From Hoylesella buccalis ATCC 35310 (GTDB lineage: Bacteria; Bacteroidota; Bacteroidia; Bacteroidales; Bacteroidaceae): a stretch of DNA of 64,000 bases. The translations under genes and the position numbers were made by a program. Of the stretch, positions 1-64,000 are shown piece by piece (positions within the stretch are counted from its first letter, which is position 1; each line of letters begins with the position of its first letter). Below the pieces are notes generated by a model. That model searched no databases, was not told where the DNA came from, and worked only from the letters and a program-made list of their open reading frames with translations. The DNA is taken from positions 1-64,000 of the forward strand of contig NZ_ADEG01000068.1 in assembly GCF_000177075.1 (NCBI RefSeq), read 5' to 3'.

Positions 1-549
1 TGTATTGAGAAGCGTGGATATGTCATACGCGGTCTAATCATTGACGGGAAAAAGAGCCTCTTCAAGTCTTTCTCCGAGTACCATGTACAGATGTGTCAGT
101 TCCACATGAAGCAGATTGTCAGAAGGTATCTTACGCAGAATCCAAGAATGCTGGCCAGCCGGGATTTAAAAGCTCTTGTGGACAGGCTGCATCGAATCCA
201 CGAGGCTGATTTTAGGAGCGAATATCAAGCATGGAAGGAAAAGTGGAAGGGTACGATAGAACACCGCAGCCTGCACAAGGACGGCAGGCTGCATTATACG
301 CACCGACGGTTGAGGTCAACCATGAACAGCCTTGATTTCTACTTGCCTTATCTCTTTACCTGGCAGCGGGAGGACTGCCGAGGAATGCCCAATACTAACA
401 ACAAGATAGAGGGAACATTCACTGACCTGAAGAAAAACTTGAACAATCATAGCGGACTTACACAAGAGAATCGCAAAAGGTTCATCAATGGGTTTTTCTT
501 GGCATTGATAGAAACTCAAAGTATGAAAAAGCAGGAACCACACCCATAG
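1..549 (+). CDS. Transposase, C-terminal part (IS256-like, Zn-binding variant)
   Basis: The frame is open from base 1, so the N-terminus is outside the window; 182 codons are visible. The fragment looks like the C-terminal half of a DDE transposase. A conserved Asp (visible residue 15, in LIIDGKKS) is followed by a Cys-x-x-His pair (C32, H35, in MCQFH), and an Asn-rich stretch ends in Glu (NTNNKIE, E137), fitting the second Asp and the catalytic Glu of the triad. I recognise the pattern from Bacteroidetes transposases usually named IS256 family, variant Zn-binding type; the family name is from memory. An internal ATG at 91 is not the true start. The stop codon sits in the loop of a long hairpin (519-567). 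Nothing visible suggests inactivation, but only part of the gene can be judged. Confidence 0.8.
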   Translation, partial: CIEKRGYVIRGLIIDGKKSLFKSFSEYHVQMCQFHMKQIVRRYLTQNPRMLASRDLKALVDRLHRIHEADFRSEYQAWKEKWKGTIEHRSLHKDGRLHYTHRRLRSTMNSLDFYLPYLFTWQREDCRGMPNTNNKIEGTFTDLKKNLNNHSGLTQENRKRFINGFFLALIETQSMKKQEPHP

Positions 550-567
550 TGGATCCTGCTCATACTT
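519..567 (+). terminator. Imperfect hairpin spanning the transposase stop codon
   Basis: AAGTATGA (519-526) pairs with TCATACTT (560-567), and GCAGGAACCAC (531-541) pairs with GTGGATCCTGC (549-559) with one mismatch; four A residues bulge on the left arm. The loop holds the stop codon. A short T-rich stretch follows (gtcgtttt). It probably ends transposase transcription, and it could also block read-through or translation entering from outside the element. Confidence 0.5.
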
Positions 568-677
568 GTCGTTTTATACAATCCTATTCCTCATGGAGTT
601 GCTCCCCAGCAGAGCCCCATTATGCTTCAGACTGCATGGCAAAGGTATATAAACTCTTTGAATATTCTGAATAAAGC

Positions 678-737
678 CAGCCTGCAATTTGAGCTATTGA
701 ACACCTAATACAAAAAACAGCCTGCAAAATGAGCTAT
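678..737. repeat. Two 20-bp direct repeats 40 bp apart
   Basis: CAGCCTGCAATTTGAGCTAT at 678-697 recurs at 718-737 with two changed bases (ATTT to AAAT). The pair lies just beyond the transposase gene and may belong to the element's end or its target. Function unknown. Confidence 0.55.
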
Positions 738-929
738 ACGCCTGTTTTTTCTAGATTGAAAGTTTTTATGAGCCGTTTTTGGGGGTGAAAATTCAGAAAA
801 AACCGAACAATTCATGCCAGACGTATTACATTGATGGGGTGGGAATGTGGGGGTGATTTTCGTTCAACCACCTTGGGTAAAGGAGGATGTTTATTGTTGG
901 CGGACGTGTGTAATATTGACAATAATGCT

Positions 930-959
930 TTTGTCGTTCGAAAAAACTCTGTATCTTTG
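930..959 (+). promoter_or_regulatory. Promoter for the 984-2462 gene
   Basis: TTTG at 930-933, 18 bases, then TATCTTTG at 952-959, matching the Bacteroidetes -33/-7 pattern. Transcription would begin near 963-966, which excludes an upstream in-frame ATG at 831 as the start codon. Confidence 0.55.
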
Positions 960-983
960 GAAATGAATAATAGAAACAACCTG

Positions 984-2462
984 ATGGCAAAGAAAAAACA
1001 TAAAACGCAAGGCGGACAACAGTTCTTGTCAGATACCGACTATCTGAAACAGCGTATGCGGTCGGTTGAAATAGGGACATGCTATATTTCACCATCCATT
1101 CATGAACTTGGATTGGGGCATGTCGTGGTTACCCGTAGGCATACTGGAGGTAATGTCAGTGTGGGGTGTTATTTTGTGGATACCTTTTGCCTGGGTGTGA
1201 AAGACTCGTTCTACCGCCTGCGGATGACTCCGTACGAATTTTCCTTCTTCATGAAGCCGCTGGAACGGGAGGGTGTTGAGGAATGCAGCTACGAGGAGGC
1301 TCACAATTGGATATATGGTGCCATTGACTTTGCAGAGGAAGGCGGCATAAAGCCCGACAAGAGCTTTGCTCTGACGAAGTATATATTGGAGGAAGACACC
1401 GACGACGTGCCGCTGATAGAATATGAGTTCGGCAAAGACGGCCAGCATTTTCTGGCTGTGGACAGTGAACTGGAGGCAAGCAAGTACCTCCCCACGCTGC
1501 GGAAGACGCTGGGCGACGATTTTGACTTCATGATTAATGACGACTTGGATGACTTCGATGAGGACTACGAAGATGAGTTTGACGACATGGAGGACGATGA
1601 CTGGGACATGCCACGCAGCGGGACAGATGCGCTCGTGGACATGCCTTATACCTACAAGCATCCGCCTTATCCATCGACCTGTACCATCAAGCACGAGTGG
1701 CTGTTGCAGGAACTGGGTAAAAAGGAGAATGCCTTTGGACTGAAAGACGAGCTGACAGACCGTATTCTGACACTGCCCAAGGAGGAATCGCGGCAAGACT
1801 TAGAGCAAATTTTAGCGTTCAACCTGGGGTTAACCTGCGATGAAGATTTGACTGATGGCGATGATGAAGAGTTTATTGGCATTGTCGGCTCGTGCATTCT
1901 GTTACTGGGCGAGGTGGGGAACAGTGACAGTAGTTTGGATTTGGTATTGGAGATGATGAGGCAGTCGCCCGCGTTCTACGAGTATCATTTCGGTGATTTT
2001 GGTCCCGATATCTTGGTTCCGACGCTGAATAAACTTGGGCAACATCGAATCGACAAACTGCTGGATTATTGTAAGGAAGCGGGACTGTATACCTATGCCA
2101 AGTGTCAGGCAATAACAGCTTTGGCAAGCATTGGTGTTCTACAGCCTGACAGGCGGGACGAAATAGTAGGCTTGTTTAGAGAGCTTCTTGTGTTTGCCAC
2201 AGAGCACTTGGCCGAAAATACCACCTTCACTCCTACGCTGACCGGACTGATGACTTGTGATGTGATGGACTTACAAGCCCGAGAGTTGTTGCCAGAACTG
2301 AAGAACCTGTATGATACCAGGCTGGTGGATGAGGGCATTGCCGGACATTTCAGTGAAATAGAAAAGCAGCTGACAGGGCAGCTTCCCATGCTCATTGGTA
2401 TACAACAAGAAATGGACATTCGAAAAATATTTGCCAGGATGCGTACAATTTCATCAGATTAA
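984..2462 (+). CDS. Unknown protein with an acidic linker and a helical C-terminal half
   Basis: I do not recognise a named family. The ATG at 984 gives 492 residues beginning MAKKKHKTQ. In-frame ATGs at 831 and 963 exist, but the promoter at 930-959 puts the transcript start near 963, so 984 (or a nearly leaderless 963) is preferred. The first ~200 residues form a compact region with the motif GLGHVVVTRRH and a CYFVDTFCLGVKD stretch. A very acidic segment, almost all Asp and Glu, lies around 1530-1605. The rest looks all-helical, with HEAT-like segments such as ALASIGVLQPDRRDEIVGL. There is no signal peptide or membrane segment, so it is probably cytoplasmic. It stands alone beside the insertion sequence. 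Confidence 0.75.
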   Translation: MAKKKHKTQGGQQFLSDTDYLKQRMRSVEIGTCYISPSIHELGLGHVVVTRRHTGGNVSVGCYFVDTFCLGVKDSFYRLRMTPYEFSFFMKPLEREGVEECSYEEAHNWIYGAIDFAEEGGIKPDKSFALTKYILEEDTDDVPLIEYEFGKDGQHFLAVDSELEASKYLPTLRKTLGDDFDFMINDDLDDFDEDYEDEFDDMEDDDWDMPRSGTDALVDMPYTYKHPPYPSTCTIKHEWLLQELGKKENAFGLKDELTDRILTLPKEESRQDLEQILAFNLGLTCDEDLTDGDDEEFIGIVGSCILLLGEVGNSDSSLDLVLEMMRQSPAFYEYHFGDFGPDILVPTLNKLGQHRIDKLLDYCKEAGLYTYAKCQAITALASIGVLQPDRRDEIVGLFRELLVFATEHLAENTTFTPTLTGLMTCDVMDLQARELLPELKNLYDTRLVDEGIAGHFSEIEKQLTGQLPMLIGIQQEMDIRKIFARMRTISSD

Positions 2463-2523
2463 CAGTAGGTAGGTTTGATGGATGGAATTTCAGTTGTATG
2501 TCAAGAGAATGATAAATAAGAAA

Positions 2524-2561
2524 AACCATATCATTCCGCCTCATGACGGGTTGATATGGTT
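2524..2561 (-). terminator. Terminator for the outer-membrane barrel gene
   Basis: AACCATATCA (2524-2533) pairs perfectly with TGATATGGTT (2552-2561), with an extra CCG/CGG pairing inside. Read on the minus strand the stem is followed by TTTCTTATT, as expected for a factor-independent terminator about 70 bases beyond the stop at 2631. Confidence 0.6.
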
Positions 2562-2630
2562 GAATGATATGAAATACCTTAGCCTGCTAAGGCTGTTCGT
2601 ATTTTGACACGGTCATGCAGCTCGGTCTTA

Positions 2631-3149
2631 TCAGAATTTGTAGGCAAGACCAGCAGAGATGACGCCTTGGTTGGTGTTTTTAATAATCTGGAATTTAACC
2701 TCTGCATTCAGGGCAAGCTTGTCTGTGAGGTCGTATTGGAAACCACCACCAAGGTTAAGACCAAGATTGCCGTCACTGTATGAATATTTGCTTCCTTCCA
2801 CGACTTTACCTGTATGTTCGTCGAATGATTGAATGGCGCCATCAGCAGAAGCGTGGAGATAGGTAAGTCCCGCCAGAGGGTATACCTTGATATTGTTTCC
2901 AAGTGGGAAGAGATAATGTACATCCAGATTGAGATCCCACCAAGAAACGTTGTTCTTTTTTAGGAAGTAGTCGAATGTTGCCTGTGCGCGGATAGCGTCA
3001 GTGATTCCATAGCCACCCTTTACACCAATACCCAACGATTCGATTTCTGTTGGATACGCCAATTGCCCACCTAAATAGGCTTGACCCTTTTGCGCATAAG
3101 CGCCAATACTGAGCAATGCAATGACTGCTGTTAAAAATAATTTCCTCAT
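2631..3149 (-). CDS. Small outer-membrane beta-barrel protein
   Basis: 172 residues. The signal peptide (MRKLFLTAVIALLSIGAYAQ) ends in the AYAQ cleavage motif common in Bacteroidetes. The mature part is made of alternating short strands with many Gly and aromatic residues (LGIGVKGGYGI, YLFPLGNNIKVYPLAGLTYL, NLGLNLGGGFQYDL) and ends in AGLAYKF, whose terminal Phe is typical of barrels assembled by BamA. Size and pattern fit the OmpA-N/Opr-like eight-stranded barrel family. The role is probably structural or a small porin; no substrate can be inferred. It is transcribed alone, with a -7 box at 3264-3271 and a terminator at 2524-2561. Confidence 0.85.
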   Translation of the reverse strand: MRKLFLTAVIALLSIGAYAQKGQAYLGGQLAYPTEIESLGIGVKGGYGITDAIRAQATFDYFLKKNNVSWWDLNLDVHYLFPLGNNIKVYPLAGLTYLHASADGAIQSFDEHTGKVVEGSKYSYSDGNLGLNLGGGFQYDLTDKLALNAEVKFQIIKNTNQGVISAGLAYKF

Positions 3150-3263
3150 AATTACGATGATTAAATGAATAATGTATCCTATTCCTTAGTCATTGATGCT
3201 TAGTGAGAACCAATTTTGACTGATACCACCAGCCTTGACTTATGGGTTAAGAAAATGTTGTTA

Positions 3264-3271
3264 CAAAGATA
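3264..3271 (-). promoter_or_regulatory. -7 box for the outer-membrane barrel gene
   Basis: Minus strand reads TATCTTTG, matching TANNTTTG, about 115 bases before the start at 3149. I see no clear -33 TTG at the expected distance. Confidence 0.4.
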
Positions 3272-3324
3272 GAAAATGTTTATTATTTAAGGATGAATAT
3301 ATCATCTTTTTTTATTATGTTTTT

Positions 3325-4350
3325 TTATTCCATCTTATCAGCGATCGCCTGCTTAATCTTTACTTCCAACTCTTCGCACAATTCTGGATTGTCTTTGAGT
3401 AAGTTTTTGGTCGCATCGCGTCCCTGTGCCAATTTAGAATCTTGATACGAATACCACGAACCGCTTTTCTTGATGATGTCATATTCAACACCAAGGTCAA
3501 CAATCTCGCCAATTTTTGAGATACCTTCGCCGAAGGTTATTTCAAATTCAGCCTTGCGGAAGGGAGGTGCCACCTTGTTTTTAACCACTTTTACGCGAAC
3601 CTGGTTTCCAAGAACCTCGTCGCCATCCTTCACACTCGATTTCTTGCGGATGTCAAGACGCACCGAAGCGTAAAACTTCAGCGCGTTACCACCTGTCGTT
3701 GTTTCAGGACTTCCAAACAGCACGCCTATCTTTTCGCGCAGTTGGTTGATGAAGATGCATGTGGTATTGGTTTTGCTGATGGTAGAAGTTAGTTTTCGCA
3801 AGGCCTGACTCATCAATCGGGCTTGCAGGCCAACATTGCTATCGCCCATGTCACCTTCTATTTCTTTCTTGGGAGTCAGTGCAGCCACTGAGTCGACAAC
3901 CAGGATGTCTATAGCCGACGAGCGGATGAGTTGGTCGGCTATTTCCAACGCTTGTTCACCATTGTCGGGTTGTGAAATCCACAGATTGTCGACATCCACG
4001 CCCAACTTAGCCGCATAAAAACGGTCGAAAGCGTGTTCGGCATCGATGAAAGCAGCAATGCCGCCAGCTTTTTGTGCTTCGGCAATGGCATGGATTGCCA
4101 ATGTTGTTTTACCCGACGACTCTGGCCCGAATATCTCTATGATTCTTCCTCGTGGATATCCACCAACGCCCAAAGCCACGTCTAAGGCGATGCTGCCAGT
4201 GGGAATTACTTCCACATCGGCTATTTGTTCGTCGCCCATGCGCATGATGGCGCCTTTACCAAAGTCTTTTTCTATTTTAGCCATCGCAGCTTGTAGGGCT
4301 TTCAATTTTCCCTCGCCGGATGTAGGATTGTTTGTTTGTTCTTTTGCCAT
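3325..4350 (-). CDS. recA: Recombinase RecA
   Basis: 341 residues, the usual length. RecA coats single-stranded DNA, drives strand exchange and triggers LexA-type self-cleavage. Visible landmarks: Walker A GPESSGKT (75-82), catalytic Glu in DAEHAF (E105), Walker [11 protein letters not shown] with D153, the [13 protein letters not shown] segment, and [10 protein letters not shown] with the ATP-sensing Gln (Q203). The short acidic C-terminal tail is mostly replaced by Lys/Ile-rich sequence ending in DKME. A GC-rich palindrome (4362-4398) lies 12 bases before the start codon and would fall in the leader. No LexA-type box was recognised. Confidence 0.98.
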
Positions 4351-4361
4351 AAATAAATGGA

Positions 4362-4398
4362 AGCCTCACCCCCGTCCCCTCCCCAAAGGGGATGGGCG
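4362..4398 (-). repeat. GC-rich palindromic repeat, copy 1, in the recA leader
   Basis: A CCCCTCCCC arm, AAA loop and GGGGATGGG arm form a strong imperfect hairpin, preceded by GCCTCACCCCCGT. It is an inverted relative of the copy at 4522-4562. Repeats of this kind (gcctcaccccc...ctcccc...gggg) are, from memory, scattered between genes in many Prevotella-type genomes. Confidence 0.7.
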
Positions 4399-4521
4399 TA
4401 GATAGCTTCTTTTTTTATTGTTATTGTTTAATAATGTTATTTCTCACTGTTGATTAAATGAACGGTCATTTATTGTTTATCTTTATTGGTAAGCAATGAT
4501 GCTTTCAGCAGAAAGTCTAAT

Positions 4522-4562
4522 CACTCCCCTCCCTTTCGGGGAGGGGCAGGGGGAGAGGCCTC
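4522..4562 (+). repeat. GC-rich palindromic repeat, copy 2, just after the 4566-5783 gene
   Basis: CCCCTCCC, TTTC loop, GGGGAGGGG (4526-4546), followed by CAGGGGGAGAGGCCTC. Its reverse complement matches copy 1 at 4362-4398, so the two are arranged inverted around a ~120-base AT-rich core. On the minus strand it lies directly after the stop at 4566 and could act as a terminator or an mRNA 3'-end stabiliser. Confidence 0.7.
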
Positions 4563-4565
4563 TTT

Positions 4566-5783
4566 TCATTCCTCTCCAAACACTTCGTGCCAAGGCAAGC
4601 CTTGCTTGTTGAGTTGTTCCATGAAGGGGTCGGGGTCGAAGTCTTCTACATTCCAAACGCCGGGTTTCTTCCAAAGACCTTTCAGGAACATCATGGCACC
4701 AATCATGGCAGGCACACCAGTGGTATAGCTCACTCCTTGCATCCCCGTTTCTTTGTAGGCATCCTGGTGTTTGCAGTTGTTGTAAACGTAATAGGATAGT
4801 TCTTTGCCGTCTTTTATACCACGAATGCGACAGCCGATGCTCGTCTCACCGTCGTAGTTCTCGCCAAGGTCTTGTGGATTGGGCAAAACGGCTTTCAAGA
4901 ATTGTAGAGGAACAATGTTCACCTTCACCTTCTTGCCCGAACCGTCTGCCAATTCAGCTTCGTATTCAATCTCGTCAATGCGCGACATTCCCAAGTTTTG
5001 AATGACATCCAGATAGTTAAGGTATTGCTCTCCGAAAGTCATCCAAAAGCGAGCCTGCTTGATGGTAGGATAGTTTTTCACCAAACTTTCCAGCTCTTCG
5101 TGGTGCATCAGATAGCTCTCACGCGGCCCAATGTTTGGGTAAGTAATGGGTTTATGAATTTCTAACGGTTCGGTTTCTATCCATTTGCCGTCTTTATAAT
5201 AAAGACCCTTCTGCGTAATCTCTCGAATATTGATTTCTGGATTGAAGTTTGTGGCAAATGCCTTGTGGTGATTGCCCGCATTACAATCCACGATATCCAA
5301 ATAATGTATCTCGTCGAAATAATGCTTGGCTGCGTAGGCGGTGAAGATACCACTCACGCCTGGGTCGAAACCACAACCCAGGATGGCCGTAAGTCCAGCC
5401 TGCTCAAACTTTTCTTTGTATGCCCATTGCCATGAATATTCAAAGTGCGCCTCGTCTCTGGGCTCATAGTTGGCCGTGTCCAGGTAGTTGCAACCACAGG
5501 CCAGACAAGCCTCCATGATGGTGAGGTCTTGGTAGGGCAAAGCCAAGTTGATGACCAATTCGGGTTGATAATCGTTCATCAGCGATTTGAGTTGTTCCAC
5601 ATCGTCAGCATCTACCTGAGCTGTTTTGATGCTTGGCTTACCAATTGCTTTCACAATTTCATCACATTTTTCCTTTCGTCGGCTTGCTATCATGAAGTCA
5701 GTGAAAACCTCTGGGTTTTGTGCAATCTTAAATGCGGCAACTGTTGCCACGCCACCGGCGCCAATCATTAAAACTTTTGACAT
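4566..5783 (-). CDS. Saccharopine-dehydrogenase-family enzyme, probably carboxynorspermidine synthase
   Basis: 405 residues. The N-terminus has a dinucleotide-binding fold with the glycine motif MIGAGGVAT (6-14) and a basic cluster SRRKEK that fits NADP(H) preference. The middle carries GCGFDPGVSGIF and NPEINIREITQKG, and the C-terminus TTGVPAMIGAMMFLKG, as in the Lys1-like family. Length and motifs match carboxynorspermidine/carboxyspermidine dehydrogenase, which condenses L-aspartate semialdehyde with a diamine in the alternative polyamine pathway. The partner decarboxylase NspC is not in the window, so the exact substrate is inferred. A saccharopine dehydrogenase in lysine metabolism is the alternative. 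It is 88 bases downstream of the 5872-6471 gene and probably co-transcribed with it. Confidence 0.85.
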   Translation of the reverse strand: MSKVLMIGAGGVATVAAFKIAQNPEVFTDFMIASRRKEKCDEIVKAIGKPSIKTAQVDADDVEQLKSLMNDYQPELVINLALPYQDLTIMEACLACGCNYLDTANYEPRDEAHFEYSWQWAYKEKFEQAGLTAILGCGFDPGVSGIFTAYAAKHYFDEIHYLDIVDCNAGNHHKAFATNFNPEINIREITQKGLYYKDGKWIETEPLEIHKPITYPNIGPRESYLMHHEELESLVKNYPTIKQARFWMTFGEQYLNYLDVIQNLGMSRIDEIEYEAELADGSGKKVKVNIVPLQFLKAVLPNPQDLGENYDGETSIGCRIRGIKDGKELSYYVYNNCKHQDAYKETGMQGVSYTTGVPAMIGAMMFLKGLWKKPGVWNVEDFDPDPFMEQLNKQGLPWHEVFGEE

Positions 5784-5871
5784 GATAAAGATTCCCCGTC
5801 ACCCCCAGCATGTGGAGGAGAGTGCCTCGCAGGGTACGCTTTTAGCGGCACTTTCTGTTGGTTGTTATACG

Positions 5872-6471
5872 TTATTTTATTTCTTCACTCTTGATTCCCA
5901 AGGCGTTCATCAGCGAGTAGCCCAATATCTCTTGCCTGAAGTTGCCTCCTGGTAAGGGTTGCATGGCAAACACCGTGATGCGCTTGTCGTCGTCTACCTG
6001 TTGCAACACATGGCGCATACGGTCGTACAGACCATCTTTCTCGAAGTTTGGAACGATCATCACGCGTTTCACATTAGGCTGTTCGCATGCTGCTTGCACA
6101 ATCTCCATCAGGAAGTCTGTCTCATCAACAATCTCCTCGATGGGCAGCGAACTGAGCATGAATTCACCCAAGTGGTCTTTGAAAGCCTTTCCGTTCAGGT
6201 CACTTTCATAATCAGATGGCATGAAATTCTCCATGCCCTTCCTGTCTTTTCGATGAATCAGCACCACCTGAGTTTGGTGTTCACCCTCCCTGATGCCGCC
6301 GTCAAGCGCCACGCAGTCTAACCACCTGGGCAGGTCAGCAGCGGGAATACGTCGCCCAATCATCCGCTCGAAGTTGACGATGAGGTCAAAAGTCACGCTG
6401 TCAACATAATCAGCATCTGCGATGATGATGTTTTCGCTCCATTGCGCTTCGCTGTTGATTTGTGTATCCAT
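5872..6471 (-). CDS. Conserved Bacteroidetes protein (DUF6621-like)
   Basis: 199 residues from the ATG at 6471 (MDTQINSEAQW). An in-frame ATG at 6519 lies upstream of a promoter -7 box (6478-6485), so the shorter start is preferred. The sequence is strongly patterned: ENIIIADADYVDSVTFDLIVNFERMIGRRIP, a WLDCVALDGG block, VKRVMIVPNF, and a C-terminal MQPLPGGNFRQEILGYSLMNALGI. I recall this as a Bacteroidetes-specific family of unknown function, possibly DUF6621. No signal peptide is present in the chosen frame. The alternating hydrophobic strands and DADYVD/DETDF acidic motifs suggest a Rossmann-like cytoplasmic fold, but no activity can be assigned. Confidence 0.75.
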   Translation of the reverse strand: MDTQINSEAQWSENIIIADADYVDSVTFDLIVNFERMIGRRIPAADLPRWLDCVALDGGIREGEHQTQVVLIHRKDRKGMENFMPSDYESDLNGKAFKDHLGEFMLSSLPIEEIVDETDFLMEIVQAACEQPNVKRVMIVPNFEKDGLYDRMRHVLQQVDDDKRITVFAMQPLPGGNFRQEILGYSLMNALGIKSEEIK

Positions 6472-6477
6472 ACCTTG

Positions 6478-6485
6478 CAAAGTTA
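6478..6485 (-). promoter_or_regulatory. -7 box for the 5872-6471 gene
   Basis: Minus strand TAACTTTG, ending only seven bases before the ATG at 6471, so the transcript would be almost leaderless. No convincing -33 TTG. Confidence 0.4.
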
Positions 6486-6620
6486 GTGAAAAAAGTAAGA
6501 ATAAGCGGCTGAATGCCATTCTTTTTATTTTCTAATTTTGGAATTATCAATTATTCTGGCCCATGTGACTGAAATGTGTCATGTAAAAACAAACAACACA
6601 TCCCTTATTTCCTTCAAAAC

Positions 6621-6708
6621 CAATCTCAATGAGTTTGGAGGCTAATATCAATGACTTTGGAGGTCAAACTCAATGACTTTAGAGGCCAATCTCATTGCTT
6701 TTGGAAAT
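6621..6708. repeat. 22-bp tandem array A (four units)
   Basis: Four consecutive 22-base units (starts 6621, 6643, 6665, 6687) share the core TCAATGACTTTGGAGGC with one to several changes each and begin CAA or TAA. No spacer separates them. The array lies in the divergent gap between the 5872-6471 gene and nhaD. Just after it, GGCCTG-TTTTT-CAGGCC (6719-6735) makes a perfect small hairpin. No gene lies in the gap. Confidence 0.8.
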
Positions 6709-6833
6709 CTGTATTTTTGGCCTGTTTTTCAGGCCGACGACGGGTTCGTAGTTCTATGTTGAGGTTGGGATATGCCATTAGAAGGGTGTTGCAAAATAAA
6801 GAGGGTGTTAATAATAATAAAGATGTGTTTTTT

Positions 6834-6865
6834 TTTGGTTGTTCAGTAGGCAACAACTATCTTTG
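6834..6865 (+). promoter_or_regulatory. nhaD promoter
   Basis: TTTG (6834-6837), 20 bases, TATCTTTG (6858-6865). The transcript would start near 6871, leaving a ~90-base leader. Confidence 0.6.
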
Positions 6866-6961
6866 CAAAGATTTTTCAGCCAAGGCTATCAAAGACACTT
6901 TTCAGCACTCTGTAGCATGATTTCAGCTGAACTTAACGAAAAATAATTAGATATAAATTTT

Positions 6962-8311
6962 ATGACATCTTTAACGTTAGCGATTGTTGTCGTTTTCATC
7001 ATTGGTTATCTATGTATAGCCATTGAGAGTGTTACTAAGGTGAATAAGGCCGCTGTTGCCTTATTGATGTTCGTGTTCTGCTGGACACTGTTCATGCTCG
7101 ACCCAAATGCGTATATGCCTGGGGTTACGGGGCAAGACTTGATTAACCAGGTGAGCCATGTCATTGAAAAGCATTTGGGTAGTACGTCTACCACTTTGTT
7201 CTTCTTGATGGGTGCCATGACCATTGTCGAGGTGGTTGACCAGAATGGTGGATTCAACTTCGTGCGCGATGTCATGAAGACTAAGAGCAAGCGAACCCTG
7301 TTGTGGCGTATCGCTTTCATGACTTTCATCCTCTCTGCCATCTTGGATAACCTGACTACCAGTATCGTGATGATCATGATTTTACGCAAGTTGGTACATA
7401 GTCACGAAGACCGTTTGATATATGCTTCTTTGGTCATCATCTCGGCTAACGCCGGTGGAGCGTTCTCGCCTATCGGCGATGTGACGACCATTATGCTGTG
7501 GAACAAGGGTGTTATCACGGCTTTGGGCGTGATGGAAGAAATCTTCCTGCCATCGGTTATGGCCATGGTTGTGCCAGCATTCATCATGCAATATTCATTG
7601 AAAGGCGAGTTGGAGATGGCGGAAGTCAACATGAAGTCCGACTATCATGTGCTTGACTTTACTGAGCGGCAGCGCAAAGTGATATTCATAGTCGGCGTTG
7701 GCGGCTTGATGTTTGTACCGATTTTCAAGAGCTTGACCCACCTGCCGCCGTTTGTAGGCATCTTGTTGGTGCTGGGTGTGCTTTGGACTGTCACCGAGGT
7801 GTTCTACCGTGGGTTGGATCATAAGAAAGATGGAATGGGCAAGCGCGTGAGCAAACTGCTGTCTAACATCGACATGTCTACCATCCTGTTCTTCCTTGGT
7901 ATCCTCATGGCAGTGGCTTGTTTGGAAGAAATTGGCGTGCTGGGAGGCCTGGGCGTATGGCTCAACGACGTGTCTAACGGCAACCACTATGTGGTGACAG
8001 GTGTGATTGGTGTGATTTCGAGCATCGTAGACAATGTTCCCTTGGTGGCTGGATGCATGGGCATGTACCCCTTGGAGGCTGTTGGCGACATGGCTATTGA
8101 TGGAATTTTTTGGCAGTTGCTGGCTTACTGTGCCGGTGTTGGTGGGTCTATCCTCATCGTGGGCAGTGCGGCTGGCGTGGTTGTGATGGGTCTGGAGAAG
8201 ATTACCTTCGGTTGGTATATGAAGCATGTCAGCTGGTTAGCCTTCGTTGGTTACCTTGCAGGTATCTTGAGTTACTGGGTTATCCGTTCGTTCATCATAC
8301 CTATGCCCTAA
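6962..8311 (+). CDS. nhaD: Na+/H+ antiporter NhaD
   Basis: 449 residues, very hydrophobic, with about 12 predicted membrane segments; the first begins at residue 4. It exports sodium (or lithium) in exchange for protons at the inner membrane. Diagnostic stretches are FILSAILDNLTTSIVMIMIL, with the conserved Asp-Asn, the SANAGGAFSPIGDVTTIMLW segment, and a second Asp-Asn in SIVDNVPLVAGCMGMYPL. These paired, discontinuous-helix motifs are characteristic of the NhaD/ArsB (ion transporter) superfamily. It is expressed from its own promoter (6834-6865) and is followed by a decayed gene, so it is probably monocistronic. Confidence 0.93.
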   Translation: MTSLTLAIVVVFIIGYLCIAIESVTKVNKAAVALLMFVFCWTLFMLDPNAYMPGVTGQDLINQVSHVIEKHLGSTSTTLFFLMGAMTIVEVVDQNGGFNFVRDVMKTKSKRTLLWRIAFMTFILSAILDNLTTSIVMIMILRKLVHSHEDRLIYASLVIISANAGGAFSPIGDVTTIMLWNKGVITALGVMEEIFLPSVMAMVVPAFIMQYSLKGELEMAEVNMKSDYHVLDFTERQRKVIFIVGVGGLMFVPIFKSLTHLPPFVGILLVLGVLWTVTEVFYRGLDHKKDGMGKRVSKLLSNIDMSTILFFLGILMAVACLEEIGVLGGLGVWLNDVSNGNHYVVTGVIGVISSIVDNVPLVAGCMGMYPLEAVGDMAIDGIFWQLLAYCAGVGGSILIVGSAAGVVVMGLEKITFGWYMKHVSWLAFVGYLAGILSYWVIRSFIIPMP

Positions 8312-8371
8312 TAATTTCACTGAACAACGCTTTACAAAATGGTACGGCTGACCTGATTGAAACATGAAATA

Positions 8372-8708
8372 ATGGGGAACAAACGTACGACATTCCTGTC
8401 TGTGTTATTACTGATAACGGTATCGGTGATGGCACAGACAGGTTCTGTTTTTGAGCAATACCTCGCCAATGCCACCGCGTTTGTTAACCTCTGCTGTATC
8501 CTAAGAGTGGATTTGACGATACGATGAAAGATAACCGCCGCAGGCGTTGTATTGGAATCCACGATTAAAAACTGACGAAAATGGTTGTGCCACCATTGAG
8601 AATTACAACGGTCGTAATGTCACTTACATGAATGTGGATGTCGAAACCTTGGTGGCTGGCAAGCCTGCTGCGGTGAATACGCTATCCTATCCTACGAGAA
8701 AAAGGTAG
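8372..8708 (+). pseudogene. Remnant of a secreted macroglobulin-like/TonB-plug protein
   Basis: The ATG at 8372 opens a normal signal peptide (MGNKRTTFLSVLLLITVSVMAQ) and some 30 residues (TGSVFEQYLANATAFVN) before a stop. In another frame, from 8541, ALYWNPRLKTDENGCATIENYNG continues to a stop at 8706-8708. The YWNP...D-G-ATI-YN pattern resembles the C-terminal part of the large alpha-2-macroglobulin-like MG2/TonB-plug proteins of Bacteroidetes; this assignment is from memory. The two ends sit in different frames with the large middle missing, so this looks like an internal deletion plus frameshift. The last bases overlap the end of the acetyltransferase gene on the other strand. Confidence 0.6.
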
Positions 8709-9273
8709 CATGATATTGCAAGTGTTTCATGGGATGGCCACCCCATGTGGTGTCACCAACATACCTGAATCCTTGGGCTACATACAGTTTTTCGGCCAAA
8801 GGGTTATCTTTGTCTACCAATAAGCCAATCTTGTGAATGCCCATTGATTGAGCCTTTGTAATCGATTCCAATATGAGTCGTTTCGCAATACCTTGTCTTC
8901 GATAGTCGGGATTGACGGCCAAGCTGTCGATGTATAGTTCATCATTATCGGCTTCATCAATCTGGTTCTGGTAGTCTATATCGAATTTTTTGAGTGCAGC
9001 GTCAATGAATGGCTGCCGAAGGTCATGCAGCTGGGCGCCGTCATAGCTTACGCAAACGCCGATAACCTCATCTTCATCGTTCAATGCAACCAGGGTATTG
9101 GTATAACTGTATTGTGATTTTTCCAGCGCAACGAGCTCTGTCAGCAGGTCTTCAAACTCGGTTAACGTATGATGAGGCCCCGCCAAGTTTTGACAACATT
9201 CATAGTTCATGGCCAGCATGATGTACTTTGCAATCTCTCTGGCCTGGTGTTTGCTTGCTTGTATTATCTTCAT
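8692..9273 (-). CDS. GNAT-family N-acetyltransferase
   Basis: 193 residues. The acetyl-CoA-binding signature is clear: LYIDSLAVNPDYRRQGIAKRLI, with the RRQGIA pyrophosphate loop, followed by the helix ITKAQSMGI and the strand/helix pair IGLLVDKDNPLAEKLYVAQGFRYVG typical of GNAT motifs A and B. The acceptor is unknown. It overlaps the end of the upstream sensor kinase by four bases (ATGA), so it is translationally coupled to the two-component system and may act in the same response. Confidence 0.88.
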   Translation of the reverse strand: MKIIQASKHQAREIAKYIMLAMNYECCQNLAGPHHTLTEFEDLLTELVALEKSQYSYTNTLVALNDEDEVIGVCVSYDGAQLHDLRQPFIDAALKKFDIDYQNQIDEADNDELYIDSLAVNPDYRRQGIAKRLILESITKAQSMGIHKIGLLVDKDNPLAEKLYVAQGFRYVGDTTWGGHPMKHLQYHATFFS

Positions 9274-10685
9274 TTCTTCTTTTTTAAATTAAACTCGAAA
9301 CAGAGTCCGCCTGTTTCTACATTGTGAACTTGTATGCTTCCTCCGTGCAACATGATGGCATTCTTGACAATAGCCAATCCAAGTCCGGTGCCACCGAGCT
9401 TCCTACTCCTGCCTTTGTCTACGCGATAGAATCGTTCGAACAGTCTGGAAAGATGCTGATTTGATACGCCTATGCCGTTATCTCGGAAGGTAAATCTCCA
9501 TTCTTGCTCATCTTCTTTTCCGTCAAGGGTGATGGTTGTCCCGTCACCAGCGTATGTAATGGCATTGTCAGTCAAGTTTCTAAATACGCTGTACAACAGA
9601 CTTTGGTTGCCTTGGATGATGACGTTTTCTGGTAAGTTGTTGACAAAAGCCATGTGATGATTATGCATTTGCAGTTCCGTTTCCTTGCAGATGTTCTCAA
9701 TCATCTGCGAGATGTTCACGGGTGAGTATTCCATCAAGTCGGGAGCATCATCAATTCTGTTCAGCGTAGAGATGTCTTGCAGCAAGGAAGTGAGCCGTTG
9801 ACTCTGCGCATAGCTGTGTTGCAAGAATTGTTGTCGCGTCGCTTCATTGATGTGAGGGTTGTCCAAGATGGTTTCCAAATAGCCTTGAATGCTGGCCACT
9901 GGCGTTTTTAATTCGTGCGCAATGTTTTGAGTAAGCTGTCTTTTCAGAATGTCCTGTTCCTGTCTGGTGCTCTGAAGACGCTTGTATATCTTGATGATTC
10001 GTTCGGCTATTTCGCCCAACTCGTCGTCTGGAAAGGCAATTAAGTCTTCGGTATCGAGGCTCTCATTGTGGTCGGCACGACTGGCAAACAACTTCAATTT
10101 GGTGATGTTGGCCGACAATCTTCTTAAAAATCGCCACAACACCAGCGTCAAGATGACAATCGCTGTGAGTGCAAACCAAATGAAATGTTGGTCGGCTTGC
10201 AGCGACTTAGCTAAGCCGTTGTTGTACGGCAAGGCACTCCTAATCGTCATCTTGTCATCCTTGAAGTAGGTTGCCGAATAGAAAAACTCTTGTTTCAGGG
10301 TCTTACTGTTTCGTTCTACGCTTGACCCTGTCCCCGTTTTCCGTGCCTCAATTATCTCCGGACGGTTGGCATGATTCTTAAAGTTGCTGTAGTCTTTTTG
10401 GAAATTGTCAAACACAACCTGTCCTTGATCATCGATTATTGTTACCCGCAGGTTAGGTATGCTGTGCGTCTTTACATAGGTACTCAGCGTTTGTTCGTCT
10501 CTCTTGCCCAGGTATTGAATGGCATCTGCCATCCTGGTGTTATAGCCTTGCAGCCTCATGTTCAGCAGTTCCCGCTTGTATTGCTTTTCTCTTGTCTGTT
10601 GAAAGACTATGAACGAGATGGCAAAAAGCAAGAATACCGCCAAGATACTGATGTATAGTTTGCTGCCTACCGATACCTTTCTCAT
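9270..10685 (-). CDS. Sensor histidine kinase (PhoR-like)
   Basis: 471 residues. An N-terminal membrane segment (about 9-29) and a second at about 168-187 (IWFALTAIVILTLVLW) bracket a periplasmic sensor region of ~140 residues. A HAMP-like linker follows, then the H-box NIAHELKTPVASIQGYLE with the phospho-accepting His at 257, the N-box (FRNLTDNAITYAG), and ATP-lid motifs DNGIGVS and GTGLGLAIV. It should phosphorylate the OmpR/PhoB-type regulator encoded immediately upstream, whose stop overlaps this start. The signal is unknown; architecture and order resemble PhoBR-like systems. Confidence 0.93.
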   Translation of the reverse strand: MRKVSVGSKLYISILAVFLLFAISFIVFQQTREKQYKRELLNMRLQGYNTRMADAIQYLGKRDEQTLSTYVKTHSIPNLRVTIIDDQGQVVFDNFQKDYSNFKNHANRPEIIEARKTGTGSSVERNSKTLKQEFFYSATYFKDDKMTIRSALPYNNGLAKSLQADQHFIWFALTAIVILTLVLWRFLRRLSANITKLKLFASRADHNESLDTEDLIAFPDDELGEIAERIIKIYKRLQSTRQEQDILKRQLTQNIAHELKTPVASIQGYLETILDNPHINEATRQQFLQHSYAQSQRLTSLLQDISTLNRIDDAPDLMEYSPVNISQMIENICKETELQMHNHHMAFVNNLPENVIIQGNQSLLYSVFRNLTDNAITYAGDGTTITLDGKEDEQEWRFTFRDNGIGVSNQHLSRLFERFYRVDKGRSRKLGGTGLGLAIVKNAIMLHGGSIQVHNVETGGLCFEFNLKKKK

Positions 10686-11377
10686 AGAACATCAAAGTAG
10701 TATCCAAAGCCAAGTCGGGTGACAATGCACTTGGAGAACCGTCCAATCTTCTTTCTTAGTCGTGTGATGTTCACGTCTACCGTGCGGTCGAGCACCAAAA
10801 CGTCCTTTGGCCATATCCTGTCTATGAGCTCCTGACGTGAGAAGACGTGTCCCTTTTCAGAAAGAAATAGGTGCAGTAACTCGAACTCTGTCTTGGTGAA
10901 AGGAACATTTTCACCGTCGATGGTCACTGTCTTTTTGTCCAAATCCATCTCCAACCCTTGGTATTTCAGCGTCTTCGGCTCTGTGTGATCGTCAGTTTCG
11001 TTGGTCCTTCGGATGACAGCACGAATGCGAACCAATACTTCGCGAATGGAGAAAGGCTTACTGATATAGTCGTCAGCGCCAAGATTGAAGCCGGTTACCG
11101 TATCGTTCTCGGTATCGCGAGCGGTCAGAAAGATGATGGGAATGCTGGCTGTCTTGGGATTCTCTTTCAGCTTTTTAGCCATGGAAAATCCCGACATCTC
11201 ACCCATCATCACGTCTAACAGCAGGAGGTTGAACGATGAAATGTCCATCATCATGGCCTCTTCGGCAGAGTTTGCCGTTTCTACCACATAGCCTTCTGTT
11301 TCCAAATTAAACTTCAGAATTTCACATAAGTCTTGTTCGTCGTCTACAACGAGAATACGATATTTGTTCTCTTTCAT
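10682..11377 (-). CDS. OmpR/PhoB-family response regulator
   Basis: 231 residues. The receiver domain has the acidic pair D12/D13, phospho-acceptor D55 (LLLLDVMM), T85 and K107 (YISKPFS). A C-terminal winged helix (about 130-230) contains the transcription-activation and DNA-recognition features of PhoB/OmpR (FTKTEFELLHLFLSEKG, LDRTVDVNITRLRKKIG). It binds DNA as a dimer after phosphorylation by the kinase encoded next. First gene of a three-gene operon with overlapping ends. Candidate promoters are at 11536-11566 and 11404-11411. Confidence 0.94.
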   Translation of the reverse strand: MKENKYRILVVDDEQDLCEILKFNLETEGYVVETANSAEEAMMMDISSFNLLLLDVMMGEMSGFSMAKKLKENPKTASIPIIFLTARDTENDTVTGFNLGADDYISKPFSIREVLVRIRAVIRRTNETDDHTEPKTLKYQGLEMDLDKKTVTIDGENVPFTKTEFELLHLFLSEKGHVFSRQELIDRIWPKDVLVLDRTVDVNITRLRKKIGRFSKCIVTRLGFGYYFDVL

Positions 11378-11403
11378 ATAGTTTGTTATCTATTTTCACT
11401 TGA

Positions 11404-11411
11404 CAAAGTTA
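11404..11411 (-). promoter_or_regulatory. Proximal -7 box for the regulator operon
   Basis: Minus strand TAACTTTG, 27 bases before the start at 11377. No TTG at the expected -33 distance, so weaker than the distal promoter. Confidence 0.35.
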
Positions 11412-11535
11412 GCACGTTGGCTCTTCATAAGCATGTCAAACGTGTTACAATCGTATTACTTTTAGACATAATTCCAGCTGGGCATGCTTGAAGTATGCAT
11501 CTGGTGGCAGGCCGATATCCACTTGCCTAATGCTA

Positions 11536-11566
11536 CAAAGTTACGCAATAAAAAGCATTTTGTCAA
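11536..11566 (-). promoter_or_regulatory. Distal promoter for the regulator operon
   Basis: Minus strand TTG, 20 bases, TAACTTTG (-7 box at 11543-11536), giving a leader of about 150 bases before 11377. Confidence 0.5.
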
Positions 11567-11606
11567 GTCTTGGCGGTAATTATTTAAAATGGTAGATTGA
11601 TATACA

Positions 11607-11642
11607 ATAGCGGGAAACCTCTTTGTGGTGGCCTCCCGCTAT
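11607..11642 (-). terminator. Hairpin downstream of cysK
   Basis: ATAGCGGGA (11607-11615) pairs perfectly with TCCCGCTAT (11634-11642). It lies 36 bases beyond the cysK stop. The T-run is better on the plus-strand side (GCTTTTTC), so its efficiency for cysK is uncertain. Confidence 0.5.
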
Positions 11643-11677
11643 GCTTTTTCGATGTGTAGTTGTGCTGTTACAGCTTT

Positions 11678-12625
11678 TTATAATGGATATTCGTCAAAAG
11701 CATAGAGCACCGTTGAGAGGTAACGCTCGCCGGTATCGGGCAGCAACGCCACAATCTTCTTGTCCTTATTCTCCGGTCGTAGGGCCAATTCTGCTGCGGC
11801 AAAGACTGCTGCCCCTGACGAGATTCCCACCAACAGTCCCTCCTGTTGAGCCAACTGCCGGCCTGTTCGGATGGCGTCATCGTTGTCTACGGGCAGTATC
11901 TCGTCTACCACCTCGGCATGATAGGTTTGTGGAATAAAGCCGGCTCCGATGCCCTGAATCTTATGAGATCCCGATTTTCCGCCGCTCAATACTGGGGATG
12001 CCGATGGCTCCACAGCTACAATTCTAACGTTGGGCTTCTTCTCTTTGAGGTATTTGCCGATGCCAGAGAGCGTGCCACCAGTCCCCACACCAGCCACGAA
12101 GATGTCAATGTCACCGTCGGTGTCGTTCCATAATTCAACAGCCGTGGTGTCATAATGTTTCTGGGGATTAGCAGGATTGGTGAATTGTCCCAGTATCACT
12201 GCACCTTCTATGCTGTCTCTCAGCTTCTCGGCCGCCTTGATGGCACCATTCATCCCATCCTTACCAAGGGTCAACTCAACCTTGGCACCGTAGGCTTTGA
12301 CGAGGTTTCGGCGTTCAACGCTCATGGTTTCGGGCATGGTGAGAATCAGTTTGTAGCCTTTTACGGCCGCAACGAGCGCCAAACCCACGCCCGTGTTGCC
12401 ACTGGTAGGCTCGATGATGGTGGCTCCAGGCTTCAAGGTTCCGTCTTTCTCTGCGGCTTCCACCATTCCTAAGGCGATGCGGTCTTTCACGCTGCCGCCT
12501 GGATTGAAGAACTCAACCTTGGCCACAAGGGGCGTTTTAAGCCCGCGAAAGGCTGAATATTTGTTCAACGCTACCAAAGGAGTCTTACCAATCAAGTCTG
12601 TCATTTGTTTTGCAATCTTGCTCAT
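11678..12625 (-). CDS. cysK: Cysteine synthase A (O-acetylserine sulfhydrylase)
   Basis: 315 residues, usual length. PLP enzyme making L-cysteine from O-acetyl-L-serine and sulfide. The PLP lysine is K47 in NPGGSVKDRIA; the substrate loop PTSGNTGVGLA and the phosphate-binding loop GVGTGGTLSGIGKYL follow. The conserved GIGAGFIP and VGISSGAA motifs are also present. Complete, no unusual features. It has its own promoter (12785-12815) with a ~155-base leader and a downstream hairpin. Confidence 0.96.
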   Translation of the reverse strand: MSKIAKQMTDLIGKTPLVALNKYSAFRGLKTPLVAKVEFFNPGGSVKDRIALGMVEAAEKDGTLKPGATIIEPTSGNTGVGLALVAAVKGYKLILTMPETMSVERRNLVKAYGAKVELTLGKDGMNGAIKAAEKLRDSIEGAVILGQFTNPANPQKHYDTTAVELWNDTDGDIDIFVAGVGTGGTLSGIGKYLKEKKPNVRIVAVEPSASPVLSGGKSGSHKIQGIGAGFIPQTYHAEVVDEILPVDNDDAIRTGRQLAQQEGLLVGISSGAAVFAAAELALRPENKDKKIVALLPDTGERYLSTVLYAFDEYPL

Positions 12626-12784
12626 ATTGTATCTCGTTTTTAATGAATAAATAGTATCTGGGTGCTCGCCTCATCATGCTCTTCCGTCCTATAGCATGTT
12701 GCTTGTTCTCGTTCAGCGTGTCGTTTTCTCGACGGTGGATGCGGAAATATTGTCATGCGGCGTTGCTCCCCATGAATGATATTG

Positions 12785-12815
12785 CAAATATACACAAAAA
12801 AACGCTGACATGCAA
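12785..12815 (-). promoter_or_regulatory. cysK promoter
   Basis: Minus strand TTG (within TTGCA, 12815-12811), about 20 bases, TATATTTG (12792-12785). Confidence 0.55.
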
Positions 12816-12938
12816 TCGCACGATAACGGTATTTGGCCTACCACGATTGTGGTATTTTGCATCTTTGTGAATCCTCCTTTCTTTGACGAATAGAACGTGC
12901 TGACTTCTAAAATTGATGTCATTAAAAGGCCATTGTGC

Positions 12939-12969
12939 TTGCTGCATTGGTGATAATTGCTTATATTTG
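12939..12969 (+). promoter_or_regulatory. Promoter for the ATPase/DUF4435 pair
   Basis: TTG (12939-12941), 20 bases, TATATTTG (12962-12969); predicted leader about 75 bases before 13049. Confidence 0.55.
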
Positions 12970-13048
12970 CCCTACTAACAGTACCTGATGCGTCATGATT
13001 GGCTCGCATTGTTTCATGCCAACCTCAGGTACATAACGCACAAAGCTC

Positions 13049-13870
13049 ATGAAATACGCTGATTACATCGAAAGGGTAGAGATAGACTCGTTGTGGAGTG
13101 GTCGCAAGCATGTGGCCTGGAATCTTGACAGACAGGTTAACGTGCTGAGCGGTGTCAATGGTGTTGGCAAGAGCACCATCTTGAACCGGGTGATCAAAAG
13201 CTTGTCAGAAGGTGGCGACTTCAACTCGCATTTGCCCAAAGGGGTGCACATCACGGTGTCACCGGCCGATGCTACGGCCATCCGTTATGATATCATCCGG
13301 TCGTTCGACCGACCGTTGATGAGCTCGGAGATGGTTGCCAAGGTAGACATTAGTTTGGCCACAGAACTAGACTGGCAGCTCTTTCAGTTGCAGCGCAAGT
13401 ATCTGGATTATCAGGTAAACATCGGCAACCGCATCATCGAGGTGTTGCAGAAGGGGGGCGCAGATGCAGCCGTTGAGGCGCAACGCGTATCGGCCAACAA
13501 GTTGAAATTTCAAGACATGGTGGACAAACTGTTTGCCGAAACGGGCAAAACCATCGTCAGAACCGAGAACGAGATACGTTTCATGCAGATGGGAGAGAAG
13601 CTCTTGCCCTACCAATTGTCAAGTGGCGAGAAACAAATCTTGGCCATCTTGCTCACCGTGCTGGTGGAAGATCGCCTGCCCTACGTGCTGCTCATGGACG
13701 AACCAGAGGTGAGTTTGCACGTTGATTGGCAGGAACAACTCATCGACCTGATACTGCAACTCAATCCCAATGTTCAAATTATCCTCACTACGCATTCGCC
13801 TGCCGTCATCATGAATGGGTGGATGGGACATGTTACCGAGGTTAGTGACATAACGGATGTTCACAGATAG
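13049..13870 (+). CDS. ABC-type AAA ATPase paired with a DUF4435 protein (PARIS AriA-like)
   Basis: 273 residues. Walker A GVNGVGKST (35-43), an ABC-like signature LSSGEKQI (190-197), Walker B YVLLMDEPEVSLH (212-224) with the catalytic Glu, and a switch His in ILTTHSP (H249). These identify a compact OLD/SMC-like AAA_15/AAA_21 ATPase with no membrane part. The partner 33 bases downstream encodes a DUF4435 TOPRIM-like protein. An ATPase of this class next to DUF4435 is the composition of PARIS (AriA/AriB), where the ATPase senses phage anti-restriction proteins and releases the toxic nuclease. This ATPase is shorter than the PARIS proteins I remember, and the neighbourhood is metabolic, so a housekeeping role remains possible. 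Confidence 0.85.
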   Translation: MKYADYIERVEIDSLWSGRKHVAWNLDRQVNVLSGVNGVGKSTILNRVIKSLSEGGDFNSHLPKGVHITVSPADATAIRYDIIRSFDRPLMSSEMVAKVDISLATELDWQLFQLQRKYLDYQVNIGNRIIEVLQKGGADAAVEAQRVSANKLKFQDMVDKLFAETGKTIVRTENEIRFMQMGEKLLPYQLSSGEKQILAILLTVLVEDRLPYVLLMDEPEVSLHVDWQEQLIDLILQLNPNVQIILTTHSPAVIMNGWMGHVTEVSDITDVHR

Positions 13871-13903
13871 GAAAGGTCTGGATGTGAAAAAGATACATGA
13901 ACC

Positions 13904-14938
13904 ATGGGCAAAAAACTAAAAGACAACCTCTCCTCACGCTATTTCGAGGCGGCTAACAAGATGAAGTCGCAAAACGCCAGACGCCGCATCGCAGCCTATG
14001 TGGAGAGTTACGACGACATATTTTTCTGGCGTTCTGTCTTGAGTGACTTCGAAGACGACACCCGGTATTTCCAGGTGATGTTGCCCTCTCGCATGCAACG
14101 TCTTGATAGAGGCAAAAAAGCGGTGCTGATGAACCTGCTCATGGACAAAGTAGGACGTGACATGATTGCCTGCGTGGACGCCGATTACGACTATCTTATG
14201 CAGGGTGCCACCGAGATGTCAAAGCAGGTAACAACCAATCCTTACGTCTTTCACACCTACGCTTACGCCATTGAAAACCTGCAATGCTATGCGCCATCGT
14301 TGTACGAAACCAGTGTCATGGTTACCCTCAACGACCACCACATCTTTGACATGGAGGCTTACCTGCGCGACTATTCGCGAGCCATCTTCCCGCTTTTCAT
14401 ATGGAGCATCTGGTTTTATCGAACGCCCAATTACGGCGAGTTCACCATCATGGACTTTCTGCGCGTCATCGAACCGGGACACTTTACCATGGCGAAGGCT
14501 GAGGACATGGTGGCCAGAGTGCGCAGAAAGGTGGGCAAGCGCATCAACCAACTGCAACAAAAATATCCAAACAACAAGGAAAATTATCTGCAAGTAAAGG
14601 AGGATATCAAGCGACTGGGTGTGACCCCCGATACCACCTATTTATATATACAAGGTCATCATCTCTTCGATAAGGTAGTGGTGCCCATGCTTAACAAGGT
14701 TTGTATGCAGCTTATTCGTGAGCGAGAAGTAGAGATTTCTCAACAAAGTGTTCACGGCACACAGCAGCGTAACGAACTGTCTTGTTACCGCAACAGCATC
14801 GAAGCCATTCCGTCGATGCTCAAAAAGAACACCCGTTACAAGCAGTCAGAGCCGGTGGCGCGCATACAGGCTGATCTTCAACGATATTTAGAGCTGACCA
14901 AACAAAATCGTACAACCAGCGACACAGACCGAGAGTAA
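13904..14938 (+). CDS. DUF4435/TOPRIM-like protein (PARIS AriB-like)
   Basis: 344 residues. The start of the domain has RRRIAAYVESYDDIFFW, with the likely metal-binding Glu (E34), and about 58 residues later MIACVDADYDYL with the Asp-x-Asp pair D92/D94. That Glu...DxD arrangement is the TOPRIM catalytic signature, supporting a metal-dependent nuclease. The central part (residues ~105-200, with AYAIENLQCY) matches what I recall of DUF4435; the C-terminal ~100 residues are basic and helical. In PARIS the corresponding protein is a nuclease toxin acting on tRNA. All predicted catalytic residues are intact. It should be co-transcribed with the ATPase gene. Confidence 0.82.
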   Translation: MGKKLKDNLSSRYFEAANKMKSQNARRRIAAYVESYDDIFFWRSVLSDFEDDTRYFQVMLPSRMQRLDRGKKAVLMNLLMDKVGRDMIACVDADYDYLMQGATEMSKQVTTNPYVFHTYAYAIENLQCYAPSLYETSVMVTLNDHHIFDMEAYLRDYSRAIFPLFIWSIWFYRTPNYGEFTIMDFLRVIEPGHFTMAKAEDMVARVRRKVGKRINQLQQKYPNNKENYLQVKEDIKRLGVTPDTTYLYIQGHHLFDKVVVPMLNKVCMQLIREREVEISQQSVHGTQQRNELSCYRNSIEAIPSMLKKNTRYKQSEPVARIQADLQRYLELTKQNRTTSDTDRE

Positions 14939-14970
14939 CCTGTGCCCAGATAAATATTTAAAACCATTTG

Positions 14971-15204
14971 ATGATGTTAGATTTGATTTTTGCCGTATTG
15001 GGAATTTGCTTGCTGCTGGTCATCGTGGTGCCTGGCGTATACAATTATGTGAAGTCGATGAGGGAGAATGTACGGGAGAAGGATGTTAAGAACGCCTTTT
15101 TCAACACGCTGTACTTTGGCGTCGTGCTGGTGCTGAGCATCCTTTTATTAAAATCTATTGGCGTTTTCAAGGGCTTTGACACCATTGCGGCATACCTGCA
15201 TTGA
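14971..15204 (+). CDS. Small two-helix membrane protein
   Basis: 77 residues from the ATG at 14971 (or 76 from the next Met); a TTG three bases upstream is less likely. Two hydrophobic helices (about 4-24, LIFAVLGICLLLVIVVPGVYN, and about 47-65, TLYFGVVLVLSILLLK) flank a charged loop (KSMRENVREKDVKNAF). No family recognised. It begins 32 bases after the DUF4435 gene with no promoter seen between, so it is probably the third gene of that operon; whether it shares the function is unknown. Confidence 0.65.
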   Translation: MMLDLIFAVLGICLLLVIVVPGVYNYVKSMRENVREKDVKNAFFNTLYFGVVLVLSILLLKSIGVFKGFDTIAAYLH

Positions 15205-15217
15205 TGCAATGTCACGA

Positions 15218-15327
15218 ATGGGGCATTGAGCATGGGTTTCAATGTCATTGAGTTTGCGTTCCAATGTCATTGAGTTTGGGCATTAATAGCATTGACTTTG
15301 GAGGCCAAACTCAATGCTATTGGAAGG
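15218..15327. repeat. 22-bp tandem array B (five units)
   Basis: Units start at 15218, 15240, 15262, 15284 and 15306. The central ones read TCATTGAGTTTG and GCATTGACTTTGGAGGC, the last CTCAATGCTATTGG. The first unit is the most degenerate. It lies in the convergent gap before the manA terminator. Confidence 0.8.
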
Positions 15328-15369
15328 ATATCTATATCTTCTTGTCAACCAAACGATTAACCATTACAA

Positions 15370-15412
15370 GAAAGGTCTGCACCATGACGTGTGTCCATGA
15401 TGCAGACCTTTC
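15370..15412. terminator. Strong bidirectional terminator between the small membrane gene and manA
   Basis: GAAAGGTCTGCA (15370-15381) pairs perfectly over 12 bases with TGCAGACCTTTC (15401-15412). It lies between convergent genes (ends 15204 and 15442) and can serve both. Confidence 0.7.
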
Positions 15413-15441
15413 CTGATTGTGGGTTTCTTTGCTACTCTTTT

Positions 15442-16404
15442 TTAAACGTAGGTTTCGAGGAACTTCACGGTTCCTTCCACCTTTAACTCCCGGGTTGTGG
15501 CGGGAATCAAGATGGTTTCGCCGGCGCAGAGTGAGGTTTCGTTCCCCTCGTTGTCTGTGATTTTGCCCTCACCCTTCACGCCAATGAGGATGACAAAGCT
15601 GTCCAACTCGCTGTAATCGAGCGTCATTGGCTCGTCAAGGTCGTATACGGCCGTGTTGAAGTAGGGACAGTGAACGAGGCTCACACCTTGGTTCTTGGTC
15701 GACGTATAATCGGTGCGATAATCTTTTTCCACGTTATAGTTGATGCATTCGGCGGCCTGCGCGGTGTGCAGTTCGCGATAGTTGCCATTCTTGTCCTTGC
15801 GCTTGAAGTCGTAGATGCGGTAGGTCACGTCGGATGTTTGCTGAATCTCGGCCAGGAAGCATCCCGTGCCAATGCTGTGAATGCGGCCGGCTGGCAGGAA
15901 GAAGCAGTCGCCTTCTTTAACCGAGTAGTCGGCAATGGCGTCGAGAATGGTATCGTTCTCCACCATCTGTTTGTACTCTTCGGGCGTGATTTCTTTCTTC
16001 AGTCCGCTTCGCAGGTGTGCGTTTTTGTCGCTGTCCATGATGTACCACATCTCCGTTTTGCCACGGCTCTTCCCTTGTTTCTTGGCAATCTCGTCCGTGG
16101 GATGTACCTGGATGGAAAGATCTTGTCGGGCATCAATGAACTTGATGAGCAGGGGAAACTCGTCACCAAAGCGCTCATAGTTGGCTTCTCCAATGAGTTT
16201 GCCTTTCAATTCGCGCACAACGTCGTTCAAGGCGCGGCCTTCATACTCGCCTTCACTGACGAGGGTCTCGTTGTCTTTCACGCCGGATATTTCCCAACTC
16301 TCGCCAACGTTTTCCAGTTGTTCGTCGAGTTTCTTGAATGGAATGATTTTGTCGCCCCCCCAAATGGTTTGTTTGAGCAGGGGTTTAAACTTGAGTGGTT
16401 TCAT
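15442..16404 (-). CDS. manA: Mannose-6-phosphate isomerase, class I
   Basis: 320 residues, the short bacterial type. Zinc enzyme interconverting mannose-6-phosphate and fructose-6-phosphate. Predicted zinc ligands: Q99 and H101 in IQVHPTDE, E118 in KTEMWYIM, and H176 in PAGRIHSIGTG. N-terminal QTIWGG and the downstream EIQQTSDVTYRIYDF segment are also diagnostic. Last gene of a minus-strand run dxs-trkA-trkH-manA with gaps of about 20-42 bases, so probably co-transcribed. It links fructose-6-phosphate to mannose-containing envelope polymers. Confidence 0.95.
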   Translation of the reverse strand: MKPLKFKPLLKQTIWGGDKIIPFKKLDEQLENVGESWEISGVKDNETLVSEGEYEGRALNDVVRELKGKLIGEANYERFGDEFPLLIKFIDARQDLSIQVHPTDEIAKKQGKSRGKTEMWYIMDSDKNAHLRSGLKKEITPEEYKQMVENDTILDAIADYSVKEGDCFFLPAGRIHSIGTGCFLAEIQQTSDVTYRIYDFKRKDKNGNYRELHTAQAAECINYNVEKDYRTDYTSTKNQGVSLVHCPYFNTAVYDLDEPMTLDYSELDSFVILIGVKGEGKITDNEGNETSLCAGETILIPATTRELKVEGTVKFLETYV

Positions 16405-16444
16405 ATTTTTTTATTTTATGTTGACAGATTTGTTGTCTTCTTGT

Positions 16445-17902
16445 TTAATTATCTTTCCAGAACGCTGGTGACAGGATGACCAACACGCTGAATATTTCCA
16501 AACGCCCGATGAGCATGAGCAGTGCACATACCCATTTTACAAAGCCGGGCAGCATGCTCCAACTCATCGTCGGTCCGATTTCAAGTCCCAGCGTTGGCCC
16601 CACATTGCCGATGCAGCTGAGGATGATGGTGATGGAGTTGGTGCTGTCGATGTGGGCCATCATCAGTACGAACGAGGCCAGCAGGCACAAGATGAGGTAC
16701 ATGGTGAGGAAGGCCAGAAGGGTTCCTCGCTTCTGGTAAGGTATGTTGGTGTCGTTGACCTTCAAAGGCAGTACGGCGTTGGGGTGCAGTATTTGTTTAA
16801 ATTCATTGCGGATAGTTTTGAGCAACATCACCACTCGGATGCACTTGAAGCCACCACTCGTCGAGCCAGAACAGGCTCCGATGAACATGCAGGTGGCCAG
16901 GATGACCCAGGTGACGTGTGGCCATTGGCCGGCGTCATCGTTGAACAGACCAGTGGTGGTGATGAACGAAACAACTTGGAAGACGCCCGAACGGAATGCT
17001 GGTTCTAAGTCGTAACCCCGATTAATCATCAGTTCGAGCATGATGAACAAACTGAATAGGATGACAACACTTAGGTAGAACTTGAACTCAGAGCTTTTGA
17101 ATAATGCTTTGAAGCGCCGCTTCACCACCGCTGTGTACAGCAAAGTGAAGTTCACTCCCGAGAGAAAACAAAAAATAGTGCAGATGTATTCCAGCGCTGG
17201 AGAGTGGAAATATTCGGTGCTGCTGTTGTGTGTGGAAAAGCCTCCCGTAGCCGTTGTGGTCATTGAATAGTTGACAGCATCGAACCAGTTCATGCCATAA
17301 AGGATGAAACAGCCTATGCAAGCGATGGTCAGAACGAGGTACACGGTGAGAATCCACTTGGCACTGGTGGAGAGCCGTGGGTGTAATTTCGACTTAATGG
17401 GGCCGGTTGCTTCGGCTGCAAACACCTGAACAGAGCCTCCTACCATGGAGGGAAGCAGGGCAACGGTGAAGAATACGATGCCCAAGCCGCCAATCCATTG
17501 GGTCAGTGAGCGCCAAAAGAGTAGGGCGTGGGGAAACACTTCTACGTCATCTATGATGGTAGCGCCGGTGGTGGTGAATCCCGACATCGTTTCAAAGTAG
17601 GCATCCGTGAAGCCGTGAATGTAGCCACTGAGGGTGAAGGGGAACGTGCCGAAGAAGCTAAAGACTATCCATGAGAGCGTTACCACCAGGTAAGCGTCGC
17701 GCCTGGACAAGGTGTTGTTGGAGTTACGGCCTAGGTATCTCAGGATAAAGGCTGTGAAGAGACTGATGAATACCGACAGAAGAAAAGCCATGGCGTCATC
17801 TTCACCGTAGAAAAGAGCCATACCGAAACAGGCGAAAAGGATGAAGGCTTCGATGAAAAGTAGCGAGCCTATCACTTTATATATAGTCCTGAGGTTAATC
17901 AT
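16445..17902 (-). CDS. trkH: Potassium uptake channel subunit TrkH
   Basis: 485 residues with about ten membrane segments. The four M1-P-M2 repeats of the Trk/Ktr/HKT superfamily are visible through their pore-loop glycines: SGFTTTGATIID, TTTATGGFSTHNSS, SFITTTGLF, and CIGNVGPTLGLEIG. TrkH forms the K+-conducting channel at the inner membrane and is gated by the cytoplasmic TrkA ring. The TrkA gene is directly upstream (20-base gap). Confidence 0.95.
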   Translation of the reverse strand: MINLRTIYKVIGSLLFIEAFILFACFGMALFYGEDDAMAFLLSVFISLFTAFILRYLGRNSNNTLSRRDAYLVVTLSWIVFSFFGTFPFTLSGYIHGFTDAYFETMSGFTTTGATIIDDVEVFPHALLFWRSLTQWIGGLGIVFFTVALLPSMVGGSVQVFAAEATGPIKSKLHPRLSTSAKWILTVYLVLTIACIGCFILYGMNWFDAVNYSMTTTATGGFSTHNSSTEYFHSPALEYICTIFCFLSGVNFTLLYTAVVKRRFKALFKSSEFKFYLSVVILFSLFIMLELMINRGYDLEPAFRSGVFQVVSFITTTGLFNDDAGQWPHVTWVILATCMFIGACSGSTSGGFKCIRVVMLLKTIRNEFKQILHPNAVLPLKVNDTNIPYQKRGTLLAFLTMYLILCLLASFVLMMAHIDSTNSITIILSCIGNVGPTLGLEIGPTMSWSMLPGFVKWVCALLMLIGRLEIFSVLVILSPAFWKDN

Positions 17903-17922
17903 TGTTTGCTGTTTTGACTTTG

Positions 17923-19266
17923 CTAAATGAAGAGTCTTTCTATCGTCTTGAGGTTAATGTTATGGCAGAACACCATCACAATGTCGCCAGCCTGTATCTG
18001 TGTGTGCCCCGAAACGAGCATCCCTTCATCTCCTCTGACCAGTCCTCCGATGGTTGCCTCCTTGGGTAAACCTAAATCTTTCACAGGCTTTTTGGTGACG
18101 CGAGAACCTTCTTGGGCCACGAACTCAACCACATCGGCATTGGCAGACATGATGAAGCGCATGTTTATGACTTTGGCATCGAGCATGATTTGGTAGATGT
18201 GGCTGGCCGCAATGGCCTTTTTGTTGATGATAGTGCCGATGTCCAGGCTTTCAGCCATGCTCACATAGTCAACGTTTTCCACCATGGCAACGGTCTTTCG
18301 CACGCCCAATCGTTTGGCCGTAAGGCAGGCCAGGATGTTGGTTTCGGCATTGTTGGTCAGGGCAACGAAGGCTTGTGTGTTCTTAATGCCTTCCTCCATC
18401 AGCAGCTGGGTGTCACGACCGTCGCCGTTGATGATAAGCGCTTTGTCGTCGTCCAACAGGTTGTTGAGCTCTTCACATCGCTCCTCGCTGATTTCAATGA
18501 GTTTGGTATCCAGGTAGTCGGGCATGGTATTAATGGCTCTGACGGCCGTTGCACCGCCGCCCATAATCATCACATTCTTCACGTCTACATACAGTTCTTT
18601 GCCCACTATCTTGCGGATGTAGGGGATATATTGTGTAGTTGTCATGAAATAAGCCAAGTCGTAGAGCTTCAATTCGTCGTTACCACCGGGGATGATGGTT
18701 TCGTTCAAACGCTTGATGGCCACCACATGATACGGATCATCGGGTCCGCAGAGGTTCTTCAACGGGTTGTTGAGTATCTCACAGGTTTCCCTTAGCTTGA
18801 TGGCCAACATCACCAATGCGCCATTGTGGACATCCCATCGCTGACGAACCCACGACATTTTGAGTCCGTTGATGATGTCTACGGCGGCCAACTTCTCTGG
18901 GTAAATCAGCGAACTGACACCCAATCCGGTAAAGAAATCCTGTAGTTCGGGGGCTGTGTATTCGCTGTTGCTGATTTTAGCCACGGTCTTCTTGGCTCCT
19001 AAAGCTTTGGCCAGAACGCACGAAGTGATGTTCAGACTCTCTTCGGGCGTTACGGCAATGAACAAATCCGCATGTTCAGCGCCCGCTTCATGCAGTGCCT
19101 TGATGCTGCTGGGCGAGGCTTGTGCGGTCAGTAGGTCAAAGTCGCTTCCTATCTGAGCCAGCCGTTCGTCGTCTTCATCAATCAGCGTAATGTCTTCATG
19201 GTTGCGTGAAAGCATCTTGGCCAGATGTGTGCCGATGCCGTAAGCGCCACAGATAATAATCTTCAT
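17923..19266 (-). CDS. trkA: Trk potassium system gating protein TrkA
   Basis: 447 residues: two consecutive RCK units, each an N-terminal Rossmann domain plus a C-terminal ligand domain. First nucleotide motif GAYGIGTHLAKML (about 7-19) with the acidic residue ending strand 2 (ITLIDEDDERL); second NVMIMGGGATAVRAINTM. The tail (GGLVRGDEGMLVSGHTQIQAGDIVMVF) is a TrkA-C domain. It binds NAD(H)/ATP and controls the TrkH channel. The first glycine motif has Tyr where many homologues have Gly or Met, a conservative family variation. Confidence 0.95.
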   Translation of the reverse strand: MKIIICGAYGIGTHLAKMLSRNHEDITLIDEDDERLAQIGSDFDLLTAQASPSSIKALHEAGAEHADLFIAVTPEESLNITSCVLAKALGAKKTVAKISNSEYTAPELQDFFTGLGVSSLIYPEKLAAVDIINGLKMSWVRQRWDVHNGALVMLAIKLRETCEILNNPLKNLCGPDDPYHVVAIKRLNETIIPGGNDELKLYDLAYFMTTTQYIPYIRKIVGKELYVDVKNVMIMGGGATAVRAINTMPDYLDTKLIEISEERCEELNNLLDDDKALIINGDGRDTQLLMEEGIKNTQAFVALTNNAETNILACLTAKRLGVRKTVAMVENVDYVSMAESLDIGTIINKKAIAASHIYQIMLDAKVINMRFIMSANADVVEFVAQEGSRVTKKPVKDLGLPKEATIGGLVRGDEGMLVSGHTQIQAGDIVMVFCHNINLKTIERLFI

Positions 19267-19308
19267 GTCTATGTGATTTTTCGAAAATCCTTTGATGTTT
19301 CAAGTATT

Positions 19309-21216
19309 TCAGACTTGGTCTGATGCCAGCATTTCTTCGATGTTTTGCTTGATGTGAGGTGCGTCCAGTCCCACGATTCTCCTCAGTTCGTCCACTGAAC
19401 CATGCGCCACAAACTCGTCGGGCAATCCCATTCGCTGCACGCTTGGGGCATATCCATGGTCATTGAACCACTCCAAGACGGCCGAACCGAAGCCGCCGTT
19501 GCGCACGCCGTCTTCAATTGTGATGACCTTCTTGAACTTTTTCCCAATCTCATCCAACAGATCTCCGTCCAAAGGTTTGATGAACCGCATGTCGTAATGA
19601 GCCACCTTGTCCTGCTGAGGCAATGCTTCAATGGCCTTCTGTGCATCATTTCCAATGGGGCCTACTGTGAGAATGGCCACCTGGTCGCCGTCTTTCAACT
19701 TGCGACCCGTGCCCACTTTGATTTCTTCCAGGGGGCATTTCCAATCTTTGTTCACCCCCCTGCCGCGCGGATAACGGATGACAAACATGCCCTTGTCGGG
19801 CAGTTGAGCCGTGTACATCAACCGTCTCAGTTCCTTTTCGTCCATCGGTGCAGCGATGGTCAGGTTGGGGATGGGGCGCAAGGCGGCCAAGTCGAACACG
19901 CCATGGTGCGTGGGTCCGTCCTCACCAACAAGTCCCGCACGGTCCAAACACAGTACGACGGGTAGGTTGAGGATGGCCAAGTCGTGGATGATATTGTCGT
20001 AAGCGCGTTGCGCAAACGAGCTGTAAATGTTGCAAAATGGCTGCAAACCTTCTTTTGCCATGCCGCCGGAAAAGGTCACCGCGTGTCCTTCGGCAATGCC
20101 AACGTCAAACGCTCGGTCGGGCATGGCTTTCATCAGTTTATTCATCGAGCAACCGGTTGGCATGGCAGGGGTGACCCCTACAATCTTTGGATTCTGCAAA
20201 GCGAGCTCTACCAGCGTGTCACCAAAAACGTCTTGGTAACGTGGTGGTTCTTCAGAACAGTCTTTAACGATGCGTTCACCCGTCTCGGCGTTGAATCTAC
20301 CTGGTGCATGCCATTCGGTTTGTGACTGCTCTGCAGGCTTGTATCCCTTGCCTTTGGTGGTGTGCAGATGCAGCAGTTTGGGGCCTTTCATGTCCTTCAG
20401 CTGTCGCAAGATGCGCACGATTTCAGTCACGTCGTGTCCATCAAAAGGTCCGAAATACCGAATATTCATGCCCTCGAAGATGTTCTGTTGGCGGCTGATG
20501 GCCGACTTGATGGCGTTGTTGAGCCGCAAGATGCCTTTCTTTCTGTTCTCACTAAGGTAGCCACGTTGATGGAGCCATTGCGAAGCCTTGAACCTCAGCT
20601 TGTTGTAAGTGGCATTCGTATCGAGGGTTAGGAGGTATTTTTCCATGCCCCCCACTGCGTGATCGATGCTCATGTCGTTGTCGTTGAGGATGATGAGAAG
20701 GTCGTTCGGAGTCGACGAAACATTGTTCAGTCCCTCGAATGCCAATCCACCACTCATGGCACCATCGCCGATGATGGCTACAATCTTCTTGTCATTCTCG
20801 CCACTTTTCTTGGCTGCGACGGCCATACCCAATGCCGCCGAGATGGAATTGGAGGCATGTCCACAGGTGAAGGTGTCGTACTGGCTCTCCAAAGGCGTGG
20901 GAAATGGGCGCAGTCCATGCAGCTTCCGGTTGGTGGAAAACAACTCCCGGCGCCCGGTGAGTATCTTGTGTCCATAGGCTTGATGCCCCACATCCCATAC
21001 AAGTTTGTCGCTCGGCGTGTCAAACACATAGTGCAAGGCCACGGTAATCTCAATGGCTCCCAGTGAAGACGCAAAGTGTCCGGGGTTTACGGAGACCTCT
21101 TGGATGATGTCTTCGCGAAGTTCACGACACACCTCTGGCAACTCTTCAACGCTGAGTTTTCGTAAGTCTTCGGGGTAATTTATTTGGGGTAAAAGCCTTA
21201 AATTAGTCTTGTCCAT
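19309..21216 (-). CDS. dxs: 1-deoxy-D-xylulose-5-phosphate synthase
   Basis: 635 residues from the ATG at 21216 ([13 protein letters not shown]). Another in-frame ATG at 21240 sits only two bases from a -7 box, so transcription would begin at or inside it. First committed enzyme of the non-mevalonate isoprenoid pathway: pyruvate plus glyceraldehyde-3-phosphate to DXP, using thiamine diphosphate and Mg. Landmarks: [15 protein letters not shown], the TPP/Mg motif [16 protein letters not shown], and the central-domain [16 protein letters not shown]. First gene of the dxs-trkA-trkH-manA run. Complete. Confidence 0.96.
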
Positions 21217-21241
21217 CAATAAGCTCTCTTCTATAACCATG

Positions 21242-21249
21242 CAAAGATA
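21242..21249 (-). promoter_or_regulatory. dxs -7 box
   Basis: Minus strand TATCTTTG. A TTG occurs only about 15 bases upstream, shorter than usual, so the -33 element is uncertain. Confidence 0.4.
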
Positions 21250-21571
21250 ATAAATTTATATGAACAATGCGTCCTTTGTGCTGAATTTTGCTGGTAGACA
21301 TGCGGTGCTTTCATGTAGGAATGACGCATTGTGTTTATTACGTCAAGCAGAATATTTATTGGTGAAAAGCCCGCGGTCGCTACGTCTTTTTAACACAAAT
21401 GCTGGGCGTTTTTGAAGCCAACCTGTTGATGTGCTGAAAATAAGCCAAGGATTCAACGGTTTTATTATCCGCTTGATGGTGAGTGAGTTAGATGGTTTTC
21501 TAACTTTGAAGGCCATCAATAAGAGATGTGTTTGTGACAAAAACTCCATCTATTTGTGCCAAAACGGCCTT

Positions 21572-21681
21572 TTATAGCATGTTAATAGGTGAGCAATAGC
21601 ATGCATATTGCGGGGCAAAAGCATAGCTATTGGGAGATAAAAGCATGGCAATTGGCAATTTGTTCCATGCGAATGGGCCAA
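21572..21681. repeat. 22-bp tandem array D (five units, GCATG subtype)
   Basis: Units start at 21572, 21594, 21616, 21638 and 21660. Cores read AGCATGCATATTGCGGGG, AGCATAGCTATTGGGAGA and AGCATGGCAATTGGCAAT. The sequence differs from arrays A-C, but the register is the same: CA at unit positions 7-8 and TTG at 15-17 in the middle units, and the period is again exactly 22. Confidence 0.75.
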
Positions 21682-21931
21682 AAGATGATGCGTTTATGAC
21701 TTGTTTTCTCTATTTCGCGATTTTGTTTTGTCAAAGAAAATGAATCGATTTAACAAACGAAAGGTTTGTTAACACGAACAGATTTCGTTGTGATTCGTAA
21801 GCAGACAAAAAGGGTTCCGTTGACAAAGAAAATCCCTTCTCCATGCCGCATATCTGTGTGCTGCAATGGTGATTAGGGCGGTTAAAAATGAGTTTTATCT
21901 TGAAATGCTGAATTTTTTCATGAAAAATGCT

Positions 21932-21939
21932 TATTTTTG
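21932..21939 (+). promoter_or_regulatory. -7 box for the C1 peptidase gene
   Basis: TATTTTTG, 31 bases before the ATG at 21971; no clear -33 TTG. It argues against upstream start codons such as 21866. Confidence 0.4.
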
Positions 21940-21970
21940 TCAACAAATCAATTATACAAACAAAACTATC

Positions 21971-23377
21971 ATGAAACAAAAATCTTTCTTCTTAGCTGCC
22001 GTCCTGCTGTTCTCGAGCATGGCCGTAGGAGCGCAAAAGCCTGGTGGACTATCTGCTGATCTATTGAAAAAGATACAGCAGGCACAACCATCTTCACCTG
22101 CCGACAAGGCTATCATCAATGCTGTGGCATCTAACAACATTGACGATTTGGTTAAAAACCGTGCCAATCAGGGTGCGGTAGACACCTATTTCAGCATCGA
22201 AACACCCAAGCAGAGCATACACGACCAGCAGAAAAGTGGCCGCTGTTGGATGTTCTCGGGCTTCAACGTGCTGCGCGCCAACTTTGCTAAACGGCATCAA
22301 GACACGCTCGCCGTGGAGTTTTCACATGCCTATTTGTTCTTTTATGACCAATTAGAGAAGGCCAATCTCATGCTGCAAGGTGTCATTGACAATGCGTCGA
22401 AGCCATTGGATGACAAGCGTATGCAGTTCTTCTTCAAGAATCCTGTCAATGATGGCGGTACCTTTTGCGGGGTTGCCGACTTGGCCGAAAAGTATGGTTT
22501 GGTGCCTATGAGCGTGATGCCCGAGACCTATTCGTCTGACAACACCAGGGTGATGGCTCGCCTGTTGTCATCTAAATTGCGCGAATATGGGCTGGAATTG
22601 CGACGCATGGTGAACGCTAAAAAGAAAAAAGCGGAGGTGGAAAAGCGGAAAACCGAGATGCTTGCCACCGTTTATCGTATCTTGTCGCTAACCATTGGCG
22701 AGCCTGTTCAGAACTTTACATACGCATTCAAAAACAAAGATGGCAAGACTGTCACACCACAAAAGCACTATACGCCACGCGAATTTTATAACGAGACGGT
22801 GGGACATGGGCTCAACGGAACGTTCATCATGGTGATGAATGACCCTCGACGGGCTTATCATGAAACTTACGAAGTGGAGTATGATCGGCACAGTTACGAT
22901 GGACACAACTGGAAGTATCTTAATCTTCCGATGGAAGAGATTGCGCAGTTGGCCATCGCCAGCTTGAAAGATGGACACAAGATGTACAGCTCTTACGATG
23001 TTGGCAAGCAGCTGGATCGCAAGCGCGGCTATATGGATGTGGACAATTACGATTACGGTAGCCTGCTGGGAACAACGTTCAACATGGGAAAGGCCGACCG
23101 CATTGCCACGTTTGACAGCGGCTCTACACACGCCATGACATTGACAGCTGTCGACTTGGACGCACAGGGTAAGCCCTTGAAGTGGAAGGTGGAGAACAGC
23201 TGGGGAGCCGCTAATGGGCAGAAAGGTTGCCTCATCATGACCAATCAGTGGTTCAATGAGTATATGTTCCGCCTGGTTGTCAATAAGAAATACGTACCTG
23301 CGAAGTTGCTCAAGGAATACGATAAGACCCCAACCATGGTCATGCCCGAGGATCCTCTCTTTGGGTGTGATGAGTAA
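21971..23377 (+). CDS. Secreted C1-family peptidase (bleomycin hydrolase/aminopeptidase C type)
   Basis: 468 residues from 21971; the signal peptide MKQKSFFLAAVLLFSSMAVGAQ begins exactly there. An upstream in-frame ATG (21866) would bury it and precedes the -7 box. The catalytic triad is complete: C92 in KSGRCWMFSG, H387 in SGSTHAMTLTAVD, N409 in VENSWGAANGQKG. Length and motifs fit the C1B family (PepC/bleomycin hydrolase), normally cytosolic hexameric aminopeptidases. The signal peptide points to periplasmic or outer-envelope peptide degradation. Followed 57 bases later by a secreted S9 peptidase, suggesting joint peptide processing. Confidence 0.92.
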   Translation: MKQKSFFLAAVLLFSSMAVGAQKPGGLSADLLKKIQQAQPSSPADKAIINAVASNNIDDLVKNRANQGAVDTYFSIETPKQSIHDQQKSGRCWMFSGFNVLRANFAKRHQDTLAVEFSHAYLFFYDQLEKANLMLQGVIDNASKPLDDKRMQFFFKNPVNDGGTFCGVADLAEKYGLVPMSVMPETYSSDNTRVMARLLSSKLREYGLELRRMVNAKKKKAEVEKRKTEMLATVYRILSLTIGEPVQNFTYAFKNKDGKTVTPQKHYTPREFYNETVGHGLNGTFIMVMNDPRRAYHETYEVEYDRHSYDGHNWKYLNLPMEEIAQLAIASLKDGHKMYSSYDVGKQLDRKRGYMDVDNYDYGSLLGTTFNMGKADRIATFDSGSTHAMTLTAVDLDAQGKPLKWKVENSWGAANGQKGCLIMTNQWFNEYMFRLVVNKKYVPAKLLKEYDKTPTMVMPEDPLFGCDE

Positions 23378-23434
23378 GGATAGAGGTCATGGTGGGCTAT
23401 CCCTCCATTTTACCATTTCTAACCATTGAAAATA

Positions 23435-25885
23435 ATGAATAAGTTTTATATCCTTTTATCAGCTGTCTTGTTGACAGCTGATTTTGTTTACAGCTCCGTC
23501 ATTCCCGTGAAGACGGTTCGTTATGCCGGTCCTTTTGTGGTGCAGCATCCCCTGATGATTGACAGTGTCGATGTAAAAGGCCACACGTTCAACGCCAAGT
23601 CGCTGCTGGACACGCCTTTGTCGCTGGAACAAGTGCGTCAGGGACGGGAAGTTTCCGGCGAAGTGTTGCCCACTTCCGATGCACCATACGCCCTCCATTT
23701 GCTGGGTTTTCGCATTCAAGCCGACGGATATGGTCAGGCAACGGTCAAAGTGGGCAAGCTCTCCGATTTCAATTTGTATGTAGACGGTCAACAAAGTCGT
23801 GATGGTAAGCTGACATTAGAGCCGGGTTCCCACGATGTGGTGGTGAAATACCTTTCCAAACGCGGCCGGTCAGACACGTTGGACATACAGGTCGAGCCTC
23901 AGAAAGGAGCCTTGTTATCGGTTGGTGAGGGCGAAAAAACGTTCACATTGCGCAGCCTGACCGACCGTAGGTTCGTGACTGGAGTGGAGCTTTCGCCTGA
24001 TGGTAAATACCTCATCACGGCTTTTCGGGACGTAGCACATGGTGGTAAAACGTCATATCGTTGGCAAGTGAAGGAACTCAAGACAGGTCATATCGTGGCA
24101 ACTCGTAACGAAGCCGTTCACTGGATGCCGCATTCTCACGAGCTATATTGGGCTCGTCAGGGCAAATACAGTAGGGAGTTGATCACGTCAGACGTTGAGA
24201 CGGGAATCGAAAAAGTCATCGCCACGAATCTACCGGAGGGTTCTTTCGTGCTGTCACCCACTGCCGATTACCTGGTGGTGATGCAGAAAAACGAGGGAAA
24301 GAAGAAAGATCGTGATGTCTATGAGATTACCGAACCCGAGGATCGGCAACCGGGTTGGCGCAACAGAACAAGTCTGTTGAAGTTTGATTTGCGCACCGGA
24401 CTGGCCCAACCGCTCACCTTCGGCTATCACGACGTGTCGCTCTTGGACATCAATAACGATGGTTCCAAGGTGCTCTTCATGACCACTCGCACCCGACTTA
24501 CTCATCGTCCCACCACCTTGTTCTCTGTTTTCAGCCTGGATGTGCGTACTCTGAAAGCCGATACGCTGGTCTTTGACGATGGATTCATCGCCAGTGCAGC
24601 CTTCTCACCCAATGGAAAAGAGATTGTGGTGATGGGCTCTCCCGAGGCTTTCAACGGCATCGGAGCCAATGTTCCCAATGGAAGAGTGCCGAGTATGTAC
24701 GACTATCAGTTGTTTACGCTGCGCCTCTCAGACCGACAGGTCACGCCGCTGACCAAGACATTCAACCCCGGCATCAGTCAATACGCATGGAACCACGCCG
24801 ACGGCAAGCTGTATTTTTCGGCCATGAACCGTGATAGCGTAAGCCTTTACTGCTGTGACACGAAGTCGAAGAAGATAGTGAAAATTCATCAACCCGAAGA
24901 GGTTGTCAAACACATGTCGTTCGCCCATTCGGCTCCTGTCATGGCATGGACGGGCGAAAGTGCGTCCAATGCCGACCGTGTGTACACCATGAACCTGTCT
25001 GCGAAGCGTCCAAAGGTGGTGGAAGACACCAATCTTCAAACCCTTGCCGGTATTCGCTTGGGGGAATGCAAGGCTTGGAATTTCGTCAATTCGCATGGAG
25101 ATACCATCTGCACGCGCTATTATCTGCCGCCCCATTTCGACTCATCAAAGCATTATCCGCTCATCGTTAATTATTATGGAGGATGCTCGCCAACGAGCCG
25201 TAACTTTGAAACACGCTATCCGCACCATGCCTATGCCGCACTGGGTTACGTCGTGTTGGTCATCCAACCCAGTGGTGCCGTGGGATTTGGACAAGAGTTT
25301 TCTTCCCGTCATGTTAACACAGCGGGGCAAGGAGTGGCTGAAGACATCATCGAAGGAACGAAGAAATTCGTGGCCGACCATACGTTCATCAATAGCAAGA
25401 AGATTGGATGCATCGGCGCATCGTATGGCGGATTCATGACACAATACCTGCAAACGCAGACCAATCTCTTTGCGGCTGCCATATCGCATGCGGGCATCAG
25501 CGACCATACCAGTTACTGGGGCGAAGGTTATTGGGGCTATAGTTACAGCGAAGTGAGCATGGCCAACCGTTATCCTTGGACGGACAAGAAACTATATGTG
25601 GACCAAAGTCCGCTGTTCAATGCCGACAAAATTCACACGCCGCTGTTGTTCTTGCATGGCAGTGCCGATACCAATGTGCCGATAGGCGAAAGCATCCAGA
25701 TGTTCACGGCACTGAAACTCTTGGGGCGCCCCACGGCCTTTGTGGTGGTAGATGGTGAGAATCACCACATCACCGATTACAACAAGCGTCTGAAATGGCA
25801 GAATACCATCTTTGCATGGTTCGCCAAATGGCTCAAAGACGATTCCACTTGGTGGGACCATCTGTACGGAGAGCCGAAGCTGTAG
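23435..25885 (+). CDS. Secreted S9-family prolyl-oligopeptidase-like peptidase
   Basis: 816 residues from the ATG at 23435 (a TTG nine bases upstream is in frame). Signal peptide MNKFYILLSAVLLTADFVYSS. The middle is a beta-propeller-like region (for example VELSPDGKYLITAF, SAAFSPNGKEIVVMG). The C-terminal alpha/beta-hydrolase has nucleophile S663 in GASYGG, D745 in SADTNVP, and H777/H778 in GENHHIT. This is the DPP-IV/acylaminoacyl-peptidase architecture; the enzyme probably cleaves peptides exported to the periplasm, though the exact specificity is unknown. Probably co-transcribed with the C1 peptidase and ends at a strong hairpin (25900-25936). Confidence 0.92.
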   Translation: MNKFYILLSAVLLTADFVYSSVIPVKTVRYAGPFVVQHPLMIDSVDVKGHTFNAKSLLDTPLSLEQVRQGREVSGEVLPTSDAPYALHLLGFRIQADGYGQATVKVGKLSDFNLYVDGQQSRDGKLTLEPGSHDVVVKYLSKRGRSDTLDIQVEPQKGALLSVGEGEKTFTLRSLTDRRFVTGVELSPDGKYLITAFRDVAHGGKTSYRWQVKELKTGHIVATRNEAVHWMPHSHELYWARQGKYSRELITSDVETGIEKVIATNLPEGSFVLSPTADYLVVMQKNEGKKKDRDVYEITEPEDRQPGWRNRTSLLKFDLRTGLAQPLTFGYHDVSLLDINNDGSKVLFMTTRTRLTHRPTTLFSVFSLDVRTLKADTLVFDDGFIASAAFSPNGKEIVVMGSPEAFNGIGANVPNGRVPSMYDYQLFTLRLSDRQVTPLTKTFNPGISQYAWNHADGKLYFSAMNRDSVSLYCCDTKSKKIVKIHQPEEVVKHMSFAHSAPVMAWTGESASNADRVYTMNLSAKRPKVVEDTNLQTLAGIRLGECKAWNFVNSHGDTICTRYYLPPHFDSSKHYPLIVNYYGGCSPTSRNFETRYPHHAYAALGYVVLVIQPSGAVGFGQEFSSRHVNTAGQGVAEDIIEGTKKFVADHTFINSKKIGCIGASYGGFMTQYLQTQTNLFAAAISHAGISDHTSYWGEGYWGYSYSEVSMANRYPWTDKKLYVDQSPLFNADKIHTPLLFLHGSADTNVPIGESIQMFTALKLLGRPTAFVVVDGENHHITDYNKRLKWQNTIFAWFAKWLKDDSTWWDHLYGEPKL

Positions 25886-25899
25886 ACCTGCTTTTCATT

Positions 25900-25936
25900 A
25901 GCTTTCCTTCCCTCTCAAAGAGGGAAGGTTAAAGCT
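25900..25936. terminator. Bidirectional terminator between the S9 peptidase gene and ddh
   Basis: Perfect stem CCTTCCCTCT (25906-25915) / AGAGGGAAGG (25919-25928) with a three-base loop, extended by AGCTTT/AAAGCT (900-905 with 931-936 of this block). It separates two convergent genes. Confidence 0.7.
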
Positions 25937-25937
25937 G

Positions 25938-26837
25938 TTAAACCAGATGTTTGATGAGGTCTTCCCGCTCACCGGGCAGCATGTCGATGACAGGAAGCTC
26001 CACCATGGTGTAACATCCTGGCTGTTGGCGCATGCTGGCGCGTGCCACGTTGACCAATACTTGTGCGGTGAGCGCTGGATTGTTGATGCTCATGCTGAAC
26101 TCCATGCGCTGGTTTTGCGTGTTGCCGCTCACTCCCTTGCGCACCAAGTGTACGCCATGTCCCATGTCACGCACCGCGTCAACCGACTCAACGGCCATGA
26201 CATGCGTTTCGTCGTGTGCGAAATAGGGGTCGGCCTTGATTTCCTTGGTCACCTCATCGAGCGTGGCACCGTCTTCCAACTCCACGTATACCATGCGTCG
26301 GTGGATGCCCTCGCCCAGTGGAATGGTCATCGATAGCGCATTCTTCACGCCCTTCTTGCCTCTGGCGCACACGCTGTGTCCCATCGACATGCCTGGCCCG
26401 AAGTTGGTATAGCTAAGACCTTTCGGTGCCAAGCTCTGCATCAGCGTGCGCACAATGGAGTCGGATCCCGGATCCCATCCCGCACTAATGACGCTCACCG
26501 CATGGTGCTGCTTGCACAAGGGCATTAAGGCAGCGCGGTAATCAACGATGTCTGTGTGGATGTCAAAGCTGTCCACGGTGTTGATGCCAAGGGGTAAAAT
26601 CTGTTGGGTGTGCTCCTTACAGCTGCGTGTGGGTGTCGCCAGGATGGCCACGTCCACGTCTGTCAGTTCTTTTATATCCTTCACAACCTCGTAAGCGGCC
26701 AACTCAGCTGGCTTGTTCTCAGCACCTTGGCGGCGTACGATGCCAGCTATCTCAAAATCTTCTGCGGCCTCCAATGCCTGAACGGCATAGTGACCTATGT
26801 TGCCGTAGCCTACTACGGCGGCTCTGATTTTCTTCAT
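25938..26837 (-). CDS. ddh: meso-Diaminopimelate D-dehydrogenase
   Basis: 299 residues from the ATG at 26837 (MKKIRAAVVGYGNIG); an in-frame ATG six codons upstream is less likely. The enzyme makes meso-diaminopimelate from tetrahydrodipicolinate in one NADPH-dependent step, feeding peptidoglycan and lysine. Features: nucleotide loop GYGNIGHYAV (about 10-19), ILATPTRS, the substrate segment NTVDSFDIH, AGWDPGSDS and FGPGMSMGHS, the last two typical of this family. It provides the one-step dehydrogenase route to DAP. Own promoter at 26945-26974. Confidence 0.95.
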   Translation of the reverse strand: MKKIRAAVVGYGNIGHYAVQALEAAEDFEIAGIVRRQGAENKPAELAAYEVVKDIKELTDVDVAILATPTRSCKEHTQQILPLGINTVDSFDIHTDIVDYRAALMPLCKQHHAVSVISAGWDPGSDSIVRTLMQSLAPKGLSYTNFGPGMSMGHSVCARGKKGVKNALSMTIPLGEGIHRRMVYVELEDGATLDEVTKEIKADPYFAHDETHVMAVESVDAVRDMGHGVHLVRKGVSGNTQNQRMEFSMSINNPALTAQVLVNVARASMRQQPGCYTMVELPVIDMLPGEREDLIKHLV

Positions 26838-26944
26838 AATTGATTTTCTTTTCATGTATTACGCCCGGTCGGGGGTGATTATCCATGCCCCTGCCGAACC
26901 CGTTCAACAATCTTTTTTATGTCTGTAAATACGATAATCGTTCG

Positions 26945-26974
26945 CAAAATTATAAATTTCTCCAGACAAACAAA
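26945..26974 (-). promoter_or_regulatory. ddh promoter
   Basis: Minus strand TTTG (26974-26971), 18 bases, TAATTTTG (26952-26945); leader about 100 bases. Confidence 0.5.
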
Positions 26975-27043
26975 GATGATTTAAAAGGATAATCGCAATT
27001 TTTACATTTCTTTGAATGTAGCAAACCCTTTTTGGTTACAAAA

Positions 27044-27131
27044 ACAAGTCATTGACTTTGGTGGGCAAACCCATTGACTTTGGCCTTCAAACCCAATGCT
27101 TTTGCCGCCCAAACTCAATGCTCTAAAAACC
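27044..27131. repeat. 22-bp tandem array C (four units)
   Basis: Units start at 27044, 27066, 27088 and 27110, with cores GTCATTGACTTTGGTGGG, CCCATTGACTTTGGCCTT, CCCAATGCTTTTGCCGCC and CTCAATGCTCTAAAAACC. The last three begin CAAA. It lies in the divergent gap between ddh and ruvA; no gene is otherwise present there. Confidence 0.8.
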
Positions 27132-27273
27132 CTAATGATATGAGTTTTAAATGTCACCCGTATGCGTGAGCGGTTGGATGGCGGCTGCATGGTGTGTTCA
27201 TTCTTTCCATGCGCCACGCAATAAGCGGGCCTTTGCTGCGTTATCTCTAGCGTATATATACATATTATAACAC

Positions 27274-27888
27274 ATGATAGAATACATCAGGGGTGAATTG
27301 ACCGAATTAACTCCCGCACTGGCTGTACTCGAAGCCGCAGGTGTGGGCTATGGATTGAATATCTCGCTGAACACCTACAGTGCCATTCAGGGCAAGAAAG
27401 AGGTGAAGTTGTATGTGCACGAGTCGTTGGTGACGGGCGGACGTGATGACAATTTCACGTTCTACGGCTTCTTCTCGAAGCAGGAACGCGAGTTGTATCG
27501 CCTACTAATCACCGTGTCTGGCGTGGGTGCCAACACGGCCCGAATGATTTTATCCACTCTCTCGCCCGCCGAGTTGTGCAACGTTATCGCCAATGGTGAT
27601 GAGCGGATGTTGAAGGCCGTCAAAGGCATTGGACTGAAAACGGCACAGCGCATCATCGTAGATCTGCGCGACAAAATCGTGAGCAGCGGTATTGCCACCG
27701 AGCTGCATGTAAGCAGTGAGCCTGCAACGGCGGTGGATGCCAGCATCCGTGACGAGGCGGTGAGTGCGCTCACCATGCTGGGTTTCTCGCCCGCTCCCAG
27801 TGCCAAAGTGGTGGAGGGCATCTTGAAATCCGACCCATCGCTGCCGGTAGAGCAGGTGGTGAAGTTGGCTTTGAAGCAAATCAAGTAA
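27274..27888 (+). CDS. ruvA: Holliday junction branch migration protein RuvA
   Basis: 204 residues. RuvA binds four-way junctions as a tetramer and loads the RuvB motor. The N-terminal OB fold ([28 protein letters not shown]) is followed by two helix-hairpin-helix motifs, [16 protein letters not shown] and [16 protein letters not shown], and by the C-terminal domain that contacts RuvB (residues ~150-204). No promoter of the TANNTTTG type was found directly upstream. sprA begins 41 bases downstream on the same strand. Confidence 0.96.
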
Positions 27889-27929
27889 GCGTGCCGTGGT
27901 GAGGTACGTGTCAATCGCGGTAGTTCAGC

Positions 27930-30900
27930 ATGCGGAATAAAAGGCGCATATATGGTTTTGTTGTGACATTGCTCGTCATGAGTATGGCGAGTTATGCCAT
28001 GCGTATGCCCTTTTGGCAAGACAACCGCACGCGGACAACCAACAGGCAACAGCCTCAGAAGCAGACAGAACCGCAGCGGAAAGACACCATCGACATCAAG
28101 GCGCAGCCCCAGTTGGATGATGACCTCAATATCCCCGACTCGCTGTTGAATCCACGTTGGAAGATTCAGCGCACGCTCCCGGTGACGATTGACGACCTGA
28201 ACCAGAGTCCATTAGACTTGAAACGTCCTCAAAATCTACAGCAGAATGTGATTTACAACGATACGCTTGACCGGTATATCATCGGCTCGAAAATCGGTGC
28301 GGCGTGGCTCAATGCACCCATCATGATGACGCCGGAGGAGTATCGGGCATGGAGTGAGAAACGACTTTTCGACCAGTATTTCCGCTCGAAGAACGCAGAA
28401 ATCTTTGAAAACAAAGGGAAAGAGAAGTTCGACTTCACCAACATGCACTTTGAACTGGGACCGGCCGAGAAGATATTCGGCCCGGGTGGCGTGCGCATCA
28501 AGACGCAGGGAACGGCCGAACTGAAGTTTGGCGGCACGGTGAAGAAGATAGACAACCCCTCGTTGCCTATCCGCAACCGAAAAATGACCACGATGAACTT
28601 TGACGAGAAGATTAATCTTAACGTCAATGGTAGGGTAGGTGATAAGGTGAACATGAATCTCAACTACAACACCGACGCCACGTTTGACTTTGATGCGCAG
28701 AACCTTAAACTGAAATACGACGGCAAGGAGGATGAAATTATCAAGCTGGTTGAGGGGGGTAACGTGTCGTTTCCGTCCAACTCTTCATTGATCAAGGGAG
28801 CCAGTTCGCTGTTCGGTTTGCGTACGGACATGCAGTTTGGTAAGCTCAAGTTGCAGATGGTGGCCTCGCAGAAGAAGTCGGCCGACAAGAGTGTGTCATC
28901 GCGCGGTGGCGCACAGTTCACGCCGTTCGAGATTAATGTGGCCAACTATGAGGAGAATCGCCACTTCTTTTTGTCACAATACTTCCGTCAGACGTACGAT
29001 GACAACATGAAGTCGCTGCCCAATCTGACATCGGGTGTGAAGATCAATCGGGTGGAAATCTGGGTCACCAACAATTCAGGTGTCACCACAAACACCCGTA
29101 ACATCATCGCATTGACCGACTTGGGCGAGAACAAATACATCTCCAATGGACTGTGGAATGCCACGGGACAGATGGTTCCTTCTAACAATGCGAATACCGA
29201 ATATGGCACGTTGGTGGGCCAACTTGCGTCGGCACGCAACATCGATCAGTCGACAACGGTGCTCGATGGGGGCGGACTTGTGGGCGGTGTTGACTATGAG
29301 AAGCTGGAACGCGCGCGGCTTTTAAATCCCTCTGAATACACAGTTAACACGGCATTGGGTTACGTTTCGCTGCGCATGGGATTGCAAACCGACCAGGTGT
29401 TGGCCGTAGCATACGAATATACTTACGGTGGTGCCACCTATCAAGTGGGCGAGTTTGCCAGTGACGTGACCGATGTGAATGCGGCGTTGTTCGTCAAGTC
29501 GCTCAAAAACACCAGCAACAACCCACGACAAGGCAACTGGAGGCTGATGATGAAGAACGTGTACGAGTTGGCCAGTAGAGTGGAGCGCGAGAAGTTTCGC
29601 TTGGATGTGAAGTTCCAAAGTGACACCGCCGGCGTTTATCTCACCTATATTCCTGAGCCACAAGTGAAAGACCAACCCATCATTCGGCTGCTGGGTGCCG
29701 ACCGATTGGATAACAACAACAAGCCGCATAGCAACGGCTATTTTGACTTTGTAGAGGGTTATACGGTGAGCGATGGTCGCGTGTTCTTCCCCGTGGCCGA
29801 GCCTTTTGGGTCGTATATCCATCGCTATTTGGTGAGCAAAGGTGTGAATGAAGAGAAAGCCAAGCGGTATGCTTTCACCGAGTTGTACGATTCTACTAAG
29901 ACCGTAGCCAAGCAAATCGCCGAGAAAAACAAGTATGTGCTGATGGGACAGTTCAGGGGTTCGGCGGCCAACGTCATATCCTTGGGAGCCTACAACGTGC
30001 CGCAAGGGTCGGTTGTGGTGACGGCTGGTGGCGTTAGGTTGACCGAGAATGCCGATTATTCGGTTGACTATGCGGCAGGGGAGGTGACTATTTTGAATCA
30101 AAGCATTATCAATGCGGGGACAAACGTTAACGTTTCGCTGGAGAGTAACACCGACTTTGCGCAGGAACGAAAGACGATGTTCGGCGTGAACTGGGAGTAC
30201 GATTTCAGCAAAGACCTGCAACTGAGCGGTACGTTGCAGCATCTTTCTGAACAAGCCTTAACCAACAAAGTGAACATGGGGTCTGAGCCGTTGAACAATA
30301 CCCTGTGGGGAGTCAACCTAAACTGGAAGAAAGAGAGTCAGTGGCTCACCAATGTGTTGGACAAAATCCCATTCTTACACCTGACACAACCATCGAACAT
30401 CTCGCTCAATGCCGAGTTTGCACAGCTCATCGCAGGGCAAAGTCATGGCACGCAAGACAACGCTTCGTATCTCGATGACTTTGAAAATACGACCAACAAG
30501 ATAGATGTTTCAACGCCAACATCATGGATCATGTCGAGTGTGCCGTCGATGTTTCCCGAGTATAGTGACAAGACTACCCTGCGCAGTGGCTACAATCGGG
30601 CGCTCTTGGCTTGGTATACCATCGACCCATTGTTTACCCGTCGCAGCAGTTCTTTGACGCCAAAGCATATCAAGAGCGACTTGGAACAGCTGTCCAATCA
30701 TTACGTTCGCGAGGTGTATGTCAGGGAGTTGTACCCCAAGCGCGACCAAAGTAGTTACAGTGGAGCCACCGCTACTCTTCCAATCTTGAACCTTGCGTAC
30801 TATCCAAGCGAGCGTGGACCGTACAACTTCAACCCTGATTTGACGGCAAAGGGGTTGCTCAACAATCCCAAACAGAAGTGGGGTGGCATGATGCGGAAGC

Positions 30901-33900
30901 TGGATTACAGCGATTTTGAATCGTCCAACATCGAATATATCGAGTTCTGGATGCTCGATCCGTTCATCTATACCCGTCAAGAGGGTACCGCCAGCGAGTA
31001 CGGAGGCGACTTCTATATCAACTTGGGTGAGGTTAGCGAGGACATTCTTCATGACGGAAAGAAGTTTTATGAGAGTGGACTTCCCGTCGATGGAACGCAA
31101 ACTTATATCACAACCCAATGGGGAAAGATTCCCACTCCGGCCACTGTGACGTATGCTTTTGCCACAAACAAGGGGGCAAGAGCTTTGCAGGATTTGGGCT
31201 TCAATGGCCTGACTGACGAGGAAGAGAAAAACTTTGAAGCTTATCAAGACTTCTTGAAGCAGATTCAAGGCAAGGTAAGTCCGGACGTGTTCAATGCCAT
31301 TTTGAACGACGTGGCCAACGACAACTATCATTATTTCCGTGGTCGTGACTACGATGAGATGCAGGCTTCCATCCTAAGGCGGTACAAATACATCAACAAT
31401 CCGCAAGGAAACTCGCCCGATACCGATACGCGCGGCGAACGTTATGATACGTCGTACAAGGGCACACCCGACGTGGAAGACATCAATCAAGACTACACTT
31501 TGAACGAATATGAGAAGTATTTTCAGTATCATGTGTCCATCCGTCCGGAAGACTTGGTTGTTGGAAAGAACTACATTGTAGACAAACGTGATGCCATAGC
31601 GCCCCTAAGAAACAAGAAAAAGGAGCCAGTTACCTGGTATCAGTTCCGCATTCCGATACGCGAATTCGAACGCCGTTTCGGTTCAATCTCCGACTTCACC
31701 AGCATTCGTTTCATGCGAATGTTCCTCACAGGGTTTGAAAAACCCATCGTATTGCGATTCGGTAGCTTCGATCTGGTGCGTGGAGATTGGCGCATATACG
31801 AGCAACAACTCGATCCTGCGGGTTCCAATTCGGGCACCATGTCGGTGAGTTCAGTCAACATTGAGGAGAACAATGACAAGACACCTGTTAACTATGTGTT
31901 GCCTCCTGGCATTAGGAGAGCGCAAGATCCCACGCAACGTCAGCTGGTTGAAGCCAACGAACAGGCGTTGGATATCGTGGTTTCAAATCTCGCTACGGGT
32001 GATGCTAAGGCGGTTTATAAGAACGCTTCAGTCGATCTTCGTCAGTATATACGCCTGCAAATGTTCGTGCATGCCAACGCCATGGAGCAGAATACGACCA
32101 ATTTGCAGGATGGTCAGTTGGCTGTTTTCGTACGCTTGGGCAATGATTATAAGAGCAACTATTACGAGTATGAGATTCCCCTGAAGCTGACGGCACCCAA
32201 GGAATACAACCGCTACTCGTTGTCGGATGTGCGCGAAGTGTGGCCCGAAGAGAACATGTTAGACATTCCTTTGAAGCTATTTACCGACCTGAAGCGACAG
32301 AGAAACAAAGACAAAGCGCAAGGACAAGCATCGTATAATCGGGTTTATACAAGCTACGATCCCGACAAACCCAACAACAAAGTCAGCGTGATGGGTAACC
32401 CTACGCTGGGCGAGGTGAAGACTATGATGATTGGTGTGCGCAACAAAGCGGGCGAAATGAAGTCGGGTGAGGTGTGGGTTAACGAACTTCGTTTGCTGGA
32501 ATACAACAACGAAGGCGGTTGGGCGGCACAAGGTAACCTGAATGTACAGATGTCTGATTTCGGAACGGTCAATCTCCAAGGACGCTATATGAGTGAAGGT
32601 TTTGGCGGATTGGAAGAGGGTGTGGCCCAAAGGTCTACCGATGATTACCAGAATTACAGCGTGACAGCCAACTTGGAGCTGGGCAAATTCTTCCCGGAAA
32701 AAGCCCATGTAAGCGCACCTTTGTATTACAGTGTGCAGCAAGAACAGCTCAGTCCGAAGTACAATCCGCTGGACACGGACATGCGATTGAAAGATGCTTT
32801 GGATGCTGCCTCTAACCGTCAGGAGCGCGACTCGATAGAGAGCATCGCCGTGACCAAGACCACCAACACCAATTTCTCGTTGTCCAACGTGCGCGTGGGC
32901 ATCCAAACCAAGCGCCACCCCATGCCCTACGACCCAGCCAACTTCTCGTTCTCGTACAGTCATTCACATCGAAACACCAGCGGAGAAACCACCGTTTACG
33001 AGAAAGAAGACAGTTGGAACGGTAGCCTTTCATACAGTTGGACACCCGTGTTCAAGCCTTTGGAGCCATTCAAGAAGATCAAGAACAAGAGTAAATGGTT
33101 TGACATTCTGAAACGATTCGGTCTGAATTGGCTGCCGCAGAACATCGCCTTCAACACCGACATGATGCGCAACTACTACGAATTGCAAGAGCGTGACATG
33201 CAAGACCTGGGCGGTTCACAACTTCCATTGACCTTTAATCAGCAGTTTATGTGGAACAGAGACTTCACGCTGCGTTGGGATCTCACCAAAAACATCCACA
33301 TGAACTTCCAAAGCACCACCCAAGCCGAGATTGAAGAGCCTTACACTCCCGTTAACAAAGACCTGTATCCCGACCGCTATTCGGCCTGGAAAGACTCGGT
33401 GCGAACCAGCATTCGCAACTTTGGCACGCCGCTGGATTACCGTCAACAGTTCTCCTTGTCGTACCAACTGCCGCTTAACCTCCTTCCCATTTTCGACTGG
33501 GTGAACGCCGATGCCAACTACTCGTCCAATTATTCGTGGGTTCGCGGAACCCGTTTGGAGGACGGTACGTCGCTCGGCAACATCGTCACTACCAACCGAA
33601 GGGTGAATGTCAATGGCCGTTTTGACCTGCAACGCTTGTACAATCACATCCCCTTCCTGAAAGCTACGAACGACCGATTCAACCGCAATCCGCAGCGTAA
33701 CGCCACTAACCGCTCACGGTCATCGAGAATCGTTGGCAACGATGGCAACCGAAACACCCGAAACAAGAACGCGCGGAACGCAGCCAGACGTTCGGCACAA
33801 GATGCTAAGGCCGAGGCACAAAAGAAACAATTGCCCAAGAACAAGAAAGGATTTGAGCAGCAAATCACGCTCCTGCCCGACACCACCATCACCGTGAGCC

Positions 33901-35558
33901 ACGGCAAGAAGAGCAAGCGGCTCATCGTTTCGGCCCGCACAGAGGATGGAAAAACCTATCACTTGAAGTACAAGAAGATTAATCCAAACACCATCCGCAT
34001 CAAGAATAAGGTTGATTCGGCCTTGAAACTCAAGATTACCGTCTTACCGAAAGAGCCGTTGGAGAATAAAGGTTGGTACCGAACGGCACAGTCGGTGGCG
34101 CGCCTGTTGATGATGGTGCGCAACGTCAGCGTGAGCTATCGTGACGACTATGCCATGGCGTTGCCGGGATTCTTGCCTACGGTGGGTGATGCTTTCGGGC
34201 AGACCAAAGCACCAAGCGCACTCTCGCCGGGCCTCGACTTCGCCTTTGGTATGGTGGATGATTCGTACATCGAGCGAGCCAGGGCAAACAATTGGCTGTT
34301 GATTTCCGACTCCATAGCCACGCCGGCCACGTCTAATCACACGCAAGACCTGCAGCTGCGCATGACTTTGGAGCCTGTTCGTAACTTCAAAATCGATTTG
34401 AATGCCAGTCGCACGCAAACCACTTCAAGGAGCGTGCAATACATGTATCAGGGCAACCCGATGACCCAAACCGGCAATTTCACCATGACCACCCTCTCGC
34501 TTCGCAGCGCCTTTGAGGGGATAGGTGACGCTGGCAACGGCTTCCGCAGCAAGTCGTTTGATGATTTCTGCCAGTCGCTCGACGGCTTCCGTCAGCGGGT
34601 TGAGGCGCAATATGCGGGCTTTGTCTACCCCAAGGGCACACCGCTGGCCGGCCAACCTTTCGAGCCTGCCAATGGTGGCGTAGACCGCTACAGCTCGGAT
34701 GTCATGATACCCGCCTTCCTCTCCACCTACACCAGTATGGGTGGTCATTCGCTCAACATCTTCCCTTCGTTGGCAAGACTGCTGCCTAACTGGACCATTC
34801 GGTACAGCGGACTGGGCAAACTGCCTTGGTTCAGGGATGTGTTCAAAAGTGTCACCCTCAACCATTCCTACAAAAGCATCTTCGCCATTGGGTCGTACAG
34901 CAGCTACAGCACCTTCCAAGAGTTTATGAACGGCTTGGGATTTGTCACCAACGCCACCACCGGAATGCCCGTTCCCAGCAGCATGTACAACGTTTCTGCG
35001 GTGAGCATCAACGAGGCCTTCTCGCCTTTGTTGGGGCTGGATGTCACGTTTAACAACAACTTGACCACCCGTTTGGAATATCGATCAACACGCGTGTTGA
35101 ACCTCAGTACCACGAGTGTGCAAATCAATGAGGCCATCAGTCGCGACTGGGTGCTGGGCATGGCGTATAAGGTTAACAACCTGGAGCTATTTGGCGGCAA
35201 CAAACGACGTGTGGTTCGGCGTACGAAGGGCAATGGCCAGCAGCAGCAACAACAGCAAAACAGCAGCACCAGCAACCGCAACAGTACCAGATCGAACCGT
35301 GACCTGAACATGCGCCTTGACCTGAGTTACCGCCGACAGGCAGCCATCAGTAGGGACATCGCCACCATGACCAGTGCCGCAAGCAGTGGCAATACAGCCT
35401 TCAAGTTCCAGTTCTCGGCCGACTATACGCTGTCGCGTCTGCTCACCATGACGCTTTATTACGACCAACAAACCAACACGCCGCTACTCTCCAGCAGCAG
35501 TTTCCCGACCACTACTCATGATTTTGGCGTCAGTCTCAAGTTCAGTCTCACCCGATAA
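27930..35558 (+). CDS. sprA: Giant cell-surface protein SprA (type IX secretion translocon)
   Basis: 2542 residues. In Bacteroidetes, SprA is the very large outer-membrane barrel through which type IX secretion substrates pass. A signal segment (MRNKRRIYGFVVTLLVMSMAS) is followed by alternating long beta-rich stretches with recurrent amphipathic strands; the protein ends FGVSLKFSLTR. Family-typical segments include NLNYNTDATFDFDAQNLKLKY and AEFAQLIAGQSHG. A basic low-complexity insert rich in Asn/Arg/Lys covers about residues 1910-1970, and a seven-Gln run lies near residue 2440. It is directly downstream of ruvA. No other type IX component is in the window, so system function is inferred from the family. 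Confidence 0.93.
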   Translation: MRNKRRIYGFVVTLLVMSMASYAMRMPFWQDNRTRTTNRQQPQKQTEPQRKDTIDIKAQPQLDDDLNIPDSLLNPRWKIQRTLPVTIDDLNQSPLDLKRPQNLQQNVIYNDTLDRYIIGSKIGAAWLNAPIMMTPEEYRAWSEKRLFDQYFRSKNAEIFENKGKEKFDFTNMHFELGPAEKIFGPGGVRIKTQGTAELKFGGTVKKIDNPSLPIRNRKMTTMNFDEKINLNVNGRVGDKVNMNLNYNTDATFDFDAQNLKLKYDGKEDEIIKLVEGGNVSFPSNSSLIKGASSLFGLRTDMQFGKLKLQMVASQKKSADKSVSSRGGAQFTPFEINVANYEENRHFFLSQYFRQTYDDNMKSLPNLTSGVKINRVEIWVTNNSGVTTNTRNIIALTDLGENKYISNGLWNATGQMVPSNNANTEYGTLVGQLASARNIDQSTTVLDGGGLVGGVDYEKLERARLLNPSEYTVNTALGYVSLRMGLQTDQVLAVAYEYTYGGATYQVGEFASDVTDVNAALFVKSLKNTSNNPRQGNWRLMMKNVYELASRVEREKFRLDVKFQSDTAGVYLTYIPEPQVKDQPIIRLLGADRLDNNNKPHSNGYFDFVEGYTVSDGRVFFPVAEPFGSYIHRYLVSKGVNEEKAKRYAFTELYDSTKTVAKQIAEKNKYVLMGQFRGSAANVISLGAYNVPQGSVVVTAGGVRLTENADYSVDYAAGEVTILNQSIINAGTNVNVSLESNTDFAQERKTMFGVNWEYDFSKDLQLSGTLQHLSEQALTNKVNMGSEPLNNTLWGVNLNWKKESQWLTNVLDKIPFLHLTQPSNISLNAEFAQLIAGQSHGTQDNASYLDDFENTTNKIDVSTPTSWIMSSVPSMFPEYSDKTTLRSGYNRALLAWYTIDPLFTRRSSSLTPKHIKSDLEQLSNHYVREVYVRELYPKRDQSSYSGATATLPILNLAYYPSERGPYNFNPDLTAKGLLNNPKQKWGGMMRKLDYSDFESSNIEYIEFWMLDPFIYTRQEGTASEYGGDFYINLGEVSEDILHDGKKFYESGLPVDGTQTYITTQWGKIPTPATVTYAFATNKGARALQDLGFNGLTDEEEKNFEAYQDFLKQIQGKVSPDVFNAILNDVANDNYHYFRGRDYDEMQASILRRYKYINNPQGNSPDTDTRGERYDTSYKGTPDVEDINQDYTLNEYEKYFQYHVSIRPEDLVVGKNYIVDKRDAIAPLRNKKKEPVTWYQFRIPIREFERRFGSISDFTSIRFMRMFLTGFEKPIVLRFGSFDLVRGDWRIYEQQLDPAGSNSGTMSVSSVNIEENNDKTPVNYVLPPGIRRAQDPTQRQLVEANEQALDIVVSNLATGDAKAVYKNASVDLRQYIRLQMFVHANAMEQNTTNLQDGQLAVFVRLGNDYKSNYYEYEIPLKLTAPKEYNRYSLSDVREVWPEENMLDIPLKLFTDLKRQRNKDKAQGQASYNRVYTSYDPDKPNNKVSVMGNPTLGEVKTMMIGVRNKAGEMKSGEVWVNELRLLEYNNEGGWAAQGNLNVQMSDFGTVNLQGRYMSEGFGGLEEGVAQRSTDDYQNYSVTANLELGKFFPEKAHVSAPLYYSVQQEQLSPKYNPLDTDMRLKDALDAASNRQERDSIESIAVTKTTNTNFSLSNVRVGIQTKRHPMPYDPANFSFSYSHSHRNTSGETTVYEKEDSWNGSLSYSWTPVFKPLEPFKKIKNKSKWFDILKRFGLNWLPQNIAFNTDMMRNYYELQERDMQDLGGSQLPLTFNQQFMWNRDFTLRWDLTKNIHMNFQSTTQAEIEEPYTPVNKDLYPDRYSAWKDSVRTSIRNFGTPLDYRQQFSLSYQLPLNLLPIFDWVNADANYSSNYSWVRGTRLEDGTSLGNIVTTNRRVNVNGRFDLQRLYNHIPFLKATNDRFNRNPQRNATNRSRSSRIVGNDGNRNTRNKNARNAARRSAQDAKAEAQKKQLPKNKKGFEQQITLLPDTTITVSHGKKSKRLIVSARTEDGKTYHLKYKKINPNTIRIKNKVDSALKLKITVLPKEPLENKGWYRTAQSVARLLMMVRNVSVSYRDDYAMALPGFLPTVGDAFGQTKAPSALSPGLDFAFGMVDDSYIERARANNWLLISDSIATPATSNHTQDLQLRMTLEPVRNFKIDLNASRTQTTSRSVQYMYQGNPMTQTGNFTMTTLSLRSAFEGIGDAGNGFRSKSFDDFCQSLDGFRQRVEAQYAGFVYPKGTPLAGQPFEPANGGVDRYSSDVMIPAFLSTYTSMGGHSLNIFPSLARLLPNWTIRYSGLGKLPWFRDVFKSVTLNHSYKSIFAIGSYSSYSTFQEFMNGLGFVTNATTGMPVPSSMYNVSAVSINEAFSPLLGLDVTFNNNLTTRLEYRSTRVLNLSTTSVQINEAISRDWVLGMAYKVNNLELFGGNKRRVVRRTKGNGQQQQQQQNSSTSNRNSTRSNRDLNMRLDLSYRRQAAISRDIATMTSAASSGNTAFKFQFSADYTLSRLLTMTLYYDQQTNTPLLSSSSFPTTTHDFGVSLKFSLTR

Positions 35559-35752
35559 CGCTTCGCCTCGCCGCCGCTGTTGTTCATCGGAAGGAGCCTG
35601 TTTGTATGGGATATTTTCTTGACAATCACTTCGCCAATACTTCCATATTTTCGTTCTTCGCCCTGTCGGCGGCAAATATCGCCAAAATAGCGCATTTGCT
35701 CTTCTTGCTGATGTTCAATCACTTAGCTTGTTTTGAGACTCCTTTTTGATTT

Positions 35753-35884
35753 CACCACTTATGCTTTAGCCCTGCAAAAGCATGCTTATTGCCGTCTTAG
35801 TAGCATGCTTTTGCGCGTCAATCTGTACGTTCTAAGGCAGTAAAGTCATTGACTTTGGAGCCATAAGGGCATGATTTGCGCCCG
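35753..35884. repeat. 22-bp tandem array E (six units, mixed subtypes)
   Basis: Units start at 35753, 35775, 35797, 35819, 35841 and 35863. Two carry GCATGCTTATTG/GCATGCTTTTG, as in array D; one carries GTCATTGACTTTGGAGCC, as in arrays A-C; the 35819 unit is badly decayed. Both subtypes occupy the same 22-base register within one array. Confidence 0.7.
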
Positions 35885-36124
35885 AAAAGGCTTTCAGAAG
35901 CGTCTTTTCATGGGCTGTTCTTGTCTAGAATGTGTGTTGCAGAAGTGTTAAAATTTGACCATTTTTCTTGACAAAATCTTTGCATCATGACGGCCATATC
36001 GATGGTTCGTGGCGGCCTTTTGGCATGCCGAAAAACCGTTGAGGGATAAATCTTACGGAGTATTACACTTTCGTAAAAGAATGTAAATATCCGCCTGTGA
36101 GCGGTGAAAACGTGAATAATTTCG

Positions 36125-36132
36125 TATTTTTG
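36125..36132 (+). promoter_or_regulatory. -7 box for the PH-domain/dacB/channel operon
   Basis: TATTTTTG, about 47 bases before 36179; no clear -33 TTG. Confidence 0.4.
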
Positions 36133-36178
36133 CAGTTACAAACGACGGTCGTTTGTCCAATCTGGTCAATATTTATAC

Positions 36179-36622
36179 ATGGCACAACGTGTTTTTCATC
36201 AACGACTCACCTTGGGATTCAAGTGTGGCTTAGCACTCTTTACGATGCTTGTCATCTATCTTTTTTGGATCAAGCAAGCCATATTTGGGCTGTTGGTCGT
36301 TATCATCATCGTGGGCATGATTGAACGTGTGCTGCACACCACCTATACCTTTGCGTGTGTCAAACCCATTGACCGTGATGAGGAGATGGAATTTTTGTTG
36401 ATAGACAAAGGGCGTTTCTCGCGAAGTCAAAGCGTCCCCCTTCGTGATGTGGTACAATGTAAGGTGATGCACACCAACTTTGGGCTATCTCACTACTTGC
36501 TCATCGAGTATGGTGCCCATCATTTGGTGGCGGTTCAACCCAAGGACGAACAGGCGTTTGTAGAAGAATTAACAAAGCGTCAGCAGGCGGAGGTTGCATC
36601 TTCCGCATCACAAAACACATGA
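36179..36622 (+). CDS. Membrane-anchored PH-domain protein
   Basis: 147 residues. Two adjacent N-terminal hydrophobic helices (about 15-45, CGLALFTMLVIYLFWI and AIFGLLVVIIIVGMI) anchor a cytoplasmic domain of ~95 residues with the strand pattern of bacterial PH-like domains (MEFLLIDKGRFSRSQSVPLRDVVQCKV, HYLLIEYGAHHLVAVQP, ending in a helix). Such proteins are common and poorly understood in Bacteroidetes. It overlaps the start of dacB by four bases, so translation is coupled, suggesting an envelope-related role. Confidence 0.75.
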   Translation: MAQRVFHQRLTLGFKCGLALFTMLVIYLFWIKQAIFGLLVVIIIVGMIERVLHTTYTFACVKPIDRDEEMEFLLIDKGRFSRSQSVPLRDVVQCKVMHTNFGLSHYLLIEYGAHHLVAVQPKDEQAFVEELTKRQQAEVASSASQNT

Positions 36623-37881
36623 ATAGATTAAAAATTCTTTCCTGTTTGCTTGTTCTGGGCATGTACATGCCCCTTCAGGCGCAGGTGGTTTACGAAGACA
36701 TAGCGGATAACGACAGTTCGGAAGTGACCGACGAGGCCTTGATGGACACGCTCTCGGACGACAGCGTGGCACTGCCTTGGCCACAAAATGCGCAAGCACG
36801 AATTGACAAATTGCTTACGCACGACATGTTTGAAACCTCGCAGTTGGGACTGATGGTGTACGATCTCACAGCCGACAGTGTCATCTATGCCCACAACGAG
36901 CGTCAACTGATGCGCCCCGCCAGCACCATGAAGGTGGTTACAGCCATTACAGCACTCGACAAGTTGGGCGGCAGCTATCAGTTTAAAACCGCACTCTATT
37001 ACACCGGAACGATACAAAACCGCACCCTCATGGGTGATCTCTACTGCGTTGGGGGCTTCGATCCGCAGTTCGGTAGAGATGACATGCGTGCTTTTACCGA
37101 TTGTATGAAAACTCTTGGCGTAGACACCATACGCGGCAATCTGTATGCCGACAAGAGTATGAAAGACCTTGACGTGTTGGGTGAAGGATGGTGTTGGGAC
37201 GACGACAATCCCGTATTGTCGCCCTTGGTGTACCGGCGTAAAGACCATTTCATGACCGAGTTTGAGAAAGAACTGCGTGATGCCGGCATCCAAGTGGAAG
37301 CGTTCAGTTCGGTAGCGAAGTGCCCTGCCGAGGCCATTCGCATCTGTGAACGAACGCACAGCATTGATCAAATCTTGCTGCCGATGATGAAAAAGAGCGA
37401 TAATCTGTACGCCGAGGCGCTGTTCTATCAGCTGGTGCCGCGCGAAAACGGTCGAACGGTGACGGCCAAAGCGGCGCGGTCGGTGGTACGCCGACTAATA
37501 AATAAGGTGGGTCTGGATGCCTCTCGCTATAAAATCGCCGATGGTAGCGGACTGTCATTGTACAATTATGTCAGTGTAGAACTGCTGGTGAAGTTGCTCA
37601 AATATGGCTATCAACACCAAAATATTTACAGCCATCTGCTGCCATCGATGCCAACTGCGGGTGTGGATGGTACGTTGAAAAAACGCCTGAGAGACACCCA
37701 TACGCGCGGAAAGGTGTGGGCCAAGACGGGCACCGTGACGGGTGTGACCAGCTTGGCGGGCTATTGTGAGGCTTCAAACGGGCACCTGCTGTGCTTCGCC
37801 ATCATCAACCAAGGGGTGATGTACGGTAAGAACGGGCGCGCTTTTCAAGACAGAGTTTGCCGTGCGTTGTGCTTGCCATGA
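36619..37881 (+). CDS. dacB: D-alanyl-D-alanine carboxypeptidase/endopeptidase (PBP4 family)
   Basis: 420 residues with a signal peptide (MNRLKILSCLLVLGMYMPLQAQ). All three penicillin-binding motifs are present: S102-x-x-K105 (RPASTMKVV), S260-D-N262 (MKKSDNLYAE), and K369-T-G371 (WAKTGTVTG). The long region between the first two motifs is the inserted domain of class C low-mass PBPs. In the periplasm it trims or opens peptidoglycan cross-links. It overlaps the PH-domain gene and precedes a mechanosensitive channel gene by 45 bases, giving a three-gene envelope operon. Confidence 0.93.
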   Translation: MNRLKILSCLLVLGMYMPLQAQVVYEDIADNDSSEVTDEALMDTLSDDSVALPWPQNAQARIDKLLTHDMFETSQLGLMVYDLTADSVIYAHNERQLMRPASTMKVVTAITALDKLGGSYQFKTALYYTGTIQNRTLMGDLYCVGGFDPQFGRDDMRAFTDCMKTLGVDTIRGNLYADKSMKDLDVLGEGWCWDDDNPVLSPLVYRRKDHFMTEFEKELRDAGIQVEAFSSVAKCPAEAIRICERTHSIDQILLPMMKKSDNLYAEALFYQLVPRENGRTVTAKAARSVVRRLINKVGLDASRYKIADGSGLSLYNYVSVELLVKLLKYGYQHQNIYSHLLPSMPTAGVDGTLKKRLRDTHTRGKVWAKTGTVTGVTSLAGYCEASNGHLLCFAIINQGVMYGKNGRAFQDRVCRALCLP

Positions 37882-37926
37882 CGCATGGGTCAAGATAAAT
37901 TATTCATGAATAAACAATAAAAGATT

Positions 37927-39138
37927 ATGTGGGATATTACAGAAACGATGAATCAGATACGAAGTGTTGTGGAAGATCTGATTCAGATGTGTGGAATTAC
38001 AGGCGTGGCAGTGCCCGTTGTGCGCTATGTGTCGATGTCGTTGGCAGCCATTTTCTTTTCTTGGCTTAGCTATATTATCGCCAAGAAACTGCTGATTCCG
38101 GTCATTGATAAGATCACTGCGCGGACTAAGGCCACGTGGGACGAGGTGTTGCTCAACCACGATGTGTTGCTCAAGGTTTGCGCCATCGTTCCAGCGGTAG
38201 TCATTTACAAACTGTTGCCGTTGGTATTTTTTGAAGCACCGTTTGTGCAAGAGATGCTCAACCGGCTCACCAGCATCTACATCACGGTGACCTCGGTGCA
38301 GCTGGGCATTGCCGTGATCAACTCGTTCCGCCATCTCGAGACCACAAATAGCTCGAGTAAGCAGCAGTATTTGCAATCGTTCTGCGGCGTATTGAAGATT
38401 GTTGCCATCTTCATCGGTGTCATCGTGGTGGTTGCCTTGGTGATAGACAAGAGTCCGATGAAGCTGTTTGCAGGTCTGGGTGCTACCTCTGCCGTACTGA
38501 TGTTGGTGTTTAAGGATACCATTGAGGGGTTGGTGGCAGGCATCCGTCTTACCAGCAACGACATGATTAGGCGTGGCGACTGGATTACGGTGCCGTCGAC
38601 AACCGTGGATGGTGAGGTGATGGAGATGACGCTCACCACGGTAAAAGTGCAGAATTTTGACAACACTATTGTGACGGTGTCGCCCAAGACGCTGGTAGAT
38701 GGGTCGTTCCAAAACTGGAAAGGCATGCAGGAAAGTGGCGGAAGACGTGTGAAACGACTGGTTTATTTCGACTTTCTGTCCATTAAACCGGCGACGCAGG
38801 AGCTGAAGGATATGTGTCAGGAGAAGGGATTCCTGACGACGCAAGAGCTGAAAGGCGACCTCACAAACCTGGGTTTGTATCGCAAATACATGGAAAACTG
38901 GCTCAGAAAGTCGCCCGAGGTCAATACCAGTCTTACTTGTATGGTACGCCAATTAGAGGCAACGAATACGGGCTTGCCCATCGAGTTTTACTTCTTCCTG
39001 AGCAATAAAGAGTGGATTGTCTACGAACATAACTTGGCTGAGATCATGGAATGGGCGTACACCATGGCGCCAGTGTTTGGATTACACATCTACGAACGCT
39101 ATTCGGTGATGCCAAAAGCGCAGCAGCTGTTGGGATAA
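37927..39138 (+). CDS. MscS-family mechanosensitive channel (YbdG-like)
   Basis: 403 residues. Four to five membrane segments occupy the first ~190 residues. The pore-lining helix and channel domain follow: LFAGLGATSAVLMLVFKDTIEGLVAGIRLTSNDMIRRGDWITVP matches the MscS TM3b/beta-domain pattern (Gly/Ala-rich helix, then GDWI). The remaining cytoplasmic part is long and mixed alpha/beta, as in the larger YbdG type, not the short MscS type. It opens on membrane tension to release solutes during osmotic downshock. Last gene of the PH-domain/dacB operon. Confidence 0.9.
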   Translation: MWDITETMNQIRSVVEDLIQMCGITGVAVPVVRYVSMSLAAIFFSWLSYIIAKKLLIPVIDKITARTKATWDEVLLNHDVLLKVCAIVPAVVIYKLLPLVFFEAPFVQEMLNRLTSIYITVTSVQLGIAVINSFRHLETTNSSSKQQYLQSFCGVLKIVAIFIGVIVVVALVIDKSPMKLFAGLGATSAVLMLVFKDTIEGLVAGIRLTSNDMIRRGDWITVPSTTVDGEVMEMTLTTVKVQNFDNTIVTVSPKTLVDGSFQNWKGMQESGGRRVKRLVYFDFLSIKPATQELKDMCQEKGFLTTQELKGDLTNLGLYRKYMENWLRKSPEVNTSLTCMVRQLEATNTGLPIEFYFFLSNKEWIVYEHNLAEIMEWAYTMAPVFGLHIYERYSVMPKAQQLLG

Positions 39139-39220
39139 AAAAATAAAAATAAATTGTAAATCGGTGCAAGATTTCATTGTTTTCGTCATTCTATGAGTAG
39201 ATAACTAAAACAGAATAGAT

Positions 39221-40462
39221 ATGATGAAACATTTTTTTCCTTTAATCGGTGTATGTTGTTTATCGGTTGGCATGCTGACATCGTGTAGTGAAGACGAACC
39301 TGTTTCGCCTGACGTGAAGTACAATCCAGGAACCATCAAGCTGACAACAGCGCAGCAAGCGCAAGTAGAAAACAGCAATGAGTTTGCGTGGAAGTTCTTT
39401 AAAGAGGTGTCGAAAGGCGAGCAGCAAGACGTGTTTGTTTCGCCGCTGAGCGTGACCTATGCGCTTGGCATGCTGGCCAATGGGGCGGTAGGAGATACAC
39501 AGAAAGAAATCTTGGAGGGGCTTGAGTTCCGTTCAGGCAAGGTGGATGATATCAATTCTCTTTGCCATCAACTCATGATAGAATCCCCAAAATTGGACAA
39601 GTCGACCAAGGTTTCGATAGCGAATGCAGTGGTTGCGAATAAAAACAAGCCGCTGCAGCCAGACTTTAAGAATGTGGTTGAAAAACAATATCAAGCGCTT
39701 GTAACCAATCAAGATTTCAGTTCACCGGCCACTTTGTCATTTATCAACCTGTGGGCGAGTGAACTCACGCACGGTATGGTGCCGCAATTGTTGGATCGTG
39801 TCCATCCAGATGCGGTTACTTATCTACTCAATGCGTTGTATTTCAAAGGCATTTGGTATCGGCAGTTCGATAAAAAACGCACACAGCAAGAATCGTTTAC
39901 GCAGGCGGACGGCAAGAAGTTGACGGTGAAGATGATGCATCAGAAGGAGCGATTCTTTGCTGCTGAGAACGACAACTATCAGACCGTGGTGCTTCCTTAC
40001 GGCAATGGATCGTACGAAATGGTGGTGCTTTTGCCTCGTGAGGGAAAGGATTTGTCGAGCTTGTTGCAGACCATGGACGCCAAAAAGTGGAAAGACAACC
40101 TGAAGAGCACGCATAGCAGTGAGGTTGATTTGAAACTTCCACGCTTTACATCTGCGTACACCCGTGAGTTGAACGATGTGTTGAAGCTGTTAGGGATGAA
40201 CACAATGTTTGAGCGTGGCAAGGCCGATTTGACAAAAATGTCAAAGGCAAAAGCTTTCGTTTCCATGGTTTTACAGAAGGCAAAGATTGAGGTTGATGAG
40301 GAAGGCTCAAAGGCCGCAGCCGTCACGGTGGTTGAGACACTTGATGCAGCTGCACCTCCTTCTCGTCCTATAATGTTCCATGCCAACCGTCCTTTCATGT
40401 ATGCCATTGTTGAACATAGTACGGGTACCATCTTTTTCATGGGTACTTATCAAGGCAAGTAA
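39221..40462 (+). CDS. Serpin lipoprotein (serine/cysteine protease inhibitor)
   Basis: 413 residues. The signal peptide ends in the lipobox LTSC (19-22), so the mature protein is lipid-anchored at C22. Conserved serpin segments: NEFAWKFFKEV, DVFVSPLSVTYALGMLANGA, LLNALYFKGIWYRQFD, and the C-terminal FHANRPFMYAIVEHSTGTIFFMGTYQ. The hinge EEGSKAAAVT begins at E360; counting 17 residues from it puts the scissile bond at about A376-A377 in ETLDAAAPP, which would favour elastase-like proteases. Bacterial serpins of this group protect the envelope against host or community proteases. It stands alone, ending at a strong hairpin. Confidence 0.93.
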   Translation: MMKHFFPLIGVCCLSVGMLTSCSEDEPVSPDVKYNPGTIKLTTAQQAQVENSNEFAWKFFKEVSKGEQQDVFVSPLSVTYALGMLANGAVGDTQKEILEGLEFRSGKVDDINSLCHQLMIESPKLDKSTKVSIANAVVANKNKPLQPDFKNVVEKQYQALVTNQDFSSPATLSFINLWASELTHGMVPQLLDRVHPDAVTYLLNALYFKGIWYRQFDKKRTQQESFTQADGKKLTVKMMHQKERFFAAENDNYQTVVLPYGNGSYEMVVLLPREGKDLSSLLQTMDAKKWKDNLKSTHSSEVDLKLPRFTSAYTRELNDVLKLLGMNTMFERGKADLTKMSKAKAFVSMVLQKAKIEVDEEGSKAAAVTVVETLDAAAPPSRPIMFHANRPFMYAIVEHSTGTIFFMGTYQGK

Positions 40463-40514
40463 ACGGTTTTTAAACCGTTGGTAGATTGCTTTTTCAGCGG
40501 AAGAAATAAAAAGG

Positions 40515-40542
40515 GGCGACGTTACATCGGTAGCGTCGCCCT
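40515..40542. terminator. Bidirectional terminator between serpin gene and fabI
   Basis: GGGCGACG (40515-40522) pairs with CGTCGCCC (40535-40542), flanked by A-run on the left and TTATAA on the right. The adjacent genes are convergent. Confidence 0.7.
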
Positions 40543-40565
40543 TATAATTGGTTGTTGTAATGCGT

Positions 40566-41423
40566 TTATCCGTAGATAATTTTTCCGTGTTCGTCTTTAT
40601 ATTCATCTAATCCTTTCTCGTAAGTGGCCATGGCGCGCAGGCTCATTCCCACGTTAGAGAAGCCACCATCGTGATAAAGGTTCTGCATGGTGACCTTCTT
40701 GGTGAGGTCAGAGAACATCACGATGCAATAGTCTGCACACTCTTCTGCCGACGCGTTGCCCAGTGGAGACATGCGGTTGGCAAAGTCAAAGAGCTTATCC
40801 ATGCCCTTCACTCCTTGACCAGCTGTGGTGAGGGTGGGTGATTGTGAGATGGTGTTGATGCGCACATGCTTCTCTCGGCCATAGATATAACCAAAGCTAC
40901 GAGCAATGCTTTCCAACAAAGCCTTGGCATCTGCCATGTCATTATAGCCGAAGAAAGTGCGTTGTGCGGCTACATAACTGAGCGCAACGATAGACCCATA
41001 TTCGTTAATGGCATCCAATTTCTTGGCGCTTTGTATCATCTTATGGAAAGAAACAGCCGAAATATCGAGCGTCGTGTCCAGCATTTTGTAGTCCAAATCA
41101 TCGTAAGTACGATGTTTACGAACGTTGGGTGACATGCCGATGGCATGCAACACAAAGTCGATTTTGCCACCAAGAATCTCCATAGACTGCTTGAACACAT
41201 TCTCCAAGTCTTCTACATTGGTGGCATCTGCGGGTATTACTTCGCAGTGAAGCTTTTCGGATAAGGCACTTACTGTGCCCATTCTCACTGCTACGGGCGT
41301 GTTTGATAATGTGATTTTAGCACCTTCTTCAACAGCTCTTTCAGCTACTTTCCAAGCGATAGATCGCTCATTAAGGGCACCAAAGATGATGCCTCTTTTT
41401 CCTGATAATAAGTTGTTACTCAT
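40566..41423 (-). CDS. fabI: Enoyl-[acyl-carrier-protein] reductase (NADH)
   Basis: 285 residues. Short-chain dehydrogenase performing the last reduction of each fatty-acid elongation cycle; target of triclosan in the FabI class. Visible: N-terminal GKRGIIFGALNERSIAWKVAE nucleotide region; active-site Tyr and Lys as Y-x6-K in FGYNDMADAKALLES; and the RINTISQSPTLTTAGQGVKGM segment. Complete. Single gene with a -7 box 25 bases upstream. Confidence 0.95.
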   Translation of the reverse strand: MSNNLLSGKRGIIFGALNERSIAWKVAERAVEEGAKITLSNTPVAVRMGTVSALSEKLHCEVIPADATNVEDLENVFKQSMEILGGKIDFVLHAIGMSPNVRKHRTYDDLDYKMLDTTLDISAVSFHKMIQSAKKLDAINEYGSIVALSYVAAQRTFFGYNDMADAKALLESIARSFGYIYGREKHVRINTISQSPTLTTAGQGVKGMDKLFDFANRMSPLGNASAEECADYCIVMFSDLTKKVTMQNLYHDGGFSNVGMSLRAMATYEKGLDEYKDEHGKIIYG

Positions 41424-41447
41424 ATTTACGTATTAAGAGTTTGGTGA

Positions 41448-41455
41448 CAAAGGTA
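41448..41455 (-). promoter_or_regulatory. fabI -7 box
   Basis: Minus strand TACCTTTG, 25 bases before the start at 41423. No TTG at the -33 position. Confidence 0.4.
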
Positions 41456-41604
41456 CGTAAAAATAATGAAATTGCTGTTTCGCCCTTATCTTTATTGATT
41501 CTGCCATCGTTCAAGGAAGACAAAAGTGGTTCACTACTTTTCTCTTAAAAAAGTGGGAAAATTATTATTTTTCGGACTGTGTTTACTCCTTGCTACTAAT
41601 TTCT

Positions 41605-41946
41605 TCATAGGAAGTTTAATATCATTATTACCATAAAAAATGAAAATATACATAGGAAAGCGAGGTCTCTTTTAGTTCTTTTTTGTAAGAATGTGATAAT
41701 GCTTTCTATGTAACAAATAAGGAGGATTATATAAAGAGGAGTCGGGCTGATAGTCAAGTTCTTTCCCTTAATACAAGATTGTATTCCAGCTATTATGGCA
41801 AAACTGGCACCAATAAGAAGCATGAGGGTCTTCTTGCTGTTTCTTTCTTTCTCTTTACAAGTATCATAAATTTCAAAAGGTAGTAAAACTATAATGTAGA
41901 ACCAAATAATCCAATTATTTGATAAAGATGATAAGAAAGCAGACAT
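41605..41946 (-). CDS. AT-rich small membrane protein of unknown function
   Basis: 113 residues from the Met at 41946 (MSAFLSSLSNN); an in-frame ATG ten codons upstream is also possible. About four hydrophobic helices (WIIWFYIIVLLPFEIY, TLMLLIGASFAIIAGI, PLYIILLICYIESIITFL, LAFLCIFSFFMVIMILNFL) and short basic loops (KEKERNSKK, QKRTKRD). No family recognised. The DNA is visibly more AT-rich than its neighbours and uses AT-ending codons, which suggests recent acquisition. It lies 83 bases beyond rlpA on the same strand and could be its trailing gene. Confidence 0.55.
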   Translation of the reverse strand: MSAFLSSLSNNWIIWFYIIVLLPFEIYDTCKEKERNSKKTLMLLIGASFAIIAGIQSCIKGKNLTISPTPLYIILLICYIESIITFLQKRTKRDLAFLCIFSFFMVIMILNFL

Positions 41947-42029
41947 GATGTTATAGTTGGAGAATTTATATGTCAAAACTACTATAAAAAAATAAAAACG
42001 ACATATAAGTGATTGATTATTTTTTCTTC

Positions 42030-42614
42030 TTATCTCTTTTTTACCTGTTTCTCTTTCGGTTTTAAGGTTTTCTTTTTGTTTTCTAAAGCATTGTCCTTCT
42101 TGAATTTAGTGAGCTGTTCTTTTGTTTGATGGGCATTTTGTTTCTGTTGTTCCGCCCATGCATCAATGAAACTACTCGCTTCGGTAGAAACGCCAAAGTC
42201 AAGCTCTGGCAGTTCTCTTCTTTCCTTTGAACGGTATGGAACCTTGATGATATCCGCCGAATCGATGCGTTCTACCGTCACCATGGCAACGCCGTCGGCG
42301 AGAATTCCCAACTCTTTGGCTGCTCCCCACGACAGGTCAATAATCCTTCCTCGTGTGAAAGGTCCCCTGTCAGTTACCTTGACGATGACCTCTTGCTTGT
42401 TGGAAGGATTGGTTACCTTTAATAATGTTCCAAATGGATAGGTGCGATGGGCGCACGTCATACTATCGTGATGCAGCCTTTCACCGCTGGCTGTGCGTGT
42501 TCCTGTCGATTTTTTAGAATAATAAGTGGCTTTACCCTTCTGCTTCTGAGCCAGCAGAAAGGTAAAGCCTGTCAGTAGAATTAAAAATAAAATACTTATT
42601 TTTTTAAAATTCAC
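42030..42614 (-). CDS. rlpA: RlpA-like septal ring lytic transglycosylase
   Basis: 194 residues with a signal peptide (MNFKKISILFLILLTGFTFLLAQ, no lipobox). The double-psi beta-barrel is clear: GKATYYSKKSTGTRTASGE, HRTYPFGTLLKVTN and VTDRGPFTRGRIIDLSWGAAKELGI. RlpA proteins cleave denuded glycan strands and help daughter-cell separation. The C-terminus is a Lys/Glu-rich tail (KKKTLKPKEKQVKKR) instead of a SPOR domain, so septal targeting by SPOR is absent here. It follows gdhA by 17 bases and may be read from the gdhA promoter. Confidence 0.9.
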   Translation of the reverse strand: MNFKKISILFLILLTGFTFLLAQKQKGKATYYSKKSTGTRTASGERLHHDSMTCAHRTYPFGTLLKVTNPSNKQEVIVKVTDRGPFTRGRIIDLSWGAAKELGILADGVAMVTVERIDSADIIKVPYRSKERRELPELDFGVSTEASSFIDAWAEQQKQNAHQTKEQLTKFKKDNALENKKKTLKPKEKQVKKR

Positions 42615-42631
42615 CCTACGTTGTTTTGGGT

Positions 42632-43969
42632 TTATACCACACCCTGAGCCATCATGGCATGGGCTACTTTCATGAATCCGGCCACGTTAGCACCCTTCAC
42701 ATAGTTGATGTATCCGTCGGGTTGTGTGCCGTATTTCACGCATTGTTCGTGGATAGAGTGCATGATGTAGTGCAACTTCTCGTCCACTTCAGCTTCGCTC
42801 CAGCTCAAACGGATGGCGTTCTGTGTCATCTCAAGACCTGATGTTGCCACACCACCAGCGTTCACTGCCTTGCCAGGAGCAAAGAGCTGTCCGGCTGCAA
42901 CGAACTTGTCAACAGCCTCAGCTGTACATCCCATGTTACTTACTTCTGCTACACAGAGAGGCTTGTTGGCCAAAATGCGGTCGGCATCTTCACCGTTCAA
43001 CTCATTTTGAGTAGCACATGTCAAGTAAATATCGGCTTTCTGTTCCCAAGGTTTCTTGCCTTCATGGAATTCAGAGCCTGCGAATTTGTCGGCGTATGGT
43101 TTGCAAACGTCATTACCGCTGGCACGTAATTCGAGCATATAGGCAATCTTTTCGCCGCTAATGCCGTTGGGATCGTAAATGTAACCGTCAGGACCACTAA
43201 TGGTAATCACCTTTCCTCCCAGTTCTGTGGCTTTGAGAGCAGCGCCCCATGCAACATTTCCGAAACCGCTGATAGCTACTGTCTTGCCCTTGATGTCGAT
43301 ATTGCGTGTCTGCAACATTTGGTTCACAAAGTACAAAGCACCAAATCCTGTTGCTTCTGGACGAATGCGAGAGCCGCCATATTCCAAACCCTTACCGGTG
43401 AGAACGCCTTCCCAGCGACCTACCAACTTCTTGTATTGACCGAACAAATAGCCAATTTCACGACCACCAACACCAATATCTCCTGCAGGAACGTCAGTGC
43501 TTGGACCAATATGCTTGTAGAGTTCGCACATGAACGATTGGCAGAATCTCATCACTTCTGCATCGCTTCTTCCACGAATAGAGAAGTCAGAACCACCTTT
43601 GGCACCACCCATAGGTAAGGTTGTCAATGCGTTTTTGAAGGTTTGTTCAAAGCCCAAGAACTTCATAATAGATAAGTTCACAGATGGGTGGAAACGCAAT
43701 CCGCCTTTGTACGGACCAATGGCGCCGTTGAATTGTACGCGATAGCCGATGTTGACATGAACCTCTCCCTGGTCGTCTACCCAAGGTACGCGGAACATGA
43801 TGATGCGCTCTGGCTCAACAATGCGCTCTATGATTTTAGCTTTCTCAAACTCTGGATGCTCGTTGTACACGTCCTTTACGGATATAAGCACCTCTTTGAC
43901 AGCTTGTAAATACTCAGATTCGCCTGGATGCTTCTTCTCCAGGTCTTGCATGATTTTTTCAATTTCCAT
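42632..43969 (-). CDS. gdhA: NADP-type glutamate dehydrogenase
   Basis: 445 residues, the hexameric small-subunit class. It aminates 2-oxoglutarate to glutamate, the main ammonia entry point in many Bacteroidetes. Visible: substrate-binding GYRVQFNGAIGPYKGGLRFHPSVN; the catalytic Lys region PMGGAKGGSDF; the DVPAGDIGVGGREIGY block; and the nucleotide-binding loop ISGFGNVAWGAALKA. Coenzyme preference (NADP over NAD) is inferred from overall resemblance. Own promoter at 44027-44058. Confidence 0.95.
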   Translation of the reverse strand: MEIEKIMQDLEKKHPGESEYLQAVKEVLISVKDVYNEHPEFEKAKIIERIVEPERIIMFRVPWVDDQGEVHVNIGYRVQFNGAIGPYKGGLRFHPSVNLSIMKFLGFEQTFKNALTTLPMGGAKGGSDFSIRGRSDAEVMRFCQSFMCELYKHIGPSTDVPAGDIGVGGREIGYLFGQYKKLVGRWEGVLTGKGLEYGGSRIRPEATGFGALYFVNQMLQTRNIDIKGKTVAISGFGNVAWGAALKATELGGKVITISGPDGYIYDPNGISGEKIAYMLELRASGNDVCKPYADKFAGSEFHEGKKPWEQKADIYLTCATQNELNGEDADRILANKPLCVAEVSNMGCTAEAVDKFVAAGQLFAPGKAVNAGGVATSGLEMTQNAIRLSWSEAEVDEKLHYIMHSIHEQCVKYGTQPDGYINYVKGANVAGFMKVAHAMMAQGVV

Positions 43970-44026
43970 AGTAGAATTTATTTAATTAGTTGGTTATACA
44001 TGTCATGGATATTATCCAAGACGTGG

Positions 44027-44058
44027 CAAATATAGTTTTTTTATAAATACCCACCAAA
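44027..44058 (-). promoter_or_regulatory. gdhA promoter
   Basis: Minus strand TTTG (44058-44055), 20 bases, TATATTTG (44034-44027); leader about 50 bases. Confidence 0.6.
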
Positions 44059-44162
44059 TATAAAAGGATAAATTCCGATGTCAATGTTTATAAATGTGAA
44101 AACTGATGGAATTACACCTTATATAATAGTTGGCACGAGAGCAGATGAAAGTTCGTTAGAAA

Positions 44163-44194
44163 TTTGTACATATACATTGTATTTCCTACATTTG
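44163..44194 (+). promoter_or_regulatory. Promoter for the receiver/PEP-synthase-like gene
   Basis: TTTG (44163-44166), 20 bases, TACATTTG (44187-44194); leader about 85 bases before 44283. Confidence 0.6.
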
Positions 44195-44282
44195 TCGTGT
44201 CTATATGATCCAATGAAAGGAAGTTCTTTATTTTGGAAACCTTATTCGTTTGGTTAGTTCTTACTTCTTGAATAAATCATTT

Positions 44283-47249
44283 ATGAACGATTCTGTGCCT
44301 TCTCAATGGCGTAATTTCTTATTGAAGGATGTGACTTTTGTCAATCTCATGATGAGACGTATTTATAATGTCTTAATCGTTGCCAATCCCTATGACGCAT
44401 TCATGTTGGAAGATGACGGCAGGGTAGAGGAGAAAATTTTCAACGAGTATATGGAGTTGGGTTTACGCTATCCGCCTACCTTTACACAGGTGAGCACCAC
44501 GGAAGAGGCGACCCGCATACTTCAGTCCACACCGATAGATTTGGTGATATGTATGCCAGGAACCGCTGACAATGACGCTTTTACCGTGGCGCACAACATT
44601 AAAGACGCCTTTCCTGATATTCATTGCATCGTTCTCACGCCTTTTTCGCATGGCATTACGCGTAGGATGGAGAACGAAGATCTGAGCATTTTCGATTATG
44701 TATTTTGTTGGTTGGGCAACACGAATCTCATTATGTCCATCATCAAGCTGATGGAAGACAAGATGAACTTGGAGCACGATATCATCGAAGGTGGCGTACA
44801 AATGATATTGTTGGTAGAGGACAGCATTCGTTTTTATAGTTCCATACTGCCCAATCTGTACAGTTACATATTGGAACAGAACAAGCATTTGTCCTTTGAG
44901 GCATTGAACAGACATGCTGCTACGTTGCGTATGCGTGGTCGTCCAAAGGTGGTTTTGGCTCGAACTTATGAGGAAGCGATGGATTATTACAATCGTTTTG
45001 CGGACAACATATTAGGCGTTATCAGCGATGCCCGTTATCCTAAGGGCGGAGTGAAAGACGCCGAAGCGGGTTTGAAACTGTTGCGTGAGATTCGCAAGCG
45101 TGACCCTTATCTGCCTTTAATCGTGGAAAGTTCGGAGTCAAGCAATCGGGAAAAGACCGAAAGGGAGGGCTTCCGCTTTGTCGATAAGAACTCGAAGGTG
45201 ATGGGAATAGACCTCCGTCATATCTTTGAAGAGCACATGGGCTTTGGCGATTTCATCTTCAGAGACCCGCTTACCCGTCAGGAAATCATGCGCGTGCATT
45301 CGCTCAAGGAACTGCAAGACAATATTTTCAAGATACCAGATGATTCGTTTCGCTTTCATGTCTCACGCAATCACATGAGTCGTTGGCTCAGTGCACGCTC
45401 AATATTCCCCATCTCCGAGTTTCTTAAAAACATCACTTGGGACAAATTGCAAGACTTGCAAGCGCATCGGCAAATCATCTTCGATGCCATTGTGCAATAT
45501 CGCAAGATGAAAAACATAGGCGTGGTAGCGGTGTTCGACCGATTGAAATTCGACCAATATGCCCACTTCGCTCGTATCGGTGAAGGCTCGTTGGGCGGAA
45601 AAGGGCGTGGCCTTGCTTTCTTAGACCATATCATCAAGATGCACCCCGACTTTAATCAGTACGAAGGAGTGAAGGTGCAAATCCCAAAAACGCTGGTTCT
45701 TTGTACGGATTTGTTCGACCAATTCATGGACGAGAACAATCTTTATGACGTTGCCTTGAGCGATGCGACAGACGAAGAGATACTGCACAGCTTCTTGAAA
45801 GCCAAGTTGCCAGAGCGTCTGCGCGATGACTTTATCACGTTTTTCGATGCTACCAAGAGTCCGATAGCCATTCGTTCCAGTTCGTTGTTAGAAGATTCGC
45901 ATTATCAACCTTTTGCCGGAATCTATTCTACTTACATGATTCCCTCGCTCGATGACAAGCAAGTGATGCTCCAAATGTTGGCCTGTGCCATCAAGGGCGT
46001 GTATGCATCGGTGTTCTATCATGATTCCAAGGCTTACATGACGGCTACTCGCAACCTGATTGACCAAGAAAAAATGGCGGTTATCTTGCAAGAAGTGGTG
46101 GGCAAGCAGTATGATACGCACTATTATCCCAAGATAAGTGGGGTGCTGCGCTCGCTGAATTATTATCCCATTGGCAACGAAAAGGCCGAAGAGGGCATTG
46201 CCTCATTGGCTTTGGGATTGGGTAAATACATTGTAGATGGCGGTCAAACTTTGCGTGTGTCTCCTTATCATCCTCGTCATGTCTTGCAAACCAGCGAACT
46301 GGAAAAGGCCTTGCGCGAGACCCAAACGCAATTCTATGCCCTCGACACGGCTCACGTGGGACAGGATTTTCAGGTAGACGATGGTTTCAACATCCTCAAA
46401 TTGGATGTAAAATCTGCCGAGAAAGATGGCTCCCTGCAATACATTGCGTCTACTTACGACCCTAACAATCAGATGATTAGAGATGGACTGTACGACGGAG
46501 GGCGCAAGATTATATCTTTCTGTAGTGTGCTGCAACACGATGTGTTCCCATTGGCACCCATCATGCAGATGGCAATGAACTATGGTGCGGAGAGCATGCG
46601 GTGCCCCGTAGAAATAGAGTTTGCCTGTGATATCAATGCCGATAGGACAGGGGAATTCTACTTATTACAAATCCGTCCCATTGTCGATTCCAAGCAAATG
46701 CTCGACGAGGACGTTGTCGCCATTGCCGATGAACGGTGTTTGTTGCGTTCGCACAACTCGTTAGGACATGGCATTATGGACGATGTTTGTGACGTTGTTT
46801 ATGTAAAAACCAACGCTTCATTCACTGCGAAGAATAATCCTGCGATTGTAGGGGAGATAGAAAAGCTCAACGAGCAGTTCTTGTCTCGAGGTCAAGGTTA
46901 TGTATTGATAGGGCCGGGACGCTGGGGTTCGAGCGACCCTTGGTTGGGCATTCCTGTAAAGTGGCCACAAATCAGTGGTGCAAAGGTTATTGTCGAAACC
47001 ACATTAAACAACTACCGTATCGACCCAAGTCAAGGGACGCACTTCTTTCAAAACCTCACCAGTTTTGGTGTGGGCTATTTTACGATTGATGAGGTGGGTG
47101 GCAATGGCGTGTTCAGACAAGATGTTTTGGATGCCATGCCAGCTGTCGAAGAAACCACTTATGTTCGCCATGTTCGGTTCGATGCCCCATTGCGTATTTT
47201 GATGGACGGTCAGAAACAAGAGGGAGTGGTTCTGCTTTCTGAAACATAG
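44283..47249 (+). CDS. Two receiver-like domains fused to a PEP-synthase-type nucleotide-binding domain
   Basis: 988 residues from the ATG at 44283; an open TTG at 44250 is less likely. Residues ~25-165 resemble a receiver (YNVLIVANPYDAFML...IDLVICMPGTADND...HCIVLTPFSHG), and ~175-320 a second one (MILLVEDSIRFYSSIL...GVISDARYPKGG...PLIVESSESS), where acidic residues at the phosphorylation positions are partly kept. From about 420 it becomes a pyruvate-phosphate-dikinase N-terminal (ATP-grasp) domain: GEGSLGGKGRGLAFL, SPIAIRSSSLLEDS, FAGIYSTYM, and GEFYLLQIRPIV. The phospho-histidine swivel and PEP-binding barrel of true PEP synthase are missing; instead ~150 C-terminal residues carry GYVLIGPGRWGSSDPWLGIPV. 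It cannot be a complete PEP synthase. Such proteins recur in Bacteroidetes; function unknown. Confidence 0.85.
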   Translation: MNDSVPSQWRNFLLKDVTFVNLMMRRIYNVLIVANPYDAFMLEDDGRVEEKIFNEYMELGLRYPPTFTQVSTTEEATRILQSTPIDLVICMPGTADNDAFTVAHNIKDAFPDIHCIVLTPFSHGITRRMENEDLSIFDYVFCWLGNTNLIMSIIKLMEDKMNLEHDIIEGGVQMILLVEDSIRFYSSILPNLYSYILEQNKHLSFEALNRHAATLRMRGRPKVVLARTYEEAMDYYNRFADNILGVISDARYPKGGVKDAEAGLKLLREIRKRDPYLPLIVESSESSNREKTEREGFRFVDKNSKVMGIDLRHIFEEHMGFGDFIFRDPLTRQEIMRVHSLKELQDNIFKIPDDSFRFHVSRNHMSRWLSARSIFPISEFLKNITWDKLQDLQAHRQIIFDAIVQYRKMKNIGVVAVFDRLKFDQYAHFARIGEGSLGGKGRGLAFLDHIIKMHPDFNQYEGVKVQIPKTLVLCTDLFDQFMDENNLYDVALSDATDEEILHSFLKAKLPERLRDDFITFFDATKSPIAIRSSSLLEDSHYQPFAGIYSTYMIPSLDDKQVMLQMLACAIKGVYASVFYHDSKAYMTATRNLIDQEKMAVILQEVVGKQYDTHYYPKISGVLRSLNYYPIGNEKAEEGIASLALGLGKYIVDGGQTLRVSPYHPRHVLQTSELEKALRETQTQFYALDTAHVGQDFQVDDGFNILKLDVKSAEKDGSLQYIASTYDPNNQMIRDGLYDGGRKIISFCSVLQHDVFPLAPIMQMAMNYGAESMRCPVEIEFACDINADRTGEFYLLQIRPIVDSKQMLDEDVVAIADERCLLRSHNSLGHGIMDDVCDVVYVKTNASFTAKNNPAIVGEIEKLNEQFLSRGQGYVLIGPGRWGSSDPWLGIPVKWPQISGAKVIVETTLNNYRIDPSQGTHFFQNLTSFGVGYFTIDEVGGNGVFRQDVLDAMPAVEETTYVRHVRFDAPLRILMDGQKQEGVVLLSET

Positions 47250-47910
47250 AAAACGGCTTGGCGGCTTGTGGGGAATAAAGCCCTATGTTCATCACAGTTC
47301 TTTCATTGACGAAAGGTGTTTTGTTGGGAAAACAATCTTTGATTACATGTTTCATTGATTGTACAACAATTCTCCTTCAATGAAAGAGCTGCGTCTTTTA
47401 AGCCATGTTGTTTTTGTCCTATCGTTTTACCAAAAAACGACCATTAGAAATCTTCAAAATAGAAAAAATCAATAGGCAAGCGGTAGACAAAAGTACGCTC
47501 ATTTGGGCAAAATAAACGTCGTTTTTAGGTTAGAGCATTGACTTTACGTCCTTAGAAGCATCATCTTGGAGTGTTATCAACATGACATTGCAGCATAAAA
47601 GCATGCATATTCGATGCTAATCTCCATGCTATTGCCAGCAAGAAGCGATAAAAATAGGAATGAAAAGAGGTGGTTTTTGTGTAATGTATTCAATAACAAT
47701 AAATTACGAATGTCGCTCATATTTTGCGTATTTGCGACCAATTGTACCGTTGGTGGTCTACACGCGAATTATGAGAGGCACTTTGTAAAGAATAATCGGT
47801 GCGAAATTTGAAGAATTGGTCATACGGATGACTGAGAACGGCAAATGGTTGGCAGCTCTTGGAACCTACGCCATGACTGCCTAATATGTCAATCCAAGAC
47901 TTGAGTTGGG
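47250..47910. other. Long convergent gap with array F and an inverted repeat
   Basis: 661 bases without a supported gene. TCTTTCATTGA (47299-47309) is matched by the inverted TCAATGAAAGA (47377-47387), with small inner stems (TGTTTT/AAAACA; ATTGT/ACAAT), possibly the 3' end structure of the 44283-47249 transcript. Array F follows (47508-47639). Confidence 0.45.
47508..47639. repeat. 22-bp tandem array F (six units, mixed subtypes)
   Basis: Units start at 47508, 47530, 47552, 47574, 47596 and 47618. Cores include AGCATTGACTTTACGTCC (A-C subtype), AGCATGCATATTCGATGC (D subtype) and CTCCATGCTATTGCCAGC. The period stays 22 although the first unit is strongly decayed. Confidence 0.7.
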
Positions 47911-49050
47911 TTAATAAAATGTCAGTCGGAAGGTGGTCAGTCCATCGGTCTTGTCGGTGATGAGGTCGATGGAACCATTGCAAGCCTGCATGATCTGTCG
48001 GGAAATGGATAGGCCAATGCCGCTCCCCTGCGGCTTGGTGGTGAAGAAGGGCACGAAGATGTGGCTTGCCACATCATCGGGAATCATCGCTCCGTTGTCG
48101 GTGATGTCGATGATGACGGATTCCTGCGCGTTGGTGTATGCGCACAGTGTGATTTGCCCTTCTTCTCCGATGGCCTCGGAAGCGTTTTTCAGTAGGTTGT
48201 TAACCACCCTGCTGACGAGGCTCTCGTCGGCATACACCAGCAAGTCGCCAGGTTCTACCTCGCAGCTCACGTTCACGTCGGACTTTAACATCGGGCGAAT
48301 GAGGTTCACCATGCGCTCGAGGAACGGTCTTACATAGAACAGGGTGGGTGTGGGCGTGGGCACATGCGTGAACTTGCGGTAATTCTCCACAAAGCGCATC
48401 AGTTCCTTGCCAGTCCTGCTGATGACCTCTAATCCCTGGCGTTGCTCGCCCTGTGAGTTTTGGAGTAGGGTGTCGCTCAGCGATATGATGGGTGTGACGG
48501 TGTTCATGATTTCATGGGTGAGTACGCGGATGAGCTTCACCCAGCTATCTATCTCTTGGTTGGCCAGCTCGCCCTTGATGTCGCTGAAGCCGATGATGCG
48601 CACCCGACGACTCTTGAGAGTTGTGTGGGTCTCGCGCAGAGAGAATCCCGCCATCTTCTCCTTGATTTGATTGATGTGGGTGATGGTCTCCACCTGCAAC
48701 AGGTTGAGCGCGGCTCGGTTGCTGCGGAGTACGATGCCCCGCTCCACGTCGACCACCAAGATGCCCGTATCCACCGAATCGAGTATGAGTTCGAAGTATT
48801 TTTCCCGTTCTATCTGTTCATCCCGGGCGTGTTGTAAAATTTCCTTCACGCGGTTGAGCGACTCGTTGAGCAAAAGCTCGCTGCCGTATTTCTTGTTGAT
48901 GGGAAACTGGAAAGTATAGTCGCCGATGTCTATGGCGTTGAACATGAATGTCACCTTGCCAAGGTCGCGTCGATACCTCCGCCACAGTTGCAGATAGGCA
49001 ACGAGGGCGGCAAGCAATGCCAGGCAGAGTATGATGACAATCACGTTCAT
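47911..49050 (-). CDS. NtrB/NtrY-like sensor histidine kinase
   Basis: 379 residues. One N-terminal membrane helix (residues ~2-22), a short linker, then a PAS-like segment (ILDSVDTGILVVDVERGIVLRSNRAALNLL, about 89-118). H-box VLTHEIMNTVTPIISLSD with phospho-accepting H179, N-box NLLKNASEAIGEEGQ, then DNGAMIPDD and GSGIGLSISRQIMQ. With only one membrane helix and almost no periplasmic part, it likely senses an intramembrane or cytoplasmic signal. It is encoded three bases after its regulator's stop and should phosphorylate it. Confidence 0.93.
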   Translation of the reverse strand: MNVIVIILCLALLAALVAYLQLWRRYRRDLGKVTFMFNAIDIGDYTFQFPINKKYGSELLLNESLNRVKEILQHARDEQIEREKYFELILDSVDTGILVVDVERGIVLRSNRAALNLLQVETITHINQIKEKMAGFSLRETHTTLKSRRVRIIGFSDIKGELANQEIDSWVKLIRVLTHEIMNTVTPIISLSDTLLQNSQGEQRQGLEVISRTGKELMRFVENYRKFTHVPTPTPTLFYVRPFLERMVNLIRPMLKSDVNVSCEVEPGDLLVYADESLVSRVVNNLLKNASEAIGEEGQITLCAYTNAQESVIIDITDNGAMIPDDVASHIFVPFFTTKPQGSGIGLSISRQIMQACNGSIDLITDKTDGLTTFRLTFY

Positions 49051-49053
49051 GCG

Positions 49054-50382
49054 CTATAGTCCGTAACGTTTAATCTTGTTGTATAAAGTCTGTCGGGAGA
49101 TACCTAACCTGAACGCCACCTGCGAGAGGTTGCCGTCGCATTCACGGATGGTTTTCTCGATGAGCCTGCGTTCCATCTCGTCGAGCGTACGCACGTCCTC
49201 AATTGGTTTCTCCTGTCGGGCGGGACCACTCTCTATGTCGTCCTCGGCAATAGTAGTGCCGCTGCACAGGATAACCGCTTTCTCCATGGCATGTTGCAGT
49301 TCGCGAATGTTACCGTACCAAGGTTGCTCTTCGAGCTTGGTCATGGCGTCGGCCGAGAATTTTGTCTCCGGTTTGTTGTACATCGTCGCGTAGCGTTTGA
49401 GGAAGATGCTGGCCAAGGCTGTGATGTCTTCTTTGCGCTCGCGCAAGGGCGGCAGATGCAGGTGAATGGTGTTGACGCGGTAGAGCAAGTCTTCGCGAAA
49501 TTCGCCGTTGGTCACCATTTCTTGCAGGTCTCGGTTGGTGGCGCAAATCAGCCGCACGTCGATGGGAATTTGCTCGCTGTCTCCCACACGCACGATGCTC
49601 CTGCGCTGCAAGGCCGTGAGCAGCTTTGCCTGCAACGCATAGCTCAGGTTACCTATCTCATCGAGAAACAACGTGCCTCCCTCCGCCAGTTCAAACTTTC
49701 CCGGCTTGTCTGTCTTGGCATCCGTGAAAGCACCTTTCGTGTGTCCAAAGAGTTCGCTTTCAAAAAGTGTCTCCGTGATAGCTCCCATGTCGATGGGCAT
49801 CATCTGGTGTCCATGCCGTTTCGACAGGCGGTGTATCTCTTTGGCCAGCACTTCCTTGCCGGTTCCGTTCTCGCCCGTGATGAGGATGTTGGCATCGGTG
49901 GCTGCTACTTTCTCCACCATCAAGCGCAGATCTTGCATGGCCGGCGACACGCCCCAGTACATTTCTCCCTCATGGGTGGTGGCGTTCTGGATGTTTTTCT
50001 TGGTTTTTCGGTAGGCATTGGTGAGCGTATCGATGAGTTTGGCATTGTCGAAAGGCTTTACCACGAAGTCGGTTGCGCCCTCCTTGATGCCCGTCACCGC
50101 TAATTCAATATCGGCATAAGCCGTGAAGAGCACCACCTGCGTGCGGGGACTCAGTTTCTTGATCTCGCGTAGCCAGAAGAGTCCCTCGTTGCCATTGTTG
50201 ATGCCGCTGCGGAAATTCATATCGAGCAGCACCACGTCGGGTTTGTCCTCGCGTAGGCGGGTGGGGATATTCTCAGGCTTGGCTATCGCCGCGATATGCT
50301 CGAATACATTTTCTATCAGCATCTTCACCGTGGTGAGGATGTTTCGGTTGTCGTCAACTATCAGTATGCTACCTTGTTTCAT
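49054..50382 (-). CDS. NtrC-family sigma-54 activator response regulator
   Basis: 442 residues in three domains. Receiver: D10/D11, phospho-acceptor D54 (VVLLDMNF), K109 (FVVKPFD). AAA+ domain: Walker A GENGTGKE (170-177), Walker B GGTLFLDEIG (235-244), and the sigma-54 contact loop as GAFTDA (217-222) in place of GAFTGA. C-terminal Fis-type helix-turn-helix GNLSQVAFRLGISRQTLYNKI (about 416-436). It should bind upstream dyads and hydrolyse ATP to open sigma-54 promoters. The divergent efflux operon carries exactly such sites (50557-50594 and 50649-50664), making it the obvious target. Confidence 0.95.
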   Translation of the reverse strand: MKQGSILIVDDNRNILTTVKMLIENVFEHIAAIAKPENIPTRLREDKPDVVLLDMNFRSGINNGNEGLFWLREIKKLSPRTQVVLFTAYADIELAVTGIKEGATDFVVKPFDNAKLIDTLTNAYRKTKKNIQNATTHEGEMYWGVSPAMQDLRLMVEKVAATDANILITGENGTGKEVLAKEIHRLSKRHGHQMMPIDMGAITETLFESELFGHTKGAFTDAKTDKPGKFELAEGGTLFLDEIGNLSYALQAKLLTALQRRSIVRVGDSEQIPIDVRLICATNRDLQEMVTNGEFREDLLYRVNTIHLHLPPLRERKEDITALASIFLKRYATMYNKPETKFSADAMTKLEEQPWYGNIRELQHAMEKAVILCSGTTIAEDDIESGPARQEKPIEDVRTLDEMERRLIEKTIRECDGNLSQVAFRLGISRQTLYNKIKRYGL

Positions 50383-50451
50383 CTATTGTCTAATGTCTGT
50401 CTACCAGTTGCACAGCCTTTCACGGAGGTGGTGAAAAGGTTGTTGTTTTTG

Positions 50452-50482
50452 CAAAGATATTCTTTTTTCTCTTTAGTATCAA
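50452..50482 (-). promoter_or_regulatory. Promoter of the regulator-kinase operon
   Basis: Minus strand TTG (50482-50480), 20 bases, TATCTTTG (50459-50452), with a leader of about 65 bases. Confidence 0.6.
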
Positions 50483-50556
50483 GCCGTTGTCTAAAAATCA
50501 TATCATAAAAACCTGTGCGCCGCATGAGAGGACATCGTGGAGATGGTGGGGTTCAC

Positions 50557-50594
50557 TGTCAAATAATTGGGCAGCAGTGTCTAATTGTTGGACA
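50557..50594 (+). promoter_or_regulatory. Tandem upstream activator dyads
   Basis: TGTCAAATAATTGGGCA (50557-50573) and TGTCTAATTGTTGGACA (50578-50594). Both have the dyad form TGTCnAA...TTGGnCA. Their centres are 21 bp apart, two helical turns, and 80-110 bp before the predicted start, the usual geometry for an NtrC-type activator. Confidence 0.7.
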
Positions 50595-50648
50595 GGCTTG
50601 TAATCACGCTTTTTGCGCAACGTGCAGATAGATAGGGTGTTATGTTTC

Positions 50649-50664
50649 TGGCACGGCATTGGCA
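50649..50664 (+). promoter_or_regulatory. Sigma-54 promoter of the efflux operon
   Basis: TGGCACGGCATTGGCA matches the consensus TGGCACG-N4-TTGCW at all but one position, with GG and GC at the correct -24/-12 distance. Start predicted near 50675, so the coding start is 50678, not the in-frame ATG at 50642. Confidence 0.75.
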
Positions 50665-50677
50665 ACTGTTTATGCGT

Positions 50678-52003
50678 ATGAGAACAGCAATTACGATAAT
50701 ATTATTAGATTTGGCCGCTCTTCCGCTATTGGCGCAAGAGACTTGGACCATGAACCGCTGCATTCAGTATGCGGTGGAGCACAACAACGGAGTGCGCAAA
50801 CAGCGATTGGAGGTGCGACAGAGCAAGGTTGACGAGCGCACGGCGAGGCTCGACCTTCTGCCCACGGTGTCGGCACAGACCACGGCGCAGTATGCCTGGG
50901 GACGTAACATCAACCCAGAGACGAACACCTACAACACCATCACCACTTTCAACAACTATTACAGCATTGGGGCGGAGGTGCCTTTGTTTGACGGTGGCCG
51001 TACCTGGAATGCCTTTCAGCAAGCTCGACTGGCGCGTGCCAAGAGTATGACGGTTCTGCAAAAGACAGCCGACGACAAGGCCATAGCCGTGATGGCGAAA
51101 TTCGTGGAGGCGGTGTACAGCCAGCAGAGCATTGGTTTGGCACGGCGCAAATTGGCCGATAGTCAGGCTCTGCTTCGCAAGACCCGCGCGATGTTCGACC
51201 TTGGAGAGAAGTCGCGACCCGATGTGGCGCAGATGGAAAGCCAGGTGGCGGAGGACGATTACAACTTGCTGCACCAACAGAACGCAGCCAGTTTGGCATT
51301 GATGGCCTTGAAAGCGGAGATGAATTTTCCCGTAGGCGATACGCTTGCCCTCGACACTCTGTTGACCGCGAACCTGTCTGTTGCCGACGATGTCGGAAGC
51401 CTTTATGCCGCTTTCCAAGCTGAATCGCCGGAAGTAAAGACGGCAGCGTTCAATGTCAAGAACGCCCGCTACCATTATCTTATACAACGCGGACAGCTGC
51501 TGCCCGTCCTGGCATTGGGCGGAGGAATCAACACCAACTATTACCGCAATCTCTCGCAGGGCAGCAGTAAGACCGACAACTTCGGCAAACAGTTCAACAA
51601 CAACATGGGCGAATATGTCTACCTTTCATTTTCCATCCCCCTTTTCATGCCTTCGCGCTGGCGTGCCGCACGCAGAGCGAAAGCCGATTGGGAGGCAAGC
51701 AAACTCGACTTGGAAGATGCGCGTCGCAAACTGCACGATGATATTGCGCAGGCGGTGCTCGACCGTGACGGCTATTCGCGTGAGCTCATGAAGATGGAAC
51801 GAAAGACAACGGCCGACTCCATAGCCTGGCACCTGGCGTCGCGCAAGTATGAGGAGGGCATGCTCTCGACTTTCGACCTGCATACAGCGGCGCAAACCTT
51901 GCTCGACAGTCGCATCAAACTGCTGCAAATGCGGTTGATGCTTGAGATGAAACAACGATTGGTCAACTATTATAAAGGAATACGAACATGGACATTGAAA
52001 TAA
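50678..52003 (+). CDS. TolC-family outer-membrane efflux protein
   Basis: 441 residues from 50678 (MRTAITIILLDLAALPLLAQ, a signal peptide). In-frame ATGs at 50642 and 50672 lie upstream of or at the predicted sigma-54 start site. Two long helical repeats are visible, opening with WTMNRCIQYAVEHNNGVRKQRLEVRQSKVDERTARLDLLPTVSA and again around AAFQAESPEVKTAAFNVKNARYHYLIQRGQLLPVLAL. The YVYLSFSIPLFMPSRWRAARRAKADWEASK segment is typical of the family. It forms the outer-membrane exit duct for the pump encoded downstream; its last bases overlap the fusion-protein gene by 16. Confidence 0.93.
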   Translation: MRTAITIILLDLAALPLLAQETWTMNRCIQYAVEHNNGVRKQRLEVRQSKVDERTARLDLLPTVSAQTTAQYAWGRNINPETNTYNTITTFNNYYSIGAEVPLFDGGRTWNAFQQARLARAKSMTVLQKTADDKAIAVMAKFVEAVYSQQSIGLARRKLADSQALLRKTRAMFDLGEKSRPDVAQMESQVAEDDYNLLHQQNAASLALMALKAEMNFPVGDTLALDTLLTANLSVADDVGSLYAAFQAESPEVKTAAFNVKNARYHYLIQRGQLLPVLALGGGINTNYYRNLSQGSSKTDNFGKQFNNNMGEYVYLSFSIPLFMPSRWRAARRAKADWEASKLDLEDARRKLHDDIAQAVLDRDGYSRELMKMERKTTADSIAWHLASRKYEEGMLSTFDLHTAAQTLLDSRIKLLQMRLMLEMKQRLVNYYKGIRTWTLK

Positions 52004-53241
52004 AACAAAAGAAGTTTTGGATACCCCGAAAGTATTGGACTTGGATAGGGGGAGGCGTTATTGTGGTGGCTGCGCTGCTGTGGTTGGCTCTGGGAAATTT
52101 CTCGTCAACACTGAAAGTCGACAGTCGGGGGCTCAGCATTGGTGATGTGAAGCAAGCGCAGTTTGACGACTATGTGAGCGTAGATGGCAATGTGGTGCCC
52201 ATCCAGGTAGTACAGATCTCGCCGGAAGAAGGCGGTGTAGTCATGGAGAGAGTGGCGGAGGAAGGCTCCCATGTCAGGAAGGGCGATGTCATCGTGAGGC
52301 TGAACAACAGCAATCTCGACCTTGAAATCCTCAATGCTGAGAGCGAACTGGCGGAGAAGCAGAACATGCTCCGCAACACGCAGATTACGATGGAACAGGA
52401 CCGACTCAACAATCAGAACGAGGCGGCGCAGCTGTCAATGGACGTACAGGCCAAGAAGCGAACCTACAACCATCAGACCGCATTGCAGCAGGAACAGCTC
52501 AACAGCCGCGAGGAATACCTCAAAGCAAAGGAAGACTACGAGCTGGCCGTGAAAAAGAATGAGCTGATTGCGCAACGACTCAAGAAAGATGCGCAGCTCC
52601 GTCGCGCGCAGATGAATCAGATGAACGACAACCTCTCGTCAATGAGGCGCAACGTGGAGCTGGTGCGCCAGCGCAAGGAGCATCTCAACGTGCGCTCGCA
52701 AATCGACGGCGAGGTGGGACAGCTCAACATCGAGCTGGGACAGAGTATCTCTCCAGGACAGAAGATTGGTGTCATCAACGACCTCAGCGACTATAAAGTG
52801 GAGGCGCAGGTTGACGAGCATTACATCGATCGGGTGCACCAAGGGCTCACAGCGACTTTCGAACAGAACGGTAAGCATTATTCTCTCACCGTGCGCAAGG
52901 TGTACCCCGAGGTGAAAGACGGCAGGTTCAAGATAGATTTCGTGTTCAGCGGCAAACGTCCGACCAACATCCGAACGGGCCAGACCTATTATGTCGACTT
53001 GCAGTTGGGCGAGTCGAAACGGGCGGTGCTCATCCCCAAGGGCACGTTCTACAGCGTGACGGGTGGGCAATGGATCTTTGTACTCGACAAGGATGGCAAG
53101 AAAGCCTACCGTCGCAACATCCGCATCGGACGGCAGAATCCGCAGTATTACGAGGTGCTGGAAGGTCTTCAGCCCGGCGAGCGAGTCATCGTGAGCGGCT
53201 ACGAAAGCTACAAAGACAACGAAATTTTGGTTTTGGAATAA
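51988..53241 (+). CDS. Membrane-fusion (HlyD/MacA-type) efflux adaptor
   Basis: 417 residues. One membrane helix (about 20-36, IGGGVIVVAALLWLAL), a first lipoyl half (VVPIQVVQISPEEGGVVMERVAEEGSHVRKGDVIVRL), a long coiled-coil hairpin (about 105-235, rich in Gln/Arg/Lys/Glu), then the second lipoyl half and a beta-barrel (YKVEAQVDEHYIDRVHQGLTATF). It bridges the inner-membrane permeases to the TolC-like duct. The MacA-like arrangement fits the FtsX-type permeases that follow. A 70-base gap leads to the first permease. Confidence 0.93.
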   Translation: MDIEIKQKKFWIPRKYWTWIGGGVIVVAALLWLALGNFSSTLKVDSRGLSIGDVKQAQFDDYVSVDGNVVPIQVVQISPEEGGVVMERVAEEGSHVRKGDVIVRLNNSNLDLEILNAESELAEKQNMLRNTQITMEQDRLNNQNEAAQLSMDVQAKKRTYNHQTALQQEQLNSREEYLKAKEDYELAVKKNELIAQRLKKDAQLRRAQMNQMNDNLSSMRRNVELVRQRKEHLNVRSQIDGEVGQLNIELGQSISPGQKIGVINDLSDYKVEAQVDEHYIDRVHQGLTATFEQNGKHYSLTVRKVYPEVKDGRFKIDFVFSGKRPTNIRTGQTYYVDLQLGESKRAVLIPKGTFYSVTGGQWIFVLDKDGKKAYRRNIRIGRQNPQYYEVLEGLQPGERVIVSGYESYKDNEILVLE

Positions 53242-53311
53242 CAAGTAAAATGAATTGGCGCAGGAGCAATAAGCAAATCATATTGGCACCGAAATAACAA
53301 ACAAATAAGTC

Positions 53312-55678
53312 ATGAAGCAACTATTCAATCTCAAATCCTATTTCACCTTCCTGTCGAGGAACAAGGTGTACACCGCCATCAACGTGTTCGGACTGTCAAT
53401 AAGCCTGATGTTCGTCATCATCATCGGCTTGTACACCCAACAGGAATACGCCGTCGATACCATGCACAGCAAGGCCGACCGTATCTATGCGCAAGGCTAT
53501 GATATGGAGCACAACGGGCAGAAAGAAGCCACCACCGGCTCACACTGGTATATACAGAAGCACCTGAAACAGCGGTACCCAGAGATAGAAAGCAGTTGCG
53601 CGTTGGTTAGTTCCAATTTTAAATTGAACTTGCCCACCACCGAGAAAGTGATGAAACGGATTCTTTTCACGGATTCTACTTTCTATCGTATCTTCGATTT
53701 TGAGCTGGTTCGAGGCGATCGCAACCATGTGTTGGATGCAGTGAATAGCGCAGTGGTGACCGAGGAAACTGCCCGGCAGCTCTACGGCAATGTTGATCCG
53801 ATAGGCAAGCCCTTGGTTTATTCTGATACCGTTCGCCTGGTCATTACGGGCGTGGCACGCAAGATGGAAGGCTCAAGCATTGACGGCGCCGACGTTATCG
53901 CGCGTTTCGAGAACGTAAAGGGAATCAATCCGGGGATGACCAGCGAGTACATGAACAACGCCACGGGTGCGGAATTGATGTTTCTGATGAAGCCCCATCA
54001 TGATATCAGGACGAAAGGCAAGGATATCGACAAGTTCATGAAAGATGTAAACTGGCTGTACCAGATGCCCGGTGTCAAAACCAAGATGGTCTTTGTTCCG
54101 CTCAAGCAACTCTATTTTTCAGAGATAGGAAGCTCGTCGGGTGCAACATCGCGAGGCGACCGGAAACTTGTCAACATGCTGTTTGCGGTAGAAATCATGA
54201 TTCTTCTGTTCTCCGTTTTCAACTATATCAACCTCACGGTGGCACAATCCGGCAGGCGAGCAAGAGAGATGGCTACCCGACGTCTCTTTGGCAGTCAGCG
54301 AAAACACATCATGGAAAGGCTGATATTGGAAAGTATTGTCATGTGTTTGTGTTCCCTGCTCATCGCCATTGGCTTGGCATTCGCGTTTGTAAAGTATGCC
54401 GACAAGTTGCTGGTAACCGAAATCAACATGGCTCACCTGTTCAGCCCAACCAATCTGCTCGTCATCTTTGCGTTCGTCTTAATGGTAGGCATACTGGCAG
54501 GTATGCTCCCCGCTGTATTCATTTCACGCTCGAAACCCATCGATGTGGTTCGTGGAACGTTTCGCACCCATGTGAAAATGGGATTCAGCAAACTGTTCAT
54601 CATCTTGCAAAGTGCGGCAACCATCTTGTTGTTGGCTTGCTCATTGACCATCGGTTTGCAGACCCACCATCTCTTATCGGCTCCGTTGGGCTACGATACC
54701 GACAACCTGATCAAAATCGAAAACCCCTCAGCGGACAGTGTGCCCATCGAACAATTCAAGTCACGTGTAGCTCATTTACCTTTTGTTAAGGGCATCACCG
54801 CTTGTCAAGGCATCCCGTTGGACTGGGGAAACAACCAGACGATGGAGATTAACGGGCGTACGCTCAGTTTCCAAATGTTCGGGGGCGATGAGAATTACTT
54901 CAAGGTGTTGGGGCTTCAACTTGTAAAAGATTATCACTTGGCATCCCAAGAAGGCATTTACGTCACCCAGCATACCCTTCAGGAAGTTGGCTTGAAACCC
55001 GACGCAAGATACATTGATTTGGGTCCTTCCAGGAAAAAGACTCCTATCAGAGGCGTGCTTAGAGATTTCCGGATTGGAAACATCACCAGCGAGATACACC
55101 CCATAGGCGTGTGGATCTACCATAAAGAAGTCTTACGTCCGTGGCATTTCGTGATGAAAATCACCGGCGATCCTATGGCGGGATACGAGCAGATAAGAAA
55201 AATCTATAAAGAGGTGTTCAAAGAGGAAGTGGAAGCTGAAAAGCCTTTCGTGGACCAACAACTGCAAATGTTCTTTGACAAAGAGATTCGTCTTTCAAAG
55301 ATTGTCATGCTGTTTGCCTTTATTGCCATCGTCATCTCTCTGTTGGGGTTGATTGCCATGAGTCTGTATTTCATTCAGCAACGCTATAAGGAAATCGCCG
55401 TGCGCAAGGTGTTCGGAAGCAACAACCGACAAATCCTCATGAAGCTACTGCGCACATTCGCCGTCTATGTGTTGGTGGCATTTGCCATAGCCGTGCCTGT
55501 CATTCATTTCATCATGACGCATTGGCTCTCCAACTATAATTATCGCATCTCGCTTTCACCATGGATCTATCTTGCTGCAGGTGCGGTATGTATGCTCCTC
55601 TCTCTGACGGCGGTATATTTCCAAAGCCGAATTGCCGCGAATGAGAATCCTGTAAACCATATCAAAGACAATCAATAA
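53312..55678 (+). CDS. FtsX/MacB-type ABC permease, copy 1
   Basis: 788 residues. First membrane helix ~19-40, a large periplasmic domain (~45-280), three membrane helices (~285-420, starting AVEIMILLFSVFNYINLTVAQSGRRAREMATRRLFG), then a second half with another periplasmic domain and a final three-helix FtsX domain (FAFIAIVISLLGLIAMSLYFIQQRYKEIAVRKVFGSNNRQI). This doubled FtsX layout belongs to the MacB-like exporter family of Bacteroidetes. No ATPase is fused, so it must pair with a separate one, most likely the gene at 63685. It shares its first ~28 residues with copies 2 and 3. Confidence 0.93.
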   Translation: MKQLFNLKSYFTFLSRNKVYTAINVFGLSISLMFVIIIGLYTQQEYAVDTMHSKADRIYAQGYDMEHNGQKEATTGSHWYIQKHLKQRYPEIESSCALVSSNFKLNLPTTEKVMKRILFTDSTFYRIFDFELVRGDRNHVLDAVNSAVVTEETARQLYGNVDPIGKPLVYSDTVRLVITGVARKMEGSSIDGADVIARFENVKGINPGMTSEYMNNATGAELMFLMKPHHDIRTKGKDIDKFMKDVNWLYQMPGVKTKMVFVPLKQLYFSEIGSSSGATSRGDRKLVNMLFAVEIMILLFSVFNYINLTVAQSGRRAREMATRRLFGSQRKHIMERLILESIVMCLCSLLIAIGLAFAFVKYADKLLVTEINMAHLFSPTNLLVIFAFVLMVGILAGMLPAVFISRSKPIDVVRGTFRTHVKMGFSKLFIILQSAATILLLACSLTIGLQTHHLLSAPLGYDTDNLIKIENPSADSVPIEQFKSRVAHLPFVKGITACQGIPLDWGNNQTMEINGRTLSFQMFGGDENYFKVLGLQLVKDYHLASQEGIYVTQHTLQEVGLKPDARYIDLGPSRKKTPIRGVLRDFRIGNITSEIHPIGVWIYHKEVLRPWHFVMKITGDPMAGYEQIRKIYKEVFKEEVEAEKPFVDQQLQMFFDKEIRLSKIVMLFAFIAIVISLLGLIAMSLYFIQQRYKEIAVRKVFGSNNRQILMKLLRTFAVYVLVAFAIAVPVIHFIMTHWLSNYNYRISLSPWIYLAAGAVCMLLSLTAVYFQSRIAANENPVNHIKDNQ

Positions 55679-55680
55679 AA

Positions 55681-58026
55681 ATGAGACAACTGTTTAATCT
55701 CAAATCTTATTTCACCTTCCTGTCGAGAAACAAGGTGTACACCGCCATCAACGTGTTCGGACTGGGCATTAGCTTTGCGTTCGTTATCCTCATTGGTCTG
55801 TACTATCAGCACGAAACGGGCATCGACAAGAGCATCGCCAATGTGGACCGGCTCTATTTGTTGGGCTGTGATTTTAGTTCCGACAAGATGAGCGGAACAT
55901 CGCGCGAAATCATCAGAGTGCTGCAAAAGCAACTGCCACAAATAGAAAAAGGCTGTGCTTTCCACATCAACCGTGAACAACATGTGACAACGGCCGACGA
56001 GGACAATGTGAAAGTGACCATGATGTACACCGACTCCACGTTCTACTCCATGTTCAATCAACCGCTTGCAGAAGGTGATGCCGCCACGGCCCTGAACGGA
56101 CTGACCGACGTGGTGATTTCCCGTAAGTTGGCGCAGATGCTGTTCCGCAACGGCAATGCAATGAGCAAGGTGTTGACGGTAGAGAACCGGAAAGTGTATG
56201 TAAGGGGCATCTATGAGAACATGAGCGGAACCTCTTTCCCCGACTGTGACATCATCGGGCGGTACGAACTGCTGCGCGAACGCATACCTTGGCTCTTTAA
56301 GATCGACGGCAATTTCGGCAGTCCGGATGTGGTGTTGAGTTTGAGACCAGGCACAGATATCGGCGCACTGGAAAATAATGTTAACCGTATTTTACCAAAG
56401 ATATACAAAGAAAATTTCAAGATTGAATGCAAGTTCCGCCTGATACCATTCAGTGAGAGCTATTTTTCAGAATACTTTTCCAACGTATGCCAGCGCGGAA
56501 AGGGCGGCTTGGTTTATCTCATTTTCATTATCGGTATCATCATCTTGGTGTTCTCGGTGATGAACTACATCAACCTGACGGTCGCCCTGTCGGGCAATCG
56601 CTCTAAGGAAATGGCGACAAGAAGGCTGTTGGGCAGTCGGAAGAGCGACATCCTCTGGCGGTTGGTCATCGAAAGCGTGTGCCTTTGCTGCTGCTCAGTT
56701 GTTCTTTCTGTGTTGTTGGCATGGGCTTCCATTCCTTATACCTGTCAGTTGTTGGACACCCACATCACCATCGCCGAGCTGTTCAGCCCCATCAACCTGT
56801 TGTTGTTGGTAGGCATTGTGCTGGCAGTAGGTATGTTGGCGGGAGTTCTGCCGGCGGTCATCCAATCGCGCGTGAAACCCATCGACGTGGTGCGCGGCAC
56901 CTTCCGCCGCCAGACAAAGATGCTATTCAGTAAGGTGTTCATCGTGGTGCAAAACGCCATCACCATCATTTTCATTGCCGTAGCACTCATTGGCAGTCGA
57001 CAGATACGGCACCTCATCAATGCCCCGTTGGGCTATGACACCCGGGGCGTGATGGAAATCGGTGTTCCGCAGGATGCCCGCAAGGCCAATCTGTTTAAGA
57101 AAAACTTGCAACAACTGACACCAGTCAAGAAGGTTTCCGTCTGCTTGTGCTCGCCCCTCTTGGGCGGATTCAACCAGATGGCTTACATTGGCAAGAAGGC
57201 AGTGCGCTGCCAACGCTTCTATGCGGACAAGGATTACCTGCCTTTGCTGGGCATCGAGGTGAAGAAGCAATTTGCGCAGAGCGATTCCGCCAAGCTCTTT
57301 GTGTCGCCCAACTTCCACTCGGTAATGCAGTTGAAACCTGATGAAAGGGCATTCCGCTATAATGAGACTTACGAGCGTGAGCAAATCAACGGCATTCTGA
57401 ATGATTTCCATCTTTACACCATTGATATGGACAACGCTGACGATCAGGTGACAGTGGTTTACCTGTTCGACCAAATCACGCACGACGACTTTGCGAACAA
57501 TGTACTCATCAAGGTGGAAGGCGACGAGCAAGAAGCCTACCGACTGGTGCAGGAGACTTACAAGAAAGTTTATCATGAGGATTTGGCGCAGGAGTCGCCT
57601 TACCTCAATCAGAAGATAGCCGAGGTGTATAAGGAACAGACCCGCATCGTGCGCATCCTCACCATCTTCTCGTTCCTTGCCGTTCTTATCTCGCTGTTGG
57701 GACTTGTCGCCATGTCCACCTACTTCATTCAGCAGCGCAGCAAGGAGATTGCCATCCGCAAAGTGTTTGGCTCCACGAGCAACCGAATCCGCCGTGACCT
57801 CATCCGCACCTTCCTTCAATATGTGGGCGTTGCTTTCATTATCAGCGTACCCGTCATCTGGTATTTTGCAGGCGAATGGATCAGCCAGTACAGTTACCGT
57901 ATCGTGTGGTGGCCGTGGATCATCGTAGCTGGCATCCTCGTGCTGCTCATCTCGTTCTGCGCTGTGGCCGTTCAGAGCTATATGGCAAGTAATGAGAACC
58001 CGGTAAAGAATATCAAGCAAGAGTAG
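55681..58026 (+). CDS. FtsX/MacB-type ABC permease, copy 2
   Basis: 781 residues, starting two bases after copy 1 ends. Same doubled architecture; the first membrane helix is GLGISFAFVILIGLYY, and the inner helices begin IIGIIILVFSVMNYINLTVALSGNRSKEMATRRLLG. Periplasmic parts are clearly diverged from copies 1 and 3, whereas the first 28 residues and the last ~110 are almost the same as copy 3. Probably forms a homo- or heterodimer with a neighbouring copy. Confidence 0.93.
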   Translation: MRQLFNLKSYFTFLSRNKVYTAINVFGLGISFAFVILIGLYYQHETGIDKSIANVDRLYLLGCDFSSDKMSGTSREIIRVLQKQLPQIEKGCAFHINREQHVTTADEDNVKVTMMYTDSTFYSMFNQPLAEGDAATALNGLTDVVISRKLAQMLFRNGNAMSKVLTVENRKVYVRGIYENMSGTSFPDCDIIGRYELLRERIPWLFKIDGNFGSPDVVLSLRPGTDIGALENNVNRILPKIYKENFKIECKFRLIPFSESYFSEYFSNVCQRGKGGLVYLIFIIGIIILVFSVMNYINLTVALSGNRSKEMATRRLLGSRKSDILWRLVIESVCLCCCSVVLSVLLAWASIPYTCQLLDTHITIAELFSPINLLLLVGIVLAVGMLAGVLPAVIQSRVKPIDVVRGTFRRQTKMLFSKVFIVVQNAITIIFIAVALIGSRQIRHLINAPLGYDTRGVMEIGVPQDARKANLFKKNLQQLTPVKKVSVCLCSPLLGGFNQMAYIGKKAVRCQRFYADKDYLPLLGIEVKKQFAQSDSAKLFVSPNFHSVMQLKPDERAFRYNETYEREQINGILNDFHLYTIDMDNADDQVTVVYLFDQITHDDFANNVLIKVEGDEQEAYRLVQETYKKVYHEDLAQESPYLNQKIAEVYKEQTRIVRILTIFSFLAVLISLLGLVAMSTYFIQQRSKEIAIRKVFGSTSNRIRRDLIRTFLQYVGVAFIISVPVIWYFAGEWISQYSYRIVWWPWIIVAGILVLLISFCAVAVQSYMASNENPVKNIKQE
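57688..58026 (+). repeat. 3' segment nearly identical to that of permease copy 3
   Basis: From ATCTCGCTGTTGGGACTTGT onward the DNA matches 60131-60469 closely, with mainly synonymous changes, whereas upstream sequences differ strongly. Suggests gene conversion between tandem copies. Confidence 0.7.
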
Positions 58027-58081
58027 AGTAACGCCGAAAGAGGTAAGTTTCTCAGGTCTATTATCGAAAAAAGACGCAATT

Positions 58082-60469
58082 ATGAAACAGCTATTCAATC
58101 TCAAATCTTATTTCACCTTCCTGTCGCGGAACAAGGTGTATACCGCCATCAACGTGTTCGGACTGAGCATCTCGCTCATGTTCGTGCTGCTCATCGGCGT
58201 CTATACCTGGCAGGAGAAGAGTGTCGACCGCCAGCACAGCAAGGGCGACCGCATCTATGCGATGGGGCTCGACTTCTATGAAGACCATGAAAAGGTACTT
58301 GGATTCCACCATGCCCTACTGAGTCGTTTCCGCAAAAATTATCCGGAAATAGAAAACACCTGTGGCTTTGTCGTCTCAGACATGCGGCTGCAAAAGGGAG
58401 ATGAGTTCTACAAGGCAACGGTGTTGGAGACCGATTCCACCTTCTTCTCCATGTTCGATTTCAAGCTGCTGCAGGGCGACAGGCAGACCTGTCTGAACGA
58501 CCGGAACAACGTGGTCGTCACCAAGCGGTTTGCCAATAAATGGTTTGGCACGGAGGAAGTGCTCGGTCGCGAGATTACATGGAACGACAGCATTCGGTAT
58601 CATGTCACCGGCGTGGTGGAGGATTTCGACAATACGATTATCAACAAGAACGTTGAAATGATCATCGACTTCTCCTGGGAATGGTATCACAACACGGCGA
58701 ATATGGACGAGTCTTTCCCCAAGGCAGTGAATTTTTCGGGTGCAAGCATCTTCCTGCAAGTGAGAAAGGGTGCAAAGATGATGGGGCGAGAGAAAGAGTT
58801 CGGCAAATTCATTCACTCGTTCTGGCCTGATTTCGACAAGGTGCCCTTCTATTGCAGACCGTTCTTGGTGCCGCTGAACAAAATATATTTCTCTGGTTAC
58901 GAGAGCTACAACGACAACTTGCGCACCGGAAACAGCCGACTGGTCAACCTGCTTTTCATTGTGGGCTTGGTGGTGCTGCTCTTTGCCATCATGAACTACA
59001 TCAACCTCACGGTGGCGCAATCGGGCTATCGTGCGCGGGAGATGGCGGCACGACGTCTCTTTGGTGCAAAACGCAAGCACATCATCCTGCGGCTGATGAT
59101 AGAAAGCTCAACGCTCTGTTTCATCTCCCTGCTGGTAGCAGTGTCGCTTGCGCTGGCTTTCGCCCCAATGACTGGTTGCTTGCTCAGCACCACCATGGAC
59201 ATGCGTGTGCTCGCAACACCTGCCGTCATCGGCCTGTTGCTTGCCTTTACGCTGCTCGTCGGCTTCATCTCGGGCATCTTCCCCGCCTACGTCTTGTCGA
59301 AAGCCAAGCCCATTGAGGTGGTGAGGGGAACCTTTCGGCACCGCACGAAGATGGTGCTGGGCAGGGTGTTCATCGTGGTTCAGAACATCATCACCATCGT
59401 GATGCTCGCCTGTGCCACCATCATGTCGCTGCAAATGCTGCACCTTGTGAACGCACCATTGGGTTTCAACACGAAGAACCTGATTTGCCTCTATCAAGGA
59501 GATGCTTTCAGCAGCACGAACTTCCCGGTGTTCCTCAACAAGGTGAAGCAGGTTTCGGGAGTGAAATTAGTGTCCTGTTCTGATGGTACCCCGCAGGACG
59601 GCGGCAACAACAATACGGTGACGGGAAAGGACAAGGTCTATTCCTTCCAAATGCTCATCGGCGACCCCAACTATCTGAAGGTGTATGGGCTGTCGCTAAA
59701 ACATGACAATCACGTGGGACATCGACCCGTCATTTATCTCAATGACCAGGCAGTGGGTGATTTGAAGATGAAGTCCACGGACAGTCACATGAGTGATTTC
59801 TACAAACAAACAAAATTCTTTCTTTTCCCGGATAATGCGGCGTTTGGTGGCATTCTCAACGTTTTCCGACTGCGCAACATCACGGAGACCAAAGTTTATC
59901 CGCTGTTGCTCTGCATCAAGGACAAGGTGGAGAACCCATGGAACGTTACGATTCAGTTTGAGGGAAATCCCGCTAAAACCTACAAGGAGATACAGCGCAT
60001 ATATAAAGAGGTGTTCCATGAGGAGCTAAACCAGGCACATCCGTTCGTTGACAAGAGCATTGAATCGGTGTTTGAGTCGGAGTTGAGACTTTCAAAGATT
60101 ATCGCCCTCTTTGCTTTCATCGCCATCGTCATCTCGCTGTTGGGACTTGTCGCCATGTCCACTTACTTCATTCAGCAGCGCAGCAAGGAGATTGCCATCC
60201 GCAAGGTGTTCGGCTCCACGAGCAACCGAATCCGCCGAGATCTCATCCGCACCTTCCTCCAATATGTGGCAGTCGCCTTCGTCATCAGCGTGCCCGTCAT
60301 CTGGTATATTATCAGCGAATGGATTAGCCGGTACAGTTACCGCATCGTGTGGTGGCCTTGGATTATCGTTGCCGGCATCCTCGTGCTGCTTATCTCGTTC
60401 TGCGCTGTGGCCATTCAGAGCTACATGGCCAGCAACGAGAACCCCGTCAAGAACATTAAACAAGAATAA
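58082..60469 (+). CDS. FtsX/MacB-type ABC permease, copy 3
   Basis: 795 residues, 55 bases after copy 2. The opening segment is the same as in copy 1 (MKQLFNLKSYFTFLSRNKV), the middle is closer to copy 1 in layout (VGLVVLLFAIMNYINLTVAQSGYRAREMAARRLFG), and the last ~110 residues match copy 2. The gene is therefore a mosaic of its two neighbours. It ends two bases before the GIN-domain gene. Confidence 0.93.
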   Translation: MKQLFNLKSYFTFLSRNKVYTAINVFGLSISLMFVLLIGVYTWQEKSVDRQHSKGDRIYAMGLDFYEDHEKVLGFHHALLSRFRKNYPEIENTCGFVVSDMRLQKGDEFYKATVLETDSTFFSMFDFKLLQGDRQTCLNDRNNVVVTKRFANKWFGTEEVLGREITWNDSIRYHVTGVVEDFDNTIINKNVEMIIDFSWEWYHNTANMDESFPKAVNFSGASIFLQVRKGAKMMGREKEFGKFIHSFWPDFDKVPFYCRPFLVPLNKIYFSGYESYNDNLRTGNSRLVNLLFIVGLVVLLFAIMNYINLTVAQSGYRAREMAARRLFGAKRKHIILRLMIESSTLCFISLLVAVSLALAFAPMTGCLLSTTMDMRVLATPAVIGLLLAFTLLVGFISGIFPAYVLSKAKPIEVVRGTFRHRTKMVLGRVFIVVQNIITIVMLACATIMSLQMLHLVNAPLGFNTKNLICLYQGDAFSSTNFPVFLNKVKQVSGVKLVSCSDGTPQDGGNNNTVTGKDKVYSFQMLIGDPNYLKVYGLSLKHDNHVGHRPVIYLNDQAVGDLKMKSTDSHMSDFYKQTKFFLFPDNAAFGGILNVFRLRNITETKVYPLLLCIKDKVENPWNVTIQFEGNPAKTYKEIQRIYKEVFHEELNQAHPFVDKSIESVFESELRLSKIIALFAFIAIVISLLGLVAMSTYFIQQRSKEIAIRKVFGSTSNRIRRDLIRTFLQYVAVAFVISVPVIWYIISEWISRYSYRIVWWPWIIVAGILVLLISFCAVAIQSYMASNENPVKNIKQE
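60131..60469 (+). repeat. 3' segment shared with permease copy 2
   Basis: Counterpart of 57688-58026; the shared stretch encodes the last FtsX domain and the C-terminal SNENPVKNIKQE. Confidence 0.7.
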
Positions 60470-60471
60470 AT

Positions 60472-61203
60472 ATGAAAAAGAAAATCTTTTTTTGCATGAC
60501 AGCTGTCCTTTTCTTGCTGTCATCATGTATCGTTGTACAAGCCAACTCATACGAGGCTGCAAATGACGAAAGTAGAGCTTACACGCTGAGAGATTTCTCG
60601 GCAATCGAAGTCTCCGGAGCCATCAATGTAGAGTTTGTGCAGAGTAACAATCAAAACTACCGTGTAAAGGCGGTAGGTTCGCCTGACATGCTGCCGAAGT
60701 TGCAGATGGAAGTGCGCAGTCAAGTGCTAACCATCAAGCAAAAACCTAACCCCGGCATTCATTCAGGCAATTATCACCTCACGGTTTATGTGCAGTCACC
60801 CAACTTGCAGTCGGTCAAAGTTTCTGGCGCATGTGATGTGCTCATTCGGTCGCTCAATGCCTCGGCAGTGCGGTTGGAGGCACGCGGTTCGAGTGATGTC
60901 AAGGTCAATCAGCTGACGGCCAACAGCTTGGAAGTTCGGTTGCAGGGTTCTTCCGATGCTCGTTTGGCTGGTAAAGTGTCGAATGCCGTATATACCTGTT
61001 CCGGTTCTTCCGATGTGAGAGCCTACGATCTCAAGGCGAAAGACGTGTCGGCCACATGCTCCGGCTCGTCGGATGTCTATTGCTTCGCCACCCGTTCCGT
61101 CAGTGCCAAAGCCTCCGGCTCGAGCGACATCCGCATCAAAGGCAACCCTGTCCAACGACAATTGGATAAATCAGGGTCTTCGGATATTTACGTATTACAT
61201 TAA
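60472..61203 (+). CDS. GIN-domain lipoprotein (DUF2807)
   Basis: 243 residues. The signal peptide ends in a lipobox-like LSSC, so it may be lipid-anchored. The body is one head-type GIN domain: FSAIEVSGAINVEFVQSN near the start, then a right-handed repeat pattern with Gly-Ser-Ser-Asp turns about every 20 residues (six or more GSSD motifs). Such proteins are common in Bacteroidetes and are annotated as putative adhesins or stress-linked proteins; the biochemical role is unknown. Its place inside the efflux operon, with 2- and 11-base gaps, points to an envelope-stress or export-related function. Confidence 0.88.
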   Translation: MKKKIFFCMTAVLFLLSSCIVVQANSYEAANDESRAYTLRDFSAIEVSGAINVEFVQSNNQNYRVKAVGSPDMLPKLQMEVRSQVLTIKQKPNPGIHSGNYHLTVYVQSPNLQSVKVSGACDVLIRSLNASAVRLEARGSSDVKVNQLTANSLEVRLQGSSDARLAGKVSNAVYTCSGSSDVRAYDLKAKDVSATCSGSSDVYCFATRSVSAKASGSSDIRIKGNPVQRQLDKSGSSDIYVLH

Positions 61204-61214
61204 TCATCTATACT

Positions 61215-63617
61215 ATGTTGCATCTTATTCAACAGTCTTGCCGCATGGCTTGGCGCAATCTATTCCGCCGCAGGCAGCACAATGTGGCCAAGATTCTATG
61301 TTTGGCGCTCGGATTGAGTGTCAGTGCGGTTATCATTGCCGAGATTTATTACGAACAGACTTTCGACCAGAGTTATCCCGATTACGACCGTATCTGCCGT
61401 GTGACCGAGGGCTTCAAGATGAAAGCGCAGGAGTTCACGGAGGGCTTTAATACGTCGGGCGGCGTGGCACCGATGATGAAACGAACCATTCCACAGGTGG
61501 AACTGGCTACGCGCACCAATCCAATCGTGACCGATGGAGAGGTGGAGACTGATGACAAAGTACGTGTCCGTGCCGATGTCTACTTTGCCGACAGCTGCTT
61601 CTTCCGCATGTTTCCGGCCCGCATCCTTGAAGGTGATGCCGACCGAGCACTCACGGAACCGTTCTGTTGTGTGGTGAATCGTTCGACGGCAGAGCGCTTG
61701 GGCGGCAACGTTGTGGGTCGGCATATCCAGTCGAAGGATATGCCTGGCCTGAAGCTGACCATCGTGGGCGTCTACGAGGATTATCCTCACAACTCAACGT
61801 TCCACAACTATGATGTGATCGGATCAATGAAGACGCAGAAGAATTTTAGCTACGACGGTCAGGATAACCTGGTCGGTAACGACCGTTACATCAGTTTTGT
61901 GCGTCTCAGGAAAGGTACTTCTCCCGATTCGTTGAAGCCCCTTATACACCGCATGATACAGACACATTATCCCGTCCAGGAGCTGCGAAAGTCCGGCACG
62001 TGGCTCACTTACAAGCTAACCCCCATATCCCGCTATTACACGGAGGCGGACAATGTGCGCCAAATGTTCTGGATTCTGTCGCTCCTGGTCATCATCCTGC
62101 TTTCGGTCTCGATACTCAACTATGTGCTGATTGTGGTTGGCAATTTGGTCAGTCGTGCCCGTGAGATGGCGGTACGAAAATGCTATGGTGCCGGACAAGG
62201 TGCCGTCTACAGCATCACCTTCAGCGAAGTGTGCCTGCATCTCGTGCTATCCCTCATGTTAGGAGCAGCTCTGTTGTGGGCTTGCCATGGCACAATCGAA
62301 CAGTTGTTGTCGGCTCCGCTCTCTGTGTTGGTATTCAACCGTGGTGCGTGGATTTTGCTTTTGATTGCGTTGATGGTGCTCTTTGTGGGTGGTATCGTAC
62401 CCGGATGGCTTTACAACCGCATGCCCGTGACCATTGCATTTCATGGCTATGTTGAGGCCAGGCGTCGCTGGAAGGTGGCACTCCTGGGGCTTGAGTTTGC
62501 CATGGTGAGCTTCCTTTTAGGTCTGCTTTTCATTGTCAGCATGCAGTATAGGCATACGGTTGGCTTTGACTTGGGCTATCAGTGTACCGGTCTCGCATCA
62601 GTTAACATCACCGCATTGCAGCCCGATGAACGGCAGACGGCATACGACGAGGTAGGCCGTATGAGCGGCGTGCGTCAGGTGTCGGCGTGCAATACGTTCC
62701 CATTCTATGGTATGAGTGGTAACAACGTAACTGTTCCAGGGGAAGAATCACAACTGTTCAATATCGCCGATCTCTTCACTGTCGCCGACCATTACTTTGA
62801 TATGCTGCAGATTCCTGTTGTCGCAGGCCGTGTCTTCGCATCGGGCAGCGACAGCCTCAAGCAAGTAATGGTGAGTCAGGACTTTGCCTCTATGATGAAA
62901 AAACTGCGTGGATGGGACGACGTGGTGGGTCGGAAGGTGATTATCAGTGAGCATAGCGGCAACGAAAACAAAGATTTACTGACCATCGTAGGCGTCTATC
63001 GTGACATTCATCTGGGCAGTGCAGAGAACAATGGGAGGGACAGACCCTCTGTGATTTTCTACGGACGTGCGGCCAACTGGATGAACAATTACCTGCTGAT
63101 ACAGCTGGACGATTTCAGCGTAGAGAAGCTGACAGACATCCAGACGCGGCTCCAGCGGTTCTTCCCGGGCAAAACAGTCTTGGTCGAGAGTGTGGAGAAC
63201 CTCAAGAACATGCAGTATGTTGCGACCCGCAACTTCCGCAACGGTGTGATGACGGTTGGCATTGTGGTGCTTTTCATTGCGCTGATGGGACTTATTGGTT
63301 ATGTCAGCGACGAGGTGAACCGTCGTCACAAGGAAATAGCCATCCGCAAGGTGAACGGTGCTTGCGTGGGCGACGTGATGCGCATCTTCCAGCTAAACAT
63401 CCTTCGCACCGCCATTCCAGCCGTACTGATTGGGGCTGTTGGTGCCTACTGGGTAGCCGCACAGTGGCTGCAGCTCTATGACAACCGCATTGCGTTGACG
63501 GTGTGGCCGTTCCTCGTGACAATCGTCCTCGTGCTGCTCATCATCGTTGCCGTTGTGGCAATCAACTGCTGGCGCGTGGCCAACAGCAACCCGGTGGAGT
63601 ATCTGAAACAAGAGTAA
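61215..63617 (+). CDS. FtsX/MacB-type ABC permease, copy 4 (divergent)
   Basis: 800 residues. Same doubled FtsX topology (first helix ILCLALGLSVSAVIIAEIYY; inner helices from LVIILLSVSILNYVLIVVGNLVSRAREMAVRKCYGA; final TVGIVVLFIALMGLIGYVSDEVNRRHKEIAIRKVNGA), but it lacks the shared N-terminus of copies 1-3 and is a distinct subfamily. It lies directly before the ATPase gene (67 bases), so it may be the ATPase's closest partner. Confidence 0.93.
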   Translation: MLHLIQQSCRMAWRNLFRRRQHNVAKILCLALGLSVSAVIIAEIYYEQTFDQSYPDYDRICRVTEGFKMKAQEFTEGFNTSGGVAPMMKRTIPQVELATRTNPIVTDGEVETDDKVRVRADVYFADSCFFRMFPARILEGDADRALTEPFCCVVNRSTAERLGGNVVGRHIQSKDMPGLKLTIVGVYEDYPHNSTFHNYDVIGSMKTQKNFSYDGQDNLVGNDRYISFVRLRKGTSPDSLKPLIHRMIQTHYPVQELRKSGTWLTYKLTPISRYYTEADNVRQMFWILSLLVIILLSVSILNYVLIVVGNLVSRAREMAVRKCYGAGQGAVYSITFSEVCLHLVLSLMLGAALLWACHGTIEQLLSAPLSVLVFNRGAWILLLIALMVLFVGGIVPGWLYNRMPVTIAFHGYVEARRRWKVALLGLEFAMVSFLLGLLFIVSMQYRHTVGFDLGYQCTGLASVNITALQPDERQTAYDEVGRMSGVRQVSACNTFPFYGMSGNNVTVPGEESQLFNIADLFTVADHYFDMLQIPVVAGRVFASGSDSLKQVMVSQDFASMMKKLRGWDDVVGRKVIISEHSGNENKDLLTIVGVYRDIHLGSAENNGRDRPSVIFYGRAANWMNNYLLIQLDDFSVEKLTDIQTRLQRFFPGKTVLVESVENLKNMQYVATRNFRNGVMTVGIVVLFIALMGLIGYVSDEVNRRHKEIAIRKVNGACVGDVMRIFQLNILRTAIPAVLIGAVGAYWVAAQWLQLYDNRIALTVWPFLVTIVLVLLIIVAVVAINCWRVANSNPVEYLKQE

Positions 63618-63684
63618 GAATGGAACATCCGATTGTCTGGAATACAAACCATAAAACATATAAAAACCATAATATTTTAAGAAT

Positions 63685-64000
63685 ATGATCAAAGTAGAAA
63701 ATTTAAGCAAATCGTTCCGTACGGAAGAAGTGGAGACCATTGCGCTCAACAATGTGTCGTTCCAAGTAGAAGACAAGGAGTTTGTTGCCATCATGGGGCC
63801 TTCGGGCTGTGGCAAGTCAACTCTGCTCAACATCCTCGGACTGCTCGACAATCCCACGGGCGGCAAGTATTGGTTAGGCGACAAGGAAGTGTCGGCGCTG
63901 AAGGAGAAGGATCGCACCGACGTGCGCAAGGGAGAGATAGGGTTCGTGTTCCAGAGCTTCAACCTCATCGACGAGCTCAATGTGGAAGAGAACATCGAAC
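63685..64000 (+). CDS. ABC transporter ATPase (MacB/LolD type), N-terminal part
   Basis: The first 105 codons are inside the window; the gene runs off the right edge. Visible: A-loop region IKVENLSKSFRTEEVETIALNNV, Walker A GPSGCGKS, and the Q-loop in GFVFQSFNLIDELNVEEN. The insertion VSALKEKDRTDVRKGEIGFVFQSF is typical of the LolD/MacB (o228) ATPase class that drives FtsX-type permeases. It is the only ATPase seen for four upstream permeases. The signature motif and Walker B lie beyond the edge. Confidence 0.95.
   Translation, partial: MIKVENLSKSFRTEEVETIALNNVSFQVEDKEFVAIMGPSGCGKSTLLNILGLLDNPTGGKYWLGDKEVSALKEKDRTDVRKGEIGFVFQSFNLIDELNVEENIE

Follow-up and report, generated by a model that had tools for sequence, protein, structure and literature searches.

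The window, that is, the whole 64-kb stretch of DNA that was analysed, carries six tandem arrays of a 22-bp unit, some of which are accompanied by one or both of two recurrent flanking sequences, arms A and B. Arrays are placed in class I or class II by the clustering of their flanks. In window positions, the features are the following:

734 to 809, minus strand: lone arm B without detectable array (nhmmer; a low-threshold scan found no array there)
6620 to 6705, plus strand: array 1, four units, naked (class II), in a divergent intergenic region (profile 94 bits; 22 bp by Tandem Repeats Finder)
15223 to 15355, plus strand: array 2, about 5-6 units, naked (class II), in a convergent intergenic region (profile 103 bits)
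21397 to 21475, plus strand: arm A, short variant, next to array 3 (nhmmer, alignment)
21566 to 21656, plus strand: array 3, about four units, class I, in a divergent intergenic region and inside a dispersed element of about 490 bp (profile 57 bits)
27046 to 27147, plus strand: array 4, about four units, naked (class II), in a divergent intergenic region (profile 85 bits)
35559 to 35948, no strand assigned: stretch with array 5, missing in the sister genome G070 (comparison with sister genomes)
35761 to 35877, plus strand: array 5, about five units, the outer ones weak, class I by flank similarity only, without arm match (profile 65 bits, flank cluster)
47409 to 47483, plus strand: arm B of the array 6 element (nhmmer)
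47534 to 47639, plus strand: array 6, about five units, class I, in a convergent intergenic region (profile 55 bits)
47697 to 47786, minus strand: arm A of the array 6 element, as an inverted repeat (nhmmer, alignment)

The original prediction had named six arrays in this stretch, and all of them are recovered by a cyclic 22-state profile HMM with scores of 55-103 bits, while the reversed sequence gives none. With Tandem Repeats Finder, three of them show the 22-bp period. Self-identity at lag 22 reaches 0.64-0.74 in arrays 1-4 and only 0.35 and 0.42 in arrays 5 and 6, so that the detection of these last two depends on the profile. With up to three mismatches, a core pattern of 13 bases matches 60 times in the window, against a mean of 26.9 and a maximum of 39 in dinucleotide shuffles. 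No Rfam family matches the window at gathering scores.

The exact period and the persistent scaffold (CA at unit positions 7-8, TTG at 15-17) described beforehand are both borne out: in the larger sample presented below, 269 of the 276 unit steps measure 22 bp, a count made with a profile model that itself penalises indels, and in the profile that recovered the six arrays the scaffold bases stand at 0.77 (C7), 0.72 (A8), 0.97 (T15), 0.87 (T16) and 0.81 (G17). The unit, with the consensus CAAAATCATTGATTTTGGCGGC, is in addition a quasi-palindrome with its dyad at unit position 9, a property absent from the earlier description. The usual array consists of 4-6 units, which abut at the 22-bp period and lack the unique spacers that separate CRISPR repeats.

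The phenomenon is wider than these six cases. A profile scan of 958,907 bases (32%) of the source Prevotella genome found 75 arrays and none in reversed controls, which amounts to about one array per 10 kb across all gene arrangements and, if the sampled third is typical, to roughly 240 arrays genome-wide. The claim that no array lies inside a gene holds in substance rather than to the letter: 65 of the 75 are wholly outside ORFs of at least 100 aa, ten overlap one and four of these do so wholly; when overlapping ORFs shorter than 600 bp are assumed to be spurious and removed, two of the 75 still touch a called ORF. A genome scan had been suggested as a check, and in the source genome it returns arrays that are nearly all intergenic and evenly spaced. 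Only one of 67 gaps is shorter than 5 kb, where four random-placement designs give null means of 18.0-21.6 and 0 of 2000 trials each match the observation; a separate spacing test of the gaps gives 0 of 3000 random trials. The minimum distance is kept across both classes, with gaps below 5 kb in 0/32 same-class and 1/35 cross-class pairs, a count in which two arrays labelled class II carry arm A. An 81-kb array-free desert holds conjugative-transposon genes. Class II arrays are depleted in divergent regions (3/39 vs 49/191) and lie closer to 3' ends (median 130 bp) than to 5' ends (243 bp). Divergent genes flank 12 of the 31 class I arrays.

A shared arm is present on at least one side of 36 of the 75 arrays and both arms, in fixed order, in 21; the remaining arrays are naked. 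Flank clustering yields 35 class I arrays, 38 class II arrays and one pair later counted with class II, the exceptions to these labels being the class II arrays C60_11681 and C60_122592, which have an arm A match, and the class I array C50w_35761, which has no arm match. The stretch 21303-21790 around array 3 has many partial or whole copies in sister genomes, mostly 64-70% identical, and the lone arm B at 734 to 809 is possibly an eroded element. A match to a known mobile element had been named as an outcome that would speak against a distinct family. With one class I element as the query, phage records gave no match, Rfam gave none at E<=0.1, and plasmid records gave a single match, a Prevotella replicon, within the array.

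The sister genome G070, about 94-95% identical to the source genome, offers a view of constraint on the unit. Of the 19 loci with both flanks in G070 pieces, 15 were counted, leaving out array 35761 (absent in G070), array 47534 (37 of 106 positions differ from the sister), C60_122592 (20-kb length difference) and C60_130996 (1 kb longer). Core positions, those of high information, changed at 42 of 581 (7.2%), with 67.1 changes expected from flank rates by base, and spacer positions at 67 of 353 (19.0%), with 44.7 expected (core vs spacer, Fisher p 1.6e-7); at unit position 3 there was 1 change in 74, and at position 15 none in 74. Over the 15 counted loci, the divergence of whole arrays (11.2%) is close to that of their flanks (12.4%). 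Array length is equal within 1 bp at 12 of the 19 loci, and three of them differ by about 1-2 units (-20, +21 and -45 bp). The apparent insertion of array 5 in the source genome was rejected as such: G070 retains at this locus a piece similar to the element's outer end, and an array is present at the corresponding place in G215, which makes a deletion in G070 the likelier event.

Prevotella sp. oral taxon 299 carries arrays with the class I core at an even higher density: 80 in 500 kb, or about one per 5 kb, with 245 of 248 unit steps equal to 22. Their gaps have a CV of 0.63 against 0.85 in the null (P 0.0007), and the overdispersion is weaker than in the source genome, with six gaps below 2 kb where 12.4 are expected (P 0.008). 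Thirteen of the 80 overlap a called ORF, eight of them by at least 20%; arms A and B have no match in these 500 kb, and in 75 of the 80 the flanks are unlike those of other arrays. By contrast, G029, the nearest non-sister among 13 genomes compared, yields no lag-22 array over 80 kb and a single two-unit match genome-wide. Two stretches of viral contigs have two-unit matches, about the estimated chance level.

Elsewhere in the genus, a 22-bp period recurs with other sequences. In a sample of 20 species (first contigs of genomes listed as 99% complete), lag 22 is the most frequent, with 6 non-coding places against 5 for lag 14 and 4 for lag 21; in a second set of species, partly chosen because a pattern had matched there, the counts are 21, 7 and 7. 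Among 28 arrays of other sequence, trimmed by hand from other Prevotella species, 13 have a dyad-symmetric consensus (p<=0.05); the set omits G159 C23, G175 C2:79653 and G224 C10:97832 as well as second repeats in two long segments (G319, G159). In G006, the counterpart of the intergenic region of array 4 carries a 22-bp array whose sequence is different, and G005 has one near the same gene. Conservation of position with changed sequence was considered and finds no overall support, as 4 of 38 gene ends with an array here have one in the distant relatives and 7 of 74 ends without. One core pattern also matched backward controls elsewhere (for example 10+14 in G203, 14+12 in G224, 8+11 in G175, 8+9 in G006), so that its few matches in G006 and G224 are meaningless. 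No literature on such arrays in Prevotella was found among open-licence papers.

The original prediction took the arrays for a separate family whose repeated bases a protein would recognise from one side of the helix. The family stands: in a near form of the control first suggested, arrays exceed both reversed sequence and backward patterns, and they are intergenic, evenly spaced and constrained at their core bases; binding and coating by a protein remain putative. There is about an even chance that the arrays group sites for a putative DNA-binding protein that would recognise them by sequence and act along the whole chromosome. Each array would offer usually 4-6 quasi-palindromic sites, two helical turns apart, to one predicted protein, most likely acting as a dimer. 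Arrays are retained between genes at intervals of about 10 kb in this species and about 5 kb in oral taxon 299; a bound array may act in the nucleoid as an anchor or a topological barrier, and the full set could then divide the chromosome into domains. A broader version is offered more tentatively, as something possible rather than probable: a chromosome-wide, satellite-like anchoring system that would keep the 22-bp pitch, the dyad and one array per 5-10 kb, while, across many species, one core sequence gives way to another, as expected of a fast-evolving set of sites that co-evolved with its own nucleoid protein.

Other explanations start from the unit itself. Each unit might fold into a small stem-loop, as RNA or as single-stranded DNA, like REP elements or terminators, as its near-palindromic shape and the dyad-symmetric arrays of other Prevotella species would allow. 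However, the halves of the unit pair less than shuffled halves in class II (0.669 vs 0.701), class I (0.480 vs 0.519) and oral taxon 299 (0.634 vs 0.670), so hairpins are not the conserved property; with no base-pairing covariation between halves, no Rfam match, and no Y1 transposase match in the source genome, G070 and G215, this reading appears very improbable. Neutral minisatellites produced by replication slippage are hardly credible and already contradicted. The tandem layout and the three sister loci that differ by 1-2 units fit slippage, as does the modest excess of within-array over between-array likeness in the class II core (0.736 vs 0.679), which makes some duplication possible there. 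The likeness within arrays that is typical of slippage minisatellites and VNTRs is, however, lacking in class I, whose units are as alike between arrays as within them (core 0.517 vs 0.521, spacer 0.288 vs 0.279) and show no slippage signature; stable length at most sister loci, core-base constraint and the spacing rule also stand against it.

Two further readings bear on the arrays as wholes. They could be miniature elements, or the remains of such, whose transposase binds tandem 22-bp sites and shows target immunity, as in Mu and Tn7. The shared arms and their fixed order agree with this proposal, the missing array set in the sampled 80 kb of G029 does as well, and target immunity would account for the scarcity of gaps below 5 kb. 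It is nevertheless unlikely: oral taxon 299 has the class I core with neither arm matches nor, in most arrays, similar flanks, core positions are constrained between sisters at fixed loci, the sole clear case of presence and absence resembles a deletion, and the class I element searched has no phage match and a single plasmid-record match. It is unlikely, too, that the arrays are operators, promoters or transcription-unit ends for the neighbouring genes, bound by a global regulator. In favour are the nearness of class II to 3' ends, its rarity in divergent regions and the precedent of BrickBuilt segments, which drive transcription in both directions (PMC4596501); yet arrays occur about once per 10 kb in all gene arrangements, class I is often placed between divergent genes, and a regulon predicts no minimum distance between sites. 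As regards the anchoring proposal, a purely structural role would not require class II to avoid divergent regions. The lack of positional conservation in distant relatives and the nearly array-free G029 speak against it, as do the possible duplication in class II, the sister loci of unequal length, the strong divergence of array 47534, the similar divergence of whole arrays and flanks, and the weaker overdispersion and the ORF overlaps in oral taxon 299.

One of the closest known systems is BrickBuilt of Porphyromonas gingivalis (Klein et al. 2015, PMC4596501), also intergenic tandem repeats of imperfect units without spacers, whose leader and tail flanks differ from each other and are both missing from 3 of 19 copies. 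The view that the arrays are not BrickBuilt stands as to unit length, 23 nt there, and much less as to anatomy, in which class I elements come close. BrickBuilt, as described in passages of the same paper, is also sparser (19 copies in 2.35 Mb, against 75 in 0.96 Mb), those passages mention no spacing rule, and one section (section 8) gives no BLASTn match outside P. gingivalis while another passage gives P. gulae homologues. Here about half of the arrays are armless, these arms have no match in the 500 kb of oral taxon 299, and the units are constrained between sisters. REP elements and BIMEs are likewise clustered, palindromic intergenic repeats, BIME-2 being bound by DNA gyrase in E. coli (PMC3733652, PMC6379681), and the REP tag GTAG or CGTC (PMC3733652) is missing from the unit consensus. 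The exact tandem period and the lack of covariation also set the arrays apart from them; the RAYT-type Y1 transposase domain PF01797, absent from the source genome, G070 and G215 (0/3), is present in 5 of 14 Prevotella and 5 of 14 control genomes. Iteron and centromere-like arrays (R6K iterons, parC, SopC) are tandem protein sites, some of them about two helical turns apart. These occupy one or a few loci per replicon, in contrast to one array per roughly 10 kb here. The ends of Mu and Tn7 carry clustered binding sites of about 22 bp, and target immunity over kilobases spaces their insertions. Unlike in Mu and Tn7, no element ends are recognised here and constraint acts at fixed loci; Mu-transpos_C (PF09299) matched 0 of 9 genomes, the control genomes being silent as well.

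Supercoiling domains measure about 10 kb in E. coli, and Prevotella is a common human and rumen genus. If the arrays are anchoring sites, some of its members would own sequence-defined chromosome landmarks at the scale of such domains, and the origin of bacterial microdomains would become directly testable with one bait, one protein and mapped sites. Were target immunity the true cause, the arrays would still record immunity distances on a natural chromosome.

Several minor properties were also considered. Intrinsic curvature was rejected as a common property, the predicted bend being 69 vs 46 in flanks for class I and 40 vs 44 for class II. Pairing of arm A as a stem shows a weak excess (0.660 vs 0.639, p 0.048) and was set aside. 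Array polarity and gene direction, compared by counts only, form no clear pattern. Mirror-image element ends were also rejected as a reading of the arrays, since likeness in mirror pairs does not exceed that in pairs drawn from different arrays. Plus-polarity units are unevenly divided between the left and right halves of arrays, with 30/41 vs 11/34 in class II (p 0.0005) and 15/45 vs 29/53 in class I (p 0.04).

The six 22-bp arrays that the original prediction had placed in the window were all recovered, at 55-103 bits, by a cyclic HMM of 22 states that was started from 18 units of the window and then re-estimated, with reversed sequence as the control:

6620-6705, array 1
15223-15355, array 2
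21566-21656, array 3
27046-27147, array 4
35761-35877, array 5
47534-47639, array 6

Applied to 464 kb of the genome from which the window derives, the model finds 36 arrays, and over more contigs the profile scan finds 75 in 958,907 bases, with none in reversed sequence in either case. Across this whole genome, a two-unit pattern allowing up to 3 mismatches gives 146+136 matches (backward control 0). In three of the six window arrays Tandem Repeats Finder also detects the 22-bp period; identity at lag 22 is 0.64-0.74 for arrays 1-4, 0.35 for array 5 and 0.42 for array 6. The exact period originally claimed is kept by 269 of 276 steps, under a model that penalizes indels; arrays hold 2-7 units (median 4.5). 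The further claim that none lies inside genes holds in substance, with 65 of 75 arrays fully outside ORFs of at least 100 aa, in scanned sequence that is 86% coding, and 10 overlapping one; within the window ORFs, two weak single units are seen solely below the usual threshold. In the 464 kb sampled, lag 16 occurs at 11 places, and lags 32 and 48 at 5 apiece; lag 16 ranks next to lags 22 and 44 in frequency, and these repeats are perhaps a second family.

The unit consensus of the first array set is CAAAATCATTGATTTTGGCGGC, in which positions 1-17 form a quasi-palindrome whose dyad lies at position 9, and positions 18-22 a variable spacer. Clustering by flank similarity places 35 arrays in one cluster, class I (consensus CAAAAGCAATGCTTTTGCCGGG); the arrays outside it, class II (consensus CAAACTCATTGAGTTTGGCCGC), have no common flank except for one pair. 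The complete class I element, of about 385 bp, consists of arm B (86 bp), the array, and arm A (91 bp), which is an inverted repeat. Every arm A match and 22 of 23 arm B matches are found no more than 120 bp from an array; arm A accompanies 35 arrays, arm B 22, both 21, and either 36, two arrays with arm A being labeled class II. An arm B copy without any array is found at 734-809 of the window, minus strand. Class II arrays are rarer between divergent gene pairs (3/39, vs. 49/191 other regions, p 0.012) and closer to the 3' than to the 5' ends of genes; class I arrays show no depletion in divergent regions (12/31).

The genome has two sisters, G070 and G215, with about 94-95% nucleotide identity; at five loci, Prevotella sp. 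BV3P1 and Prevotellaceae bacterium SUG2085 are 94-96% identical to it, which assigns the window to Prevotella. Compared with G070 over 15 of 19 loci (one array differing at 37/106 positions and three ill-fitting others were left out), changes affect 42 of 581 high-information positions vs. 67 of 353 spacer positions (p 1.6e-7), and the rate of change per unit position correlates at -0.67 with information content, position 3 having changed once and position 15 not at all, among 74 cases each. At the base-specific rates of the flanks, 67.1 and 44.7 changes, respectively, would be expected, so the core evolves more slowly, and the spacer faster, than the flanking DNA. Entire arrays at the counted loci differ about as much as their flanks (11.2% vs. 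12.4%). Changes on the side of our genome are slightly under-counted, since the arrays were called there. Next to the array of contig C60 near 122592, G070 has about 20 kb of extra DNA (C8, L063-L064). A dispersed repeat of about 155 bp at C79:145077-145231 (L016:5077-5231) has many copies in the sister genomes, and another, of 114 bp at C60:89101-89214 (L023:9101-9214), lies where the match to G215 is interrupted.

Slippage is very unlikely, as two class I units from one array resemble each other no more than two from different arrays (core likeness 0.521 within vs. 0.517 between; spacer likeness 0.279 vs. 0.288). In class II, likeness is higher inside arrays (0.736 vs. 0.679 for the core and 0.365 vs. 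0.313 for the spacer). Array length differs from that in G070 by at most 1 bp in 12 of 19 loci, by about one or two units at three, and by more at four. A hairpin is likewise very unlikely, since unit halves match less than shuffled halves in class II (0.669 vs. 0.701, a value that none of 500 shuffles got down to) and class I (0.480 vs. 0.519, P 0.002). This lowered pairing favors a duplex site with two half-sites over a stem. A CAG/CAA-rich tandem repeat lies at 35238-35281 of the window, near the end of a 2542-aa ORF.

Along the chromosome the arrays are evenly spaced, in that a single one of 67 gaps between neighbors (median 10.2 kb) is below 5 kb, far fewer than under random intergenic placement, which gives a mean of 18.6 and a minimum of 8 over 3000 trials; four null designs, each run 2000 times, give means of 18.0-21.6 and never get down to 1. 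Over all gaps the CV is 0.80, no lower than the 0.83 of the null, because of four gaps above 23.5 kb, and it becomes 0.35 once gaps above 25 kb are removed. With few short gaps but an ordinary overall CV, the spacing signal is therefore a minimum distance, which holds within and across classes (below 5 kb in 0/32 same-class and 1/35 cross-class gaps). The largest array-free gap, of 81 kb (C79:46965-127895), looks like an acquired conjugative transposon because it holds genes for TraM, TraJ, TraG, a coupling protein and two tyrosine integrases, with CTnDOT-type transfer genes. At the array-poor end of contig C102, the single protein examined is a C69 peptidase, uninformative on the cause of the gap.

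The arrays have a constrained core, a minimum spacing and a lack of pairing. We favor, at about even odds, the reading that they are clustered duplex sites for a putative sequence-specific protein, which would bind within each array, the bound arrays then presumably acting chromosome-wide at the scale of domains. The best rival for the spacing is target immunity of a putative transposase, which could set the distances between arrays but alone leaves the core constraint at fixed loci unexplained, and we regard it as rather unlikely.

Among known systems, the BrickBuilt repeats of Porphyromonas gingivalis, as outlined in PMC4596501, are the closest in anatomy. The closest in kind are the palindromic intergenic repeats REP/BIME; gyrase binds BIME-2, which, in the outline of PMC6379681, might contribute to genome organization. 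Of the REP features looked for, the unit consensus has no GTAG or CGTC tag, the genome no match for RAYT (REP-linked Y1 transposase), and the halves no excess of pairing. No description of such arrays in Prevotella was found in the open-licence papers searched.

A 53-bp match led to Prevotella sp. oral taxon 299 (NC_022111.1), where the model, re-estimated on that genome's own sequence, finds 80 arrays in 500 kb (0 reversed), 67 of them fully outside called ORFs; 245 of its 248 unit steps equal 22, and the consensus is TAAAAGCATTGCTTTTGCAATG. In 300 kb, lag 22 occurs at 48 places, and all other lags from 12 to 60 at 3 or fewer, except 44, a multiple of 22. Gap CV is 0.63 vs. 0.85 for the null (P 0.0007), and pairing in the units is lowered (0.634 vs. 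0.670). Since arms A and B have no match there and 75 of 80 flank pairs resemble no other array's, it is the array, not the element, that is common to both genomes.

The class I core pattern matches 40 of 301 genomes of a family sample, being abundant in one, G457 (226+199), and sparse outside it (12+8 in our genome, 7+5 in G597, 2+5 in G613, 3+2 in G274, 1-3 in others). The class II pattern abounds in G000, G070 and G215; in a genus sample of 299 genomes it matches 18, mostly 1-4 times per strand, its backward control giving up to 14 matches per strand in some other genomes. Intergenic 22-bp arrays built on different cores occur in several further Prevotella species; the TTTACC type, for one, gives 98+83 matches in G175 (backward control 6+11) and 76+62 in G224 (17+15). 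A dyad-symmetric consensus, at p≤0.05, is seen in 13 of 28 hand-trimmed arrays from such species. The counterpart of the intergenic region of array 4 has 22-bp arrays of unlike sequence in or beside it in G006 (L052:6542-6692) and G005 (L045:8475-8552). Across 273 kb of other Bacteroidales families, one non-coding lag-22 place was found.

Positions at gene ends are not conserved in distant relatives (4/38 array-bearing ends vs. 7/74 ends without), and G029, the nearest non-sister among 13 genomes compared, has no array in 80 kb and one two-unit match genome-wide, so the array set seems to have been gained or lost over longer times. Some agent must have spread it; in our genome, though not in oral taxon 299, the class I element could have been that vehicle. 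In the actinomycetote Pseudonocardia eucalypti, the Prevotella three-unit pattern matched 4 of 38 loci (L133, L136, L150, L158), and this species has 22-bp arrays of its own, of the TTCAGTGGGTTTGGCACGGTGA type; genome-wide these give 102+67 matches, against 0 for the backward control.

Follow-up and report, generated by a model that had tools for sequence, protein, structure and literature searches.

A predicted sigma-54 switch before a MacB-type exporter operon in Hoylesella buccalis and its conservation in related bacteria

Introduction

Switches of the NtrC family, such as NtrC/glnA, ZraR and AtoC, combine an activator consisting of a phospho-receiver, an AAA+ domain and a Fis-type domain with paired 17-bp dyads near -100, an IHF-like bend and a -24/-12 promoter. 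In the BceRS-BceAB flux-sensing modules, a kinase which lacks an extracytoplasmic domain and has two membrane spans is linked to FtsX-type permeases, and the regulator is of the OmpR type.

Within the Bacteroidota, sigma-54 promoters have been mapped in Flavobacterium psychrophilum, one of which was tested by mutation (PMC9723704). The targets there are chaperones, Lon, and gliding and exported proteins (PMC9723704), and differ from the target proposed below. Sigma-54 control of COG0577 permeases has been predicted in Bacteroidia in a 2025 survey (PMC12316311), which concerns the same permease class, sigma factor and bacterial class as the present locus. As far as its accessible text goes, the survey gives enrichment statistics, with no account of an activator, of dyads, of geometry or of a leader. 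Such regulation is already known, at least by prediction (PMC12316311).

Here we describe a locus in a window of 64,000 nucleotides (the whole stretch of DNA that was analysed) from Hoylesella buccalis ATCC 35310, lying within contig 50 of a 3.03 Mb genome. The locus resembles NtrC/glnA, ZraR and AtoC in its type of activator, paired dyads near -100, IHF-like site and -24/-12 promoter. It differs from them in its dyad (TGTCYAAN3TTRGACA), in a spacing kept within 3 bp over four genera, in the GAFTDA loop of the activator, in a predicted near-leaderless output in one genus, and in having a single efflux target. As in BceRS-BceAB, a kinase without an extracytoplasmic domain is linked to FtsX-type permeases, but here it has one membrane span rather than two and is paired with a sigma-54 activator rather than an OmpR-type regulator. 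The switch is of a known kind and is well conserved. In a literature search that lay mostly outside subscription journals, we found no paper on this regulator/exporter module, and no report of the dyad motif, its geometry or a sigma-54-driven leaderless efflux message.

The two-component system and the exporter operon

The regulator and kinase genes are divergent from the exporter operon, and the genes and the promoter of the regulator are as follows.

47911-49050, reverse strand: histidine kinase, spanning the membrane once at its N-terminal end and lacking a periplasmic domain
49054-50382, reverse strand: NtrC-family response regulator (receiver, AAA+ domain with GAFTDA loop, Fis-type helix-turn-helix), assigned from its domains
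50452-50482, reverse strand: vegetative promoter (TAnnTTTG type) of the regulator operon, with TATCTTTG at 50459-50452 and TTG at 50482-50480
50678-52003, forward strand: TolC-family outer membrane protein, start at 50678 with a predicted 3-nt leader
51988-53241, forward strand: HlyD/RND-type periplasmic adaptor, overlapping the end of the TolC gene
53312-55678, forward strand: MacB_PCD/FtsX permease, copy 1
55681-58026, forward strand: MacB_PCD/FtsX permease, copy 2
58082-60469, forward strand: MacB_PCD/FtsX permease, copy 3
60472-61203, forward strand (L088:2473-3204): DUF2807 (GIN domain) protein, probably in the operon
61215-63617, forward strand (L088:3216-5618): MacB_PCD/FtsX permease of a second type
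63685-64000, forward strand (L088:5686-6348): ABC ATPase (DarD/LolD-like), which extends beyond the window as far as contig position 64347

An intact AAA+ activator domain and a Fis-type DNA-binding domain had been predicted for the regulator, and both are borne out by domain matches, with the receiver, Sigma54_activat (strongly), the AAA lid and HTH_8/Fis all over the cut-off. The phospho-acceptor and Walker positions (D10, D11, D54, T87 and K109, together with GENGTGKE and LDEIG) do not vary among five regulator orthologs. Among proteins of solved structure, the best relatives of the regulator are NtrC-family regulators and ZraR. Four named homologs are 97-98% identical (two Hoylesella timonensis strains, Prevotella sp. 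BV3P1 and a Prevotellaceae MAG), which places the organism in the Prevotella timonensis group. The regulator clade is present in 10 of the 22 genera of the family that were sampled.

The loop that contacts sigma-54 reads GAFTDA rather than GAFTGA, which the original prediction had missed. GAFTDA, GSFTDA or GAYTDA is seen in every ortholog in which the loop was read, and among other activators in the genome three have GAFTGA and one has GSFTGA. GAFTDA is among the loop variants that would maintain activation according to the D. vulgaris regulome (PMC4641369). Since -24/-12 boxes are conserved at the present loci (see below), we argue that GAFTDA-type activators do work with sigma-54.

Vegetative promoters of the Bacteroidota have a consensus of the TAnnTTTG type (PMC7366714). 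The regulator operon has such a promoter, as had been proposed, with TATCTTTG as its -7 box on the reverse strand, and all seven regulators tested (7/7) have a TAnnTTTGC box upstream.

In 5/5 orthologs checked, the kinase spans the membrane once near its N-terminus and lacks a periplasmic domain, and should therefore sense either a partner protein or a cue arising in the membrane or cytoplasm. By analogy with Bce-type flux sensing, the kinase might learn of the substrate from the MacB/FtsX permeases, an idea which we regard as improbable.

TolC, adaptor, MacB_PCD/FtsX permease and ATPase genes occur here in one operon, the gene set of a tripartite MacB-type exporter, and the protein families point to a function in export. 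The adaptor, MacB-like permease and ATPase families match those of the darobactin exporter DarBCD and of MacAB-TolC. These are the nearest named exporter families, with all scores below the NCBIfam equivalog cut-offs (DarC 213.6 against 450, DarD 273.1 against 375, DarB 67 against 700). Unlike DarBCD and MacAB-TolC, the operon has several permeases and a DUF2807 protein, and unlike in MacB the ATPase is a separate gene. The three tandem permeases (53312-60469) are of one type and 40-46% identical. Relatives have one copy of this type (G187) or two (G142), so the permease gene has been multiplied. The DUF2807 (GIN domain) protein is encoded between the two permease types.

The predicted sigma-54 promoter and its tandem dyads

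The control elements, all on the forward strand, lie between the regulator and TolC genes.

50557-50573: dyad 1, TGTCAAATAATTGGGCA, a likely regulator-binding site centred at about -110, with position and spacing kept in 28 loci
50578-50594: dyad 2, TGTCTAATTGTTGGACA, a likely regulator-binding site centred at about -89, conserved
50618-50630: IHF-like motif, CAACGTGCAGATA (consensus YAANNNNTTGATW, two of nine positions off), a likely bend between enhancer and promoter
50649-50664: sigma-54 -24/-12 promoter, TGGCACGGCATTGGCA, read directly, layout conserved
50675: predicted transcription start, by the sigma-54 rule that places +1 12 nt beyond the GC of the -12 element

The near-perfect -24/-12 promoter that had been proposed to point towards the TolC gene is present, with TGGCACGGCATTGGCA matching 11 of 12 positions of the consensus TGGCACG-N4-TTGCW and the GG-N10-GC spacing intact (the -24 GG and -12 GC are 10 nt apart). 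The genome also encodes rpoN (G000:C96, E 1.7e-47), whose absence the original prediction had named as counting against it. The box and dyads were sought genome-wide by pattern searches, in which one-mismatch -24/-12 matches numbered 183, compared with 105 for the reversed control. Because such matches are frequent, the box alone is weak evidence.

The two 17-bp dyads are found where they had been described, 21 bp apart from start to start, and their centres are two helical turns apart at about -110 and -89 from the predicted start. The perfect dyad TGTCYAANNNTTRGACA occurs once in the genome, as dyad 2. No second tandem dyad pair was found in the genome at two mismatches, and one loose single match lies elsewhere (C102:66293). 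A larger regulon in this genome was rejected, as these searches found no further tandem dyad.

A search for the dyad in relatives, which had been suggested as a check, recovered the same layout at 28 loci in four genera (L104 and L119 have weak dyads). These come from 49 upstream regions gathered in family- and genus-wide searches, the window included, and each combines a dyad pair spaced 21 or 22 bp with a box that begins 92-95 bp from the first member of the pair. Among the other loci, many lack a TolC or permease gene running divergently from the regulator. Across the four genera, the spacing of enhancer and promoter stays within 3 bp.

Given the frequency of one-mismatch boxes in the genome, the -24/-12 match and the dyads could be look-alikes, with the operon driven by a vegetative promoter. 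This is extremely improbable, as the joint layout conserved in 28 loci was found in 0 of 1,120 dinucleotide shuffles, which rules out a chance origin of the arrangement of dyads and box, and inspection by eye found no good TAnnTTTG box in the stretch from the dyads to TolC.

The dyads also occur together with the regulator. Across 299 genomes of the genus, dyads 21 bp apart were found in 12 and dyads 22 bp apart in 20, and in each case 10 of these genomes have a close relative of the regulator. Tandem dyads are present in 20 of the 25 genomes with a close regulator and in 12 of the 274 without one (Fisher p ~1e-18, a guide only, as the species are related). Five of the 25 regulator-bearing genomes have no tandem dyad by the patterns used. 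Several of the 12 genomes without a close regulator carry a sigma-54 box at a distance of 92 bp from the first dyad, so their tandem dyads may serve more distant regulators. In two genomes, G066 and G069, the regulator gene is found at the far end of the operon, about 11 kb off, yet the dyads and box remain before TolC and so belong to the exporter promoter. The -12 element in both of these genomes is GT, not GC.

These patterns bear on whether the dyads could be bound by another factor, either a repressor or a different activator, while the regulator next to them has its targets elsewhere. As palindromes of 17 bp the dyads are nothing out of the ordinary, and their binding by the regulator is a prediction, so there is some room for such a reading. 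We nevertheless think it highly improbable, because the tandem dyads co-occur with the regulator over the 299 genomes and hold a fixed position relative to the sigma-54 box, sigma-54 promoters require an upstream activator, and the window's genome has no further tandem site.

Variants of the layout occur in relatives. At L110, L111, L116 and L158 (from other genera and G127) the dyads and sigma-54 box stand directly before an FtsX-type permease rather than TolC. At L031 (G187) a series of GTCGGAC/GTCTGAC-type repeats follows the dyads. A third dyad, TTGTCTAATTATTAGACAA, also stands there, close to the promoter of the regulator itself, and may point to autoregulation in that species.

Perfect -24/-12 matches also lie before HtpG (L042, G000:C77:7117) and a ClpC-like gene (L043, G000:C82:31331) in the window's genome, in line with the sigma-54 control of chaperones reported for other Bacteroidota.

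An IHF-like site between enhancer and promoter

Between the dyads and the promoter is an IHF-like site that the original prediction missed. In the 12 species of the genus compared, the motif YAA-N4-TTGATW lies within 1 bp of -31 relative to the box. Its mean is 1.6 mismatches in nine positions, and none of 1,000 permuted motifs did equally well, a count which is not independent because the motif was first spotted by eye in the same sequences. The motif is weaker outside the genus. The genome has five matches to the HU/IHF family. A bend at this site would suit the rigid spacing of enhancer and promoter.

The predicted start and short leader

The predicted transcription start at 50675 agrees with the original figure and lies 3 nt before the likely TolC ATG at 50678. 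Upstream starts for TolC at 50642 and 50672 were rejected, since several orthologs have in-frame stops directly upstream of the ATG; the ATG at 50672 is also missing from near relatives. The protein read from 50678 opens with a signal peptide, as judged by eye. With only 3-4 nt between predicted start and ATG, the mRNA should be nearly leaderless, which was not remarked on in the original prediction and would be the most unusual feature of the switch.

By the same start rule the leader is 3-4 nt in 17/17 readable orthologous loci of the genus. Sixteen of these come from the joint upstream reading (with the window counted from 50678) and one is G101; they include four near-identical genomes of the timonensis group and some close pairs, and represent about 12 independent lineages. 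In the other three genera the predicted leaders are at least 13 nt, and in a more distant subgroup of the switch within the genus they are mostly longer, with less certain start codons. The putative sigma-54 boxes before HtpG and the ClpC-like gene in the same genome give leaders of 26 and 35 nt. Short sigma-54 leaders as a genus-wide rule are ruled out by these two leaders and by the longer-leader subgroup. The short leader would be a conserved and promoter-specific feature, provided that the 12-nt start rule holds.

It is also conceivable that the switch is real and the message is not near-leaderless, either because transcription starts further upstream or because a longer mRNA from a second promoter is the main template. 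Sigma-54 starts can shift by a few nucleotides, 50675 is a rule-based prediction, and the same switch has leaders of at least 13 nt in other genera. Against this, the ATG at +4/+5 is the start that retains the signal peptide, in-frame stops lie directly upstream in several orthologs, the distance is equal in all 17 orthologous loci, and a shift of 1-3 nt would still give a leader below 8 nt. We therefore consider a longer leader unlikely. That sigma-54 transcription in this genus has its start fixed 3-4 nt ahead of the TolC AUG, making a conserved sigma-54-driven near-leaderless efflux operon, seems to us reasonably likely.

Short leaders are rare in the phylum. In B. thetaiotaomicron 3.7% of 5' UTRs are shorter than 10 nt (PMC7366714), and in F. 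psychrophilum 5.5% of mRNAs are leaderless (PMC9723704). The operon is a direct test case for sigma-54-driven leaderless translation. If the leader is as short as predicted, one may speculate that a leaderless message lets the pump be made when ordinary translation initiation is impaired.

A model for the switch

We consider it very likely that the two-component system acts through a sigma-54 switch on one main target, the TolC-adaptor-permease-ATPase operon. The original proposal of such a switch between an NtrC-type regulator and an efflux operon is supported by phylogenetic footprinting, by the way tandem dyads and the regulator occur together across 299 genomes, and by the rpoN gene in the genome. 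Several findings count against the model: the loop is GAFTDA and not GAFTGA, G066 and G069 carry GT at the -12 element, the IHF-like motif weakens beyond the genus, some tandem dyads lack a close regulator, and five genomes with the regulator have no detected dyads.

In the proposed mechanism, the vegetative promoter would supply the regulator (49054-50382) and the kinase (47911-49050). With no signal, RNA polymerase carrying sigma-54 would sit closed on the -24/-12 box. On receipt of a signal the kinase would phosphorylate the regulator, which would then bind both dyads (about -110 and -89), sited on a single helix face, and oligomerise. With the DNA bent at the IHF-like site near -51, the AAA+ ring could open the promoter through its GAFTDA loop, and transcription would begin at about 50675, leaving a 5' end only 3 nt before the TolC AUG (50678).

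The locus had also been described as a self-contained, signal-dependent efflux module. The term self-contained fits, because only one tandem dyad was found in the genome. Signal dependence is suggested by the receiver domain and the kinase gene, and efflux by the protein families, so these two parts stand as predictions.

The comparison assigns to the regulator clade a defined DNA motif, a promoter of fixed geometry and a predicted target, and therefore the regulons of little-studied regulators become readable from sequence. The conservation also shows that GAFTDA-type activators accompany sigma-54 promoters.

Other putative sigma-54 elements in the genome

Two further elements were seen in the window's genome. 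A sigma-54 activator without a receiver domain and with a GSFTGA loop (L085:1857-3122, G000:C115) adjoins an apparent LptE-like gene. A -24/-12-like box, TGGCACATCCATTGCG, lies at L084:6295-6310 (G000:C109:44294) between a GAFTGA-type response regulator and apparent kdp potassium-uptake genes, and its placement suggests that kdp may be under sigma-54 control.
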